A stretch of DNA of 64,000 bases, taken from Moniliophthora roreri. Taxonomy: Eukaryota; Basidiomycota; Agaricomycetes; Agaricales; Marasmiaceae. Shown one piece after another: positions 1 to 64,000 of the stretch (position 1 is the stretch's first letter; every line of letters starts with the position of its first letter). Under the pieces are notes generated by a model, which was not told the DNA's origin, searched no databases, and saw only the letters and a program-made list of their open reading frames with translations. Made by a program: the position numbers and the translations under genes. Location of the stretch: assembly GCA_001466705.2 (NCBI GenBank), contig LATX02000187.1:372001-436000 (forward strand). Direction: 5' to 3'.

Positions 1-375
1 CTGTTGCAGACCCTGATATCTTCTATTGAGCCTGTCATTGATGGGCCTCGTTGACGACCGATGATCCCTCGTGAACACATGGCGCCTCCGGGTGGCTGGA
101 CCAGCGCTTTTTTTAATTCAAAAGCACAAGTTGTCAGTGTTGGCTCGAGACAGCTCCGTCGTGTTTCCCACCTCGAACACACCCCAACTTGAAGAAGCCT
201 TCTGCCGACCTCCACTGAAGTGGAAGATTTTCAGTCTTGGTAATCTACGATTGAGTATCGCTCTCAGCTCTGATTGATGATCCCTTTTTTCCGCTTCCAA
301 GTCTAAATGACCGTTTCGTCGACGACGGAGCAAAAGTTCAGGCCCATTCTTTTCCCCGACTCTTACCGGAGTATA
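1..375. other. unassigned upstream region of kinase A
   Basis: No convincing coding exon was found on either strand. The short open frames here have no recognisable motifs, and the window starts inside this stretch. The last ~100 bases probably hold the 5' leader and promoter of the kinase gene starting at 376; no clear TATA box was recognised. Confidence 0.4.
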
Positions 376-2465
376 ATGAAGATACAATTCGAAGAGTTCG
401 ACCGGTATCTAGCTGGATACTCTGCCAAAAGTACTGTCATCTGCCCCTTCTATCTCAAATAATCTTGCTCAAATCACTGTAAAAGCTCCACCCAATGTCC
501 GGTCTACCGCCAGAGCGATGCTCGCTCGATTAACCATTTCTCAAGTCGCAGAACTGTCGATGGATGTTTACGACGAATTGATTCGGAGAAATGAGAATCA
601 AGGTGCGTATTGGATTGCACTACAGACTGAACAAAGTCTTCTCATTGAACATCTTCAGTTCCATTTCTTCCTGCGCAGCCCGAGTTCCATCATAAAAGAA
701 ATCAAGCCCGGCAGAAACTCGCAACCATGCCCAATTCTCGATTTGAAGATCTCTCCGGCGATATTCACTTTGAATTGGCTAGGCGGTATCCTGAACTCAA
801 GAAGGATGTGGTGGGTATTGTGGACGATGTTCCGGGAGTTCTGCCGTATGAAGTCGGAGCACATGTAACGGAAGACAGCGAGGGAGATACCAGTGAAACT
901 AAATCCGATGACTATGGGAAGGAAAACGACTTCTCCAGCCGTTTATCACCTACCAACACCTCGGAAGTCAGGAAACCCACATTTCCAGAGGGCAGCCTAG
1001 TACTGGACTTTGTGGACACCATCCTTCAGAACCGTGAGGAATACCAGGCGTTGTTAAAGGTTGATCAAACACAAGCACAATCCTTATTGGATCTCTTCCA
1101 AATCGTGAGTAACTTGCAATTGTCGACGCTCTGACTTGGGCATCGGGCTTATCTCCTGTATAGCTATCCCTCCGAACGGACCTTACAACTCGACTTCGTT
1201 CATCCATACTCAAGGCGATGCTCCGATTATCGAAGGCTTCTGGTCAATGCCCCAGTCTTCTCGCTATAAACGACTTCCAGAAAGATGGCGACAAACCTCT
1301 AGGTTCTGGAGGTTACTGCGACATTTGGAAAGGACGCCTAGGAACAGAAGTGGTCTGTCTCAAGTTAATGCGAGTTTATCGTGAATCGGATATCGACAAA
1401 ATAGTCAAGGTGCGTGTCATCTGGATTGAAACTATTACCAGCACCGACTCTGATCACTAGGACTCGATGCGTGAAGCGATCATATGGCGGCAGCTTGACC
1501 ATCCTAACCTGCTCCCGTTCCATGGGCTTTATCTTCAAGACCACAAGATTTGCTTAATCTCGCCCTGGGTGGCAAATGGCAGTCTTACTCACTTTCTGGA
1601 AGATTCAAAACGCGCGGGCTCGGTGGTGATTCATGAAACGCTGGTGTGTACCTATTAGTCTCCAATCCTTTTCCTCGTATATGCTGAGGCTCCCAGAACA
1701 CAGATATGGGATATCGCAAACGGTCTCAGTTACCTTCACGAAAGAAAGCTCGTCCATGCAGACCTAAAAGGCGTAAGTTGTCAACGCTTCGAACCAAGCC
1801 ATAGCAAGGTTGATCGTTTACTATTAGGATAACGTTCTCATCACATCGCATGGCAGAGCATGTATCGCTGATTTTGGTCTCTCTCGGCTCACGGACAGTC
1901 AAGTATTGGCAATGTCTTCAAACACAAGAACGCTAGCGGGGACACTAAGATGGACTGCGCCAGAAATCCTCATCAGCGAAGGTCGACACACATACCAGAG
2001 CGACGTTTATGCATTTGGTTGCGTATGTTATGAAGTATGTCCCTTACTAGCGACATGGTGCATGTCTCATGATGGCCGGGCTCGCAGATATACAGCGGAC
2101 TCCGCCCTTTCCACGACCTCAGGAGTGATGGAGCTGTCATTCTTCAGGTGCACCTCGGAAAGCGCCCTTCGAGACCCCGCAATGCAAAGCTGACGGACAA
2201 GATATGGTCGTTCATTGAAGCCTGTTGGGCTACTGACCCTTTGGATCGTCCGGAATCCGGTAGGCTGATGACCGTCTTCAAAGACACTTTGGAAGACATT
2301 GGTGAAATAGTACCCGCGCCAATATGGGACCAAGCTAGTCTTTGCGCAAATATTTGGTCAAAACTACGGGACCGAGGAGGCTCTCCTGACCAGATAGATG
2401 TGGCGGAGTATCTTTTCCAATCCGCTATCCGAGTCTGGGAGAAGCAACCAGGCTCTGAGTCATGA
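376..2465 (+). CDS. Spa2-homology-domain / TKL protein kinase fusion (kinase A)
   Basis: Eight exons join in phase: 376-430, 486-602, 659-1104, 1164-1409, 1461-1643, 1704-1772, 1828-2034 and 2088-2465, giving 566 residues. Residues 1 to about 105 match the Spa2/GIT1 homology domain. The first repeat has the ELSMDVYDELIRR core, and the second has FHHKRNQARQKLAT followed by RFEDLSGDIHFELARRYPE. In fungal Spa2 this domain binds MAPK-pathway kinases and polarity proteins. A helical module with LDFVDTILQNREEY and SLLDLFQIV follows, then a kinase domain from about residue 245. The kinase shows the glycine loop GSGGYCDIWKG (~253), a lysine in VCLKLM (273), HADLKG (367-372), DFG (387-389) and APE. 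HADLKG lacks the Arg of HRD (non-RD), but the catalytic Asp and metal-binding Asn remain. The start at 376 is the first ATG in frame with the domain. The fusion is seen in sequence; its role is unknown. Confidence 0.85.
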
Positions 2466-2849
2466 CACATGATTCCAGACCTGCAAGCGGGCCCCTCCGT
2501 GACGATGGCAAGCATGTATGCATGATTCATAAGATTGATCCCAAGGGTTTGACAAGGGGGTAATCGTTTACAGCACTGTATTAATTGCAACAGGATGTTC
2601 CAGATGCTCACACCACGAGCAAAGCCTACCATGTTTTTCATCAATAAAACAAGACAAATCATTTCGGTTGATTTCACGTTCCAATTTTCTTTCTTTAAAA
2701 ATGCAAATCCTTAATCGACTTGCTAATTATGCCATGACCCAGAAGCACGATACCAGCCGCGGACAATCCGATCAGAGCGACATGTATGTGTTTAGGTGTT
2801 AATTATCTTTCAGCTCCATCTTGGAAATCAACCCCCGCGTAGTCAACGC
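2466..2849. other. intergenic, convergent 3' ends
   Basis: This stretch lies between the 3' ends of kinase A (+) and the F-box gene (-). It holds no supported coding region. An AATAAA-like signal (caataaaac) near 2642 may serve kinase A polyadenylation. Confidence 0.4.
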
Positions 2850-4442
2850 TTAAATTGCTACCAGGGAGATGTTGACAGGCACACCTGCATCCTTCACAGA
2901 GTCCGGCATCATGAATTTACTCGGCAGGTCTCCTTCCCCTCGTAACGTGACTTCGACCGATCGTAAAGTAGCTGACGTGCAGTCAGGATTCCGTCGTGAC
3001 CTGGATGAGACAGCTTCCATCAAACCTCCAGCGTCAAAGTCGTGCAACCAGGCTTCCACGGCCAACGTCGCAAGTCGTGGCATCGCGATGGATGAATCAT
3101 CCTTCGTTGTGACATACTGAAGAAAAGCGGACGTGACGGTTCTGTTTGCGATGCGGAAAGTGATGCCCTTGGAGTCGTAGTCCGCCTGACCGAGATCTCC
3201 GACGTATAATGTATGGATCATCGGAGTGAAAGCGAGGAGATTTATGAGCTGAGTATCCGAAATGGGGAGACGATGTAGATGCAAGCTGGTAACTACACAG
3301 GATGACTCGTCGAAAAAAGCACGTATTTCGCGCATGTTGTCCGTGTCTTCCCAAATGGATTCGTCGTAGTCAATGTCTAAATCCGCTGATATTTCTATGG
3401 AGGAGACTTGCGGAAGGAGTAAGTGCGCAAAGGTGAATAATATATCTCCATGCTCCTTTACTGTAACCTTGAGAGCCGTTACGTGCGGTACGTTCACCCG
3501 TGGCACTTGAAAATCAACGGCACTGTCAAACGAATAACCACCAATACTAAATAATTCCAGGATCTCCAACATGGGGCAACGCTGAAGCGGTAACACCGCA
3601 TCATGCGAGTAACTATGTCTGAGCTCCATGAACGTGAGTCTGGAGAATGGAAATGTCATTGGTAGACGATCGCCGTTATTTGGGCTATAGCTGACGGAAC
3701 AGAGGGCGGGAGCATCTGCAAAGAGGTCATGAGGAAGTTCGAGAACATCTTCAGACGGAAGACTGAGATATTTCAACCGAGGAAGATTCCCTCTGACTGC
3801 CTCAAAGATCTCATTTCGCATGATAAGAGCAGGAGCCCCAGATAAGTCGATATGCGACCAACGAGATGAATTTTTGGCGAGGGTCTCCAAAGTAGGCCCA
3901 ACGGGATCGAAATCCACGTCCGAATTCCCGTAGAGCTTGATCTGCAACGCAGACATTTTGGACCGATCCATGAACATTCGAGTAATACGATGAAGCCCCT
4001 GATGTCCGTCTTCCCACTGCGAGAGATTAATGTGTATAGATGTCCACATTTCTGGAGTCGCCAGAGCGATCTGCCTCCAGCGATGGCAAACGGCAGAAAC
4101 AGTAAAGGCTGGGCAAGGAATGAATGGATGCAGCTCGTTCTTCTCGCAAAGAAGCTCAAAGATGGAGCACAAGAGCTCGGGCGGCACGCTGCCGATGGGT
4201 CCTAATGAGGATTCGCATTTCTCTGCATTTTTGGCAAGCTTGTCGAAGTCGAAAAAGAGCTCGGCCGTGGCGCTTATGCAGTCTTCAAGCAGTCTTTCCA
4301 CGTCACGAAGGTTTTGGGTGGTCGACAACCGATCCGAAGACGACCGCGGCGTTGTTCTGTCGTCGAGTAAATCCGTATGTTTACTAGCATTTTCCATGAT
4401 TAGGTGCATCTGCTGCAGAATTTCGCTACAGTACCTGAGCAT
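2850..4442 (-). CDS. F-box domain protein
   Basis: A single open frame of 530 residues without introns. An N-terminal helical, acidic stretch (about 40-80) leads into an F-box at about residues 84-135. The F-box shows VPPELLCSIFELL and later VCHRWRQIALATPEMWTSI, the typical Agaricomycete F-box pattern ending in W(R/K).IA..TP.LW..I. The remaining ~390 residues have irregular leucine-rich segments (LPRLKYLSL, CPMLEILELF) like those that bind substrates in F-box proteins. The family recruits targets to SCF ubiquitin ligases through Skp1; the target cannot be read from the sequence. Large, fast-evolving F-box families are usual in mushrooms. ATG at 4442 opens the longest frame; ATG at 4397 is an alternative. 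Confidence 0.85.
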   Translation of the reverse strand: MLRYCSEILQQMHLIMENASKHTDLLDDRTTPRSSSDRLSTTQNLRDVERLLEDCISATAELFFDFDKLAKNAEKCESSLGPIGSVPPELLCSIFELLCEKNELHPFIPCPAFTVSAVCHRWRQIALATPEMWTSIHINLSQWEDGHQGLHRITRMFMDRSKMSALQIKLYGNSDVDFDPVGPTLETLAKNSSRWSHIDLSGAPALIMRNEIFEAVRGNLPRLKYLSLPSEDVLELPHDLFADAPALCSVSYSPNNGDRLPMTFPFSRLTFMELRHSYSHDAVLPLQRCPMLEILELFSIGGYSFDSAVDFQVPRVNVPHVTALKVTVKEHGDILFTFAHLLLPQVSSIEISADLDIDYDESIWEDTDNMREIRAFFDESSCVVTSLHLHRLPISDTQLINLLAFTPMIHTLYVGDLGQADYDSKGITFRIANRTVTSAFLQYVTTKDDSSIAMPRLATLAVEAWLHDFDAGGLMEAVSSRSRRNPDCTSATLRSVEVTLRGEGDLPSKFMMPDSVKDAGVPVNISLVAI

Positions 4443-6284
4443 ATTGTTCAGGAAATTTTAACGTATCGTAAGTACCTTGAGCGAAAAGGACTGGAGCAAA
4501 AACTTGTTCACGATTAGAAGCCCGAATACGCGGACCTTCGGAAGGTCGTTAATTATGCGGCGGTGCAGCCGGTCTCCCACGCACAGACCCTTTCACAGAC
4601 CGTCAATCATTCTTAATGGTACAAAACCCACGACGACCTGGTTTTCTTGGAGCGCCAACTTCACACCCCAAGTATAGCATACTATGTGGAACCATCCATA
4701 GAAGTCCATCCATGTAGGAGGTAACCGGTAAAGACCAGGCGCAATGGTACGTCTGAGTTTTCCTGAAAATAAAACTCTTACTCAACTCGCTGCCTCCCAC
4801 TACAGCAGTGCCACGCGTCTTTCTTGTCCTACCACCATCATCCACGTATTTGACATGATCCCTCGGCCCTTGGCCTCGTCTGAACCCCGGGGTTAATAAG
4901 TATCGGGCTCGCTACCCAGGAGGTATCATTGCAGCCCGGGCATGCCGGGCGCCTTACAAGCAGCTCACTGTACTTGATATCCTTTGATGAAGCACAGGGA
5001 TCTAAACGCATCACGCCGCAAGCCATGATTCGGAAACACGCTATCAAATACTATGTATCCCAGACTCAGCGATATCTATGTATTTGGGTGCCTATTACGA
5101 GGTATAAGCTCTTTCTTTTGAATAGCACCTCATGCTGAACATGTAGTTCTTAGGTGTATGCGTTCATCGTCAGTTTTGCCAACTTCGTAATGGCAACAAT
5201 GCCGGCGTCGCTGTTCACCGGGTACATCTTGGAGGCTGAACTTGCCTTGGGTGATCTCAGTGCGCCGTAAGACGGATAGAAATTAGAAATCATTTGCTCA
5301 GGGTTAGCGGAAAATGGATCGATCAATTTCATTCACTTGGAGGAAGGCAGCTGGAGCACCACCTGGGTTCCAATGACAACATGCACGTTTGCGTCTCCAA
5401 GATAAGACTGCATAAAATAGGGTGGTGAAGAAATCATGAGCTGATGTCCAAGGACGTGGAGGAGTAGAAGGAAATACTTGTTCATGATTATATAGGTCCG
5501 TCTTCGTTGAATAATCTAGGGTTTTGCCGCTTGGATTAGAGATATAGGTGCGGTGAAAAGAGCGACAAGCGACAAGGTGCAGCTTCTGTATATACTTCAG
5601 TCGGCCGAGCACATTTCTCGGCGATGCTGTAGGTTGAGGGATATTTTGTAGACTATCCCAACTCCCGACGAATAACAACGGCGGGTATATAAGATGCGAG
5701 TAATATAGTCATATAATCCAAAGCCGCCCAAATTTACTCTAATCAGTACAACACAAGTAAACGAATACAATAGATACACTTGTATTCTAGATGTACCTGC
5801 AAGGCTGGTGAATGCATTTGCTGCACTGAGTTAGGAGTTTCTGTTACGGGTATGCTGGTATATACATACCTTATGGAGAGTCCACCTGCACAAGTCTGGC
5901 GGATCCAAGTGCTACTGAAGCACGCCGCCGCGTTCTTTGTCTGACCTCATATAAACCTTAAGAAAAGATTTAAACGTTCGAATGAAAAAAGAATGTGATG
6001 TACTGCGGGATATTGAACACCTCAATATAAGGCACGGGGTCGACGAGATTAGCTCACGTTTATGCAAACTCGCGAAGCCGATCGAAGACCTTTTTGCACG
6101 CGTCCGATCAAAGCTGCACTGTGCATTGGCGAACTTGTAAGGAAAAACGGCTCGGTCACTCCAAAGGGTCGTGGAATGGGCGAAGCTGGAGTAACATCAT
6201 GATCGCATATTGGCTATGATACGGCGTCGTCGAATATATGGGTACATGCAATCAAGAAAGTGCGATAGATAGCTATAGATGCTG
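4443..6284. other. unassigned intergenic region
   Basis: About 1.8 kb without a gene I can support. A minus-strand open frame at 5304-5678 and an overlapping one at 5150-5332 could be exons of a small gene, but no family is recognisable and no splice pair is compelling. No RNA gene or repeat was recognised. Positions 5700-6280 carry the 3' flank of the nuclear protein gene and short AT-rich stretches. Confidence 0.35.
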
Positions 6285-7355
6285 CTAGTTGTGGACGTAG
6301 TGGTGGTGTTCGTGTCGATGAAAGACCTGTATTTCGACGTGTGACATGGCCATCTTCTTCCTTCTCGTTTTCTTCCCGACTTCCTCTTCCTCTTGATCAT
6401 GTGCCTCTGAATCTGCTTCCGTGAACAAAGAATTATGTTCCTCCACGTCTTCAGGCAGCACATCATCCATATCTGACGCCTCTGCCTCTGACGCTGTGGC
6501 ACTCCTTCTCTTTTCCCTGGCTTCTCGACTGGTATACGTCTTCAGGGTTCTTCCTTTAGTTAGACCTTTGCGTCCAAAAGATATGGGTTTCTGAGTAGAT
6601 GTGGAGGGTTCGAGGGGCGAAGAAACATGTTTACGTTTGTTGGCGCGTCCGGGTACAGGGGGTTTGGGCAGAGGATCAACAGGTTGGGGGTGTGCGTCCA
6701 CTTCAGAATCAGAGTCGGAGTCAGAGTTGGAGCGAGACAATGAAGGAGTAGCTATAGGTGCATCACCGGTACGCGTGATTGCTGGTCTTTTCTGCCTCAA
6801 AGGGTAACTGGCTTTGGGTTTGAAAGCCGAGGTACTAGGTTTAGAGGGACTTGCGTCCTTCGTTTGCCTTCGACGCGTAGTTCTCCCAGGGCGTTTGGGT
6901 ATTTCTACGATTGGCGTGGGTCGTGGTCTTTGCTCCTTCCTGCGCTTCGGAGACTGCGAGCTAGATCCCCCCGGTATCGAATCCTCTTTCTCCTTATCCG
7001 CCTCGTCTTCTACGACATTTGTTTCCTCCTCCATTGTCTTTCGTTTCGTAGATCTCACTCGGCGCTGTATTTCTACAACGGGCGTGAGGAGCGGTTTTCC
7101 CGCGTCTGCTTCGTTTTTCTTAGGGCTGCGCGTGGTAGATCGCCCGGTTTTTTTGGAGGCTTCCAGATTCCTTAGTTAACGCGTCGGGTCGACATGTCAA
7201 AGAAATTCAAACTTACCATGAGAATCGACACCCACTGCAGCCTTCAAGGCCGCAATCATCTCTTGCTTATTCGCTTTGGACCAATTTTCGTATCCGATTT
7301 CACGAAGGGCATCTCGCAATGTTGCCGACTTTAGTTTGTCAAGGATTTCCGGCAT
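6285..7355 (-). CDS. charged nuclear protein with SAP-like N-terminal motif
   Basis: Two exons, 7355-7217 and 7159-6285, join in phase to give 337 residues. The intron has donor GTAAGT and acceptor CTGGAAG; the nearer AG at 7171 would break the frame. Residues 1-42 (LRDALREIGYENWSKANKQE) look like a SAP or HeH helix-extension-helix DNA-binding motif: a leucine-rich first helix, an aromatic and polar turn, then a second helix with a Lys. The rest is low-complexity and rich in Ser, Pro, Lys and Glu, with several basic clusters that fit nuclear localisation (PKRRKEQRPRP, KRPGRTTRRRQ). An acidic patch and a His-rich end (HRHEHHHYVHN) close the protein. A nuclear, DNA- or chromatin-binding role is inferred. 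The N-terminus was placed at the ATG that opens the SAP-like motif. Confidence 0.7.
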
Positions 7356-7606
7356 GAGAAAACAAGAAAGAGGAAGCGTGTGACATGCGTGAGACCCCGG
7401 GTTCTTTCTTTGGTCAAGCACTTCGTGACCTGAGTACTGAGTGTTCTAGAACAGCCACGTTTGGCCGTTTTCAATTGAACATGCCAATGATGGGACCTCT
7501 TCTTTCGACATGAACAGCATCATGCCAACCCCTAAACACGTTGTCGGTGAGTATCACTTTGTACTATATAAACCACAGCGTTATTTTGACCACTTTCAAG
7601 GGTATT

Positions 7607-10160
7607 ATGCGGGATCTACCGCTCAGAGAATCGTCCACGTCCCCACTCCAAGAACGGACAGTCCTGGTAAATGGGCCGCTTCTCAGAATTGCATCGACTT
7701 CCCATGACACTCCACCGACTATACATTCCCCTCGACCGATTACTCGCAATGATACGGCGGAGCAATTAAGATTAATAGAGGAGGAGGTGGAAATGTCAAA
7801 CGAGCTGTGCGGTAGATTGTTGGGCACGGTTCAACAGCAGCATTCAGCACAGATCGATAGGAGAGGTGAATGGCCTTTCACAAATCAAACACAACCCTCG
7901 GATCTGGTACACACGGCGCAAATATCATCGATGTCCCATGTTCCAGGATATCCGCTTCAGATGGACCATGAATATAGGCTGCTGTACGCCCAGCAAACCA
8001 GCGGGGACGATACTGAATCTTCGGCACCTTCCACTCCTAATTCACCCTTGTCCTATTTCACTTCGTGGGCTGATTGGGCTGAAAAGCGGGGCAAAGGATA
8101 CGGAGATCCCTTACCAGATAGTCAGAGATCGAGTCCTAGCCATGAGCCTGTCGAGCTCCCTCCGCTGCCACCAAGAATGCTCAGGAAGAAGAGGACAGAG
8201 AGACCCTGCCCTGTTTCTTCCAGAGAAACGAGCGCCGAGTCGGCCGATGACTCCGAAGTGGGAACTCGCTTCACTTCAAGTTCGTGGGCAGACTGGCATG
8301 AGAAGCGGAGTAAAGGGTATGGCCATCCCTTGCCAGATAGCCGGAGATCGAGTCCCAATCATGAACCTGTTGAACTTCCTCCACTACCGCAAAGATTAGC
8401 GCTCAGGACAAACAACAAGACAGAGACAGCCGGCCCCGTTTCCTCCAGAGGAACAGATGCCGGGTTGGCCATCGACTCTAGGTTAGGAGCAGAAAGACAT
8501 GAGCCGGATCGTTCGTTGAATGAAGGTGTTGGAATAGTTCTCGAATCTCATAGTCTTTCCACGAATCAATCTCATGCCCGCAACCAAACCAGTACTGCCT
8601 TTGGAGAAAGATATGCAGAAGAAGGCCACTGGATCGCCCGCTCGGTACCTGATTCGAATCCGCGCTACAGATTCACGATTCACTCACGCCATGTGAATTT
8701 TGCGAAGAGTACTTCGGCATTGGACATGATCAGGGCAATACTTAACGACCGCAATGAATACAAAGCATTACTCAAGGTACCTCAAACGCTAGCACGATCT
8801 CTTCTAGATCTCTTTCAAATTGTGAGTTTTTTGGGATGACATGTTCTTTATCCTATCATCAATGATATTAGGTTTCCCTTCGAACCGATGTCACGGCTCG
8901 ACTTCGTTCCTGCATCTTCAAGGCAATGCTCCGTTTGTCGAAAGCCTCCGGCCAATGTCCGAGTTTACTAGTTATCGACGATTTCCAGAAAGAAGGCGAC
9001 AAACCGTTTGCTTCCGGAGGATTCTGCGACATATGGAAAGGACATGTTGGGACGAAGCTGGTCTGCCTCAAGATAGTCAGAGTCTATCGAGACTCTGATA
9101 TGGAGAGGATAGTGAGGGTGTGTGCCAAATCTATCTCTTTCTCCCGATACCTACATCGAGCTTTTGTTACCAGGATTCAATGCGTGAAGCCATCATATGG
9201 CGACAACTGGATCATCCGAATGTACTACCCTTTCATGGTCTGTACCTTCAGGAGCATCGTATTTGCTTGATCTCGCCTTGGGCGGCGAATGGCAGTCTCA
9301 CCCATTATCTGGACAGTACAAATATCGAAGATGTGAACCACGAGACCCTTGTATGTGCTTCTAAAGTCAATTCTGCAATACATTTGATTGAGCAGTCAGA
9401 TAAGGTCTCGGATATTGCAAACGGTCTCGGATACCTCCACTCGAAAAAAATCGTACATGCAGACCTAAAAGGCGTGAGTTATTGCATATCTCAATTCCTC
9501 CATTCTGACTGGGCTCTGCGTGCAAAAGGATAACGTCCTCATCACGTCTCACGGTCGAGCGTGTATAGCTGACTTTGGTCTCTCTCGGCTTACAGACAGC
9601 CAAGTACTAGTGATGACTTCCACAAGAGCTCTAGCGGGTACACTACGATGGACTGCCCCTGAGATTCTCATTGGGGAGGGCCAACATACCTACCGGAGTG
9701 ACGTTTACGCCTTTGGCTGTGTTTGCTACGAAGTAGGCTCTTATTTATTCCGACTATATATTCCCGAGTACTGAGATATTACCATCAGATATACAGCCAC
9801 CTTCGCCCATTCCACGACCTTCGGAGTGATGGAGCCGTTATTCTACAGGTCCACCTAGGGAAACGGCCTTCCAGACCCGGTAACACGAAGCTTACGGATC
9901 GAATATGGTCGTTTATTGAGACTTGTTGGGCCACCAACCCTTTACAGCGTCCGGAGCCTGAATGGCTCATCCAAATGTTGGAGTGCGTGTTGGTGTTGGA
10001 AGGTAAGGATATACCACCCCCGGCACCGAACTGGGATCATGCAAGTCTAAGTGCCGGCATTTGGTCGAAACTACAACAGTGCAACTTTGATTGGACGGAT
10101 GCAGAAGACTATTTATGTCGATCGGCTTCACGAGCTTTTCAAATCAGCAGGAGAATGTAA
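7607..10160 (+). CDS. TKL protein kinase with long disordered N-terminus (kinase B)
   Basis: Exons 7607-8821, 8872-9117, 9174-9350, 9396-9473, 9529-9732 and 9789-10160 join in phase to 763 residues. Residues 1-360 are low-complexity and hold two copies of a ~40-residue repeat (about 150-190 and 224-263) built on SWADW, EKR, KGYG, PLPDS and EPVELPPLP. The shared helical module (NDRNEYKALL, ARSLLDLFQIV) follows, then the kinase: SGGFCDIWKG, VCLKIVRV, HADLKG, ADFGLSRL, WTAPEIL and DVYAFGCVCYE. The C-terminal tail carries ..PNWDHASLSAGIWSKL, found in all paralogues. HADLKG lacks the HRD arginine. An upstream ATG at 7510 exists, but its most obvious donor (7547) does not keep frame with 7607, so the true 5' end is open. 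Exon boundaries match kinase A exactly, showing recent common descent. Confidence 0.8.
8055..8400 (+). repeat. two-copy ~40-residue coding repeat in kinase B
   Basis: Two in-frame copies at about 8055-8180 and 8278-8400 share the words SWADW, EKR, KGYG, PLPDS, RSSP, HEPVELPPLP. The DNA is about 80% alike by eye. It lies in the disordered N-terminus and could be a short linear interaction module. Confidence 0.75.
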
Positions 10161-10552
10161 CTTGAATATGACAGATGGAGTCGTATAATTCACTTGATGG
10201 AATAAGACGCTTTCCGCCTTCCGTCTGCCCGAAGAATGTCGTCTTCGTTTAGTCAACTTGCCGCACATCCGTCCACAGAATCTCTCGCTAGCCTTTATAA
10301 GAGAAAGCGCAAGATATTCTGCCGGAATGCTGCAGGAAGAGCAACACAGCTTCTTGTGGTTGCTTGTCGAGGAGGAAAAAGTTCGGCTGTGACTAATAGT
10401 CGGGTTAAGATTCTCATGGAGTCGTAGACGTTCAATATTCTGCAATGCATCATGTTCTCCGCCCTCCATTTCGTTTGCTCATATTACAACGTCAGATACA
10501 GTACAGAATGATATGCAGTTTCTATCACCAAGCGTGCTTAAGCCCTTGAGTG
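10161..10552. other. intergenic, convergent 3' ends
   Basis: Lies between the ends of kinase B (+) and the metallothionein gene (-). Open frames on both strands are short and carry no recognised motif, so nothing is called here. Confidence 0.4.
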
Positions 10553-10776
10553 TCAGCACTTGCATTCGCCGGGCTTGCAGGCACAGCTAGAAGATAGCTA
10601 ATATCAGCTTTCCCCTCCCCCTGGCCATAATGTGAGAACCCCTTACTTATCGCCACAAGTGCAGTTGGAGCCGCAGGCACCAGCTTGAGAAACGGGGAGT
10701 TGAATAGTCTGTGTGTCGTGCGTGAATTGAGAGAGGGAAAAACAAAGAAGAGGGGTAGAGTACGCACAGAGAACAT
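10553..10776 (-). CDS. fungal metallothionein, 34 residues
   Basis: Three small exons, 10776-10768 (9 nt), 10708-10647 (62 nt) and 10586-10553 (34 nt), join to 105 nt encoding 34 residues. Introns are GTGCGT..ACACAG and GTAAGG..CTTCTAG. The protein starts MFSTIQLPVSQAGA and then holds seven cysteines: CGSNC, CTC, NCAC and a CKPGECKC end. Paired Cys-x-Cys with Gly, Ser, Asn and Lys spacers and no other domain is the signature of small basidiomycete metallothioneins, which bind Cu(I) or other soft metals in the cytosol. The seven-cysteine content equals that of the Neurospora and Agaricus copper thioneins. A TATA box lies 65 nt upstream of the ATG. The gene is broken up by introns and below usual ORF cutoffs, so it is easily missed. 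The splice joins restore the pattern exactly, which is strong support. Confidence 0.88.
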
Positions 10777-10840
10777 TGTGTTCGTTGGCTTGGGTTGTGT
10801 TGTGTTGATTAGAGTGATCAAAGGCTTGGTTTGCAGCCAT

Positions 10841-10850
10841 CTTATATACT
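10841..10850 (-). promoter_or_regulatory. TATA box of the metallothionein gene
   Basis: On the minus strand the sequence reads AGTATATAAG, about 65 nt before the ATG at 10776. A strong TATA box fits an inducible stress or metal gene. I found no clear metal-response element nearby. Confidence 0.55.
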
Positions 10851-10851
10851 C

Positions 10852-12763
10852 TCCCTCGGGATATGCCGAGATGGCCTCCAAAAAATGGCTCATGATTAAG
10901 CGAATTTGTCATGATCCGGGTGCACAACTTGGCCTCCTCCACAAAATGCCTCAGCAACGTCACTGTGCATCCAGAAAGCACCTCAACATAGCCTCAGCAT
11001 CTTGAAGACAGCAAAGTGCGCATGATCTCCACCTTGACGGTCTTACGCTGGAACTAGTCATCGATTCACCACTCGTAGGCCCCGTGCGGAAATTGGAACG
11101 GATCGATTGTACAAGTTGAGACCGGAACTATGTAGTCTACGCGCCTCTAGAATCTACGCCATGTCCAGGCATCGGAAGCAAAAAAAAAAAAGTTGTACGA
11201 TGTAACAGAGATAAGCGATAGCTTGTGAACGAAACCACCGTCTTACCCGCCCTTATAGAAGGTTCACGAATCTGGTTCGTGACACCGAATCGCGAAGCAA
11301 GCTTTAATAGCGTTCGAAGAAGAATGGCGGTATTTGAGAGCTCAAGGGTGAGTGGTCGAGTTGACTTAGGGACGGATCGATCACATTCGTACCTTGAAGC
11401 TTGATTCTCTTCAAGGGGGTAAAGCGACGATCAGGCTCCAGTTGGTAGTATTGTGAGTAGAGCTTGAGCACTGCAACGTCCGGATGAGCGACAATTTTTT
11501 GGTGAACAATTGGTTGGGTGGAATCTCAGAGAAGGAATGGGGATGACCATATTGATGAGACAATGGTGCTGGATTTAAGCTTGACATGGACCTAACATAA
11601 ATCTAGAGTATCGCGTTGACAAACCGAAGCAGCAGGAGGCGAAAACTGATGAGATGTAGCAATGAGCCCAGCGTACCCGTTCTGATTTAGTTGGTCCGTC
11701 ACGTTGGGATTGCAGAACTGACTCTCTCTGGGCTCATGGTACGATCTTTGTAACTGCAAGAGGGTTCCCTTGGGAGTTCTTGGTTTCCTCGCTGCTAGCA
11801 TCCTCGACGACGACGGCAAGGTGAATCGTGGGAAGCTCAGACAAAGCTTTTCATCTTCTTCCTCAAACTCGTTATGGTCTCTTCATCAGTAACCCCCCCC
11901 TCCATTCACATCGAATTCGCATTTTTCACACATTACTTGGTGTCGGCCGGAAACACAACTCAGCGAAGAAACGTAAAAGGCACTCCAACATGAGATTTTC
12001 TTCCCCAGCTATGGCGGGAGATGCAGTAGCAGGAAAAGATGGCTGAGCTCGTGAAAGAGGAACTGTAGATATGAGTGGAGAAGAAGAGGTAAGGCCGTAT
12101 ATTTCATGGAGTTGGAATGTGCATGAGCTCATCGTATCGTAACCAGTACACTGCTTTGGACATCCTAGGAAGGGTGTATCTTGATTCAGCAATGCATTCT
12201 TTCATTTAGAACATTTGAATGTTCCCTGAGAAGCACCGGACCACCCTGGATCGTACGAGTGTGAAGTATCGGGATTTTGGCATCCACCATGAGGCGAGCG
12301 ATTGATGAGCGGATGTACTCCAATGACTTGCGGTAGCACGGCTAGTTGGCAAAGACAGAATAGGGGGTGGTCATACTGCACCGGAGTAGGCTTCCTGCCT
12401 AAACTTTGGGGGGACTCATAGCTCCGAAACTCTAAGCGGCAACCCAAGGTGAGTTCTTTCCCGGCGAAAAAACTCAGTTTCTGATGCACATTACTGACAG
12501 GTTCAACGTTCGCACTCCCAACCTGCCCCCAAGCGCTCGCCACTCCCTGCCTTATTCGCGTTACCTTGTTCCGGCCGTCTTCTCTATACCCATACAAGAG
12601 AGGAGCACAGCTAAGGTTGCCCTTCTCATTGTCACACTCATCAAATCGGTCGAAAAGTGGTACCGAACAGGAAATATGGTTTGGCTAGCTGTACACATGA
12701 GATTAAAGCATTTAAAGACCTGGCGGTTCAGTCAGCTCAGTAGCTTTGATCGCCCCAGATAAC
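10852..12763. other. unassigned intergenic region
   Basis: About 1.9 kb between the metallothionein gene and DyP 1. It holds a run of 12 A near 11181 and a C-run near 11892. Open frames on both strands are short and unrecognised. The last ~100 bases are the DyP 1 promoter; the ten bases ccccagataa just before its ATG recur before DyP 2. Confidence 0.4.
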
Positions 12764-14698
12764 ATGTCTGCATCCCAAGGTACCCCAAAACTCTCACTCT
12801 TGCAACGACGCGCAATCATACCCCATCAGGCTCTCCTCGACGGAGAGCCGAAGAAAACAGCTGATGACGGTACTCCGTTACCCGATCTCAACAATGTTCA
12901 AGGCGACGTTTATTTCATGTTTCCAAAAGTAATATCGACTAGTTCTCTACTTTGACTTTACTGACACCTGTACATAGAGATGGCAACGATTCATGTTCTT
13001 CAAAATCACCAACTTGGCCCAGTTTCGGAAGGATCTTGATACTTATGCACCCAGGATCACCAGCTCCGCACAAACCGTGAAAGATCTTGACACAATAGAC
13101 AAGCAGGGAGGAGCTGGTCTTGACATCGTTTCGTCCGGGATTGCGTTTACAAAGGCCGGACTCAAGGCAATGGGTATTGAGGACCAGCTAAAGGAACCCC
13201 ATTTTGATCAGGGATCTCTGTTCAACGAGAAATCGCAACTCGGTGACATGCGCGAGTACGATTGCGTCTTCAACGGCGACGGAAGGAACGATGGTGTTAT
13301 TCTGCTCACCGCCGGAGGTACGTTAAGCTTTGTCCTGTTTTTATGACGTTCGCTGATAAAGTTTTCACTTGTAGAGCGAGACACGTGTACGACAAAAATG
13401 ACTGAGATCCGAACTATCTTCGAGAGTTCTGTCACTGTCTTGACCATTTATGAAGGCCGCGTCCGTCCAGGCGATGGCGAGCATTTTGGATGGAGAGACG
13501 GTATCTCCCAACCCGCTCTCAAGTATGTCGCGCCCATTTCATCTGTTTTTCCTCTCTCTCAACCGCCTATACAGGGACATCGGAGGCTCCAAGCCTGGCC
13601 AGCGTATTGTTAACCCGGGTGTTGTCATCATGGGGTACGCGGGTGATCCCGTCTACGACAATCAGGGTGCACGTCCTGGATTCACAAAGGATGGCTCTTT
13701 CATGGTGTTCCGCAAGCTCGAGCAGAATGTCCTCTTTCTCGAAGACTACGTCAACAAAAATTTCCAGTCCGTCCCAGCTGACGAACCAAAGGATGGTACC
13801 TATCTTACTGATGACCAGAGGAAGCAATTGTTCGCAGCCAGGATAGTCGGCCGTTTCAAATCAGTGAGCCACACTGTTAAAAAAAATTTCATTCGCTCGC
13901 GAATGTTTACTTGTTTTCGTAGGGCGTGCCGCTTGCCCTCAGTCCTTATCGAGAAGATACTAAATATCTGGACCCTGAGTTGATCAACAACTTCGACTAT
14001 ACGGAGACAAACGGTCGCTGTCCTTTTTCTGCTCATGTTCGTAAGACGGCTCCCAGGCAGCTACAACCAATCGTGAGCAAAGAATACCTTGATGCTTCGG
14101 TACTTGTCCGCGCGGGTATTCCTTATGGCGACGAGGTTTGCAACCAAAACTTTTCAAGTCGATTTCGCATTGACTAATTCTCCCTTTGTTCTCCCTTGCA
14201 GATTTCACCTCAAGAACGCGAAGACTGGAAGAAGCTCACCGACGAACAGAAGGAGAACGCCGTGTGCCCTCGTGGGCTTCTTTTCGTTTGCTACCAAGCC
14301 TCCATCGATAATGGATTCTTCCGTCAGCAGGCAGGCTTTGCCAACAACGACTTCTTCCCACTCACCGGCCTCGTACCTCAAAAGATTGGTTCGTCAAGCT
14401 CCTTATACAAACACGACACGAGAATCACTGATGTTATTTTGAAATAGGCCAAGATCCCATCCTCGGTGGACCGAAACCCGTCACCGGAACCACAGGCACC
14501 ACCGATATAACCAAAGATGGGGAGGTCATACTCGATCTCGTCAATAACAGTGGAGAGAAGTATGAGGTGGCCGGGATCGCAAAGAAAGTGGTTCCATCGG
14601 CGACGTCATATGTGCAAAAGTTCTTTGTTACCTCTCGTGGAGGAGATTATTACTTCGTGCCCAGCATCAGTACCGTGAAGAGTTGGGCCCAAGCTTAA
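12764..14698 (+). CDS. dye-decolorizing (DyP-type) heme peroxidase 1
   Basis: Seven exons join in phase: 12764-12928, 12978-13317, 13375-13522, 13575-13863, 13923-14135, 14202-14388 and 14448-14698, giving 530 residues. The DyP signature GxxDG appears as GWRDGISQPA, where the Asp is the acid-base catalyst. The proximal heme histidine is likely in CPFSAHVRKTAPR. CPRGLLFVCYQASIDNGFF and FANNDFFPLTG are the conserved C-terminal heme-pocket blocks. DyPs use H2O2 to oxidise dyes, phenolics and lignin-related compounds and are common in wood- and litter-decaying basidiomycetes. The protein opens MSASQGTPKLSLLQRRA and shows no signal peptide, unlike many secreted fungal DyPs, so it is intracellular or a 5' exon is missing. 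A close paralogue lies at 34193-36105. Confidence 0.92.
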
Positions 14699-15043
14699 GT
14701 AGAATCTTCCTCGTCAACGTGTACAATAATGATGTATCATTTAAACGGCCCAAACCGTTGTTCAGAAGAATTTGTAACTACATTACACAGCTCCACGACG
14801 TGATTTCCCGCATTGCAGTCCTTTTTCAGACAATCTCCTTGCGAGGTGCCCCTTCTGCTGACGTCGACACAGGAAGGCCTAAATTGAAAGCCGAGGATGC
14901 AACAAAAGGATATGACGAGGTCTATAAAGTAGTACATAGGCTTCACTCTGAGAAGATCACTTGCATACGCCATTTCAAAATACTAGGTAAGCAAAGAAAC
15001 ATTGATGTACCACAGACTAAGTAGCAACAGGAAAGCCAAGTAC
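14699..15043. other. intergenic, convergent 3' ends
   Basis: Between DyP 1 (+) and the second F-box gene (-). No gene, repeat or RNA was recognised. Confidence 0.4.
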
Positions 15044-16789
15044 TTAGTACAGATAGACGTCATCACCTAGCATTTGTTTCCAGTTCAACGCCTGTTCCAA
15101 ATGTGTTCCGGTGTGACCACGCAAGGGAGAATCGTCATAGAGCTCCCTGCTTCTATCTGGTGGCGAAGACAAGAGGATCGACATGCCTCGATCTCGAAAT
15201 CCTTGTAATTTCATGGAAATAGCTTCTGCTTCCTCCAAGAACGTCCTGACCGACACCAACATTCTTTTCAACCTCACCACCTCTTGGTCATGGCTCGGCC
15301 CACACCGCGCTTCAGCGAGTGCGAGTAGAGGCTCTACGTCCTCCGGAATACAGTTCGTCAATGTAATTTCCTCGAGAAGAGGACATAGAATATCAGTATT
15401 AGTTAAACCGGGGGTCAGGGCACGTATAAGGTCGACAAGCCCTACGCCGGGAGTTTGCCCTGACGGACAGTGTAGAGTGAATTTAGAGAGTTGGGGTATC
15501 GGACGAAGAAGTCCTATCAGACCATCACTCGTCACCGGAAGTTGGAGTTGAAGGCTCGAAAGGAGGGAGCCCGAACGTTCCATGAAGAGAAGGAATGGGG
15601 CTGTATCGAGGAGCAAGGATCGAACGGAACTGATGGCGACGTGGATAGAGAGATGGGTGAGACGCGGCGCACTGATGGCGTCAAAGACAGCACAGACGGG
15701 CTGGGGTGCGACCCCAACCGAACCCTGATTCCCTCCTCCCACGTCCATGGCGAAAAACTGAAGGTTTAGAGTGTGAAGATACGGGAGAGTTGCTGTGAGA
15801 TTGCCCAAGGTAACTTGGTCGGTGATTCTGAATTGGATGTTACGTATGGTACACTGGCGTAGCGATGTGCAATTGGAGAGTAACCGCACTACCTCGGACA
15901 TCGCAACGTCACTTCCATAGCATGAAGAGAGGACAAGGTCTGTAACATTTTCCCATCGAATTGATAAATGGGCATATGATTCCTCGAGATGAAGCACATG
16001 AAGTGAGGATGCACGCCTGAGGATTGTATCCAGAGGATGCATTAGAACTGATGTTGCTGAGGGGTCTCGGGAGACGATGAAAGTATTTGGACTAACGGAT
16101 CTGAACTCTTTCAGTGCGTTCAACTGCCCAAATTCATATGTTTGTAAGGAATCCCGGACGAAAGAGGGAATGTTCAGCGATACACTTCTCCATCGTGGTG
16201 AATATGAAAAGAGATGCCGAGTGTGGTCGATATACAGTGCCTTGAGCTCATCATAGCTCTCCGGCCGTGGGCGTCTTCGTCTCTGCAAACGGGCATGGAA
16301 TGAAAACGTCAATGGCAGTGACCCAGACCGGCCTAACCACGAATCCAACCCTCTTTGTCGAGCCTCCATTAATTCCCGAAAGTGATCGCCAATCGGGAGT
16401 GAACGAGGTTCCGGAAAGGATATATGGATGCGATTCCAAAGACGAGGTGTACTGATCGCAGCTTCTCGCCATGCTCGACAGATACCTGTGAGCAGCAGCG
16501 GCGCTTCCCGGAGGGTGCGTACTGGCAGGTGGTCATCAGGTAGGCATCGAATGAATATTTCTCGAAGGATATCGGTGGGAGCTCGTCGAATGGGAGATAA
16601 AAGTGAACGATGGTTGTCGACGAAGGACTGTAGCTCGTCCCGCTGAGCCTGCAAACGTATAATTTCTTCCTCGAGGACCTGTAATGCCTTTTCTGGTTCC
16701 AATAGAATCTGTTTGATCTCTTCGACTTCCTTTGGAGACGGTGCGTAGTTAGTATCAAACCTGTGGAGGAATGGGGACTCTAGCATCAT
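15044..16789 (-). CDS. F-box / leucine-rich repeat-like protein
   Basis: One uninterrupted frame of 581 residues from ATG 16789. Residues ~15-50 form a coiled coil (VEEIKQILLEPEKALQVLEE, then LQAQRDELQSFVD). The F-box begins about residue 58 (LSPIRRAPTDILREIF) and includes GICRAWREAAISTPRLW, the classical Agaricomycete F-box with a preceding coiled coil. The C-terminal part has leucine-rich repeats such as LHVLHLEESYAHL, LPYLHTLNLQF and LSSLQLQLP. A role as an SCF ubiquitin-ligase adaptor is inferred from the family; the substrate is unknown. It is only distantly related to the F-box gene at 2850-4442, because its coiled-coil N-terminus is absent there. Confidence 0.87.
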   Translation of the reverse strand: MMLESPFLHRFDTNYAPSPKEVEEIKQILLEPEKALQVLEEEIIRLQAQRDELQSFVDNHRSLLSPIRRAPTDILREIFIRCLPDDHLPVRTLREAPLLLTGICRAWREAAISTPRLWNRIHISFPEPRSLPIGDHFRELMEARQRGLDSWLGRSGSLPLTFSFHARLQRRRRPRPESYDELKALYIDHTRHLFSYSPRWRSVSLNIPSFVRDSLQTYEFGQLNALKEFRSVSPNTFIVSRDPSATSVLMHPLDTILRRASSLHVLHLEESYAHLSIRWENVTDLVLSSCYGSDVAMSEVVRLLSNCTSLRQCTIRNIQFRITDQVTLGNLTATLPYLHTLNLQFFAMDVGGGNQGSVGVAPQPVCAVFDAISAPRLTHLSIHVAISSVRSLLLDTAPFLLFMERSGSLLSSLQLQLPVTSDGLIGLLRPIPQLSKFTLHCPSGQTPGVGLVDLIRALTPGLTNTDILCPLLEEITLTNCIPEDVEPLLALAEARCGPSHDQEVVRLKRMLVSVRTFLEEAEAISMKLQGFRDRGMSILLSSPPDRSRELYDDSPLRGHTGTHLEQALNWKQMLGDDVYLY

Positions 16790-18707
16790 GGTCAAGGCCG
16801 GAGGGTAGCAGTATAGTGATCAGTAGTCACCTGAAGCCTTTTATCCAATCAAAGAATCATCTGCGCTTGATTTATTGATTCCAATCACGGAGGAAATTTA
16901 ACACAGCATCGAAGGTACATGGCCGAAAAAAAATCGTCCTAGGAAAGTATGGTTAGCGTTTCTGCAAGTCTTTCGAGAAACGGTCAATAAATATCGCAAC
17001 ATACTTGGCTGTCCTTCTCAGTTTGACCTATATGGTTCCAGCAGCATGTTGAATCCTGAATCAGATTCCTGATGCTGAGAGAGAGCCTGAGAGAGTGAGA
17101 AACTGACTCCTGAGCGCTTGAGCGCTCAATTTGGGTCGGCATGAATAGCCAGCAGTGGGCAATCGTTTATTTATCTAGCTGGTAGCTTGTTGACACACTG
17201 ATACAGCACTATGAAAAAACCTTGCAGTTGTGGGATATGTACTACGTCTTGTACTGGTATGGATCTTCGCGTCAAGTTTATACTCGAACCACTACTTGTC
17301 TCCGTCGATGATCACGGGGTGAGGCATGAAAGATAAACTGGTGGTTCCGCTTCTTCCGACCATCCGCTATCGCGGACAGCATTTTGGGCTCGATAAGCGA
17401 GGGTACCGCTGAAGAGATGCTAAGGTCCTGTTGGGCTTGATAAGGCGGCGGAAAATACGCGTCGACGTGGAGTCAAGCAAAGCGATACGAAAGTCTCCAG
17501 TGCTTATAATTTGAAAGGATTTGCAGGTCAACTGGCCCCGTAACAGTGAATACTAGCTGGCTTGTTCTTAGTGACGCGTTCAATAACGAAGCTGGTTACG
17601 GATAACGTACTTCATTGCCAAAATCTCTCCAGCATCCTATCTAACCTCGGGCGGTCCATGCACATTACAAGGGAATCGATGTTCGATGTCTCGTTGATAC
17701 CGTCTTGGTATATACACCATTGTTGATACTCCCCAGAAGCTCCTATGCAGTCGCTTCCGCGCAGTCGACTTCGATGCCCTTCGTGTGGGACCAACCGGTA
17801 CCCTGCAAATTGCTGGAATTGTGGGGTACATCGGCAGATTAATCCGAGAGCATGATGCATGATGGTGCTTGTGTACATGTTCATCAAAAGGATGGAAGAA
17901 CATTAGATGGTGGCGACAGTGATACGAAATTGAGCGTTTGGAAGATTGGACTTTTATAGATTGAACTTCATCCTATCACAATTTAATGCTTGAAAAAAGG
18001 CGTAGCTAAACTGAGGGACCCGGGAGGAGTTGAGTGAATTGGGAAGCAGGAACGCGGTAGTACAAAGACTTGCCTAAAACCTCCTCACTGCCGATTGCAT
18101 TCGCATTTCCTCCGCCCCATTTTCCCCATCTCCCCCGCCGAAGCAAACTCACCCGAAGATTTTGAAGATAGAGGTGATGAGTCCAAAGTCTCGAAGTTTC
18201 GAAGAAGTTGAATAGTGATGCGTATTCCTGTGGAATAGCTCTTGTTTTGCCGAGTCGGTAATGAGCATGCGAGATCGTGTCCTATACGCAAGTTTTTTGG
18301 GCCTTGGGAACCTTTGGGAGTAGGGTTGAGATGATTTCCTTTGCGCGAGAGATTGAAGATGCAGATTGGAATGCCTGGCGCTGGCATATTGCAGGAAACA
18401 TATCGATAACTTGTGCGTCTCCTAATCAAACTTGAATCTGGATAGTTGGTTTGTCGAGTCAGTATCTACGGCAGTTCGAGACAAGGGTAGCTCGCATCGC
18501 GCCTCAGTCCTCAAGGATCTTGTAAACGATGATAAAAAAAAACACGGACGAGGGCATCTTGAAAAGAATCTTGGGTCATACGTTGCCCGAGCGAAACGAC
18601 ATACTGAATATGAAAGAAATGCGGAGCACTTCTCCGATATCTTGCCCCAGAACTCGAATGTCACGACCCGACTGCTGATCTGACGGAAAATTTTTTGTTC
18701 GTTTGGT
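16790..18707. other. unassigned intergenic region
   Basis: About 1.9 kb with no supported gene. Near 17100 there is a short near-palindrome (gagcgcttgagcgctc) among TCCTGA-like words. Small minus-strand frames at 17612-17903 and 18085-18429 show no known motif. The right edge is the target site of the transposon at 18716. Confidence 0.4.
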
Positions 18708-18715
18708 CACTGGTC
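18708..18715. repeat. left 8-bp target-site duplication of the MITE
   Basis: CACTGGTC, identical to 19243-19250 on the other side of the element; 8 bp is the hAT target-duplication length. Confidence 0.85.
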
Positions 18716-19242
18716 CGGTGTTGTATTTAGAGATGTTGTTAACGTCAAAAATTGTTCTGAACCGTTAAGTATTAAGATGAAGGGTTAATAGCACATGCAT
18801 GAGTCAAGTTGTAGTTGTCACCCGATCTCTTGGGTTCACCATCATCCAGAATAGGGCCCTCATTGTTCTGCTCATCTACCGACAACTCTATCTGCTATGC
18901 CTCTTCAGTGTATGCTAAACAACGCTGAGAGCAACACAACTGCTTGTCAATGTCAGTCTCCTGTTGCCCTCTGAACAGTAAATCCGGTGAGTGGGGAAGC
19001 CATTGGCTATGATGGCGACCATAGGTTCTATTCTTCATCCTCAGAGTCCTTCTCCTGGGTATGAAATGGGGCCGGGCGACAGAATAAAAATTTTCATTGC
19101 TGTACATGCATTTCAGTCCAAAGTTGTTAACTGTTAATTAACCCTTCACATCCTTCTATGACGATCTTAACTGTTACCATTAATATCAAATTAACCATAA
19201 CCATTAAACGTTAAGAATGGCTAACGGTTAAGTACAACACTG
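18716..19242. mobile_element. hAT-type MITE (non-autonomous DNA transposon)
   Basis: The element is 527 bp and flanked by a perfect 8-bp direct repeat, CACTGGTC, at 18708-18715 and 19243-19250. Its ends are imperfect inverted repeats: CGGTGTTGTATTT on the left and, reverse-complemented, CAGTGTTGTACTT on the right (11 of 13 match). Subterminal TTAACNGTTA-like words recur near both ends, mostly on the right. An 8-bp target duplication with CAGTG-type ends is diagnostic of the hAT superfamily. No transposase frame lies inside, so the element must be moved by an enzyme encoded elsewhere. Confidence 0.85.
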
Positions 19243-19250
19243 CACTGGTC
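19243..19250. repeat. right 8-bp target-site duplication of the MITE
   Basis: CACTGGTC, identical to 18708-18715. Confidence 0.85.
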
Positions 19251-19357
19251 ACACCGCCTGTCGAAATGATCGAAATGGTACAGTATCCGAGCGATAGTAA
19301 GACTTATTATACATATAAATGATGAGATGAACGGTATATGAGTATCAAACTCTCGTT

Positions 19358-20017
19358 TTACAGGCTAATGGGACCGACTTTGACGTTGCCAAGGTTCACA
19401 AGGCCGATATCGCGAGCTTCGATAGAACCCGTGGTGGCATCACCAGCATTGGCAAGGCCGACATTGGGAAGCTGTCTAGCGCTGATGGGACCGACTTTGA
19501 CGTTGCCAAGGTTCACAAGGCCGATATCGCGAGCTTCGATAGCACCCGTGGCGACATCACCAACGTTGGCAAGGCCGACATTGGGGAATTTGGGGAGAGA
19601 AGGTGCGCCTGGGAGCTCCCTGACATTTATGGGGCCTGTGCTGACATCGCCCACGTTGACGAGCCCGAGATTGGGGAGTTCAGGGAGAGGAAGTTTAGGG
19701 ATAGGGAGAGAAGATAGGCCGGGAAGCTGCCTGGCGCTAATAGGACCTGTAGTGACACCCCCGAGGTTGACAAGCCCGATGTTGGGGAGTTTAGGGAGAG
19801 AAGGGATGCCGGGAAGCTCCCTGACATTGACAGGTCCTGTGGCAACATCATCCAGGTTGGTGAGTCCAACTTTGGGAAGCTCAAGCTGTCTGGCGCTGAT
19901 AGCGCCCGCCTTGATGTCACCAACATTGACGAGGCCGATATTAGGTATGGGTGCAGCGTGGGTGGAAGCAGCGACGGTGGCAAGGACGTAGATAACGAGT
20001 TTGGTGAAGGAAGGCAT
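19358..20017 (-). CDS. secreted repeat protein (eight ~20-residue repeats)
   Basis: A single exon of 219 residues. Residues 1-22 form a signal peptide (basic start, hydrophobic VIYVLATVAA, cleavage near THAAP). Eight repeats then follow at about 26-45, 48-68, 79-98, 116-135, 146-164, 165-182, 184-202 and 203-219. Their pattern is NIGLVN(V/L)G(D/N)(V/I)xxGPIxARQL. The early repeats are separated by Pro/Leu spacers such as PGIPSLPKLP. The last repeat is cut off at VGPISL. There are no cysteines. Each unit carries a single Arg before Gln/Glu/Asp, but there are no dibasic Kex2 sites, so it is not a classical Kex2-processed repeat precursor. It may be a wall or surface protein, or a non-canonically processed peptide precursor. 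Function is unknown. Confidence 0.75.
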   Translation of the reverse strand: MPSFTKLVIYVLATVAASTHAAPIPNIGLVNVGDIKAGAISARQLELPKVGLTNLDDVATGPVNVRELPGIPSLPKLPNIGLVNLGGVTTGPISARQLPGLSSLPIPKLPLPELPNLGLVNVGDVSTGPINVRELPGAPSLPKFPNVGLANVGDVATGAIEARDIGLVNLGNVKVGPISARQLPNVGLANAGDATTGSIEARDIGLVNLGNVKVGPISL

Positions 20018-21159
20018 TTCGGTGGAGTATCAAGATACTAGCTGGGAACGAGAGGATATAAGTGAGTGAGTGAAGGAAGGGATGAACCTGAGAAGCGACT
20101 GTGATATGATACCTAACTGGTAGATTTGGACCGGCCTTTATACTTGTTCGTGTTGGTAGGCATGGATCAACGACTGTACGAGACTTGTAGCAGATCCAGT
20201 TTCAGGTCGATTTTTTTGAGATCGGCAATATCAACCAAGTCGCTGATCATGGTCACGCCGCGATCGGGTCGATATGTATCGTGAGGACAGAGATTGATGT
20301 TACGAGTAAGAACTGGGCCTTTGTGTTACACCAAACCCGGTACTAGTTGGTCAGTGGAAGTAACATGAAGTGCTGTCATAGAAGGGCAACATCAAGCAGA
20401 TCCCGTGTTTCTGGCGATATATTCCATCAAAAAGGTGGCAGTTTGGGATGATTGAGCTGCCGCTACATTCCTAGATCATTTGGAAGGCTGCATACCTCTA
20501 TGTAATAGATTGACCCTGACCCTACACGACTTCTCCAAACATACGTTTACCTCCTGTGTTCGACATGGAAAGTAAAGGGGCGACAGTAACGCAGTATCGA
20601 ACGTTTTGAAGATTGCTCCTTTACTACAGGATGGATAGACGTTGATTGAATTGGAAAGCACGGGAAGGGCTGAGGCGCTCACCGTTGTTCGCCTTCGTGT
20701 TTCCTCCCCTACGGCCCTTCCGTTCGCCATACATGTGACATACATTAGCAAGTTGCAGCTCTTTGGACCCACCAATTGCTTTCGTTCCTTCACCCTGCAC
20801 CACACCTCAACCAAAGCTTTACTCGAAGAGATATCTATACCAAAACGCAGCTTTAGCTTGTTGTACCAACCCAAAAGGTTTACGTTCAGACCTCAATTAT
20901 TACTAGCAGCCAGGACCGGTCAAACGGTTGTAGATAGCGCTCTGGAGACCGAATTGATACTTCACTTTGAGTGATGATAGATGATCTATCAAGTGGTTGG
21001 AGACTGACGGATAGGCTAGGACGTGTCTTCACAAGCCGATATGTAAGCCAAAAATGATTTTTCCGACACTGTCCAGAAACTCGGCCCGGACACTGGTGAC
21101 ACACCTTTGTATCATGTCGTATGAATACTAAAACTCATCACGGACGTCCGTGGCTAGTT
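20018..21159. other. unassigned intergenic region
   Basis: About 1.1 kb. The first ~150 bases are the promoter of the secreted repeat protein. Overlapping open frames on both strands at 20476-20974 have no recognisable domain and are not called. Confidence 0.4.
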
Positions 21160-22028
21160 TATGGAAGGTATGGGTCCTCAATCGAGCAAATTTCTGGAAC
21201 TAGAACGGTGGTTGAGAGTGGTTTTGAAGGAGTCGTCTCAGAGCCGGATACATGGCGCGGATTCGGATAGTGACTTTCGCAAGGTAGGTTGCTGAACACG
21301 TCGATTTGCGGAGCACAAGGATCTTGTGACAATGTGTTGTTCCGATGGTTTGAGATATTAGGGACAGCTGTAGCAGTCGACGAAGGTGATTACTTCGTGG
21401 TTTCCATTGAAGCTGAGGGCTGTTACAGGCAACGGATTGGGATCAGGTAATCGAACTAAAATGTCTGTCAAGGATACTCACCAAGGCCAAGCCTATTTCA
21501 TGGTTCTTGACTTGAGCATGAACGTATCCAGACATTGTCAGATCGGCAAGAAGCAGGACTCCGAGTCAGAAGTTGGAGACGATCTTGACAACCTGAATCG
21601 TCGAAAGCGCGTTTGGCAAACTAAACTGATTTGAATGTCCTGGTGCACTAACATCGCTGGCATCGTTCTCCGTTGACTGGCTTCTCATGTAGAACTGTTG
21701 AGTCTCCCCCGTTCTTGGAGAGTGAACGGCGGCATTGGGCAAGAATGGTGTTTTTAGGGAATGCTCACAATCTCGACGTTGTGCAAGTATGTATAACTAG
21801 TACACCACAAACTAAATGAATTGTACAGCTCGGGTCACGATAGAGTTCCAATATCACTGAGTTCTTCTATGCCTGTCCTTCCTCGAGTCTCAGAAAAGAT
21901 CCTGACATGAGGGTCTGCTCGGCGTTTAGTACCTCCGAATTGACGCTCATGTCGTTCGAGGGTAAGCTCGAGGTTCCTCCTTCACTGTGAACACACTAGG
22001 TGGCATGCAACTTGGCTCTGGAGTGACG
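21160..22028. repeat. duplicated flank block, copy 1 (3' of NACHT-kinase C)
   Basis: This stretch is alignable along its length with 27955-28790. Shared words include tggaaggtatgggt, cgtcgatttgcgga, gtcgaactaaaatgtctgtc and agacgatcttgaca. A shorter third copy lies at about 39950-40330. In all three the block sits directly downstream of a kinase tail. No coding potential is clear. Confidence 0.7.
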
Positions 22029-22253
22029 TTAATCTACATCGGGTACCACTTTGTCATCCGAGTCGGAGACTAGGTCCGCTGCTGAGCTAGACTCTACACT
22101 CTGTAGTTTGGCCAACTTGGCGCGGGAAGCCGATTCCTTCAGGTATTGTTCCGCGGCTGTCCAATCGAAGTCTCCTCGCCGTAACTTCGACCAAACACCG
22201 GCAGTTAAGCTAGTACTATCCCAATTTTGGGCCGGGGATGGCATATCCTCCCC
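22029..22253 (-). pseudogene. detached C-terminal tail of kinase C beyond an in-frame stop
   Basis: The frame of kinase C continues after a TGA at 22254-22256 and encodes the tail found in the other paralogues (PSPAQNWDSTSLTAGVWSKL and about 50 more residues, stop at 22029). Where kinase E has Gly after KDAL, this gene has TGA, so a single base change removes about 75 residues. It is translated only by readthrough. Confidence 0.7.
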
Positions 22254-25200
22254 TCATAGTGCGTCTTTCAACGCACTGACAAACTGATCTGACACGGGAC
22301 GACGCGACGGTTCAGAATCCCAACAGGCTTCAATAAACGACCACATCTTATCCGTCAATTTCGGATTATAAGGCCTCGAGGGTCGTTTTCCAAGGTGGAT
22401 TTGGAGTACCACGGCACCGTCATTGCTAATGGCGTGAAATGGGCGGCGACCGCTGTATATCTAGCATGATATTATTGGAGTCAACGCGAAACCCTTATTG
22501 GGAGGACATAGACAGAATGAAATCACACCTCATAGCAAACACAAGCGAATGCATACACATCACTCTGGTACGTGTGAGGAGTACCGCTAAGGATTTCTGG
22601 GGCAGACCATCGAAGTGTACATGCTGAAGTGGGAGCTGTTGAAGACATTGCCAATACTCGGCTGTCCGTAAGGCGGGAGAGACCAAAGTCAGCGATACAT
22701 GCTCTGCCGTGCGGCGTTATGAGGATATTATCCTTGTAAATGAGAAATATCAGTTTACGTTAGTCACATTGGTAGAAACCGCTTACCCCCTTCAAATCTG
22801 CGTGCACGATTCTTCGTTCGTGGAGATGGCAAAGACCGCTCGCGATATCCCAGATCTGTTCAAAGGCATTTATGAGTTGGAGTGATATGACTCGGTGCGA
22901 ACATACGCACCAAGGTTTTGTGGTCAACTGTAGAGCCAGAAGCTCCCAATAATTTGGTAAGAGTACCGTTCTTCATCCACGGGGAAATTAGGCAAATCTT
23001 TTGCCCCTGATAGTACACTCCATGAAAAGGGAGCTGATTGGGATGATCGAGCTGCCGCCAAATGATTGCTTCACGCATAGATTGCTGTCGAGAAACCAAG
23101 TTGGTAGCCGACCGACAAAGAGGTGCCTTAACACGTACTTTCCATATTTGCTTGATATCAGATACTTGATAGACTCTGACTATCTTGAGACAGACTAGTT
23201 CTGTGCCTATCCGCCCTTTCCAGATATCACAAAATCCTCCCGAAGCTACAGGACCATTGCCTTCCGTCTCGAAGTCATCTATAGCCAGTAAACTTGGGCA
23301 CTGGCCGGATTTCTTCGATAGGCGCAGCATTGCCTTGAGCATTGAGGAGCGGAGTTGAGGCGTGAGATCAGCCCGAAGAGAAAGCTGTGGAAAAGGGAGT
23401 AAAGATCAGCCATGCCCACAATTTATGCCATAACACTCACGACCTGGAACAGATCTAACAGTGACTGCACCAGTGACTGGTGGCTTCCTCGCATTGCCTC
23501 GTATTCATCGGGATCGTTGAGTATATCATCCACCCAATCTAGTACCGAGTCACTCTCCATGAATTTGAGCCCATCAATTCCCACAATAAGTTGGTTTATA
23601 TTTGTATGGCCTTCTTCAACTCCACGATCAGAGGGACGTCTCGGAAGTTGTTCACCAGCAATATTGTCTAAAATTTGGTATAGTTCCGCATCAGATATGT
23701 CTGGTTGTAATAAAATTTCACTAAGCACTGTTCTCATATTTGAGAAGCGGGCAATGATGTCGGTGCACTCCTGGGGCTTCACCTGGTATGAATATCATTG
23801 TCATTGCCTTGGAATCCCAGAATTTGCCACTAACGCACCCTCAAGCGTAGCAGTAGAAGCTCTGCTTGTGAAAAGAGATGCCGTATTTTAGCCACGACAG
23901 TTGCGATGTCCGGTATCGCTTTTCGAATACGCAATCCAAGATTGGTTGTGAAATCCACATCTCGGAGGGCAGCAAGAACGGCAACATCGAGGTTACCGTC
24001 CAAACATAACGCTCCCCAGGATTCCCATGCTTCGGATAAAATGGTGCACCTGGTTGAAAGCAGTCAGTTTATATACACCTTTCCATCCATATATAGAACA
24101 TACTGTGCTGGGGTCAACAAACTTTCATTGCCATCGCAAACTTGAGAGTAATGATCGATTACGTGGAGGAACCGACATGCCAGGAAGCTATACTGAGCCC
24201 TTTTGTCTCCCACAGAGAAGTAACCGGACCGACTTTCATCGTGGAGAAAGTCAAGGAATGATGCGTGAAGAATGTGGATATCATCGTCAGCACCATCAAT
24301 ATTGAGAATTGAGTGAAATTCCCGTAAAGTTAAGGTGACGTCTCCTTCATATAGAAACAGCAACGCTTCGATACACCGGGGTGTCCTCAAAATGCTGAGC
24401 CGTACCGGGCCAATCGACAAAGCTGATAGAGCACGAATGACTTCCCGCACTTTGGAGCGCCGGGGATTGAGCGAGAGGATTTGGCGGTAAAGGGTATCAA
24501 GATCGTGAAAGGGCGAGACCGACTCAGGATCAGGCCCAAGGATAGGTTCAGGGCAAAGAATAATATCTAGTTGCGTGCAAGGATTGGCGTACCCATTGTC
24601 TACAAATTTGACAACCGCGGCAGCATAGATGAACTGTCCAGATGACTTTTGCGCGAGCTCGTTGACAACGCCAGGTGCAGGCCATGGAACTGGAAATTGA
24701 ATGTGACAATACCGGGGACTTGTGCGTATCCGCTCGAATTCGGTGGTCAAAAAGATCACAATGTCGCGGCTTGGTCTGAAAGTATCGTCCAGAGTAACAC
24801 GACGCAAAAATGGACGAATGACATCGGTATTAAAGGCCTCCCTGATCGGCGGCTCAGGCCTGCTGCAAATAAGGAAACACAGCCGTATGTCCCGCTTTAA
24901 AGTCGCCGTCACATTTGCAATGATGAAAAGGATACGCTGCTGTTCCCGACTTCCATCGCACTCGTCTAGGCCATCAACGACAATGAGCCATGAATGGTCG
25001 AACGATTGCCTTCGAAGAGTCATACAGGGCCCAACAATCAGCTTCTGGCACTGTTCTTCGAGCGACGCCTGTAGAACAGTAGGATTTAGCTTTATTGCTT
25101 GCTCAATTGGCTCCCGCAACTCTGGGATCGAGATCGCAAGTCCATGAGCAATAGTCAAAACTAGTGATTTGGGGTTATTCCGTTTGAGATCTCCTCGCCA

Positions 25201-25583
25201 AAAGAAGAAACTGGAGAGCAGATGACCCTCCCGCTGAGCTGTTTCTGCTATAGTTTGGGCGATCGCGGATTTGCCGGCACCTGCTGGGCCATACAGCCAG
25301 ACTATGCGATCCTCTGATGAGTGGCTATGGATCCAATCATTGATTATCTCCAAGACCTCGCGACGGGTGCCTGGATGACATTGGGGTGGCGGATAGCGCC
25401 CTCCCGAGTCATGGCTTGCCCCAACGTCCTTGACCGCCTCCGATAGAGATTGCAAAGCTTGGGAGGGTCAGGATTACTAACAGTCCGTTATGGGGGATGA
25501 AAGGACGCACGATCTAATGTATACGGGATATCACTGATGAATTGCCCACCACTCATCATGAAGTTACCGCGATCGGGGAACAT
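22254..25583 (-). CDS. NACHT NTPase - helical linker - TKL kinase fusion (kinase C)
   Basis: A multi-exon gene read as one chain. Exon 1 at 25583 encodes MFPDRGNFMMSGGQFI, the usual start of Agaricomycete NACHT proteins. It joins to LQSLSEAVKDVGASHDSG, then YPPPQCHPGTRREVLEIINDW, Walker A GPAGAGKSA, Walker B WLIVVDGLDEC and the sensor block LICSRPEPPIREAF. A C-terminal helical region, CTILSEAWESWGALCLDGNL onwards, is joined across an intron at about 24107-24053. The intron near 23840-23784 keeps phase 0 into KPQECTDIIARF and the helical module, then the kinase: SGGFCDIWKG, VCLKIVRV, HADLKG, DFGLSRL, WSAPEIL and DVYAFACVCYE. NACHT ATPases act as oligomerising switches; a kinase output at the C-terminus is inferred. 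A TGA at 22254 ends the protein about 75 residues before its paralogues. Confidence 0.8.
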
Positions 25584-26259
25584 GGAAGCTATGGCGGGTG
25601 GTGAGTGGTGGCTACGATTGCATGTTATCGGCATAAAGCTAGCTAGGGATCGATAGTGATACCATACCTATGTGCGGCTTTCCCTCTGCGCCAAAACTGT
25701 CTCCACGTTCTTCCCCGCTGCCTGTAAGGTTGTGAGGCGGGTTGGGCCGGAGTGTTTGAATCTGGAGAACAAGAGCTGTTCAGAAGCCCTACGAGTGGAA
25801 TCGAGGTTTATACCGACTTGCACGATTTGCAAACGTGTTTGTCACACTGTTTGAACGTGTTTTGCATTTGATTGCAACGAGGGAACACTGGGGCTAAGTA
25901 TTTCAAGGCAACCTTAATAGCTTGAGAACAGCACCGGTCCGACTATGCAGACACTGGCTGTCTGATCTCCTGTAGAGTGGTTGTGTCAGTCGAAGACCAT
26001 GCTGTGAAGGCTGTACTTCGTACACATCGAGTTTTTGGCCAATATGCCGCGAAACATTCTACAGCACTGTACGTGGGGACACTCCTCGAGTAACCGCCCT
26101 TCGCCGTCACCCCCCACCCTTCGTTGTTTCATCAGCTTTTCTGGTGCTTGAGTACTCGACGGTCAACATCGGACAATGCCGGGGCGCGGTAGGGGTGAAG
26201 AGGGGCTAGGTTGAGGCGTGTGATGGACCACAGTACCGTATCCTGACGAACGAACTGAG
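25584..26259. other. upstream region of NACHT-kinase C
   Basis: The promoter side of gene C. No supported coding region or RNA gene was found. Confidence 0.35.
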
Positions 26260-27100
26260 CGAGCTGTGATCGTCGTCAGTTACTGGATACTCAGTTAGCA
26301 ATGTCTTCGCACCTTAGCGTCATCCCAGAACTAGCCCACTTTCCCGTATTCTCCAGTTCTCTTCCTTCACCTTGCGAGTCTTCTCGCGCACGAACGTCGT
26401 CTAGGTGCAGTGAGGGCCATAACTCCCACCTCCGCGTCTTTTCCTGCATCCCTTCTTCGGTGTGTATAGTATATCGCCCTGGCACCAGTCAACCAAGGCA
26501 GGGTAAAGACGCTGAATTCCAGTGGAGGCTATGGATTCGGATAGAGTGGGGTAGAGTCTTCTCCATCTGCGGAGAAGAGCCGCGTTGACAGTTGCAAGAC
26601 TCTGGCTCTGGTGTTCGCATCTGCCCACATCAGGTATCGGGGCAGGGCAGAGGTCTATGAATGTTATGGAGTGTGTAGGTCACTCGAAGACCAGCTCGGA
26701 TTACCTCACCTCAACGAGTGAGACCGTGATTCAGCCCTGTATCATGTCTATCAAGACAACTAAGGTGCAAGTCAAGGAGAGGATTCAGGTTAGTCGACCA
26801 TTCAGTTGGCGTGTATCGAAGCGTGTTATGTTCTTCAAGGACCAAGCTGGACGACGCCAGTTCTGGTTAGAGAAAACCTTGGGTCGTAGGTGAGGTACTA
26901 AGTCAAGTGAAGAGGCATGGAAAGATGTTTCTAATCTTTGTAGGTTAAGTGGACCCGGAGGAACACCCATAACTGCTCAGCAAATGGTTCGGCACAAAGC
27001 TGGCTGTAACATACCCAGCCCCTATTTCCTTTCACATGTGGGGGAATGCTTGGTAGCACAAAAAGCATCGACGGTATCCGCCTCGATAGAATCGTGAAGT
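26260..27100. repeat. duplicated flank block, copy 1 (5' of NACHT-kinase C)
   Basis: Alignable with 29270-30160: the tactggatactc, gcagtgagggcc, ggcaccagtcaacc and gcccactttcc neighbourhoods recur in the same order, with the later match ..cagccctgtatcatgtctatcaag near 26730 against 29760-29785. The short open frames inside differ between copies, so the block is most likely non-coding or long decayed. Confidence 0.6.
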
Positions 27101-27954
27101 GAAAACGAGGAGAACTGCAGGTGTTATTAGCATGCTGGGTGGAAGGCGGACGAACGGCGCGGGCAGGAAGATGGTCATCGTTTTCTGGCTTTTTCAATAA
27201 ACGTGCGGTGTGGGCAATTCGAGGTGTAGTGTCTTGGCAGACTTCGGAGTTCGGGTGCATCAGAGGTTTGGGAGGCGATATAGGTGCTCTGCACTACCAC
27301 GATGAATGACATTGATCCCTCCGCATGTGTAACTGCGAGGGAGAACGCGAAGCTGAAGGTACAGCCGACTTCGTACGCATGATGTTGATAGGAGTTCGCG
27401 AGAAAGGCACGTTTCAGATTCAATACCCCGCTCCTTTTTTTTTTTTTTTATGAATGATACACAGTAAAAATAGTATTCATATGCACGTTTACACAAATTC
27501 TCTACTGCTCTATCCTATTGTTGAGAGCAGTTTCACAGCGAACGGGGCCTTTAAAAAATGACCGTATTTCCCTTCAGTGTTCGGCGTGGATACGTGTCTC
27601 CTGCGCGTGTCTCTGAGACGCACACAGCTCCGGAGTCCTTCGGCTTGATAGGACCGTACCCGAGTCTGAATCATGAGGCGTACATTGAGACTGCTGCAAA
27701 CCCTATAAGCGTTTCAGAATCGAAACAGGTAAAAGTACGAACCTCTTCCTTGAATTCAGAATAAGAACATCACTACACAGATCATCGAATCGAAGTGGCC
27801 AGAACGTCGCAAACTCTATCGCGTCTGGGCTCGCAATCTTCTCGAAGCAGCAGTGGGACTGAAGGTATAGTATTTAGTATCAACAGAGGGATGTTGGCTG
27901 GCGAGGCGCATCTTCTGTATCATATACCCTGCGAATCAATATTTATTGCTACTT
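27101..27954. other. unassigned spacer between duplicated blocks
   Basis: Holds a T-run of about 15 near 27435. No gene supported. Confidence 0.35.
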
Positions 27955-28794
27955 CGTGGAAGGTATGGGTATCCAATCGAACGAGCTTCCTTTTTAGAAC
28001 TGGGACTGTGGTCAGGAGCGGCTTTGAAGAAGTTTGCAGTAAATGTGGTGGATATATATTGTAGACTCAGCCAGTAACTTTCACAAGATAGGCCACTGAA
28101 CGCGTCGATTTGCGGAACACGAGTGTTCCTGGGACTAAGTGGTTTGAGACGCCGGAGATAGCTGTAGCAATCGGTAGAAGGTACTTTTGGGTCTCATGGT
28201 TTTCCTGAGAGATGGGGGCTGCCGAAAGTGAGGAGTTAGAACCGGTCAGTCGAACTGAAATGTCTGTCAAAAATGCTCACCAGGACCAAGCCTACTTAAA
28301 TAATGACACTCGGCTTGAGTGTTGAATGTATCCAGACACCGCTAGGTCGGCGAGAAGTAGGACCACTAAGTCGAAACTTCGAGACGATCTTGACAGCCTG
28401 AGTTGGTCCGAACGTTCCCGCGCATTGGCATCATCTATGACTAGTTTTGAGCATGCAACTGTTGACTCTGCCCGGCTCTTAGTGGATAGACGAAGGTAAG
28501 AGAAGAGTTCTGGGAAGTTCTCAGTCTTCACTGGGTCTCGACGTTGTGCCAGTATGACAAACACACAGCAAACTACAGTAACATATTGTATAGCTCAGGT
28601 CATTATGGAATTCCCTGAGTACTAAACTTTCCGTCCTCGGACTTCAAGGCATCTGGGAAGATCCTGACATGGGGTATGCAGCATCGTGTAGCTTCCGCAC
28701 GGCGTTTAACTCCACCCTCCTCATGCTCGTGTCGTCCGAAGGTAGACTCAAGATTCCTTCATCGTGAGCGCACTAGCTAGGCATACGACTGGTA
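27955..28794. repeat. duplicated flank block, copy 2
   Basis: Second copy of the block at 21160-22028, same orientation, about 70% alike by eye. It precedes a kinase-tail remnant exactly as copy 1 precedes the tail of gene C. Confidence 0.7.
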
Positions 28795-29160
28795 ATGGAG
28801 CAACATCAACACCCGTCGAGTCCCATTTCGACGTCCAAGAGTGGGTTCGCTGCTGAACTAGACTCTGCACTCTGCGGTCTGAGCGACTTGACGCGGGATG
28901 TCGATTCCTTCAGATATTGTCCAGCCGCTGTCCAGTCAAAATCTTGTGGCCTCAATCTTTTTCAAATGTTTAGGACGTCGTGAAAGTTCGGTATCCCAAC
29001 AAGTTTCGGCAAATGACCAGACCTTAATCCGTGAGCTCGGAGTTAGCAAGTCTTGGAGGGCACTGTCCATGGCTGACGTTAATTACCAGAGCGCCATCGT
29101 TGGGAAGGTCGTGGAACGGACAGAGACGACTGTACACCTAATCGCGACGACTTCAGCAAA
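28795..29160 (-). pseudogene. remnant D: tail and last kinase exon of a NACHT-kinase copy
   Basis: On the minus strand this matches the last exon of gene C, from the IYSG..PFH region through the C-terminal tail, with frameshifts and a deletion of roughly 75 bp near 28962. The rest of the gene (kinase N-lobe, helical module, NACHT) is missing. The sequence passes straight into the 5' flank block at 29270, so about 3 kb of gene body has been lost. The plus-strand open frame over it is only the antisense shadow. Confidence 0.65.
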
Positions 29161-29269
29161 AGGACAACAATAGGCGACGGTTACCCTACCTCACAGGGTA
29201 TGGTGATGGTCAGGAAGAGTCGGAAGTGAGCGCGTACTTTGCCTGTTGAAGACTCAAAGCTCTCACTTC

Positions 29270-30400
29270 TTAACGAAGAAATGGATAGCCTCATTGTTGT
29301 AAGTCACTAGATACTCGCTTGCCAGGAGTCAGTGATATTGGACCGATGCCGTATCGGGTTCGTCTCTCCTCCCCCTTTTGCAACTCGCAAGTTATCCTGC
29401 ATACGAACGAGGGCAGCTTTGTCCCCCAGGGTGCAGTAAGGGCCTGACTTCCACTTCTGTTTCTTCCTTTCCGAAATGCCCCATCCACTGTGCGTAGTAC
29501 ATTCTTCTAGGCACCAGCCAATTAGACCGGATGACAACGAAGTAAGGGTGCTGAATTTTGGGAGAGGCTTTGGTATTGGTAGTAGAATGATTCGGAAGTT
29601 GGATGGGTCTCGTATCAGAAGTTGATGCAGGGTCCAGGCCTTCGATGACGTGAAATGCGTAGATCGAGGTTTACAGGTGAGTGGATACGCATCTGGTTGT
29701 AACTGTCAGTGAAGTATTGCTTAAAGGCTAGCATCGAATATCTCACGCGATACGACCGAAACCAGCCCTATAGCACGTCCATCAAGGTACACGCCACGAA
29801 GAAGATCCAGGTTCATCGACAATTTAGATGGTAGTACTGGCCATGGGCTCTCGGTGGGATGTCGGGAATAGGAGAGAATGGCACGCGTACCCTTCGCCGA
29901 GAGGTGAGAACGAGGCCAATTTCCAAGTGGAAAGAAACTGACGTTCTCGTTCAGGCCAAGAGGCAGGAAGGTATAAGGTTGTTTCCGATGGCCGGTCGAC
30001 TCGACTCGAAGGATTCGGAACACTTCCATTCAACGCCCTGGGAGTTGGATTCTTCTCAATCAATAACTCGTTCAGCGCAAAATCAGTCATAGGTAGCGTA
30101 CCTCACTGGCAGAACCTCTCTTTGCTGCATCCCAGCCATACCCTATTCCCTTTGTGTTTGAGAGAATCGCAGGGGAAAGACCGTCAATGCCTCCCTTGGA
30201 CCTACTCTTTGGACGCGTAAAAAAGCGGAGAGCTTAAAGGAAGCGAGGACGAAAAGGGATGGGAAGCATGGAGTTTCAACATACAGCGTTCGAGGTGCCG
30301 TATCTCGAGTAGACCTCAGAAGATCAACCCGGGCTGGCGCGCATGACTTGCAAGACCGATTAAAAATCGGAGAAAGTACTGACGAGCTCGAATTATGCAT
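29270..30400. repeat. duplicated flank block, copy 2 (5' side)
   Basis: Matches 26260-27100 in its first 900 bases. Near 30210-30330 it also matches the third block at 44330-44520 (ggacgcgt, aaaagcggagag, ggaagcga.gac.gaaa). Not coding by any motif I can recognise. Confidence 0.6.
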
Positions 30401-30589
30401 TTATAGTGATCGAGGGAGACTGATGAAGAGAATTGCCGGGCCATGTCACAACAACATCAAATTCCAAACGTACCTTTTTTTATCGTCGACATTGGCACGA
30501 TTGACTGGTTTTACATTTCCTGTTCGCGAAGATATACATGTTGTTTTACACAATTCCAATACAGATACATCCAACCTGGAATTCTTCAG

Positions 30590-33231
30590 TTACTCAATGA
30601 CACAAACCTGACTAGGCGTCGCAATGTACGGTATTGGTCGAGGCAGATAGACATCTGTGCTATTATAATCGAGCCTGTAGACCATCACCGTCTCATCCAC
30701 CCCAACCGAGCGTTTACGAGCAACGATATCTCCGGGACGCAATACCTTTCCATCTTTATTATCGTTAATTTCCTCCTGGGACAAAGTGACGCCTGCACGG
30801 TTAGATACAAAGACTTTGATTGTATCCCCAGTTTGATTCATGACATAGACTGTATCTGCCAATGAATCAGTCACTGGTGTGCGAGGAAGAATGACAGTCC
30901 TTGAGAGTCGGAGGGCGAGAGCGACGAGCGTCAAAGTCGGATTGACTTCGGGTGAGAAGGGGAAGATGGAGAGGTCGCAGATATAAACGCCCTCGCGCTC
31001 TCGAAGTTTGAGATCCCCTTCAAGGAGGTAGCGACGATTGGGTTGGGAAAAGGCCTTGAGGGGGATGGTACCTAACTCGTGAGCGACACCGCCCAACTCG
31101 AGAGGCTTGAAGAAGTTAGTGTCGTCCCAGCCACCGGGAGTATTGTCGGGATCGGTAGGGCGGAGCTGGAGCTGTAGAGCATCCCTTACTGTCCTGATAA
31201 GGTCCTTGGTAATGCTACGAAGCTCCACAACGTCGGGATTGGAGTTTAAGAATGGAGGATCTCGTCCTGCAGTGAGGACAGGTTCACCCTTATCGTCGAG
31301 GTCGATGGTGTTCTTCTTGTTAAGGGGTGTAGGTGTAATGAGAGCGACAATTAACTTGGGAAAGTCGTCATTGGTGAAAACCTGGCTGGGTAGGAACTCG
31401 CGGGGAAGGAACGATGATGCGTCGACGGCCATATTGACAAGGGCAATAGTGCCAGATTTGAGCCGAACATAACTCTGAAGCTTCATCGATCCGATCTTTT
31501 CGCGGACAGATGGATCTAGGTAGCGGAAAGTACAAGCCCTGGCGAAGATGTCATGGTCGGTGAGATGAAGTCCATCGTTCTGCTTTAATTGGTCAGTCAT
31601 GCCACTGCGCATAAGAATTGCAGCAGAGCCAACACTTCCAGCTCCCAATACAATCTTTGTGTTTGCAGAAGGCTTTCCAGAAGAGTCGGTCTTCAGGAAG
31701 ATCTTGGTCTCCTTGCCACTGACGTCCCGAACGACAACACCAGTGGCGCGAGTTTCGTCGTCATCCCACATGATACTGCGAACTTCAGTATTGAGCACAA
31801 TTTTCCAGTTCGGGTGCTCGATACAGGTCCCATCAGGGTTTCGATCCTTGCTCATAGCAATTTCGAGCAGTTTGTCGATGGGACTATAAGCACCGACTGC
31901 GAAGTCAAAGTTCTTGGGATCGCTGAACTCGGAAGCGATGCGGCCCCATTGCCATTGACATTCACGCTGAGTCCTGATATTCAGACGCTCCATGAGATTC
32001 TGGTGGATGGTGTTTGTCGTTGGGAGATAGAGATCCATCAGGTCCTCAGCTTCCTTGTACCAAACACGGACGAGCTGGTCGTACAGATTGTTTCCGAGCT
32101 CCTTGCGAAGATGATCATCATGAATGCGAGGAACGAAAAGACCCCAAGCAGCACCTCGCCCACCGAGATTGAACATGGGTCCACCTTTCCACTCCTTGAT
32201 CTGGTTGGGTTCCTTGAACTGGTAGTTCTCCCGGAAAAGGGCAAAGAATGTATCATTCTGCTGACCACGATCCTCTCCGAAACCAGAAGGCCGAGCAGCG
32301 TTCAGGCAGTGAGAGTGGAAAGGCAGGCCACCTTTCTCAATGACTAAAACACTCTTTGCACCTGAACCGAGCCTGGAATTGCTATCGAAGAGATCACCAG
32401 CAATTACTCCCGCCCCCATGCCTGTGCCGATGACGATAATGTCGTAACTCTCGGTAGCTGCCTTCTGTGGAGTAAGTTGGAACCACAACTGTTCAAACGT
32501 CTTGCTTCCGGACAAAGGTGGTGGCGGTGGTGGTAAGGGGTCTTCAACAAGTTGGAAGACGAATCGTTGATTCTCGGCATCGCTTTTCTAGACAGCAGGC
32601 CGAGTGTATCAATTCTATGTCTTGGATAACATGGACGAACACTTACATCTCGATAGAAATGAACACACTGTAACGTCCCGTGGATATTCCTGTCAGACTG
32701 GACTTTTCCAAAATGAGATATCGGGAGACTTACATTTGTAGTGGGTTCACAGCTATCCAATACATCATAATAATGTTCAATTTTGATTCTACAGGTAACG
32801 TTAGCGTTATGTCATGAAAACATACAGATATCGTACTTGGAGTAGTTTCCATCAGCGCTCTTCGTGATCTTCCAGTTGGCGGAAGAGCCTACTTGGCCTT
32901 GAGCGTAACCATGACCCCAATACTTTTGTTCGTTGTCAGTAGAGGAGACTAAGCCGATATCCGTGTCATAAGCTGGACGGATGGTGAATGTATCCGAGTC
33001 TCCAGTGACTGGAGCAATGATCCACTGAAGGCTGTGTAAGAGATACATAACAAGTTCAAAAGTCATACTCACCTTGAACTGGATGCTGGATGGCTTGTTG
33101 GAATCATCAACAGTGGTGAGCTCAATCCAGCGATCTTTGTCGGGTATATATTTCCAATATCGATCTTTATCGCTACCATAGACCTTAATGCGATAAGTCC
33201 CGGTTTTGGTGGGTTGAGGTTGAAACGACAT
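30590..33231 (-). CDS. beta-trefoil (ricin-B-like) / GMC-type FAD oxidoreductase fusion
   Basis: Five exons join in phase: 33231-33073, 33024-32837, 32788-32734, 32667-32647 and 32587-30590, giving 806 residues. Residues 1-157 have the spacing of a beta-trefoil domain: GTYRIKVYG, then WIIAPVTGDSDTFTIRP, SSANWKITKS and a closing QRFVFQLVE. This is close in style to fungal ricin-B-like lectins and mycocypin inhibitors. A proline hinge follows (158-166), then a GMC-like flavoenzyme. It has the Rossmann motif DIIVIGTGMGAG (190-201), a central NTKIVLGAGSVGSAAILMRS and a C-terminal GGVAHELGT with DLSIFPFSPEVNPTLTLVAL, the usual catalytic and FAD-closing blocks. GMC enzymes oxidise sugars or alcohols and make H2O2. 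No signal peptide is seen. A C-terminal ~80-residue extension follows the GMC core. The substrate is unknown; the trefoil may bring the enzyme to a glycan. Confidence 0.85.
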
Positions 33232-34192
33232 AGTGGTAGGAGCAGCCAATTGCTGGCATGGGTGGGGATGTAGAGCCCGTCCTTTTAAGGAGCTTTGGGC
33301 GTCTGTGTTCTGGAGCGAAGATAAATTCGGTGGATCTTCCATTCCAAGTGCCGAGTGGCTGAACGTTCCAAGATTCTGCTGAAGCACTTGACCATTGGAT
33401 AGAAAGGGTTTTGTGACACTTTCTGAGAGGTGCGGTTCACACAGTTTGATCCATCCAATTGAGGATAGTCATCCCTACATCGCATGAGTGCCTTGTGCTA
33501 CGATTTTTGGCATATTCACGCACCATGAGGCCAAATTTTGACGTGCCGATGTATTGAAGCTATAACCTGTGACAGCAAAATGCGCGCATTTTGAAGGCGA
33601 TGGGCAGGAAGGAGGAAACGAACAGTCGTTATCTAAGCGCTAGCCTCGGGTCACGCGTTCCGTTCTTGATCTGATGCTCACAGCACTGAAGCAAGCTATC
33701 TCCACCTCCTCTTCCTTCCATGGGGAAGCTTCAAAGAGCTATATGCGAAAGACAAGTTACAATTTTAGGTGACTATTTTAGGCTTGAGTAGTAAAGCCAC
33801 GCTGCTTGACGGGCTTCAGTCCCCACAGGCACATGTTCCTGACAGGTTGAATATTCAGTGGCACCGCACACTGACTGCACACCACTTTCCGGCGCTGAAC
33901 ATGTTCCAGGAATCTATACGGATCTCTGGTCCAATGACTGGTGCTGTTGCACTCAGAAGCACCATGTTTTTCTCTCGTCAATGTAGCCTGTCTTACTGGG
34001 GATTTCTGCGGTGTTCTCATACAATCGAGTGGGGGCGCTCAGCCAACAGCTGACATCCCTTTACTGTCACCCTCTTGGCAAATCAAACCAGTTAACGAGC
34101 TGGACCGAATATAGCATACGATCTCGTCCCGTTGGCATGCATCTGACCACTGTATTTAAGGAAGTTCATTAGCCTTTCTCTCCCCAGATAAC
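33232..34192. other. divergent promoter region between the oxidoreductase fusion and DyP 2
   Basis: About 960 bases between divergent genes, both of which encode likely H2O2-linked redox enzymes (producer and user). Open frames inside are short and unsupported. The bases just before the DyP 2 ATG (ccccagataac) repeat those before DyP 1. Confidence 0.45.
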
Positions 34193-36105
34193 ATGTCTGC
34201 ATTCCAGGGCGCCCCAAAACTCAGACTTCTGCAACGGCGTGCAATCGTGCCTCATCAAACTCTCCTCTATGGAGAGCACATGAAAGCAGCCGATGACGGT
34301 ACTCCGTTACCCGATCTCAACAATGTTCAAGGCGACGTCTACTTCATGTTTCCAAAGGTAAATTTGGTAGTTTCTGCTCTTACTTTATTGATGCATGTGT
34401 GCAGAGATGGCAGCGATTTATGTTCTTCAAAATCACCAACGCAGCCCAGTTTCAGAAGGATCTCGATACCTATACTCCTCGGATTACCAGCTCTGCGCAG
34501 ACTGTGAAAGACCTCGATAAGATCGACAAGGAGGGAGGCTCTGGCCTTGACATCATTTCATCTGGGATTGCGTTTACAAAGTCCGGACTCAAGGCGATGG
34601 GTATCAAGAAACACCTGAAGGAGCCCCATTTCGATCAAGGGTCGCTATTCAACGAAAAAGCAAAACTTGGTGACCAGGGTCAGTACGATAGCGTCTTTGA
34701 TGGCGATGGTAAAAACGATGGCGTTATTCTACTGACCGCGGGAGGTATGTTCGACTTCGTGCAGTGGTCCGGTTGCGCTTGCTAATATCCTCGCCCGTAG
34801 AGAAAGACACGTGCAAGACCAAAATGGATGAGATCCAAGCTATCTTCAAGAACTCTGTCAATGTTGTGACCACTTACGAAGGCCGTGTGCGTTCAGGCGA
34901 TGGCGAGCACTTCGGATGGAGAGATGGTATTTCCCAGCCTGCTCTCAAGCACGTCGTCTCCGTCCCATTTCATGCTTCTCTCTTCTCAAACTTTTTTACA
35001 GAGGTATTGGGCACTCCAAGCCTGGTCAACGTATTGTGAACCCGGGTGTTGTCATCTTGGGATATCCCGGCGATCCCGTTTACGACAACAAAGATGCAGT
35101 AGCGCGTCCTGACTTCACAAAGGACGGCTCTTTCATGGTTTTCCGCAAACTCGAGCAGAACGTACTCTTCCTTGAAGACTACGTTAACAAAAACTGGCAG
35201 TCTATTCCAGCTGACGAACCAAAGGATGGTACATATCTTACTAATGACCAGAGGAAGAACTTGTTCGCAGCGAGGATGGTTGGCCGTTTCAAGTCGGTGT
35301 GTCACTCTGCAAAAATTTCTCGCTTGAGTATGCTGAACGTGATCACAGGGTGTACCACTTGCACTCTCTCCTTACATTGAAGATCCTGCCTATCTGGATC
35401 CGGGGCTAATCAATAACTTCGACTATACAGAGCCAGATGGTCGTTGTCCCTTTGCTGCTCACGTTCGTAAGACGGCCCCCAGGAACCTACAACCGGTCGT
35501 GAGCAGAGAATACCTTGATGCTTCTGTACTTGTTCGTGCTGGCATTCCCTATGGTGAAGAGGTTCGCAACCAAATTTTCAATTCTGACGTTGATTAAGTT
35601 CACCCTAACAGATCTCGGGCCAAGAACGCGAAGACTGGAAGAAGCTCACCGACGACCAGAAGGAGAACGCCGTGTGCCCTCGTGGACTGCTCTTTGTCTG
35701 TTACCAGGCCTCCATCGACAATGGATTTTTCCGTCAGACAACGCTCTTTGGTAACAATGACTTCTTCCCCCTCACAGGTCTCGTGCCTCAAAAGATCGGT
35801 TTGTGAAGTATCATACGAACGCATGGCAAGAATACTGATGCTTGGGTATAGGACAGGATCCAATTATTGGTGGGCCAAAACCAGTCTCTGGAACCACAGG
35901 AACAACCGATCTGTCTAAAGAAGGGGAGGTTACACTTCAGCTTATCAATAACAATGACGAGAAGTATGAGGTGGCTGGGATCGCGAAGAAAGTGGTCCAA
36001 TCGGCGACATCGTTTGAGCAGAAGTTCTTTGTCACCTCTCGTGGAGGAGATTATTACTTCGTTCCCAGCATCAGTACTGTGAAGAGTTGGGGCGCTGCTG
36101 CATAG
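34193..36105 (+). CDS. dye-decolorizing (DyP-type) heme peroxidase 2
   Basis: A close paralogue of DyP 1, with the same seven-exon plan and intron positions; exon 1 is 34193-34357. It encodes the GxxDG motif as GWRDGISQPALK, the heme histidine block CPFAAHVRKTAPR and the C-terminal CPRGLLFVCYQASIDNGFF. It differs by a two-residue insertion (near KDAVARP) and an Ala-rich end (WGAAA). The third intron appears to use a GC donor: DyP 1 has AA|GTATGT, while here the same site reads AA|GCACGT at 34949, and only that join keeps frame with KGIGHSKPGQRIVNPG. No signal peptide is visible. It may use H2O2 from the divergent GMC enzyme, which is inference from position only. Confidence 0.9.
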
Positions 36106-37138
36106 GCGAGAGCAACATAGAGCCTCTATTTGGCCTCCATATCCCCATTTTCCTCTCCTGAATCCACATATACGATACAATCTATCATTTGAACGACCTT
36201 TATTCAGACAAACTGTAACCTCATTACTCAATTCACAACGTTAGCTTGAATGACTACAGTGCCCTCTTTCGACTCAGAAAGAGAGGCTTCTTGCCTAGCT
36301 GGACACTACAAGCCGGAATAACAGAATGCTTAGTTGTGGCCTATTTCTGCGATCGCGTCTCGTACCGTAGTGGTGGAAGTCTGAAAATTTCTCTCTGTGA
36401 TGTCTGTTCCCCGCGTTCCCAGCCTTGCTAGCCACGCCAATGACATGCAAGTCTTCACCCTCCTTCGACTCGGGATATCGTTGAGCCAATTCGAAACATC
36501 AATTCTTGGGGATCAACTCGTCGGGAATGTGGATGGGCTTAATACCTTCTTGGATGATAAGCTTCAAATTGAACGAGGGGAGAGATGGGTTCTAATATTT
36601 AGTTTCAATTTCGAGTTCCCTTGTAAAATACAGATCGTTTCTCGTTCGAGTCCTCCCTGCGAGCTAGTCCTAGACTGCAAGCCTTCAACAGTCCTGGACC
36701 GTCGTCCATGACTATTACTTGAACATGTCCGAGAGGAGGCTCGTGAAGTTTCACAGAAATGGGGAAGCAAGTAGTCGAAGGGTTCCCCGTTCCACGACTG
36801 GGTACACGAAAGAGTAAGTCGAAGCACTTGACCACCCGGCGGAATACTGGCGTCACGAGTCAAGGTATGCAGAATCTAAGACTATTATCATTTTTACACA
36901 ATACATACTATCCAGCAGAGTGATCGTCCTATTGATGTGCCCCTCATTCTGTGCTCAAATAACATGGGCGCAGCCATCGGCCGATGTCGCTCATTCTAAT
37001 TTCACGGAACCGGAATCCCGAATCTTTCTGTAGTAGACATTTTCGAGGAAAGACGCATTATTGCTGGTTTGTCAAGACCGTTTACAGGTCAATTCTGGCA
37101 CAGCCTTGCCATAGCCATGACTGTAAAAGTAAAACTGG
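36106..37138. other. unassigned intergenic region
   Basis: About 1 kb between DyP 2 and the end of kinase E. Minus-strand open frames at 36564-36863 overlap in two frames and could be pieces of a small decayed gene, but no family is recognised. Confidence 0.35.
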
Positions 37139-37993
37139 TCAGGATGTGGAACGCGGTATCAAGATCTGAGCACGAACTGTGATCTGCTGGGTAGCTTCCA
37201 GAAGGTCACCATCACTTTGTCGAAGGGCCATGATGGCTGCTTCCTTGCTGCAAGCGAACAGCCTCATCATAGTTTTAACGTCTCCCGGGTTAACGCCAGT
37301 CTCATGCAGCTCTGAAGCGGCAATGACTATACAAAACTGGTCAACGAAATAGAAAGTGACGTTCAAGCCTGAGTACAAACTAGCTTGGTTTATATCTCCT
37401 GGGTCAACGCCAGAGTCATGGAATTCTGACGCAGCCACGACTGTACGAAAGTGGTTAGCAAGATAAGATACTATGTCAAAGTCTGGTCACCTACTAGCCT
37501 TAACAAGATTACCACCACTCGCTCGAATGAACTTGACGGCCGTTTCTCTGCTACATTGGACTCGAGCCAGGACACGGTCAATATCTCCCATATAAACGCC
37601 AGCCGCATCGGACTCTGATGCGGCCATGACTAAAAATTGAACTCGTAAGTAGGGTAGAACGCGATAAAATATGAGCACATACTGGCCATACTGGGATTAC
37701 CATACACTCGAAGAATGTGAATGGCCTTTCCTCTGCTACATTTGACCTGAGTCATGACGAGGTCAACGTCTCTTGGGTCAACACCAGTGTCATTGGACTC
37801 TGACTCAACCACAGTGACTATCCAGAACCTGTCAACGAAACGGGACGCTATGTCAAAGTCCGAGCACGTACTAGCGTCAATGAGTGCACCACCACACTCC
37901 CGAAGGGCCTCGATGGCTCTTGCTCTGCTGCAATCGACCTTGGTCATGACAAGTTGAACGTCCGTTGGATGAACGCCAGTCTCGTGGAGAGCG
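37139..37993 (-). repeat. tandem exon array encoding five NAC-alpha-like UBA domains
   Basis: UBA1 lies in the end of a longer exon (to 37872). UBA2 is 37817-37683, UBA3 37629-37495, UBA4 37440-37381 and UBA5 37326-37139. Exons 2 and 3 are both exactly 135 nt, exon 4 is 60 nt (a 75-nt in-frame loss), and the introns are 53-54 nt. All splice in the same phase (after GCT A or GCC A, entering at TC). The unit of exon plus intron is about 189 bp, showing tandem duplication of a symmetric exon. Confidence 0.85.
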
Positions 37994-39755
37994 TTTTCAT
38001 CTTCATCCGGTATCTGGGAATCTGAGATGGATTCAAGGGGGATGGGATCACCGGTGGGAAGCAGCAAAGCCGGCAGTTGCACAGCCAATGGTTGAGTTGT
38101 TGAGTTCGTGTCTTCAAGATGTTTCACGCCAACTCGCATAGCCGACCGCTCTAGGTACCCTTCCACGTCCTTCCAGTCGTATATGTCTTGCCGCAACTTT
38201 GACCAAATATTAGCGGAAAGACTGGCTTGATCCCAGTCTGGTGCTGGAGATGGTACAGCCTTTCCCCCTAGCGCGTCTTTCAACTCATTCCCGAGGTGAG
38301 CAGACAGAGGACGGCGCGAAGGTTCGGAATCCCAGCACCGCTCGATAAACGACCATATGCTATCTTTAAGCTCCGCATTTTCGGGTCTTATAGGTCGTTT
38401 TCCAAGGTGAACATGAAGGATTACGGCGCCATCGTTCCGAAGGTCATGAAATGGGAGATGATGACTGTACACCTAATAGTGGTAGCTTAGCATAGGTGTA
38501 ATGACTGTCAGAATTACTGTATGTATACCTCATAACATACGCAGCCAAATGCGTAAATATCGCTCTGGTAAGTGTTGACTCCCACTGATGAGGATTTCCG
38601 GTGCGGTCCATCGAACGGTACCCGCAGTAACGCCCGTTGATGAGATAGCTAATATTTGGCTATCTACAAGTCTGGAGAGACCAAAATCAGCAATACATGC
38701 TCTGCCATGTGACGTTATCAGAATGTTATCCTGAGCAGAAACAAGTCAGATAAACTGAGCTATCACAGACAGTTCAGACTTACACCCTTTAGGTCTGCAT
38801 GCACAATTTTGCGCTCATGAAGATGAGAAAGACCACTCGCAATATCCCAAACCTAACCACTAGAATGATAAGTGACATATCTTGTAACAGAGTGACAAAC
38901 GTACCAGAGTTTCGTATTCGACTGAACTATACGAATCTCTGAGGAATTGGGTCAGACTGCCGCCCGCCATCCACGGTGAAATCAAACAAATCCTAGACCC
39001 TTGACGGTATAAACCATGAAACGGTAGCAAGTTCGGATGATCAAGTTGCCGCCATATGATTGCTTCTCGCATAGATTCCTATCGAAGCAGGTTAGTTCCA
39101 TTCTGAATAGTCAGTTTCGCTCATACCTTTAATATTTTCTTGATGTCCGAATCACGGTACACCCTTACTATCTTCAGACAGACCGCTTCTGTGCCTACCC
39201 GTCCTTTCCAAATATCACAGAATCCTCCCGAAGCTACAGGTTCGCCGCCATCCTTCTCAAAGCCATCTACAGCGAGTAAGGATGGACAAAGGCCGGAACA
39301 TTTCGACAAGCGAAGCATAGCCTTGAGTATGGAGGCACGGCGGCGGGGTGTGAGATCTGCTCGGAGAGATAGCTGCGAAATGTATGTCAGTGTCAACCAG
39401 TGACGCGAACGATACTGCAACTCACAATCTGAAAAAGATCCAACAGGGACTGGGCCAGAGTTGCCTCTACGTTGAGCAACGCTTGGTATTCTTCACGATC
39501 CTGAAGAATATCGTCCACGAAGTCAAGTACTCGCATGCTCTCTACGAACTGAGGCACCTCATCTGCTATTCTCCCCACAGCACCTCCAGGAGTCGTGTGG
39601 TTGTAGAGGTCGACATCGACAAGCATATCGTCCATAAAACCTTGGGTCAGCGTGGTCGTTACAGATAGAGTTCCCTCGCCTGCCATCTCAGTGTCCCCAC
39701 TCCTCCCACAGCTATTAATCTCTTCCATGGCTGTCGATTCGAACTGTTCATTCAT
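37139..39755 (-). CDS. TKL protein kinase with C-terminal array of NAC-alpha-type UBA domains (kinase E)
   Basis: A paralogue of kinases A-C with a short N-terminus (from ATG 39755) and the helical module (VLDFVDDILQDREEYQALL). The kinase shows SGGFCDIWKG, VCLKIVRV, HADLKG, DFGLSRL and TAPEIL. The C-terminal tail is followed by UBA1 and then four further exons. Each exon encodes a UBA domain like the one at the end of NAC-alpha: (E/D)TGVxPxDVxLVMxxVxCSRxxAIxxLRxxGG. Domain 4 lacks 25 residues in frame. The stop is at 37139. One serious flaw exists: between TAPEILISG and the DIYAFGCVCYE block, two bases are missing near 38561 compared with paralogues, which shifts the frame and gives an early stop. 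All downstream exons remain open and conserved, so this is a recent pseudogene, a sequencing error or a case of unusual splicing. Confidence 0.75.
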
Positions 39756-39949
39756 CGGATTGGGAGTTGTGGTATCTTCACCCTAGTTGTGTATTGAGGT
39801 GTTGGGGGAAAGATGTTTGGACTGAGATTGGCCATCACAACGCATGAAAGGCAGTGAACAGGGATCTGTTGGCCGTCAGCGGAACTACTGATTGTTTTCG
39901 AAGTTCGTCAAAACCTGATCAAGATCTACTATGTAATGTTCATCCTTTT
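39756..39949. other. upstream region of kinase E
   Basis: Short 5' region; the open frame continues upstream of the chosen ATG, so a further 5' exon is possible. No NACHT remnant is visible here. Confidence 0.35.
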
Positions 39950-40330
39950 CAGTCCCATACAATACAGTATTGATAGTGAAAAACTGACCTGGGATAGCAA
40001 ATTCGATTGTAATGCAAACAAGAGCATGATGCAGAATCTCTCACGGTCTCGACGTTGTGAAATTTCCACTCGATAAGTTTGCATTTTCGCGCTTGTTTTT
40101 GTACATGTAGATTACCCGATCGATATGTGTTTCTGATGCGACCAATTACTGCCTGAGTTTCATCCACAAAGACGCTCGTGTACAAGTGCAACATACAATC
40201 CCTGATGGCAGCAAGAGTTGCTAGTCGCGAATTTTGCTCGCCCATGAAGGCACTAGCTAGGCAAATAAGTTATCTGGAGCGATGTTAATCGACATCAAGG
40301 GCAGAAAGGCCTGCAGATTGTGATAGAACG
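39950..40330. repeat. duplicated flank block, copy 3 (3' of decayed copy F)
   Basis: A partial third copy of the block at 21160-22028 and 27955-28790. Matching words include tctcgacgttgtg and cactagctaggca, ending in the gcgatgttaatcgacatc that precedes the kinase tail. Confidence 0.55.
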
Positions 40331-43300
40331 CAGAGGCTACCACTGCCAGACTACACCGCACTCTGCCGTTGTTTGTCCTGAACTCGTGAAGGTCAGATAC
40401 TGTTCCGCATCTCTCCAATCACAATCTTTTTGCCGCAATTTCGCCCATATATTGGTATATAGACGACTTCGATCCCAATTCGGCGCCGGAAGTGGTATAT
40501 CGTTTCCTTCTAATGCACCTTCCAGCGTCTTGATGAGCTGATCAGATCTGGGACGTCAAGAAGGCTCAGAGGCCCAGCAGGTTTCGATGAACAGCCACAT
40601 CTTATCTGTCAGCTTCTCATTAACAGGTCTCGCTGGTCGGTTCCCCAAGTAAATCTGGAGAATGACAGCGCCATCATTGCGAGCTCATGGAAGGGGTGGA
40701 GACGACTGTACACCTGATAGCGTATATCAACACAAGCACAAGAATATACACTTGTGCCGGGGGCCTACCTCACAACACACACAGCCAAAAGCACATATGT
40801 CGCTGTGGTAAGTGTATTGAGATCCAGTTCGGAGAACTTCCGGTGCAGTCCAGCGGTGTATACCGCTGATACGGCTTTTGAAGAAGGCATTGCCAAGACG
40901 AGATAATCCAAAATCAGTCATACACGGTCTGTCATGTAACATGATAAGGATACTGTCCTTGTGAAGATGAAGCATAATAATTACCGTAAACTAATACTCG
41001 GAAATCACGCAACGCTTACACCTTCAAGTCCGCATGCACAATCTTCCGCTCGTGAAGGTGTGAAAAACCACTAACGATATCCCAAACCTGAGACTCGATG
41101 ATTAGTGATGTTCAGCGATACATAAACGCATGCACCGGATCTTCGTGGTTTAGTGTAGGATCACTTGATTCTCGCAGGAAGTGGGTAAGAGTACCTTTCT
41201 CCAACCATGGAGGAACTAAGCGGATTCTATGCCCCTGACGATATAGTGCATGGAAAGGTAACAGATTGGGATGGTCAAGTTGACGCCATATGATTGCTTC
41301 GCGCATTACCAGGAACCTCCTGGAAATGGAGAGTCGGTTTCTGGCTAGATCGAGATGTCTGACCACGCACCTTCAGCACTTCAATGCTCGATATCAAGAT
41401 ACCGGTAGGCTCTGACTATCTTCACGCAGACCAATTCTGCTCCAACACGTCCCTTCCAGATATCGCGGAACCCACCCGAAGCAAAAGGCTTATCGTCTTC
41501 TTGAAAGTCGCCAATAGCCGGTAAACTTGGAGACTGGCCGGAAGCCTTGGATAATCAAAACATTGCCCTGAGTATCAACGAGCGAAGTTGGGGAGTACGA
41601 TCAGCCCAAAGGGAGAGCTGTAAAAAAGGCGATAAGCTTCAACGATGATCTGAATGTATGTCATACCGCTCACAAGCTGGAAGAGATCTAACAGAGACTG
41701 GGCCAGGGGTTGGTGGGTTTCCAGCAGTGCCTTGGATTCGCCGCGATCGTAAAGGATCTTGCCCACAAAGTCTAGTACCAAGGTTACTCTCTGTGAGTTT
41801 GGGCGCCTCAACTATCTTCCCAGTAACTTCTTCTGCAATCCCATGTTCGGTTCCGTCTCCAGAATCAAGAAAACTACTATATCTCGGAACCCCAACGCCA
41901 CCAACACTTCCTAAAGTTTGGTATAGTTCCACAGCGGAAATGTCTGGTCGTAACACAAGTGCAGCAAACACCCTTCTGCAATCTGAGAAGCAGCGTATTA
42001 TGTCGGTGGAGTTCTACCTGGTAGGAGTATCACTGATATTGCCTTCAAGTCCCGGAATTTACCAACCTACCTGTGAGCGCGACAGTAGAAGCTCAACTTG
42101 TGAAAAGAGATGCCGTATTTTTACCCAAAACAGTTGCAACGCTGGGTTTCACTTTCCGGATACGCAATCCAGGATTGCCTGTAAAATCCACATTTCGGAG
42201 GACCGGCGAACATCATATCATCAAGGTTTCCATTCAAGCATAGTGTTCCCTAGGATTCCCGTGTTTCGGATAAAATGGAGCACCTGCGTTGAGAACAGTC
42301 AGCCCATGCTATTCCACCCAATTACAGAAGAATACACTGTGCTGGGATCAACAAACTTTCATTGCCATCGCAAACTTGAGAGTAATGATTGATTCCGCGG
42401 AGGAACCGACATGTCAGGAGGCTATACTGAGCCCTTTTGTCTCCCACAAAGAAGTAACCGGACCGTTTTTCATCACTGAGAAAGTTATCGAATGATGTAT
42501 GAAGGGTGTGGATGTAGTCGTCAGGGCCACCAATGTCGAGAGTTGGATGGAGTCCTCGTAAGGTTGTGATGTCATCACATTCACCTAGGACTAGCAATGC
42601 TTCAATATGCCGCAGCGTCCCCAAAATGCTGACTCGCGCCGGCGTGGCCGATAATGCTGATAGAACCCGGATGACTTCCCGCACTCTCGAACGCTAAGAA
42701 TTGGACGAGAGGATCTGATGATAAAGCACGTCGAGATCGTGAAAAGACTCAGGATCTGGATAATATTCGGGGTTGAGCACGAGCTCCAGCTGGTTGCACG
42801 GATTGGTGCCCTCGTTGTCTATGAATTTGGTAACGGTAACAGCACAGATGAACTGTCCGGATGTCTTTTGCGCGATCTTGTCGACAAGACCAGGTGCAGG
42901 TCATGGAATTGGAAATTGGATGTGAAGATCCCGGGGACTCGCGCATATCTGTTTGAATTCATTATTCAAAAGATCGCGATGTGGTGGCCTGGGTCGAACG
43001 TGTCGTCTAGCGCAATGCGACGCAAAAGTCGACAAAAGACCTCAGTATGAAAGGCTTCCCTGATTGACGGCTCAGGTCGGCTGCATACAAGGAAACACAA
43101 CCGTATGCTTGCATAAGAGTCGTCGTTGCCTTCGCAATGATGAAAAGGATAGATTGCTGTTCCCAACTAGGGTTGCGGCTTCCACTACACTCGTCTAGGC
43201 CATCAACGACTCTTCGTCAAGCGAAGCCTGCAGAATAGCGGGGTTCCTCCGAATTGCCTGCCCAATTGGCTCTTGCAAATCCGGTATGGAGACCGCGAAA

Positions 43301-43520
43301 CCAAATGCATTTGTCAGGAATATAGAGTAGTAGCGTTCCTCTTGGCGTCCGACCGCGAGAAGAAAAGGCTAGAAACCAAGTAGCCCTCGTGCTGACGTGT
43401 TTCTGCTACGGATCCAATCATGAATGACGTTTGAAACCCATTGGCGAGTGCTTGGACGACATTTGAGAGGTGGGTATCGTGTTCTGAGTTATGACTCGCT
43501 CCAACATCTTTGAGAGTATG
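40331..43520 (-). pseudogene. decayed NACHT-kinase copy F
   Basis: It is collinear with gene C on the same strand, but broken many times. Pieces still readable are REAIIWRQLDHPNLLPFH (41112-41366), DFGLSRL with WTAPEVL and CAFGCVCCEV (40727-40975), the helical piece PDISAVELYQTL (41639-41971) and NACHT pieces CFLVCSRPEPSIREAFH (42966-43166) and IHTLHTSFDNFLSDEKRSG (42322-42684). Two deletions are informative. Near 43409 about 75 bp are gone, removing exactly the Walker A P-loop. Near 43210 about 85 bp are gone, removing part of Walker B and what follows. It cannot encode a working NACHT ATPase. Confidence 0.8.
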
Positions 43521-43579
43521 CTAAAGCATAAGTATCGCTGTCAGAATCAAAAGATGGGTTAACGATATCTGCCAGGCTC

Positions 43580-44530
43580 TCACAAAGATAAAGACGCACG
43601 ATAAACCGAAAGATCCTGTTCTCCTTCTACGCGGTGGAACGACCCACTATTAATGTGAATATTTCGCGAACTGGTGATTGACATCTTATAGCAAAGGCTT
43701 TCAATGCCGGGGTGATCGCAGTGCTTTGAAACCGTTTTGCGCCGTATCTTGATAAATTTGGAGATCCAGACTGAACGCTTTTCGAGGTTTGGCTTCGAGG
43801 ATGGTGTATGGCGATCGCTGTCCTTGCACTGCGATAAGAAATGGTGAAGGGCAAGCGTAAACGTTAAAAGGGCACTATTCAACACGCTGTTTAGTTAGGT
43901 CCAGATAGAACAAGGTTTGATGCATAGGACATACCGGGAAGGCTAACTGGACTCCGGCCAACGAGTGGATTCAGCCATCTCATCCTCCATCCTCCTGGAC
44001 AGCTCCCATAAAGTCGAGGAGGGAAGCGGTTACGAGAGAGGCACGGAAGCGGACCCTTTGTCCAGGGTTGGATGGATGGTTCGGTGTTCGACAAGGGGAA
44101 TCTTGAGCTATTTGGAAGCATGAACATGGTACTACATGTCACGATGTGAGTCCTGGTATCCGAAAGGCGTGAAGTAGAAAGGGAACATGAACAACGTCTG
44201 TGCCATGTAGTTTCGGGCTCAAAGCAACACATGTCTTGCGACGGTTCAACGATGCCATGAAGCTACTTGGTGATGGATAGCGTACCTTAGCGCAAACAAC
44301 TCTTGTGCTGCACCTGCCATTATTATTCGGACGCGTGAAAAAGTGGAGAGATGGAGGGAAGCGACGACGGAAAGAAATATACGGTGTCACTAGGCGTTGC
44401 TAGCATGCCTGCCCAGAGGCGGGCACGCAGAAACCGGGACTGTCCTCAGTTAGTGACTTCAATGTGCTCGAACATGGTTAAGTCGAGGCGTCGTACCCCG
44501 AGCCTGTATTCGTCGGTCGATGTCAGCCAG
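43580..44530. repeat. duplicated flank block, copy 3 (5' of copy F)
   Basis: The part at 44330-44520 matches 30210-30340 (ggacgcgtgaaaaagtggag and following). The part near 43585 (gacgcacgat) corresponds to the first-exon region of gene C at 25500. It marks the 5' side of a third NACHT-kinase unit. No functional gene is supported. Confidence 0.5.
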
Positions 44531-47071
44531 AATTAGTAAAGGACGCGCGGAGCAGCAGCTGCGACCGCACGATATTTATATATCAACTGTGTTCTGTGAC
44601 TATTCAACTCGTCATTTCTCATTTCTGTGATCTGTCGACTATTTATCAAGAGAAATAGCAGAACGAAAAAGAAACAGAGAAGTTGCTGAACTGAGCCAGA
44701 TCCAGGCCATATCACGCTACAATACCAATGAGAGCCGCCCTTCCACGATTATAGAACAACATTATTGTACAAGTTTAGATATACGAAAGAACGTCAAGTA
44801 AAATTCACCCTCAAAACTAGGGGGATGAAGATACTGATTCAATCGTCAACAAACCAATCTAACACCAGAGTATAGCGAGCAATACAACGCCAGTCTTAGT
44901 ATAGGAGCAGGCAATTGACTGGTTGCGTTCAGTAAGGAGTTGATGAGCCGCCTAGTCGCATTTGGTCAACATAGTCAGTTCGACTTGAACTTAAACACAA
45001 CACACCTCTCGGAAGAATCATTACACCCTTGTAAACCAGTAATTCCCAAATACACAGAAGCTTGGTTGCATAGCTGTTAGCGCATAGATCGCAGCCCGTC
45101 CTTAACCCTGTGTGTATGGCATCACTAGAGCGTCGCCGTGACCAGGTACAGACACGACGATTCGGACACATGTTGGAATAAAGGAAACACGGGAGAAGAC
45201 ATTGGGGACGAATATGGACGCCACTGTCTGCTGTGGAACCCACGATACTTCATGGCCTCGATAGCAAATATATTCTTTGTGGTTAAAGGCATCCATCTTA
45301 GACCTTTTGGTGATGGCGTATCTCTTTGATTCCTCGTCCGACTTCTCGGAAGATGCGGCAAGAAATGGGCTGGACTGGGTCTATGAGCTAGTATTTCTGG
45401 AAGCGGATATAACAAAGGATGAGTGTATGTATACGGGTGTCTCGTTGACAGTGAGGAACCCGAATCAATAAGCAGTTATGTTATGCGGGAAGGCATAACG
45501 CACTACCAATGAATGCTCAATGTCAATGGTCTTCGCAAAAATATCTGCCCCTTCCATTCTCAAGACAGGATGTTTAGACGTCGTATACGTATATGTTTCA
45601 TCTAGAAGGAGAAACGCGACTGCGCGATTAGCAGGAGAGGCGGCCACGACAAATATTTAAGAAAAATTGGCCTTTAAATTCAGATAGCTATCAAACGAGC
45701 CTCACCGTGACCTTCTCTTTTAGAATGCTTTCTTTAACCACGACTCAGTTCGCCTTCAGTTCTGAGACCTCGACGGTCATAAATGGAGCAGTTGAATCTC
45801 GCTCTGTTCCTTGTTTCGGGAATTCGTCTTCTGACAGGCGGCTCAACCGCTGGAGCTTTGAAAGCGGTTTCTAACCTGAAGCGGGTGTCGTTCCTAGTTT
45901 CTCGCGAATTCGATCATAGAGCTGATAATTCATGGAGATCTCGTGAGGTTCCTTTTTTCATGGCAGAGAGAGATTGTGCTCGAGTTATCTTGATACTAGA
46001 TGTTTGAAGTTGACACGGTAGAACATCGAGAAAACAGGATGTCGTGTCCATGTGACATGTCTCCATCGGATCTCGGTGCACACCTAGAACGAAAACTGTT
46101 TGAAAGTCTAGGTGATTGAATCTGGATAGAACTCGAGTACTCATCTCTCAACTGGTTCGAACTAAACCTTCCTCAACCTGATGTCCCTGTTTCCCGTCCC
46201 CGTTTCCCGTACATTTCAGATTGAACATAGCATTCAAGGTTCACGGAGCTTGGAAAGGGTTGCCACGACAGAAAGAACCCGAGCCATCCCTGTATCAAAG
46301 GCTTGGATGTTTGAAGTTGACATTGAGCGTTGGAAGCCTTGGGGCCTGAAAAAAAGGTTGAAGTATTCCGTCGGACCGTCGGAGTATTCCGTAACAGGAG
46401 AATGCGAAAACATAATCGGAACACCCCGCATCTCCACGGACATCGCTTCATCCCTTGTTTTCTGGAGATACCATCCAATTGTATGTTTTCTTGAACCAGA
46501 AAACTCGAGTATCAAGTGTTTTGGCGTTGGGACGAAAAAGGGGAATCGCTGCTACTGATACACCGGGGCTTGATCGAGAATCCTGGAAGTTGATTGGTGG
46601 TGTCTCCTTGCGGTCTCCGACGGACCGCGCCCAATGTACGGGGTTGATACACGTCTATCACGAAGGTGGGGCCCCGCTTCATTCTTCTTTGGGTAAGAGA
46701 TCCTAAAACCGAGGTGAAGGAGTAGATAATGTATCACTCACGGGTCATGGCCACCTTCACCAAGCTTCATATCAAAAGAGACTTGAGCAGTCATTGAGCT
46801 TGACTTGAAGTGTTCTGCCTCCAATGACGACTTGGAATCGCCCCCGTCGCCAAGAACATTCAGTCCACGTGGCACTGTTCGAGAACTTGATTAAAGTCCG
46901 TTATCGCCGTTCAGCAACAATTGGTCTTCTTACTGCGCCACAATTGATCAAAAGATTGAACAATGCATTGCAAATTGATAGCCAGAAGGCAAAAAACATG
47001 AACTATATACAAATACATATTCTTCTGAATACCGGTAGCAAGTAAACCCAATCGAGATCACAAGAAGTCGT
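44531..47071. other. unassigned region, 2.5 kb
   Basis: Several open frames occur on both strands (for example 45783-46007 +, 46181-46558 + and 46234-46515 -), but none shows a known domain. The word tgtttgaagttgaca occurs twice, near 45999 and 46308, suggesting an old internal duplication or a diverged tandem pair. I do not call a gene. Confidence 0.35.
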
Positions 47072-48426
47072 TTATGAAGGAGGCAAGCTCTCAATAACCC
47101 CATCAACTAACTTCATTAAGGTTTTACTTCCACCAATTTTGTTAACCTCCTCCCTGATCTGCTTCTGGAATTGCTGCATCCTCGCGTAGGTGTATTCCGT
47201 TGACCTGGTTTCCTCACGGATGTATTTGAGAGCTTTTTGTCGGAGTTGAGGCATCTCGCTACGTTGCGAGAGGGTGTCTATTGGTACGACAAGGATTAGT
47301 GGATTTTTGAGTAGAAGAAAGGTGGCCGTACAAGTAATGAAAGGATTCTCCGGGTCCAAGTTGTGCGCATGTTGAATAGGGAACGTGAATTTGCCTTCGG
47401 TAAAGTCGTCACCTTTGCCACCGGTGCAGACGTCAGTGTAATCATTCCAGATTTGGAGGTAGACACCGGTGAGGTCGACGAGAGGGACAAAGTCGCTGCA
47501 CGTAGAATATTAGTACAAGTCGGGAAGGGAAAAGTTCAACAAAGGACGTGCATTTCCTTATTGCGGCTAGCGCAGACATGCATCAGACGGACGATGAGAC
47601 GGAAGAAACTGGTGGTTTCTATAATTAAAAAGTCAGCAGAAAGGTCAGAAGGGGCATAGTGGTTGGTGTGCATACTCTTGTTCATCATGTCGATAGATTC
47701 GGCTTCAGTTGGGCACTTGAGGGTATCACGCCAGAGCATCTCGAGACCTTGGCCGCGGTGGACGTATTTCATTTCGTCTACCAGGTACCGATGAATATCG
47801 AATAAAGGCAATGGGTATCAGCTGCTTACCGATAAACATAGCGTTCAAGTTAGCCTCTGGATGAAGAGCCTGTAGTTCGGCAATCTTCTCCATAGCGACG
47901 AGGAAGAGGTACCCAGCAGAGTTGATCGTCTGAGGGACGCCGTAGATTTTGTGAGAGGCTGAAAAAGAATGCAATGCGGTCAGGGAACGAACTTGTTAAA
48001 AAGAGAAGGATAATACTGACCAGGTTGTCCTCGTCGAAGTTCAGAGCCATCCTCAATATCATCAAGGCTAGATAGCGGCGCATGGTCAGTGGGAGCCTTA
48101 AGAACACACAACCAAAAAATTACAGGATAATCCAAGCACCAATAAGGTAGTTAATCTCCATGATGATTTCGAGTTCCTTAGGTGGGACCTCGTAGTACTC
48201 ATTCGCCGCGGCGTAGATCTGAGCACGGAGTCCGCTGCCCTTGGTAGTCTTGAAGTGCTCATAAGGTGCCATGAGAAGCTGCAACATACAGTATCTCATC
48301 AATAAAATACTCAAGATAAGAAGAGAAAAGTACCTTCTCGCCGGCAGCATTCCAGATAGAGGCAGGTTGAACTTCGATAGGTTCAGAGGTGCTATGGACA
48401 TGGTGTCCGTTGGTGGCGACTGGCAT
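47072..48426 (-). CDS. trans-prenyl diphosphate synthase, GGPP-synthase-like
   Basis: Exons run from ATG 48426 (MPVATNGHHVHST) to a stop at 47072. Joining restores GEKLLMAPYEHFKTTKGSGL, then LLDDIEDGSELRRGQP across a GTAATT..CTATCTAG intron. HKIYGVPQTINSAGYLF, the HRGQGLEMLWRD block with CPTEAESIDMM, and FTEGKFTFPIQHAH follow. This order is that of fungal geranylgeranyl/farnesyl diphosphate synthases. The first Asp-rich motif is normal (DDIED), but the second reads WNDYTD where DDxx(N/D) is expected, so its first Asp is Asn. Those residues hold Mg2+ and isopentenyl diphosphate, so activity or chain length may differ. It stands at the edge of a terpenoid cluster and likely supplies its precursor. 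Confidence 0.88.
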
Positions 48427-49890
48427 CGTATGAGTTGGTTGAAGAGAGGTCAAATATTGGGTTTGTGGAGGGAAAGAAAGGGAATGGGTTGATAGCAAGA
48501 GGGTGGCTTGCGACGCGAATTTATGTCCACGTTTGGGCTATTGGAGGAACTTGATCCCGAACTTGAAGCAACAAGGCAGCACTTTTCTCCACTGAAATAC
48601 CATCTATGACGATCGGGTATGACTACACAGAGTCACAGTATCAAAGATAATAGTCCAGAAAATAAAATATCAGCGGCCCCCATTCGGGCGGAGTTTTTTT
48701 GTGGAGAGCGAAAGAAACGCGTCCAGTAGGTTTGTGGAATCCCCGTTGGGTAAGGTAGCACAAGCAAGACGAACCAGATTGCAATTTGGAGGTTCTCGGT
48801 AGTATTCGAGTCAAGATGACTTGAAGGCTGGTTCGAAATCTTGCTGCCCAATTAAGGGGCGGGGCTCCTCGGGGCTCCTGTCCCGAGCGCCGCCCTCATG
48901 TGCTTGATTGTTAACTTGTGGATTCGTGATAGCGATCTCCGCCCTTTTCTGCAATGATTTACGTTGTGCAAGAGCCCCAATAGGATGATGTTGTTGAACT
49001 GTGGCAACGGTGAACAGTGAAGTGAGAAAAGAAACATTATCATCTTTTTCCTTATACGGAAGGTATAGTTGGGTGGGAAAGTTGTGGTCTGATAGATCGT
49101 TTGTTTGACGTTCAATGTTCAGCTTCGCTCTCATTATGGTCAGCCCCAGAAATTCCAAGTTTCCGCAAAACCAGAAAAGGACTCGTAATCACCATCAGAC
49201 CCTGATGGCGGTTGCGGAAAGTAGATCGTTTGTTTGGGATATTTGTCGTTCGGCTTCGCTCATCGTCATCAGTTGCAAAACGGTCCACAACACCAGAAAC
49301 GGACTCGTGATTGCCATCGGACCCCGATAGCCCACTGCGGTAAGTTTAGCTGGTCAATACAGGAAGCCTTAACGACTGTCACTTCCGCCACTGTTTGGGC
49401 TGAACTTGGAAGTGGAACGCGAGCATTTCGCCATGCTTTTGTTTCCTCTCGGTTTTTCGGTTATTACATCAGAAGGCGTGTTACAGCTCGGTCTCTCGGA
49501 TCCGCCTTACTAAAGCTGCCTATAATTGCTCATCATCTGGGAGCCGATGCCCAGATCTTCGAAACAGGCTAGACCCGGCGTTCCTAACACAGCGCAGACA
49601 TTGGAGCACGACGATTTCGACTCAAGTTCGACTTTCAATCTGCACAATTGGCGCTGGCTCAACTATGATCTTACGACAGGGGACGCGATATATGTGCATC
49701 AGCACACTGCATTCGGGGGAAAGGGCCCCCCATTTGAAGTTTGGATTATGTTATCGTCCGTGTTCAATTTCAATTATTCCCTTTCGATTTCGTCTTCCTC
49801 ACGAAACCCTAGATCAAGGCTTTGGAACGAGACCTCAATTACCATCTCATAAACTACCTCAATCGCTGAGCTGAACTTCGAAACACTGTT
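48427..49890. promoter_or_regulatory. divergent intergenic region between prenyl synthase and P450
   Basis: About 1.46 kb serving two divergently transcribed cluster genes. It contains an imperfect tandem duplication at 49095-49350 but no convincing coding exon. Shared regulation of the two genes is an inference from layout. Confidence 0.4.
49095..49350. repeat. imperfect tandem repeat, ~129-bp period, two copies
   Basis: Both copies begin gatcgtttgtttg (49095 and 49224) and share ttcggcttcgctc-like, ccacaacaccagaaacggac-like and atcggaccc-like words in order. They may hold duplicated regulatory sites. Confidence 0.65.
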
Positions 49891-52120
49891 ATGGGCATCT
49901 TCATCATTCTTGGTTCCGTCTTGGGCTGCTATCTGGCTTTCAAACTCGTCAAAGAATTTCTACGTTCGCCTCTCCCGCCTGGCCCCATGAAATTGCCTCT
50001 TCTCGGCAATGTGTTGAATGGTGTGCCTCCCCACCCCCAGTGGGCGCATTTCAAGGAATGGAGTCGCAATTACAGTAAGTACTCGTCTATTCAGAAAGGA
50101 AACATGCCTCATATTGCTCGTAGATTCTGACATTATATCAATAAGTGAGAGCCTATCTGATCATCAGCTGTACACGCTCATGTTTTTGCAGAGTTCTTTG
50201 ACACGGTCGTCATTATTGTGAACTCTGTAGCAGATGCTCAAGAACTGTTCTTGAGGCGTGGTCAGGTTTACTCCAATCGGTGCGTATCATGATGCACAGT
50301 CTGAGAGTTTGATGTCTCAATGCTTCTCACAGACCTGTGGTACCTATGGTGGAACTGTCAGTGCTCCATTTCCCGGGAATCCATCGTTATCTGACTTCCT
50401 ATAAGTATGGACTTTGGCTGGTCATTCCCTTTCCATCAATATGGTACCGAACAGTGGAAAGGTGCGCTTTCTCAGGTCCGTTCGATCGATGATGATACGA
50501 CAAAAACGACTTTGCAGCTGGGCGAAGACTTTTCCACCAGGAGTTCGATGTCAATCGACCCCTTATCCATCCCATTGAGACTACTGCCGCACTCAGCCTT
50601 GTCAAGCGTCTTTTGGATGACCCACACAACTTGGAGAAGCGTATCAGGCAGTGAGTGCACGAGTCGACGCAAAAGTCTAGCACTGTTTTGATCTCGATCA
50701 CAGCATGGCAGGCGATGTTATTCTCTCCACCGCTTACGGGATCGATGTTCTCCCAGAGAATGACCCGAATATTCAACACGCAGACGACGTGATTAAGGAC
50801 TTGGCCACTGCGTTCAACCCTGCATCTTACTTGGGTGCGAATTTTGTGTTTCTACGTGTTACAGCAGAAGTCTCATTCGCATTCAGTTAACCTTCTTCCC
50901 AGTCTTCAGTACATTCCTGAATGGTTCCCAGGTGCCGGCTGGAAGATTAAGCTCAAAGCCTGGCGCAAGGCTAGCAGCGAGCTACGCAATGCTCCCTTTG
51001 AAGAGCTCAAAGAGAGAGTGGTATAGACCTTGCACTGACTTTCATTTGCATTGGTTACTGACGCTACTTCAGGCAAATGGTACCACCAAGCCTTGTGTAG
51101 GGTCTCGTCTACTGGCCGACATCCGCGAGAGGGGTGACGATCCGCAAGAACTCGATGTCTTGTCCAGTATGTTGGGCACGATGTTTGGAGGTGCGAAACC
51201 GCTATGCAAACCATTTATCGTCTTACTAAGTTTCGCCTGTAGCCGGTTCTGATACGGTATACGCAGTCTAAACGTGCTGACTTCGTTACTCACTAGCTAT
51301 TGTAGACCGTTTCCGCTCTACTCACATGTATCCTCGGTATGCTTCTGTATCCTGAAGCTCAGCGCAAGGCACAAGCAGCGCTCGACTCTGTAACGCAAGG
51401 GAAGCGCTTCCCCTCTTTCCATGACCGTGAAAACCTTCCGTATATCGAAGCCTGTGTCAAGGAAGCTCTTCGTTGGAACCCAGTCGGACCTCTTGCAGGT
51501 GAATAGCTGAATTAACATGTTAAGCTCCAGCACTAAATTTTCTCTAGCCCCACATGTAACCAGCCAGGATGATTATTATAAGGGCTATCTTATTCCTAAG
51601 GGCTCAGTGGTACTGGGAAACTCTCACGCCATTCTTCGCGACGAGGCTGTCTATGGACCGGACGTTGATGCATTCAGGCCTGACCGCTTCTTGAATGAAG
51701 ATGGCACTTTGAAAAAGGGCATGGACTCGGAAGCAGCATTCGGTAAGCTTGTGATCTCCAGGTTGATGAAAGCGATACTAACATCCTTCACTCCAGGCTA
51801 TGGTCGTCGTATTTGCCCCGGGAGGAGTATGTATTTTTCCCGGGAACGTTTCTGTTTCTTGTACTGATTATTGCTCAGATATGGCTCGGGACTCCATTTT
51901 CATCACGATTGCATACCTTTTGTTTTCGTATGAGTTCAGTGTCATCGAAGGAGACGCTCCAATGGCCGAATATACCAGCGGGCTTACGGTGTAAGAGTGC
52001 TACTTTATCCTAAGTTCTGGGTTATGTGCTTACACCACTACTTCTAGGTTCCCGCTCCCTTATCGTTGCAAGATTACCCCCCGCTCTGAGGAAATCAAGG
52101 CACTGATTCGTGATTTGTAG
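49891..52120 (+). CDS. cytochrome P450 monooxygenase 1
   Basis: A multi-exon gene from ATG 49891 to TAG 52118-52120. The N-terminus is a membrane anchor (IFIILGSVLGCYLAFKLV), followed by the proline hinge LPPGPMKLPLLGN. The I-helix is AGSDTTVSALL, assembled over three exons. The ExxR motif is in KEALRWNP, the PERF-like block is FRPDRFLNEDG, and the heme loop is FGYGRRICPGR with the cysteine ligand. All four defining P450 motifs are present, so it should be an active ER-bound monooxygenase using a P450 reductase. The general style resembles fungal secondary-metabolism P450s of the O-methylsterigmatocystin-oxidoreductase type. It shares intron positions and many residues (DVLPENDPNI) with the P450 at 54735, so the two arose by duplication. 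It likely oxidises the cluster's terpene. Confidence 0.9.
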
Positions 52121-52918
52121 AATGACAGCGGGTCGGGGCTTGAAAATGGTCAAATGCTAGTATGAGGAGTTCTGTCGTGTATGTGTCCATGTCTGTAGCA
52201 CAAGGAAGTCGACAAAGACATCTTTCAATGATCCTTTGCGAGAAAATTGCAGTCTTGGTTTGAGTGCCTTCGGGGTAATAGAGCATATTCGCAACGCGTT
52301 TCCGAGCCGCCCGAAGTGTTACATGTAGTACCGCGCTGTGCCTGGCCCTCTGTTCTGTACATCATGTGACCATGTCCCCTTCACCGAATAACAAACTTTC
52401 TTTTCCATATCACCCTGTTTACACGTCTCAACCGGCACAGTAGTATGTATATACGCTGAGATGTACAGTAGAAGCAGTTGCAAAGGTAAAGTAACATGTC
52501 ACAGATTTGCTAGCCGAGCAGATGCTCGGGTCTTCCTGAAATCACCCAAAAAGACTGTTGCGAATACGCTCTAATCGGCGTGGTCGGGCACCTTATGAAG
52601 GTAAGTTTCGAAAGAGCCCTCGGCTTGGTCATCCTTCGGTCAGTACCGGACATGCTCGAGATGGATCTAATTGAGGAATTCCCTTCAGCTCACATTGATT
52701 GAAACAGCGCGCCACTGCAGTACTCCCATGTCAGAAGCCAAGTCGATGTTCCGCCCATCTCCGTCGGTCTTCAGATATCTAGTAACCAGGGTATATACTG
52801 GACGCCCTAGAACTAATTGAAGTTCAGAGGTTAAACCGGCGCGATATATTGCCATGCCAAGTCTTTAACACAGTGTATGTATATTCTATTTGTATTGCGA
52901 TTCTTGGATATACACCGA
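52121..52918. other. intergenic, convergent 3' ends of P450 1 and terpene synthase
   Basis: About 800 bases. The open minus-strand frame running to 52824 is readthrough beyond the last intron of the terpene synthase and is not coding. No other feature was seen. Confidence 0.45.
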
Positions 52919-54173
52919 TTACATCTTCTCCGACTCTGGAATGTGATCTGAATAACGGGTAGACTGCAAAGAAAACCATCAAACTCGCGCACGCATCTAG
53001 TGAAACTCGTATGCTCACATTCTTGAAAAACCAAGCATTCGCTCCGACCATATATGCGAGACTGTGTCCATAAGCTTTTGCATCGTAGGACAGATCACTG
53101 TTGACCACTCTAGTACACGCGTGCCAGAGATCGACCTCGAGCTGGCGGTTCAAGTCGACCACCGCCTTAAATGATGTTTCTTCATCGCGTTCCGTCCATT
53201 CCATGACCCTTGCGATACAATTGTTACTCTCCTTTGCAGCTTTCTCCCTCTCCCATGAGCAGATATCTAGTGCGCGCGTTCAGATATCAAGGTAATGCAG
53301 TGTGTGAACAGCTCACCGTTGAGAAGGACAGCAGCCTCTGGAAAGAAACTTGAGCAGAGTGGTTAATACACAGGGAATTATACTTACTTCCCGCGAGTAC
53401 CTCGGGCTGCGTGACAAGAGGATTGCTCATCTCTTCGATGGTCGGATGCACCTCCATCGCAACGCGCATTAGAGGGAAAATTAACGTGCAGCCAATCTGA
53501 ATGCGACGTGCTTCGAGATATTCGTCTACGGACGTAATCGTGGGGTTCTTCTGCGCCCTATGATAAGTTTAGCACAGGCCACGATGCTTATAAAAGGAAA
53601 CGCGTACTTGAAGAAAAGCTGGATGCCATTGCAGACAGTCTCATACTCTTCACGAGAACTCAGGCTTCGCAGCTGAGCCCACATATCCTGCATCATATAT
53701 GACAGATCTACTCCTTTCTTCCCCTGCCTCCAAGTTAAAAACACTAAGTTCAGCGGTGGAGACAAGAAAGCCATACCGGAATCGGACCCTTGTGGTCATA
53801 TGGAGGTGGCAAGAGCGCTAGCAGTGCAGGGCCTTTGTTCGTGACATCAACTTCCCCTCGGTCAATGAAATCGTCGAGTAGTGTGAAGAAGGATACGAAA
53901 ATGCAGAACAGTGTGGTCTTTGGGATTGATTTGGCAAACGGAGTCACTGGCATTTGGCTTGTCAATACTCGTGCCAAATAAGACCGAGGAAACAGTACCT
54001 GTAGATGCCAGATAACTGACACGAATGCTCAGAAAGTTTTGACGATCTTTTTCATCGCGGAAAGGCCAATGCTCTAGGATGTACTTGTTGCAAACCTCCG
54101 CTATTTCGTCTGCGTGATCGTGAAACCTGATCGGCGGAAAGTTGTCGTCGAGCGGTGGTACTTGCAGAGACAT
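52919..54173 (-). CDS. class I terpene synthase
   Basis: Several short exons from ATG 54173 (MSLQVPPLDDNFPPIRF) to TAA at 52919-52921. The Asp-rich Mg2+ motif is TLLDDFIDRGEV. The second metal motif is rebuilt by splicing AAC G with ATATCTGC to give NDICSWEREKA, a full NSE signature (NDxxSxxxE). The final exon, after a GTGAGC..TTTGCAG intron, encodes STRYSDHIPESEKM; its Arg-Tyr pair is the conserved RY motif that binds diphosphate. It should ionise farnesyl (or possibly geranylgeranyl) diphosphate and cyclise it in the cytosol. It sits between two P450 genes and near a prenyl synthase, which supports a biosynthetic cluster. The product cannot be predicted. Longer readings to 52824 ignore the last intron and lose the RY motif. 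Confidence 0.88.
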
Positions 54174-54734
54174 GGTAAGGAGACAAAGAGTGTCGCTGGC
54201 TAGATCTTTTTCGAGAAGGAGTGGGGGTGTAAGTTACAGTAGTAATGACCAGTCACCACAGGATATCGAACAGACTTGGGAAAAATGCAGAGTCAGCATT
54301 CGCGGTAATATTCGGTGTTGATCCATGCACACCGAAGTGGCGCTGAGAGGATGAGAAATTTGAGCGCGACACATTCCAAGATTTGTGTGGAACAGAGTAC
54401 GCGAACTGTCTCGTAAGCGAAAGTGAACCAGTGCGATTCTGCAATGAAAATCCGCGCTGTTGCCGCTCGGCGTCTAAGAGCTAAATCCCGGGGCCCACGC
54501 ATCTGTCAAACCATCGCAAACTCCTTCTCCTTTCGTCTTCAGATTTCCGGACCCCGACTCTTGAGATTGATCACTGTCACGAAAAACGTGCATTTCTCCA
54601 TCTTCAAAGAATTGACATGAATCAGCATGAATCTCGGCTCAGTCTGAACCTTGTACACCTTTCCATCTCTTATCATCACTATCACAAAACTCTGGTATCA
54701 ACATTCCACTTCAATCTTCTTGTGCCCCAACGAC
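54174..54734. promoter_or_regulatory. divergent promoter region between terpene synthase and P450 2
   Basis: About 560 bases between divergent cluster genes. No coding exon with a motif was seen; a shared promoter is inferred from layout. Confidence 0.4.
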
Positions 54735-56940
54735 ATGGCAACTCTCCTGGTCAACTCCAATGTCAATGCATACACAATTATCGCGGGGTTACTCGTGACA
54801 GCAACAATATACAAGATCATCAAGGATTCACGCACATCTCTTCCGCCTGGGCCACGCGGTATACCAGTGTTGGGCAATATCTTTAACACCAGTCCGTATC
54901 GACCATTGTGGGTCCAATTCAAGGAGTTTGGCCAGTATTACGGTACGTCTAGCATCCAAAAGCATTATGCTGCCTCTTGATTCGAGCGCTTTTGATAGGC
55001 TCGGACATCATATGCCTCAAGTTCTTTGGGACAACCGTTATCATCGCGAATTCTCTAAAGGCCACTTCGGAACTCTTCGTCAAGCGTGGAACTATATACT
55101 CTAATAAGTGAGTACATTTTGGCTAAAAACAAAGAAGAACATACTAACCGTCTTCAAGGCCTGTTCTGCCTTTGATCAAACTGTGCGCTCATCATACGAT
55201 CCTTTGAACTTCCGCTGATAATCCTCCTCTCACAGCGTCTCTTTTGAATGGCCATTCCCAATGAGTCAATATAATGACGAGACCTGGAAGGGTACGTTTT
55301 CATTGGTTATCGAACGGTCATAAAAATCTCATGTGAACTGACCAGCGGGGCGCAAACTCTTTCGTCAAGAGATGGAAGGAAACCGTTCTCTTCTTCGACC
55401 TGAGGAAGAATTGGCCAGTCGCAAACTTCTCAAACGCCTTCTTGAAGCTCCAGAGCAATTCCACAAACTACTTCGTCAGTGAGTAGAATCGTCCCACGAT
55501 CTGCCCATGTTACTCATTATGATCTAGCATGGCTGGTGAACTCATACTTTCGACGACATATGGCATGGATGTGCTTCCAGAAAACGACCCGAACATCAAC
55601 AGGGCTGAGCAAGTGATTAAGGACATCTCTGATGCTTTCAATCCCGGTCTATTTCTCGGTAATTGTTCAGCTTTTTGGAGCGTCCGTATGTTTCTCATAA
55701 CATTCTCAGTCAGCATGCTCCCGATCTTGAAGAGATTGCCAAGCATCAAGAGGAAGACTGAGGAGTGGAAGAAACTCAGCTACGACCTTCGTGACTTGCC
55801 CTTTGAATGGCTAAAGAAAACAGTGGCAAGAACGTTTGCTCAATCTGGTCAGATTTCCCTCTGAAACATTGATCAGGCGGATGGCACGTACAGACCCTCA
55901 GTTGGCTCTCGGTCGTTGGCAGAACTTCGGGATAGAGGCGAGACTCCGGATGATATGGCTCGACTCGCAGACATCTTGGGCACCATGTTCGCAGGTAAGA
56001 TTCACCAAAACTGAAAACTGACATACACTAACGTCTCTCTAGCTGGATCGGATACCGTTCGTTACTTCTCTCACAGCTCTCTGTCGTAATCTGATCCTTT
56101 GGGTCCTTTCCCAGACTGTTTCTTCATTGCTCTCGTTCTTCCTCGTCATGGCTATGAATCCCGAAATCTTGCGTAAAGGACAGGCCGCTATCGACTCGGT
56201 CACTGGTGGCAAACGTTTACCAACTTTTGCTGACCGCGACGATCTTCCCTATGTTGAGGCCATCGCTAAAGAAGTCCTGCGCTGGAACCCCGTGGGCCCC
56301 ATTGGTACTGTTTTCTTACTCGATGTCTATGGTTTACTGAATCCTTGCTAGGTTCTCCCCATGCAACGTCTCAAGATGATGTTTACAACGGCTGGATGAT
56401 CCCCAAAGGATCCATCGTTATCGGAAATACGTGGGCTATTCTGCGAGATGAAAATCTTTACGGACCCGAGACTGACAAGTTCATACCGGAACGGTTCTTG
56501 AACGTGGATGGGAGTTTGAACCTCACTATCCCCGATACCGATGTAGCTTTCGGCAAGTAGCATAGAATCCACTACCGCTGTGCTAAGCTGACTTCCTTCG
56601 AAAGGATATGGACGTAGAGCATGTCCAGGAAAGAGTGAGTGGTGCAACATCAACTGACCATACCTCTAATTACTTACCCGTTTGCAGGCATGGCAACGGA
56701 CTCGATCTGGATTACTATCGCACTTCTTCTTTCGACATTCGACATTCGCGCAAAAAAAGGTCAAGTCTTCGCAAAGGACGGCGCTCTTTATTCACAAGAG
56801 TTGATCAGGTACGTAGCTCTACACCAACTACCCTTGTACTTGATTTCCTATATATTCGCAACAGTCGTCCACTACCGTTCGAATGTATAATCGAACCTCG
56901 CTCAGACTCAGCAAGGGCTCTAATAAATGAGTCTGTGTAG
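54735..56940 (+). CDS. cytochrome P450 monooxygenase 2
   Basis: A multi-exon gene from ATG 54735 (MATLLVNSNVNAYTIIAGLL, a membrane anchor) to TAG at 56938. The proline hinge is LPPGPRGIPVLGN, the I-helix AGSDTTVSSLL, ExxR in KEVLRWNP, the PERF block FIPERFLNVDG and the heme loop GYGRRACPGKSMA. DVLPENDPNI and the exon plan are shared with the P450 at 49891. One intron appears to use a GC donor: GTG|GCAAGA at 55826, acceptor ending 55876. It sits at the same place as a GT intron in the sister gene and restores KKTVADGTYRPSVGSRSL. It should act in the ER on the same terpenoid pathway. Confidence 0.88.
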
Positions 56941-58471
56941 CTTACATGAATATCTTGTAGTTGAAACGAAGTATAGCAATAAATTTTTTTGAGTGTCTAC
57001 ACAAGGCGAAGGATTTTATTTTTTTTCCACACATAGGTATCGCAAATATCCCCAAACAAACCTAACTCACCCCCGTGCTTCGCTCTCCCCTCATCTCTGC
57101 CTGATTAATTTCTCATCTGACACTCTTGATCTGTCTAATCTTCATCCTTTCAAGTTTCGTTTCGCTCCCGGATAAGCAAGATCTCAGTGCATGACTCGCA
57201 CGTTCGAGTTTTTTTTTTTTTGGAATGTCTACAAGCATGCCTGCGATTAGCGCCCACTGTCACACTGGTCTTCTACTTTCAACAATGTCTTTTTTTGTCC
57301 CGCTCTGACTCAATCAATCTCGAGCTCATTGCATTTCGAAGGAGACAAATCCAATGTGGAGTTCTAAACTGGCGCGCAATCAGAAGTGTTCGTCGTCATT
57401 TTTATCAGATGTATTGAAATTTGCGCAATTTCGGGACAGCATCTCAGTCATCAAGCTTTTTCTCTGACTCGAATAGGAACGCAAAAAAATTATGTCATTC
57501 AGCGTTATTTAGACCACCTGTTAGAGTTTTCGTCCCTGCAGCTGTCTTAGCCATAACATTCGTTGTTGAAGGTCTGCGACAGCCTCGGCCTCGTTATTGT
57601 TCCAAGTGGACTTTTTTTTAGCGCTCGACAACGTATGCAAAGAGTGCTCCAACGCCATCAATGAAATTCAAAGCCTTGGAACAACTTGAATCCTCTCAAA
57701 GTCTTACACAGCACCCTGCTCCAACCTTCCCACACTACAACCAGGTCTAAGCCTTTTGGATCTTCGGGCTACAACCGAACAAGTACTGTAGCAATTGAAG
57801 AGGTCCCGAGGGCAACGTCAACGTCTTTCTTCGATTTCTGATCAGCAGTCTTGGGTGCTAACCGCGAAATCCAAGTATGGCGCTAATCCCTGATACGCTC
57901 ATTGATCATCTGGGGCAACTTGGTCCACGTTGTTTATTCTGTATGGGGCTGATCATTGATTCCACAGGTTTACATATCAGGTACTGCCATCACATTTGAG
58001 CTGGCAAGATTCCGCCGCAGAGCTGTGCCCTCGCTCATGACGAAACTCCGGACCTAGCTGTAATCGACTGACCTCCGGTTCGCCTTCCTGATTGAGTGCG
58101 GTCCTTTGCTCCAGTTCGGATTCCTGGAACTGACGATCTCGTCCTTAGCTAGATTAACGCGCAGGCCAAAACCTTTACGAAAGTGGCGAACTTCCACAAG
58201 TTAGCTAGCCTCGGCAAGCTAAGGTTATCTTTATTGCTATTCAAATGTGATTTTCAACATTCTCACTTCTCCGTGTCGTAAACAAGAAAACCTACATTTT
58301 CTTTGTTATCCGCGTTTCCTAACTTCCAGAAAAGTCCAAAGACCCCCCTCAAAATTTGCAGTACATTGATGTTTGAATCCATCTGACTGATAGCCCGGAG
58401 TTTGGGCTATAACTTATACCTCCGCGGTACCTTGGATTCCCGCACACTACCACTCTACTTTGTATATCGAC
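56941..58471. other. intergenic region before the 5-alpha-reductase-like gene
   Basis: About 1.5 kb, pyrimidine-rich in places (T-run near 57211). Three short plus-strand frames at 56993-57621 show no domain. The 3' end of P450 2 and the promoter of the next gene lie here. Confidence 0.4.
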
Positions 58472-60160
58472 ATGTCTCTCGCGACGTTGTGGTCAACACT
58501 AATGGCTGAGCTGCCTCCTTGGCTGCATTATCCAGCGCAGGTCTTCGTACTGGCGACTACGTCCACATGGCTTGCGAGCGTAGTCACCGGGAATGCCTCT
58601 CACGTATTTGACTTCCTGTGTCATCCAAGCTTCTCTGAGATTTGATTTCTATAGATGGATCGTCTTTGGCCTTTCATGCCTACGATCTACACCGTCTACT
58701 TCAGTAAGTCTGCTAAGCCTCGCTCTTCAATATTATTCTCATCAAAAGCCTTTTAGCACTTCTTCCCTGCTGGCCTAACGAACAAAAGTGGATCCTGACC
58801 CCCTATGTTCCCAAAGAAGTTACCGAACAATCTATCGCACGCTACGGAATTGATCCAACAAAGGACTTCAGTCTTCGGGCCTTGATCATTGTTGGTCTAG
58901 TCGCTGCGTGGACAGTCAGGTCAATCCACATATCTTCATCGTATGATTATTTGTATTGACTGTTTCGCTAGACAAGTCTACAATACTTATCGAAAGGGAT
59001 TATACGACAGGTTAGCGAGGGTTCACTTCTTGATGCCTTGATAGGTTTCGCTTACCTCTCGCTCCAGTTCCGCAGAAGACTATCGATGGGAGGTTGTCCG
59101 AAAATCTATGCCGGGATGGGCGTTCCAAATCTTCAACCTCGTTTTCACCGGTGCGTCGTTATTAGTCCAGTGCTTCATCTTCTTTTTAACATTTTCTTCA
59201 TAGTCTTCAGGAACTTGCTCGTATTGGGGCTTAGTCTGAGTGCCGCAATCTCCGTCGTAGCTCAGCCACACGACGAAATCCTTATCACCGACATCGTACG
59301 CGTCTCGTTATGTTCCGGCCTATTACATCTGGGTTCACGTCATAACTCTCACAGGTCCTCGATGCTATGAGTCTCGGTATACTGTTTATGGAATTCATCG
59401 CCGACAATCAACAATGGTCATTCCAGCTATACAAACAGAGCGTCCTGACAAATCGGAAAACCGCGTAGTAGGTTCCATTTCGTTTGTATCGCCCAACGCT
59501 TCTAATGCAAACCAATTTAGCTACACACCTTCCAGGCAATGGTTCTTCTCCAAGCTTAGCTGGACCCCTGCAGATGCCAAACGCGGCTTTATTACCAGAG
59601 GAATGTTCGCGTGGGTTCGTCACCCTAACTTCTGGTGCGAGCAAGAATTCTGGGTGAGTGGATGTTATGCTCGACAATATGTCTTTGATACTGAGAATAG
59701 CCTTTGATAGTGGGCTATTTCATTCTTCCCCTTCTTGGCTGCACCTTGGTTCCAGTCATTCATCTTCCGCAGCAAGGTGAGAGACTTATTTGCATATACT
59801 GTATATTTGTATATATTGACCACATGATCATCGAACGCTAGGCTTATCCTCCGACTGATCCCATCGTGTTTTGGGCTATTCCTGCTCCATTGACGCTTCT
59901 GTTCACGCTGATGGGATCGATGGTCTTGACGGAAAGGATCTCTTCCAGCAAGTATCCTGATTACAAGGTATGTTGTTTGGTTGGGTATAGGTTGCTTGTG
60001 TTGCTAATATCTGCACTGTTAGTATTACCAGGAGCGCCTCGGGATGTACATGATGTCGTACACCTGGCGCTACGAGATTGCGTTATTGTTCAGCAAGCGC
60101 ACTCAAGAGCGTGACGCTGAAATCCGCCGGGCGCTCTGGGGCAAAGAAAAGACCATGTAA
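58472..60160 (+). CDS. DUF1295 / steroid 5-alpha-reductase-like membrane protein
   Basis: A multi-exon gene from ATG 58472 to TAA 60158-60160. Several hydrophobic segments (YTVYFALLPCW, ALIIVGLVAAW, NLLVLGLSLSAAISVVAQP, GILFMEFIADNQQW, TLLFTLMGSMV) make a multi-pass membrane protein. The family signature is FAWVRHPNFWCEQEFW, followed by YYQERLGMYMMSYTWRY near the end, with the conserved Asp-Asn-Gln-Gln in FIADNQQW. DUF1295 proteins share the fold of steroid 5-alpha reductases and isoprenylcysteine methyltransferases; the reaction of this subgroup is not known. Its place next to two P450s and a terpene synthase makes a reductive tailoring step possible, but it could also be an unrelated neighbour. 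Confidence 0.8.
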
Positions 60161-60404
60161 AGCGCTACATAGTATCAAGCTAGCCAACGTAGCATACAGC
60201 AAAGGAGTACCTACCCAACACCTCTGCTTAATGAGAACGATTCTTTAGTGAACATTGCATTTGCCCGCAGCAGCGCATGAAACGAGTCGTTGGACTCCTC
60301 GGAAGTAATGAATTCCGTCATACCCCTGACGTGTACAGCCACTTTTGATTGCGCCCGTATATAACCCGGATCCAAGCTGCACTGACTCTTCAGCGTCTTC
60401 TGTC

Positions 60405-61453
60405 ATGTACCAAGGATACTCTCAGTCTCCATACAACAGTCAGCATCATGGCCATGGTTATGCCTCTGGAGGGTCAAGACACAGTACTCATAGCAATTAC
60501 AGTCGGCATTCGCAACAATCAGGTTACTCTTATTCACCAGGACCACCGGGGACAGACCCTACGCTCTGGCAATACTTCCAGAACGTCGATACAGATCGCT
60601 CGGGTTCGATTACTGTCAGCGAGCTGCAGCAGGCTTTAGTGAATGGTGCGTGCCAATTTTTGTTTTGATATTTGTCGGATCTTTAATTATCTTCATTTAT
60701 CAGGAAATTGGTCGAGTGAGTTTTGAGGATGATTTCCAACATGCACTAGTGCTGAAAGCGCCCCCAGAGTTTGACCTTGACACCGTCAAGATGCTCATGT
60801 CGATATTTGTGAGTTCAAGTCCATTCTCGGATCTCAACTCCACTGCTGACATTTATGCTTCTCAAGGATGTCAACCGAAGCGGCACAATAGACTTCAATG
60901 GTCCGTCTGTGCGCCTACCCATCCCAAACCTTTACCGGACTCACCAATCCCTCCAGAATTCGCCGGGTTATGGAAATACATATCCGACTGGCAGAACGTT
61001 TTCCGTCACTTTGATAGAGATCGTTCAGGAGCAATTGACGGGAATGAGCTGTCTGAAGCGCTAAGAAGCTTTGGGTACAACCTGTCTCCCAACCTCTTAC
61101 GTCTTATAGAGCAGAAATATGGTTCGTGTCCTTACCGTCTTACTCCGCAGCATGCGCTCATTTTCGGTAGCTTCTGCTCCAGTAACCGGCTACGGACCAG
61201 CGCCTGGAATTACCTTTGATCGCTTCGTGCGCGCATGCGTTGTGGTTAAGAATCTAACTGAAGCTTTCCAACGGTCCGTAACTTTCATAAGTCCCTTGAC
61301 TCGTATTCTCATTTGTATTTCTAGGGCGGATGTCAGCCGGAATGGATGGGTCCAATTAAACTATGAACAGTTCATGTCGGTAAGTACAAGGATCTCCTCC
61401 GGCTTTTCGGTGACATCTGACGATGTGTGTAGATCGTCCTTAGCGCACCGTAA
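60405..61453 (+). CDS. penta-EF-hand calcium-binding protein (ALG-2/peflin-like)
   Basis: A multi-exon gene from ATG 60405 (MYQGYSQSPYNSQHHGHGY) to TAA 61451-61453. The N-terminal ~50 residues are rich in Gly, Tyr, Ser, His and Pro, as in ALG-2, sorcin and peflin. EF-hand 1 is VDTDRSGSITVSELQQAL, EF-hand 2 DVNRSGTIDFN then EFAGLWKYI, and EF-hand 3 DRDRSGAIDGNELSEAL. EF-hand 4 is weaker (GITFDRFVRACVVV), and EF-hand 5 is ADVSRNGWVQLNYEQFM. That makes five hands, with the last used for dimerisation in this family. The family acts in Ca2+-dependent membrane trafficking and ESCRT or COPII contacts. The TTG-initiated extension upstream of 60405 is not used. Confidence 0.9.
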
Positions 61454-61703
61454 TTATAGATTCCTGTCTCCGACCTGTGATGATTTATGAGCAAGGAAAT
61501 GTACCAGTGGATATCTACTTATTATTATCTGTACACTACTGCAACGTAAAAATACCCTGTAATTATTCAACACATCGTTGGTGTGATAAGATAAGATTTT
61601 TGCCAAGTCTCTTCGGCTGCATTGCCTCTGGCTGCGCAAACCTATCTTTCTCAAATACCACCACGATCCTCAATAGCACCGACCTCAATATACTTCTGCC
61701 ATA

Positions 61704-62284
61704 ATGTTTAGTGGGTGTCTCCCAGTCTGTACCAGGTTTATTGACTGATTTTGTCCTACAGTTTGCCTCCCCATACTTTGTACGTCTGTCCGCATCGTTT
61801 CTTCTCCATCTATGACTGAGTAGCAACTTCAAGTCGGCTGCCAGAACAAGATCAAACCTGAAGGCGGAGAACAGCCGGCCAGATTATGTCCCAACTGCCA
61901 CAACGCATCCGTCTTTGCAGCCAAGAGTACCACCTGGGTGCGTTGTTTGGGTCTTTATTCGTTACATCTTTCTCAAGTTACGCTCTACAGTTTGAATTCT
62001 TTTTCGTACCCATCATCCCAATGGACTCGAAGCATATCTGGATGTGTGGAATTTGTCAATGGAGGGCAAAGATGGGTCCTGGGTACGCTTGCTTTCCGTC
62101 TAGTCTGGCTATATCGTGCTCAAGTGTCCTCAACAGCTTATGGGAGCCACCGGTGGCAGCTTACGGCGGCGGGTACGGCGATGGCGGATTCCACACTTCG
62201 CAAGGATATTTCAGCCCTCAGCAGCAAGGTAGCTTCCAGCCAGGGTATTCGCCGCAATATTTAGGGCAGCAGCCGCCGAAGTAG
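61704..62284 (+). CDS. small zinc-ribbon protein
   Basis: Exons 61704-61710, 61762-61779 and one starting at 61834 join to MFICLPILFGCQNKIKPEGG, a clear match to a conserved fungal zinc-ribbon family. The acceptor TTCAAG at 61833 is needed; the nearer AG at 61822 breaks the frame. Zinc ligands are CPNCHNA (first pair) and MCGIC (second pair), joined through STTW and FEFFFVPIIPMDSKHIW. The C-terminal tail is rich in Gly, Tyr, Gln and Pro (YGGGYGDGGFHTSQGYF). The exact function of this family is not known; it is small and conserved. The first two exons are only 7 and 18 nt and would be missed by most gene callers. Confidence 0.82.
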
Positions 62285-62539
62285 TTGCGCTTAGTTTCCT
62301 CTTCCATTCTTTTCCCCACCGCTTCAGCAGAACGGCGTAACATATTTATCCTTCCTTATATCAAAGTTTCCGTTTTCCTTGTATAATAGCTGTTATTCCC
62401 GCGGACGATATCGTGCCTGTGCGTGTAAATTGTATACTCAGATGAACTTTACTCGACTGGCCCCGGGTCTTCAAATGGTTTCATCGGGATATAAGTTAGT
62501 GGTTCCATTTCTGTGTGCTCCGAAATACACGTCTACAGA

Positions 62540-64000
62540 TCAGTAAATATAGGGGAAGATTTTGTATGGTACGATTTCTTTGTACTTGTCCCAGTCCTTG
62601 CCGTATCTACGACTTGCGTTGAGTTCGCTTCAAACAGTGAAAGAATAGAACTCACTTTTTCTGACACCACGCCTCGTCGCGAGATTGACGGTGCATCAGG
62701 AAGAAGGTGAAATAGATTGGGTAGTAGTATGGAATAGGTGTCGCAAAGCCTGTTGGTAGAGACCAGGCTAAGGCCATGATGATATCGCCGCTGTGAAAGA
62801 AGGAAGAATGAGTTCACATTCGTAGCTGGAATGGCATTTGGCCTACATATAATTGGGGTGACGTGAAATTCCCCACCAGCCGGAGATGAGAAGCTTGGAG
62901 CCTCGCTCAGTGGTCATGTATTTGAGATCTAGTACACCGTTAGATGTGAAGTCGAAACAACAGTAAGCACACGTACTTTTGGGGTTCTTGCCGTTGCGGA
63001 AATCGTTCTTCTCTCCATTCGCGCTGCGGAAGATCCAGTAGCCGAGGAGGTTCACACCAATGATGAGTGCAGTATTCAAGGGTCCCAGTTCAAGCTGGTT
63101 AAAAACAAGGTATCGAGGTTGGAGGGAGTACGTGAAAGGCACCCATAATAGATCTCCAACGGAAAGCATAAAGCCGAAACCATCAGTCACAATATCAATA
63201 GTCGTGAATAGTGCGGGCTTCATAAGGAACGTGAACGATCAAACGCAGCGAGAAAAAGTGATTCCGCGTACCTCATTATACAAGGCATCAGCCACGTACC
63301 AGATCTGGAAAGCCGAAGCGAGCCACATTGAATCTGTAACCTTTGCGAATCCACCACGGCGGACTGCCTGCTCGCAGATCATGGAGATGTCGATGAGAGC
63401 CCAGAGAATGAGGCCCGGACGAAGTTCGTTAAAGGACATGATGTCAAACGAGCCAATAGACGGATTGAGCTCTCGCCCGATGAAAAACTAAATTACTGGT
63501 CAGAGCTGTTCCTATTTGGGAGTGCGTGGAAGGGCGTACGTCGTAAATGACATTGCCAGAGTTTCCTCCCAGAGCAAGCAGTTTTCCGGGGCGGAACGAC
63601 ATGACATAGACGTAGATAGCTTGGACGATGGACATAATCAACGCAGCCGTACACAAGCCAACCCATTTATGGTAGATAAAGGTCATAGATTCCGGTCCGT
63701 ACTTGATAATGGAGCCAACCGCGAGTCCAATAGCGAGCATGAAAGTAGCGAAACCTGGAATATCAAGCTATTAGAAGCATACAGGTCAAACAGATAGGAA
63801 CTTACCATTAATTTTGTACTCTTTCACGCTTCCATCTCGAAGTACTGCTCCTTTAAGGGTTCCTCCTGGTAGAATAATCCAGCATACCACGCAGAACGCA
63901 TACCAACCAAGGTACGCGATTGCTGCTTCCGTGTCCCACAGGTTTTTCCACCATTGTTCACGACTGAAGTAAGATACCAAGTCTTGTAGCTCGAATTTGG
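62540..64000 (-). CDS. ERG24: delta(14)-sterol reductase, 5' end beyond the window
   Basis: This enzyme reduces the C14=C15 bond after lanosterol demethylation in ergosterol synthesis, in the ER membrane, using NADPH. Visible blocks in order are [25 protein letters not shown], a long multi-pass hydrophobic region, [46 protein letters not shown] and the C-terminal [17 protein letters not shown]. The LLxSGWWGxxRHxNYxGD box is the family signature. [22 protein letters not shown] favours ERG24 over the related ERG4 (C-24(28) reductase). The stop is TGA at 62540-62542. The open frame runs past base 64000 (KFELQDL before VSYFSR), so the N-terminal exon is cut by the window edge. Confidence 0.9.

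What the first reader, a model, noticed from the sequence alone, without database searches (positions are those of the whole stretch)
376..43520. Local family of five TKL kinases that keep one core but swap partner domains
Kinases A, B, C, E and decayed F share the same helical module, kinase core and exon boundaries, yet each is joined to something different: Spa2-homology domain (A), disordered repeats (B), NACHT ATPase (C, F) or a UBA array (E). One-core, many-partners families within 43 kb, with frameshifts, stop codons and block duplications, look like the birth-and-death pattern of sensing or signalling repertoires such as NLRs. The architecture is seen; an immune or non-self role is inference.
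Basis: partly seen in the sequence, partly recalled or inferred. Interest (0 to 1): 0.9.

Follow-up and report, generated by a model that had tools for sequence, protein, structure and literature searches.

The report
Kinases fused to borrowed housekeeping domains
In 43 kb of a cacao-rot fungus genome, copies of one kinase gene carry different partner domains, two of them copied, introns included, from housekeeping genes found only once elsewhere in the genome; the borrowed piece likely works as a bait or sensor that tells the kinase when to act.

Summary
Kinases A, B, C, E and decayed F share a short helical module, a protein kinase and exon boundaries; a sixth relic (D) keeps only a C-lobe. 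Partners are SHD (A), NACHT (C, F) and a UBA array (E); B has a repeat without a Pfam match. The genome is Moniliophthora roreri. New is where partners come from: A's SHD has one other genome match, Spa2; E's UBA one, NAC-alpha. Both keep the parent's introns, so they were copied as genomic DNA. Elsewhere in the genome the same kinase type is joined to two ATG11 claws, WD40, RhoGEF/PH/CNH or DUF6699. Of 144 listed relatives in this and other mushrooms, 69 carry a non-kinase Pfam partner of 22 kinds, including VHS, YTH, USP7, Sin3 PAH, homeodomain and a whole G-alpha. SHD sits in three separate kinase clades. Catalytic residues are mostly kept (136 of 146) and the window cores are under purifying selection. 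This works like plant kinase fusion proteins and NLRs with integrated domains, in a fungal kinase family; I found no description of it. The sensor role is inference; a localisation role is about as likely.

The parts
307..2465 (+). Kinase A: SHD-helical-kinase gene. Exons 307-430, 486-602, 659-1104, 1164-1409, 1461-1643, 1704-1772, 1828-2022, 2088-2465; the start and the first join were set by hand from the Spa2 comparison, the rest by the gene finder
   Evidence: Pfam
391..804 (+). A: Spa2-homology domain (two GIT_SHD repeats) with two introns at the same sites as Spa2
997..1274 (+). A: helical module, split by one intron (1105-1163)
   Evidence: (model of the relative P0003)
7607..10160 (+). 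Kinase B: long N-terminal part without a Pfam match, holding a two-copy repeat (SWADW at 8060 and 8279), then helical module (from 8717) and kinase
   Evidence: deposited as P0006
22029..25556 (-). Kinase C: NACHT-helical-kinase gene. P-loop at 25267-25296, NACHT open frame 24067-25467, helical module from 23548 down, glycine loop 23220-23246
   Evidence: deposited as P0001, which stops before the end of the kinase
23426..23794 (-). C: open frame that holds both the part following the NACHT exon and the start of the helical module (the fusion joint)
28833..29137 (-). D: relic of a kinase C-lobe in three frames
37139..39635 (-). Kinase E: helical-kinase gene with a C-terminal UBA array; frame break in the kinase between about 38604 and 38544
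   Evidence: deposited as P0002 from strain MCA 2997
37190..38034 (-). E: five NAC-alpha-type UBA units; in the three units compared, an intron sits where NAC-alpha's does
40379..43544 (-). Kinase F: decayed NACHT-helical-kinase copy; P-loop missing, pieces in three frames with stops

Best explanation
This is a local cluster of one fungal kinase family whose members carry different partner domains, two of them copied as genomic DNA from single-copy housekeeping genes (Spa2, NAC-alpha); the partner is predicted to act as an integrated bait or sensor, and the kinase would pass the signal on. Shown: the joins in the DNA, the kinase residues, the parent genes, the retained parental introns, the change of partners among close kinases, and decay of some copies. 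Inferred: that something foreign or out of place binds or alters the partner because it normally targets the parent protein, that this releases or clusters the kinase through the helical module, and that phosphorylation is the output. In C the NACHT ATPase would supply the switch.
For: Parents are unique in the genome: SHD has one other match (77% over the exon; Spa2), the UBA one (51%; NAC plus UBA domains there), the ATG11 claw one other gene, and the WD40 partner one close gene (78-85%; all other matches 40% or less). Parental introns are kept at the same sites in A, E and the ATG11 fusion. 136 of 146 family kinases keep all six catalytic residues tested, 70 of 74 of those with a partner. 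Core omega is 0.09-0.15 in the four of six pairs with unsaturated dS. Partners recur and change: on the kinase tree, starred branches force at least three changes for SHD, five for VHS and nine for the lumped RhoGEF/PH/CNH label. NACHT is joined in both orders (C and P0142 NACHT first, P0095 kinase first). A's SHD is 70% identical to its own Spa2, whereas Spa2 is 84% identical between M. roreri and Agaricus. E's UBA units are under weaker constraint than the cores (omega 0.41-1.08 over six pairs of units).
Against: No expression, binding or population data. A's SHD is under purifying selection (omega 0.10 and 0.25), which fits a working address as well as a bait. E's UBA units show weak constraint, not positive selection: omega is 0.41-1.08 between units and 0.43-1.10 against NAC-alpha. 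Some labels need only one change on the tree (YTH, Kelch, USP7), so those fusions may be stable and inherited. E's kinase has a frame break. Omega values rest on 33-49 codons for SHD and 38-39 for UBA, by a counting method without a test.
Confidence: 0.4

Rival explanations
1. Address, not bait: the partner domain takes the kinase to a cell structure (polarisome, ribosome exit site, autophagosome, Rho or endosome sites), and the fusions are lineage-specific rewiring of normal signalling.
For: Many partners are scaffold, adaptor or regulator domains (SHD, UBA, ATG11 claw, VHS, RhoGEF-PH, PX). The kinase residues are kept and A's SHD is constrained. Some labels have a single origin across several species (YTH, Kelch, USP7).
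Against: The partner set is broad and changes even inside the tight window clade. UBA units are weakly constrained. NACHT is not an address domain by its known role, and one of its two carriers in the window is decaying.
Confidence: 0.38
2. Passenger fusions: a kinase family that duplicates often picks up ectopic DNA, and most fusions have no function.
For: Frame breaks, a relic and stops are present; captured pieces carry introns, as random genomic copies would; UBA units are weakly constrained.
Against: 70 of 74 kinases with a partner keep every catalytic residue tested, and the window cores have omega 0.09-0.15. Several partner domains are nearly complete (G-alpha 2-333 of 333, PAH 1-45 of 45, YTH 1-134 of 135). 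The rate is far above that of another family from the same databases: 69 of 144 kinases against 8 of 118 Spa2-type proteins with any extra Pfam, counted by eye.
Confidence: 0.15
3. Annotation or assembly artefact: separate genes run together.
For: Automated models do merge neighbours: 4 of 118 Spa2-type proteins carry a short-chain dehydrogenase domain. Partners in other species were seen only in deposited models.
Against: Three window joins lie inside single open frames. The tested partners in this genome are second copies, not the parent gene itself. Proteins of strain MCA 2997 show the UBA, ATG11 and WD40 pairings.
Confidence: 0.04

Closest known systems
FslK, the fungi-specific kinase lineage close to tyrosine kinases (PMC3937382; two of three parts of the text read), and the TKL expansion of Laccaria bicolor (PMC2838846, passages read)
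   Same: Agaricomycete-expanded, apparently active kinases. PDB sequence matches of the relative P0003 are mostly tyrosine kinases (EGFR, ITK, BMX, Eph, Lck), with the TKL kinase CTR1 a little lower. The window kinases read GKRP where the paper gives GxRP for FslK (by eye).
   Different: That paper reports additional domains in only 16 of 241 members. Here 69 of 144 listed relatives carry one. I did not place these kinases on the FslK tree.
Plant kinase fusion proteins and tandem kinases with proposed integrated decoys (Lr9, Sr43, Pm13; PMC10260399 and PMC10951266, passages read)
   Same: A kinase joined to unrelated extra domains, proposed to sense effectors while the kinase signals.
   Different: Plant cases are individual resistance genes. 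Here one fungal family shows many partner changes, with parent genes and their introns still visible in the genome. No pathogen or phenotype is known.
Plant NLRs with integrated domains (PMC4759884, passages read)
   Same: Repeated joining of host protein domains to one receptor core; the same domains chosen in several lineages.
   Different: The core there is NB-ARC and kinases are among the integrated domains. Here the core is the kinase, and NACHT is one of the partners.
Fungal NLRs, including those annotated with a PKinase N-terminal domain (PMC4986451, passages read)
   Same: NACHT and kinase in one protein.
   Different: In C and P0142 the kinase follows the NACHT; P0095 has the kinase first. 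Only 3 of the 144 listed relatives carry a NACHT.
MLKL-type proteins: helical death domain plus kinase or pseudokinase (PMC12881547 mentions HELL-kinase proteins in fungi; passages read)
   Same: Helices directly before a kinase-like domain.
   Different: This module is short (four helices over about 63 residues in the model of P0003) and gives no Pfam match in A, B, C or E; the kinases look active.

Membership tests
TKL/FslK-type fungal kinase | Protein kinase domain of the PK_Tyr_Ser-Thr type | tested here: met
   A 1e-42, B 4.7e-44, C 1.3e-41, E 5e-31
TKL/FslK-type fungal kinase | Catalytic residues K, E, HxD, N, DFG present | tested here: met
   136 of 146 aligned rows have all six; A and C have all six, as do B and E in the form of the deposited P0006 and P0002
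TKL/FslK-type fungal kinase | Falls in the FslK clade beside tyrosine kinases | not tested
   No tree with TK and TKL references was built; GxRP pattern by eye and PDB matches only
Fungal NLR | NACHT with P-loop | tested here: met
   C only: NPHP3_N 7.3e-28, NACHT 1.4e-8, P-loop present. F lacks the P-loop; A, B and E have no NACHT match
Fungal NLR | C-terminal superstructure-forming repeats | tested here: not met
   C ends in the kinase; no WD40, ANK or TPR match
Integrated-domain receptor (working like plant NLR-ID or kinase fusion protein) | Extra domain derived from another host protein | tested here: met
   Spa2, NAC-alpha, ATG11 and a WD40 gene found as parents in the same genome
Integrated-domain receptor (working like plant NLR-ID or kinase fusion protein) | Independent, recurrent integration of the same domain | tested here: inconclusive
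   On the kinase tree SHD needs three changes, all forced by starred branches (FastTree with long-branch warnings, P0239 44% filled). On the SHD tree 0 of 200 bootstrap trees group the three, but one clade is not rejected (AU p 0.428), so exchange after one capture remains possible
Integrated-domain receptor (working like plant NLR-ID or kinase fusion protein) | Recognition of a pathogen or non-self molecule through the extra domain | not testable with these tools
   Needs binding and phenotype data
MLKL/HeLo-type executioner | Four-helix membrane-permeabilising N-terminal bundle | tested here: inconclusive
   No Pfam match; the fold searches were filled by the kinase and did not test the helices

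The most novel reading that the evidence does not exclude
Mushrooms have their own class of intracellular surveillance receptors built on a kinase instead of an NLR: the kinase repeatedly captures genomic copies of hub proteins (polarisome, nascent-chain, autophagy, Rho, endosome, G-alpha, RNA reader) as integrated decoys, in convergence with plant kinase fusion proteins and NLR-IDs, and this serves non-self recognition or defence.
Probability: 0.29. Interest if true: 0.93.

Novelty: new variant of a known kind. Interest (0 to 1): 0.77.

Why it matters
If the sensor reading is right, the list of captured domains is a map of which cell machines are attacked or contested in mushrooms, as integrated domains are proposed to be in plants, and it offers candidates for non-self recognition outside the NLRs, where little is known in basidiomycetes (my own knowledge). 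If only the address reading is right, it is still a family that rewires signalling by copying genomic pieces of hub genes, with parents and introns still visible. Both can be tested in harmless relatives.

Tried and rejected
Separate genes or misassembly: rejected for A, C and E as DNA (single open frames; second-copy partners; a second strain for E). Not excluded at the transcript level.

Retro-copied cDNA as the source of partners: rejected for SHD, UBA and the ATG11 claw, which keep parental introns.

One origin of all SHD-kinases: the kinase tree argues against it, but the short SHD alignment cannot reject it (AU p 0.428).

Diversifying selection on the UBA array: I first had one pair of units at omega 1.08. 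All six pairs give 0.41-1.08 and the four units against NAC-alpha 0.43-1.10, so only weak constraint is shown. Because of this I lowered the sensor reading from 0.42 to 0.40 and its bold form from 0.30 to 0.29, and raised the address reading from 0.36 to 0.38.

C and F as recent twins: over the half that still aligns, F's NACHT is 66% identical to C's, hardly closer than the best other NACHTs (63-65%), although one 300-base block is 81% identical in DNA. By eye the stretch between NACHT and helical module is shared, which suggests that the fusion is older than their split.

Fold of the helical module: both PDB comparisons were filled by kinases, so nothing is claimed. No HeLo/MLKL family appeared in Pfam for A, B, C, E.

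Plasmid DNA search: no match. Rfam: nothing at gathering scores. ARAGORN with the bacterial code: no tRNA. First gene-finder run failed because introns were too cheap; corrected.

Rows dropped. The kinase tree used 146 of 163 sequences: P0001 was left out as a copy of C, the others for covering under 250 profile columns or for a matched span over 700 residues. The program warned that long branches meet. Those lists hold all 44 hits and the best 120 of 355, 144 different proteins in all. The SHD tree used A plus 33 of the 120 rows (two SHD-kinases and 31 Spa2-type rows chosen by me).

Literature: searches listed no paper describing this fusion family; two searches returned no paper at all. The library holds open-licence PMC papers only.
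Full report
WHAT THE WINDOW IS. The window is contig C89:372001-436000 of a 59.4-Mb, 154-contig genome. A deposited protein that matches kinase C over most of its length (WG66_002148, P0001) lies on a contig of the same length, 698,367, and belongs to Moniliophthora roreri, an agaric of the Marasmiaceae and a cacao pathogen (my own knowledge). I treated it as an agent to describe only.

THE OBSERVATION. Six-frame comparison of the window with itself and a gene finder trained on this genome give kinase genes A (307-2465 +), B (7607-10160 +), C (22029-25556 -), E (37139-39635 -), the decayed F (40379-43544 -) and a relic D (28833-29137 -). A, B, C and E share the order of exons (by eye) and 67-74% of their core residues. 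Pfam finds the kinase in all four, two GIT_SHD repeats in A, NPHP3_N/NACHT in C, a HYPK-type UBA in E, and nothing else in B. F keeps NACHT and kinase pieces in three frames and has no P-loop. E carries a frame break in the kinase; the deposited model from strain MCA 2997 contains the same out-of-frame stretch.

THE JOINS ARE REAL AS DNA. In A one open frame (exon 659-1104) holds SHD repeat 2 and the first half of the helical module. In C the open frame 23426-23794 holds the part that follows the NACHT exon and the start of the helical module. In E the open frame 37633-38472 holds the kinase C-lobe and the first UBA unit. That the first part of C's frame is NACHT tail rests on resemblance by eye to the region downstream of a NACHT relative (C23, L024) and a weak tblastn piece (E 0.043).

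WHERE THE PARTNERS COME FROM. A's SHD exon matches one other place in the genome, C94:38665-38808, at 77%; the protein of that contig length is the M. roreri Spa2 (P0147). E's UBA matches one other place, C91:989683, at 51%, where the DNA encodes a NAC domain and a UBA, that is NAC-alpha. The ATG11 claw family matches one gene on C128 and two copies in a kinase gene on C102, nothing else. The WD40 partner of the kinase on C117 has one close relative, C1:2415586-2416288 at 78-85%; all other matches are 40% or less. By contrast the NACHT belongs to a large family with 102 matching stretches.

CAPTURED AS GENOMIC DNA. Both SHD introns in A sit at the same codon and phase as in Spa2, and intron letters are still alike. 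NAC-alpha's intron at the end of the UBA is found at the same place in the three E units that I compared, followed by the same short last exon without its stop codon; so an exon-intron-exon unit was copied and multiplied, now five units. Both ATG11 claws of the C102 kinase and ATG11 itself share the intron after the AFN residues. A cDNA source is therefore excluded for these. E's units are nearer to NAC-alpha in silent sites (dS 0.34-1.04) than the kinase cores are to one another (dS 1.6 to saturation), which suggests that the capture came after the kinases had split; codon bias of NAC-alpha could lower dS, so this is tentative.

THE FAMILY ELSEWHERE IN THIS GENOME. The helical/glycine-loop exon has 23 matches. 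Eleven of the 23 belong to genes with a recognised partner: SHD (A), NACHT (C, F), UBA (E), two ATG11 claws (C102:391614), WD40 (C117), RhoGEF with PH (C77), RhoGEF (C100:1015560), DUF6699 (C102:421515, a weak match to the kinase part only), and two for which my own model stops early but a deposited protein with the same kinase core carries more: RhoGEF/PH/CNH (P0008 for C141) and PH/CNH (P0068 for C100:986894). Of the other twelve, five were scanned and gave no non-kinase Pfam (B, the tandem pair on C89, C99:444813, C74); C75:10241 ends in repeats with only a weak whole-protein VWA score (25.5 bits against a cut-off of 23.8, no single stretch passing); four had no gene model over the match and two were not scanned.

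OTHER SPECIES. Two searches with the core list 144 different proteins, by name mostly Marasmius, Moniliophthora, Paramarasmius, Tetrapyrgos, Dendrothele and other agarics (not counted). By my labels 69 of 144 carry a non-kinase Pfam partner, of 22 kinds: VHS 18, RhoGEF/PH/CNH 17, YTH 5, WD40 4, NACHT 3, Kelch-SH3 3, two each of USP7, PX-PH-RhoGAP and fungal transcription factor, and single cases of homeodomain, Sin3 PAH, WW, ARID, EST1, Gti1/Pac2, cyanovirin, an AIG1-like GTPase, G-alpha, SHD, UBA, ATG11 and SH3. These counts include M. roreri itself and rest on deposited gene models. Eight of the proteins were scanned again and bore out the listed partner, including a complete G-alpha (2-333 of 333) and PAH (1-45 of 45). 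A yardstick: of 118 Spa2-type proteins without a kinase, 8 carry any extra Pfam and 4 an obvious merged neighbour (counted by eye). An earlier survey of FslK kinases found extra domains in 16 of 241 (PMC3937382).

THE CORE IS CONSTANT. In 151 of 163 sequences the profile match begins within the helical module (column 25 or before of 397); an extra part over 100 residues lies N-terminal in 42, C-terminal in 106, both in 5. 136 of 146 keep all six catalytic residues tested. An AlphaFold model of the close relative P0003 shows four confident helices (228-290) before a standard kinase. Core omega among A, B, C and E is 0.09-0.15 in the four of six pairs where dS is not saturated.

PARTNERS CHANGE. 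On the kinase tree (146 rows, FastTree) the 23 partner labels need 29 changes against a minimum of 22; shuffled labels need 49 on average (0 of 200 as low). So partners are partly inherited and partly exchanged. The three SHD-kinases (A, Paramarasmius P0027, Collybiopsis P0239) fall in three separate clades; starred branches force at least five changes for VHS and nine for RhoGEF/PH/CNH, a lumped label. Window-clade kinases carry SHD, NACHT, UBA or none. On the SHD tree the three kinase-borne SHDs are together in 0 of 200 bootstrap trees, but a single clade is not rejected (AU p 0.428; A's SHD is a long branch, 1.11 against a median of 0.08). A's SHD is 70% identical to its own Spa2, while Spa2 of M. 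roreri is 99% identical to that of Paramarasmius, 84% to Agaricus and 82% to a polypore.

MECHANISM. Shown: a conserved kinase core with catalytic residues and a helical module; partners that are second copies of hub-protein domains; change of partners and decay of copies. Inferred: the partner is the input. I lean to the integrated-bait reading because the same kinds of hub domain are taken repeatedly, NACHT is among them, A's SHD has moved much faster than Spa2, and one array (UBA) was multiplied and is weakly constrained (omega 0.41-1.08 between units). The address reading is about as good: A's SHD is constrained (omega 0.10 and 0.25) and some fusions look inherited. The passenger reading is weakened by kept catalysis and nearly complete partner domains.

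COMPARISON. In kind this is closest to plant kinase fusion proteins and NLR-IDs (PMC10260399, PMC10951266, PMC4759884; passages read); by descent it is an agaric TKL/FslK-like kinase family, and C is also a NACHT protein without C-terminal repeats. Fungal NLRs with kinase domains are known (PMC4986451, PMC10197012; passages read), and so are HELL-kinase proteins (PMC12881547; passages read). I found no account of a kinase family that captures housekeeping domains.

Noticed in passing
47072-56940: Terpene-type gene group: polyprenyl synthetase-like gene, a piece of a terpene synthase (52919-53693), and two P450-like genes that are paralogues of each other (only the second P450 was scanned).
   Followed up: partly
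12716-15021 and 34160-36158: Pair of DyP-type peroxidase-like genes, 80-86% identical in DNA blocks, lying between the kinases (Pfam for the second only).
   Followed up: partly
59086-63635: DUF1295-type gene, an EF-hand protein and an ERG4/ERG24-type sterol reductase next to the terpene genes.
   Followed up: no
19358-20017: Predicted protein with a signal-like start made of imperfect repeats (GLVNxGDVxTGPISAR-like), with a 117-base tandem repeat (secretion by eye).
   Followed up: no
L014 (C75:6500-16499): A family kinase ends in three roughly 50-residue repeats; the same unit occurs at C36, C74 and elsewhere on C75, so this partner has several relatives in the genome, unlike SHD or UBA.
   Followed up: partly
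L002 (C89:305500-315499): Two tandem family kinases about 59 kb upstream of the window, the second with a divergent core.
   Followed up: partly
P0142 (Marasmius tenuissimus, 1711 aa): NACHT followed by two kinase stretches; the first looks degenerate by eye, a tandem-kinase layout.
   Followed up: no
C89, C74, C73, C45 and other contigs of the genome: About 100 NACHT stretches in this genome (83 by Pfam, 102 by similarity to C), a large NLR-like repertoire beside the kinases.
   Followed up: no
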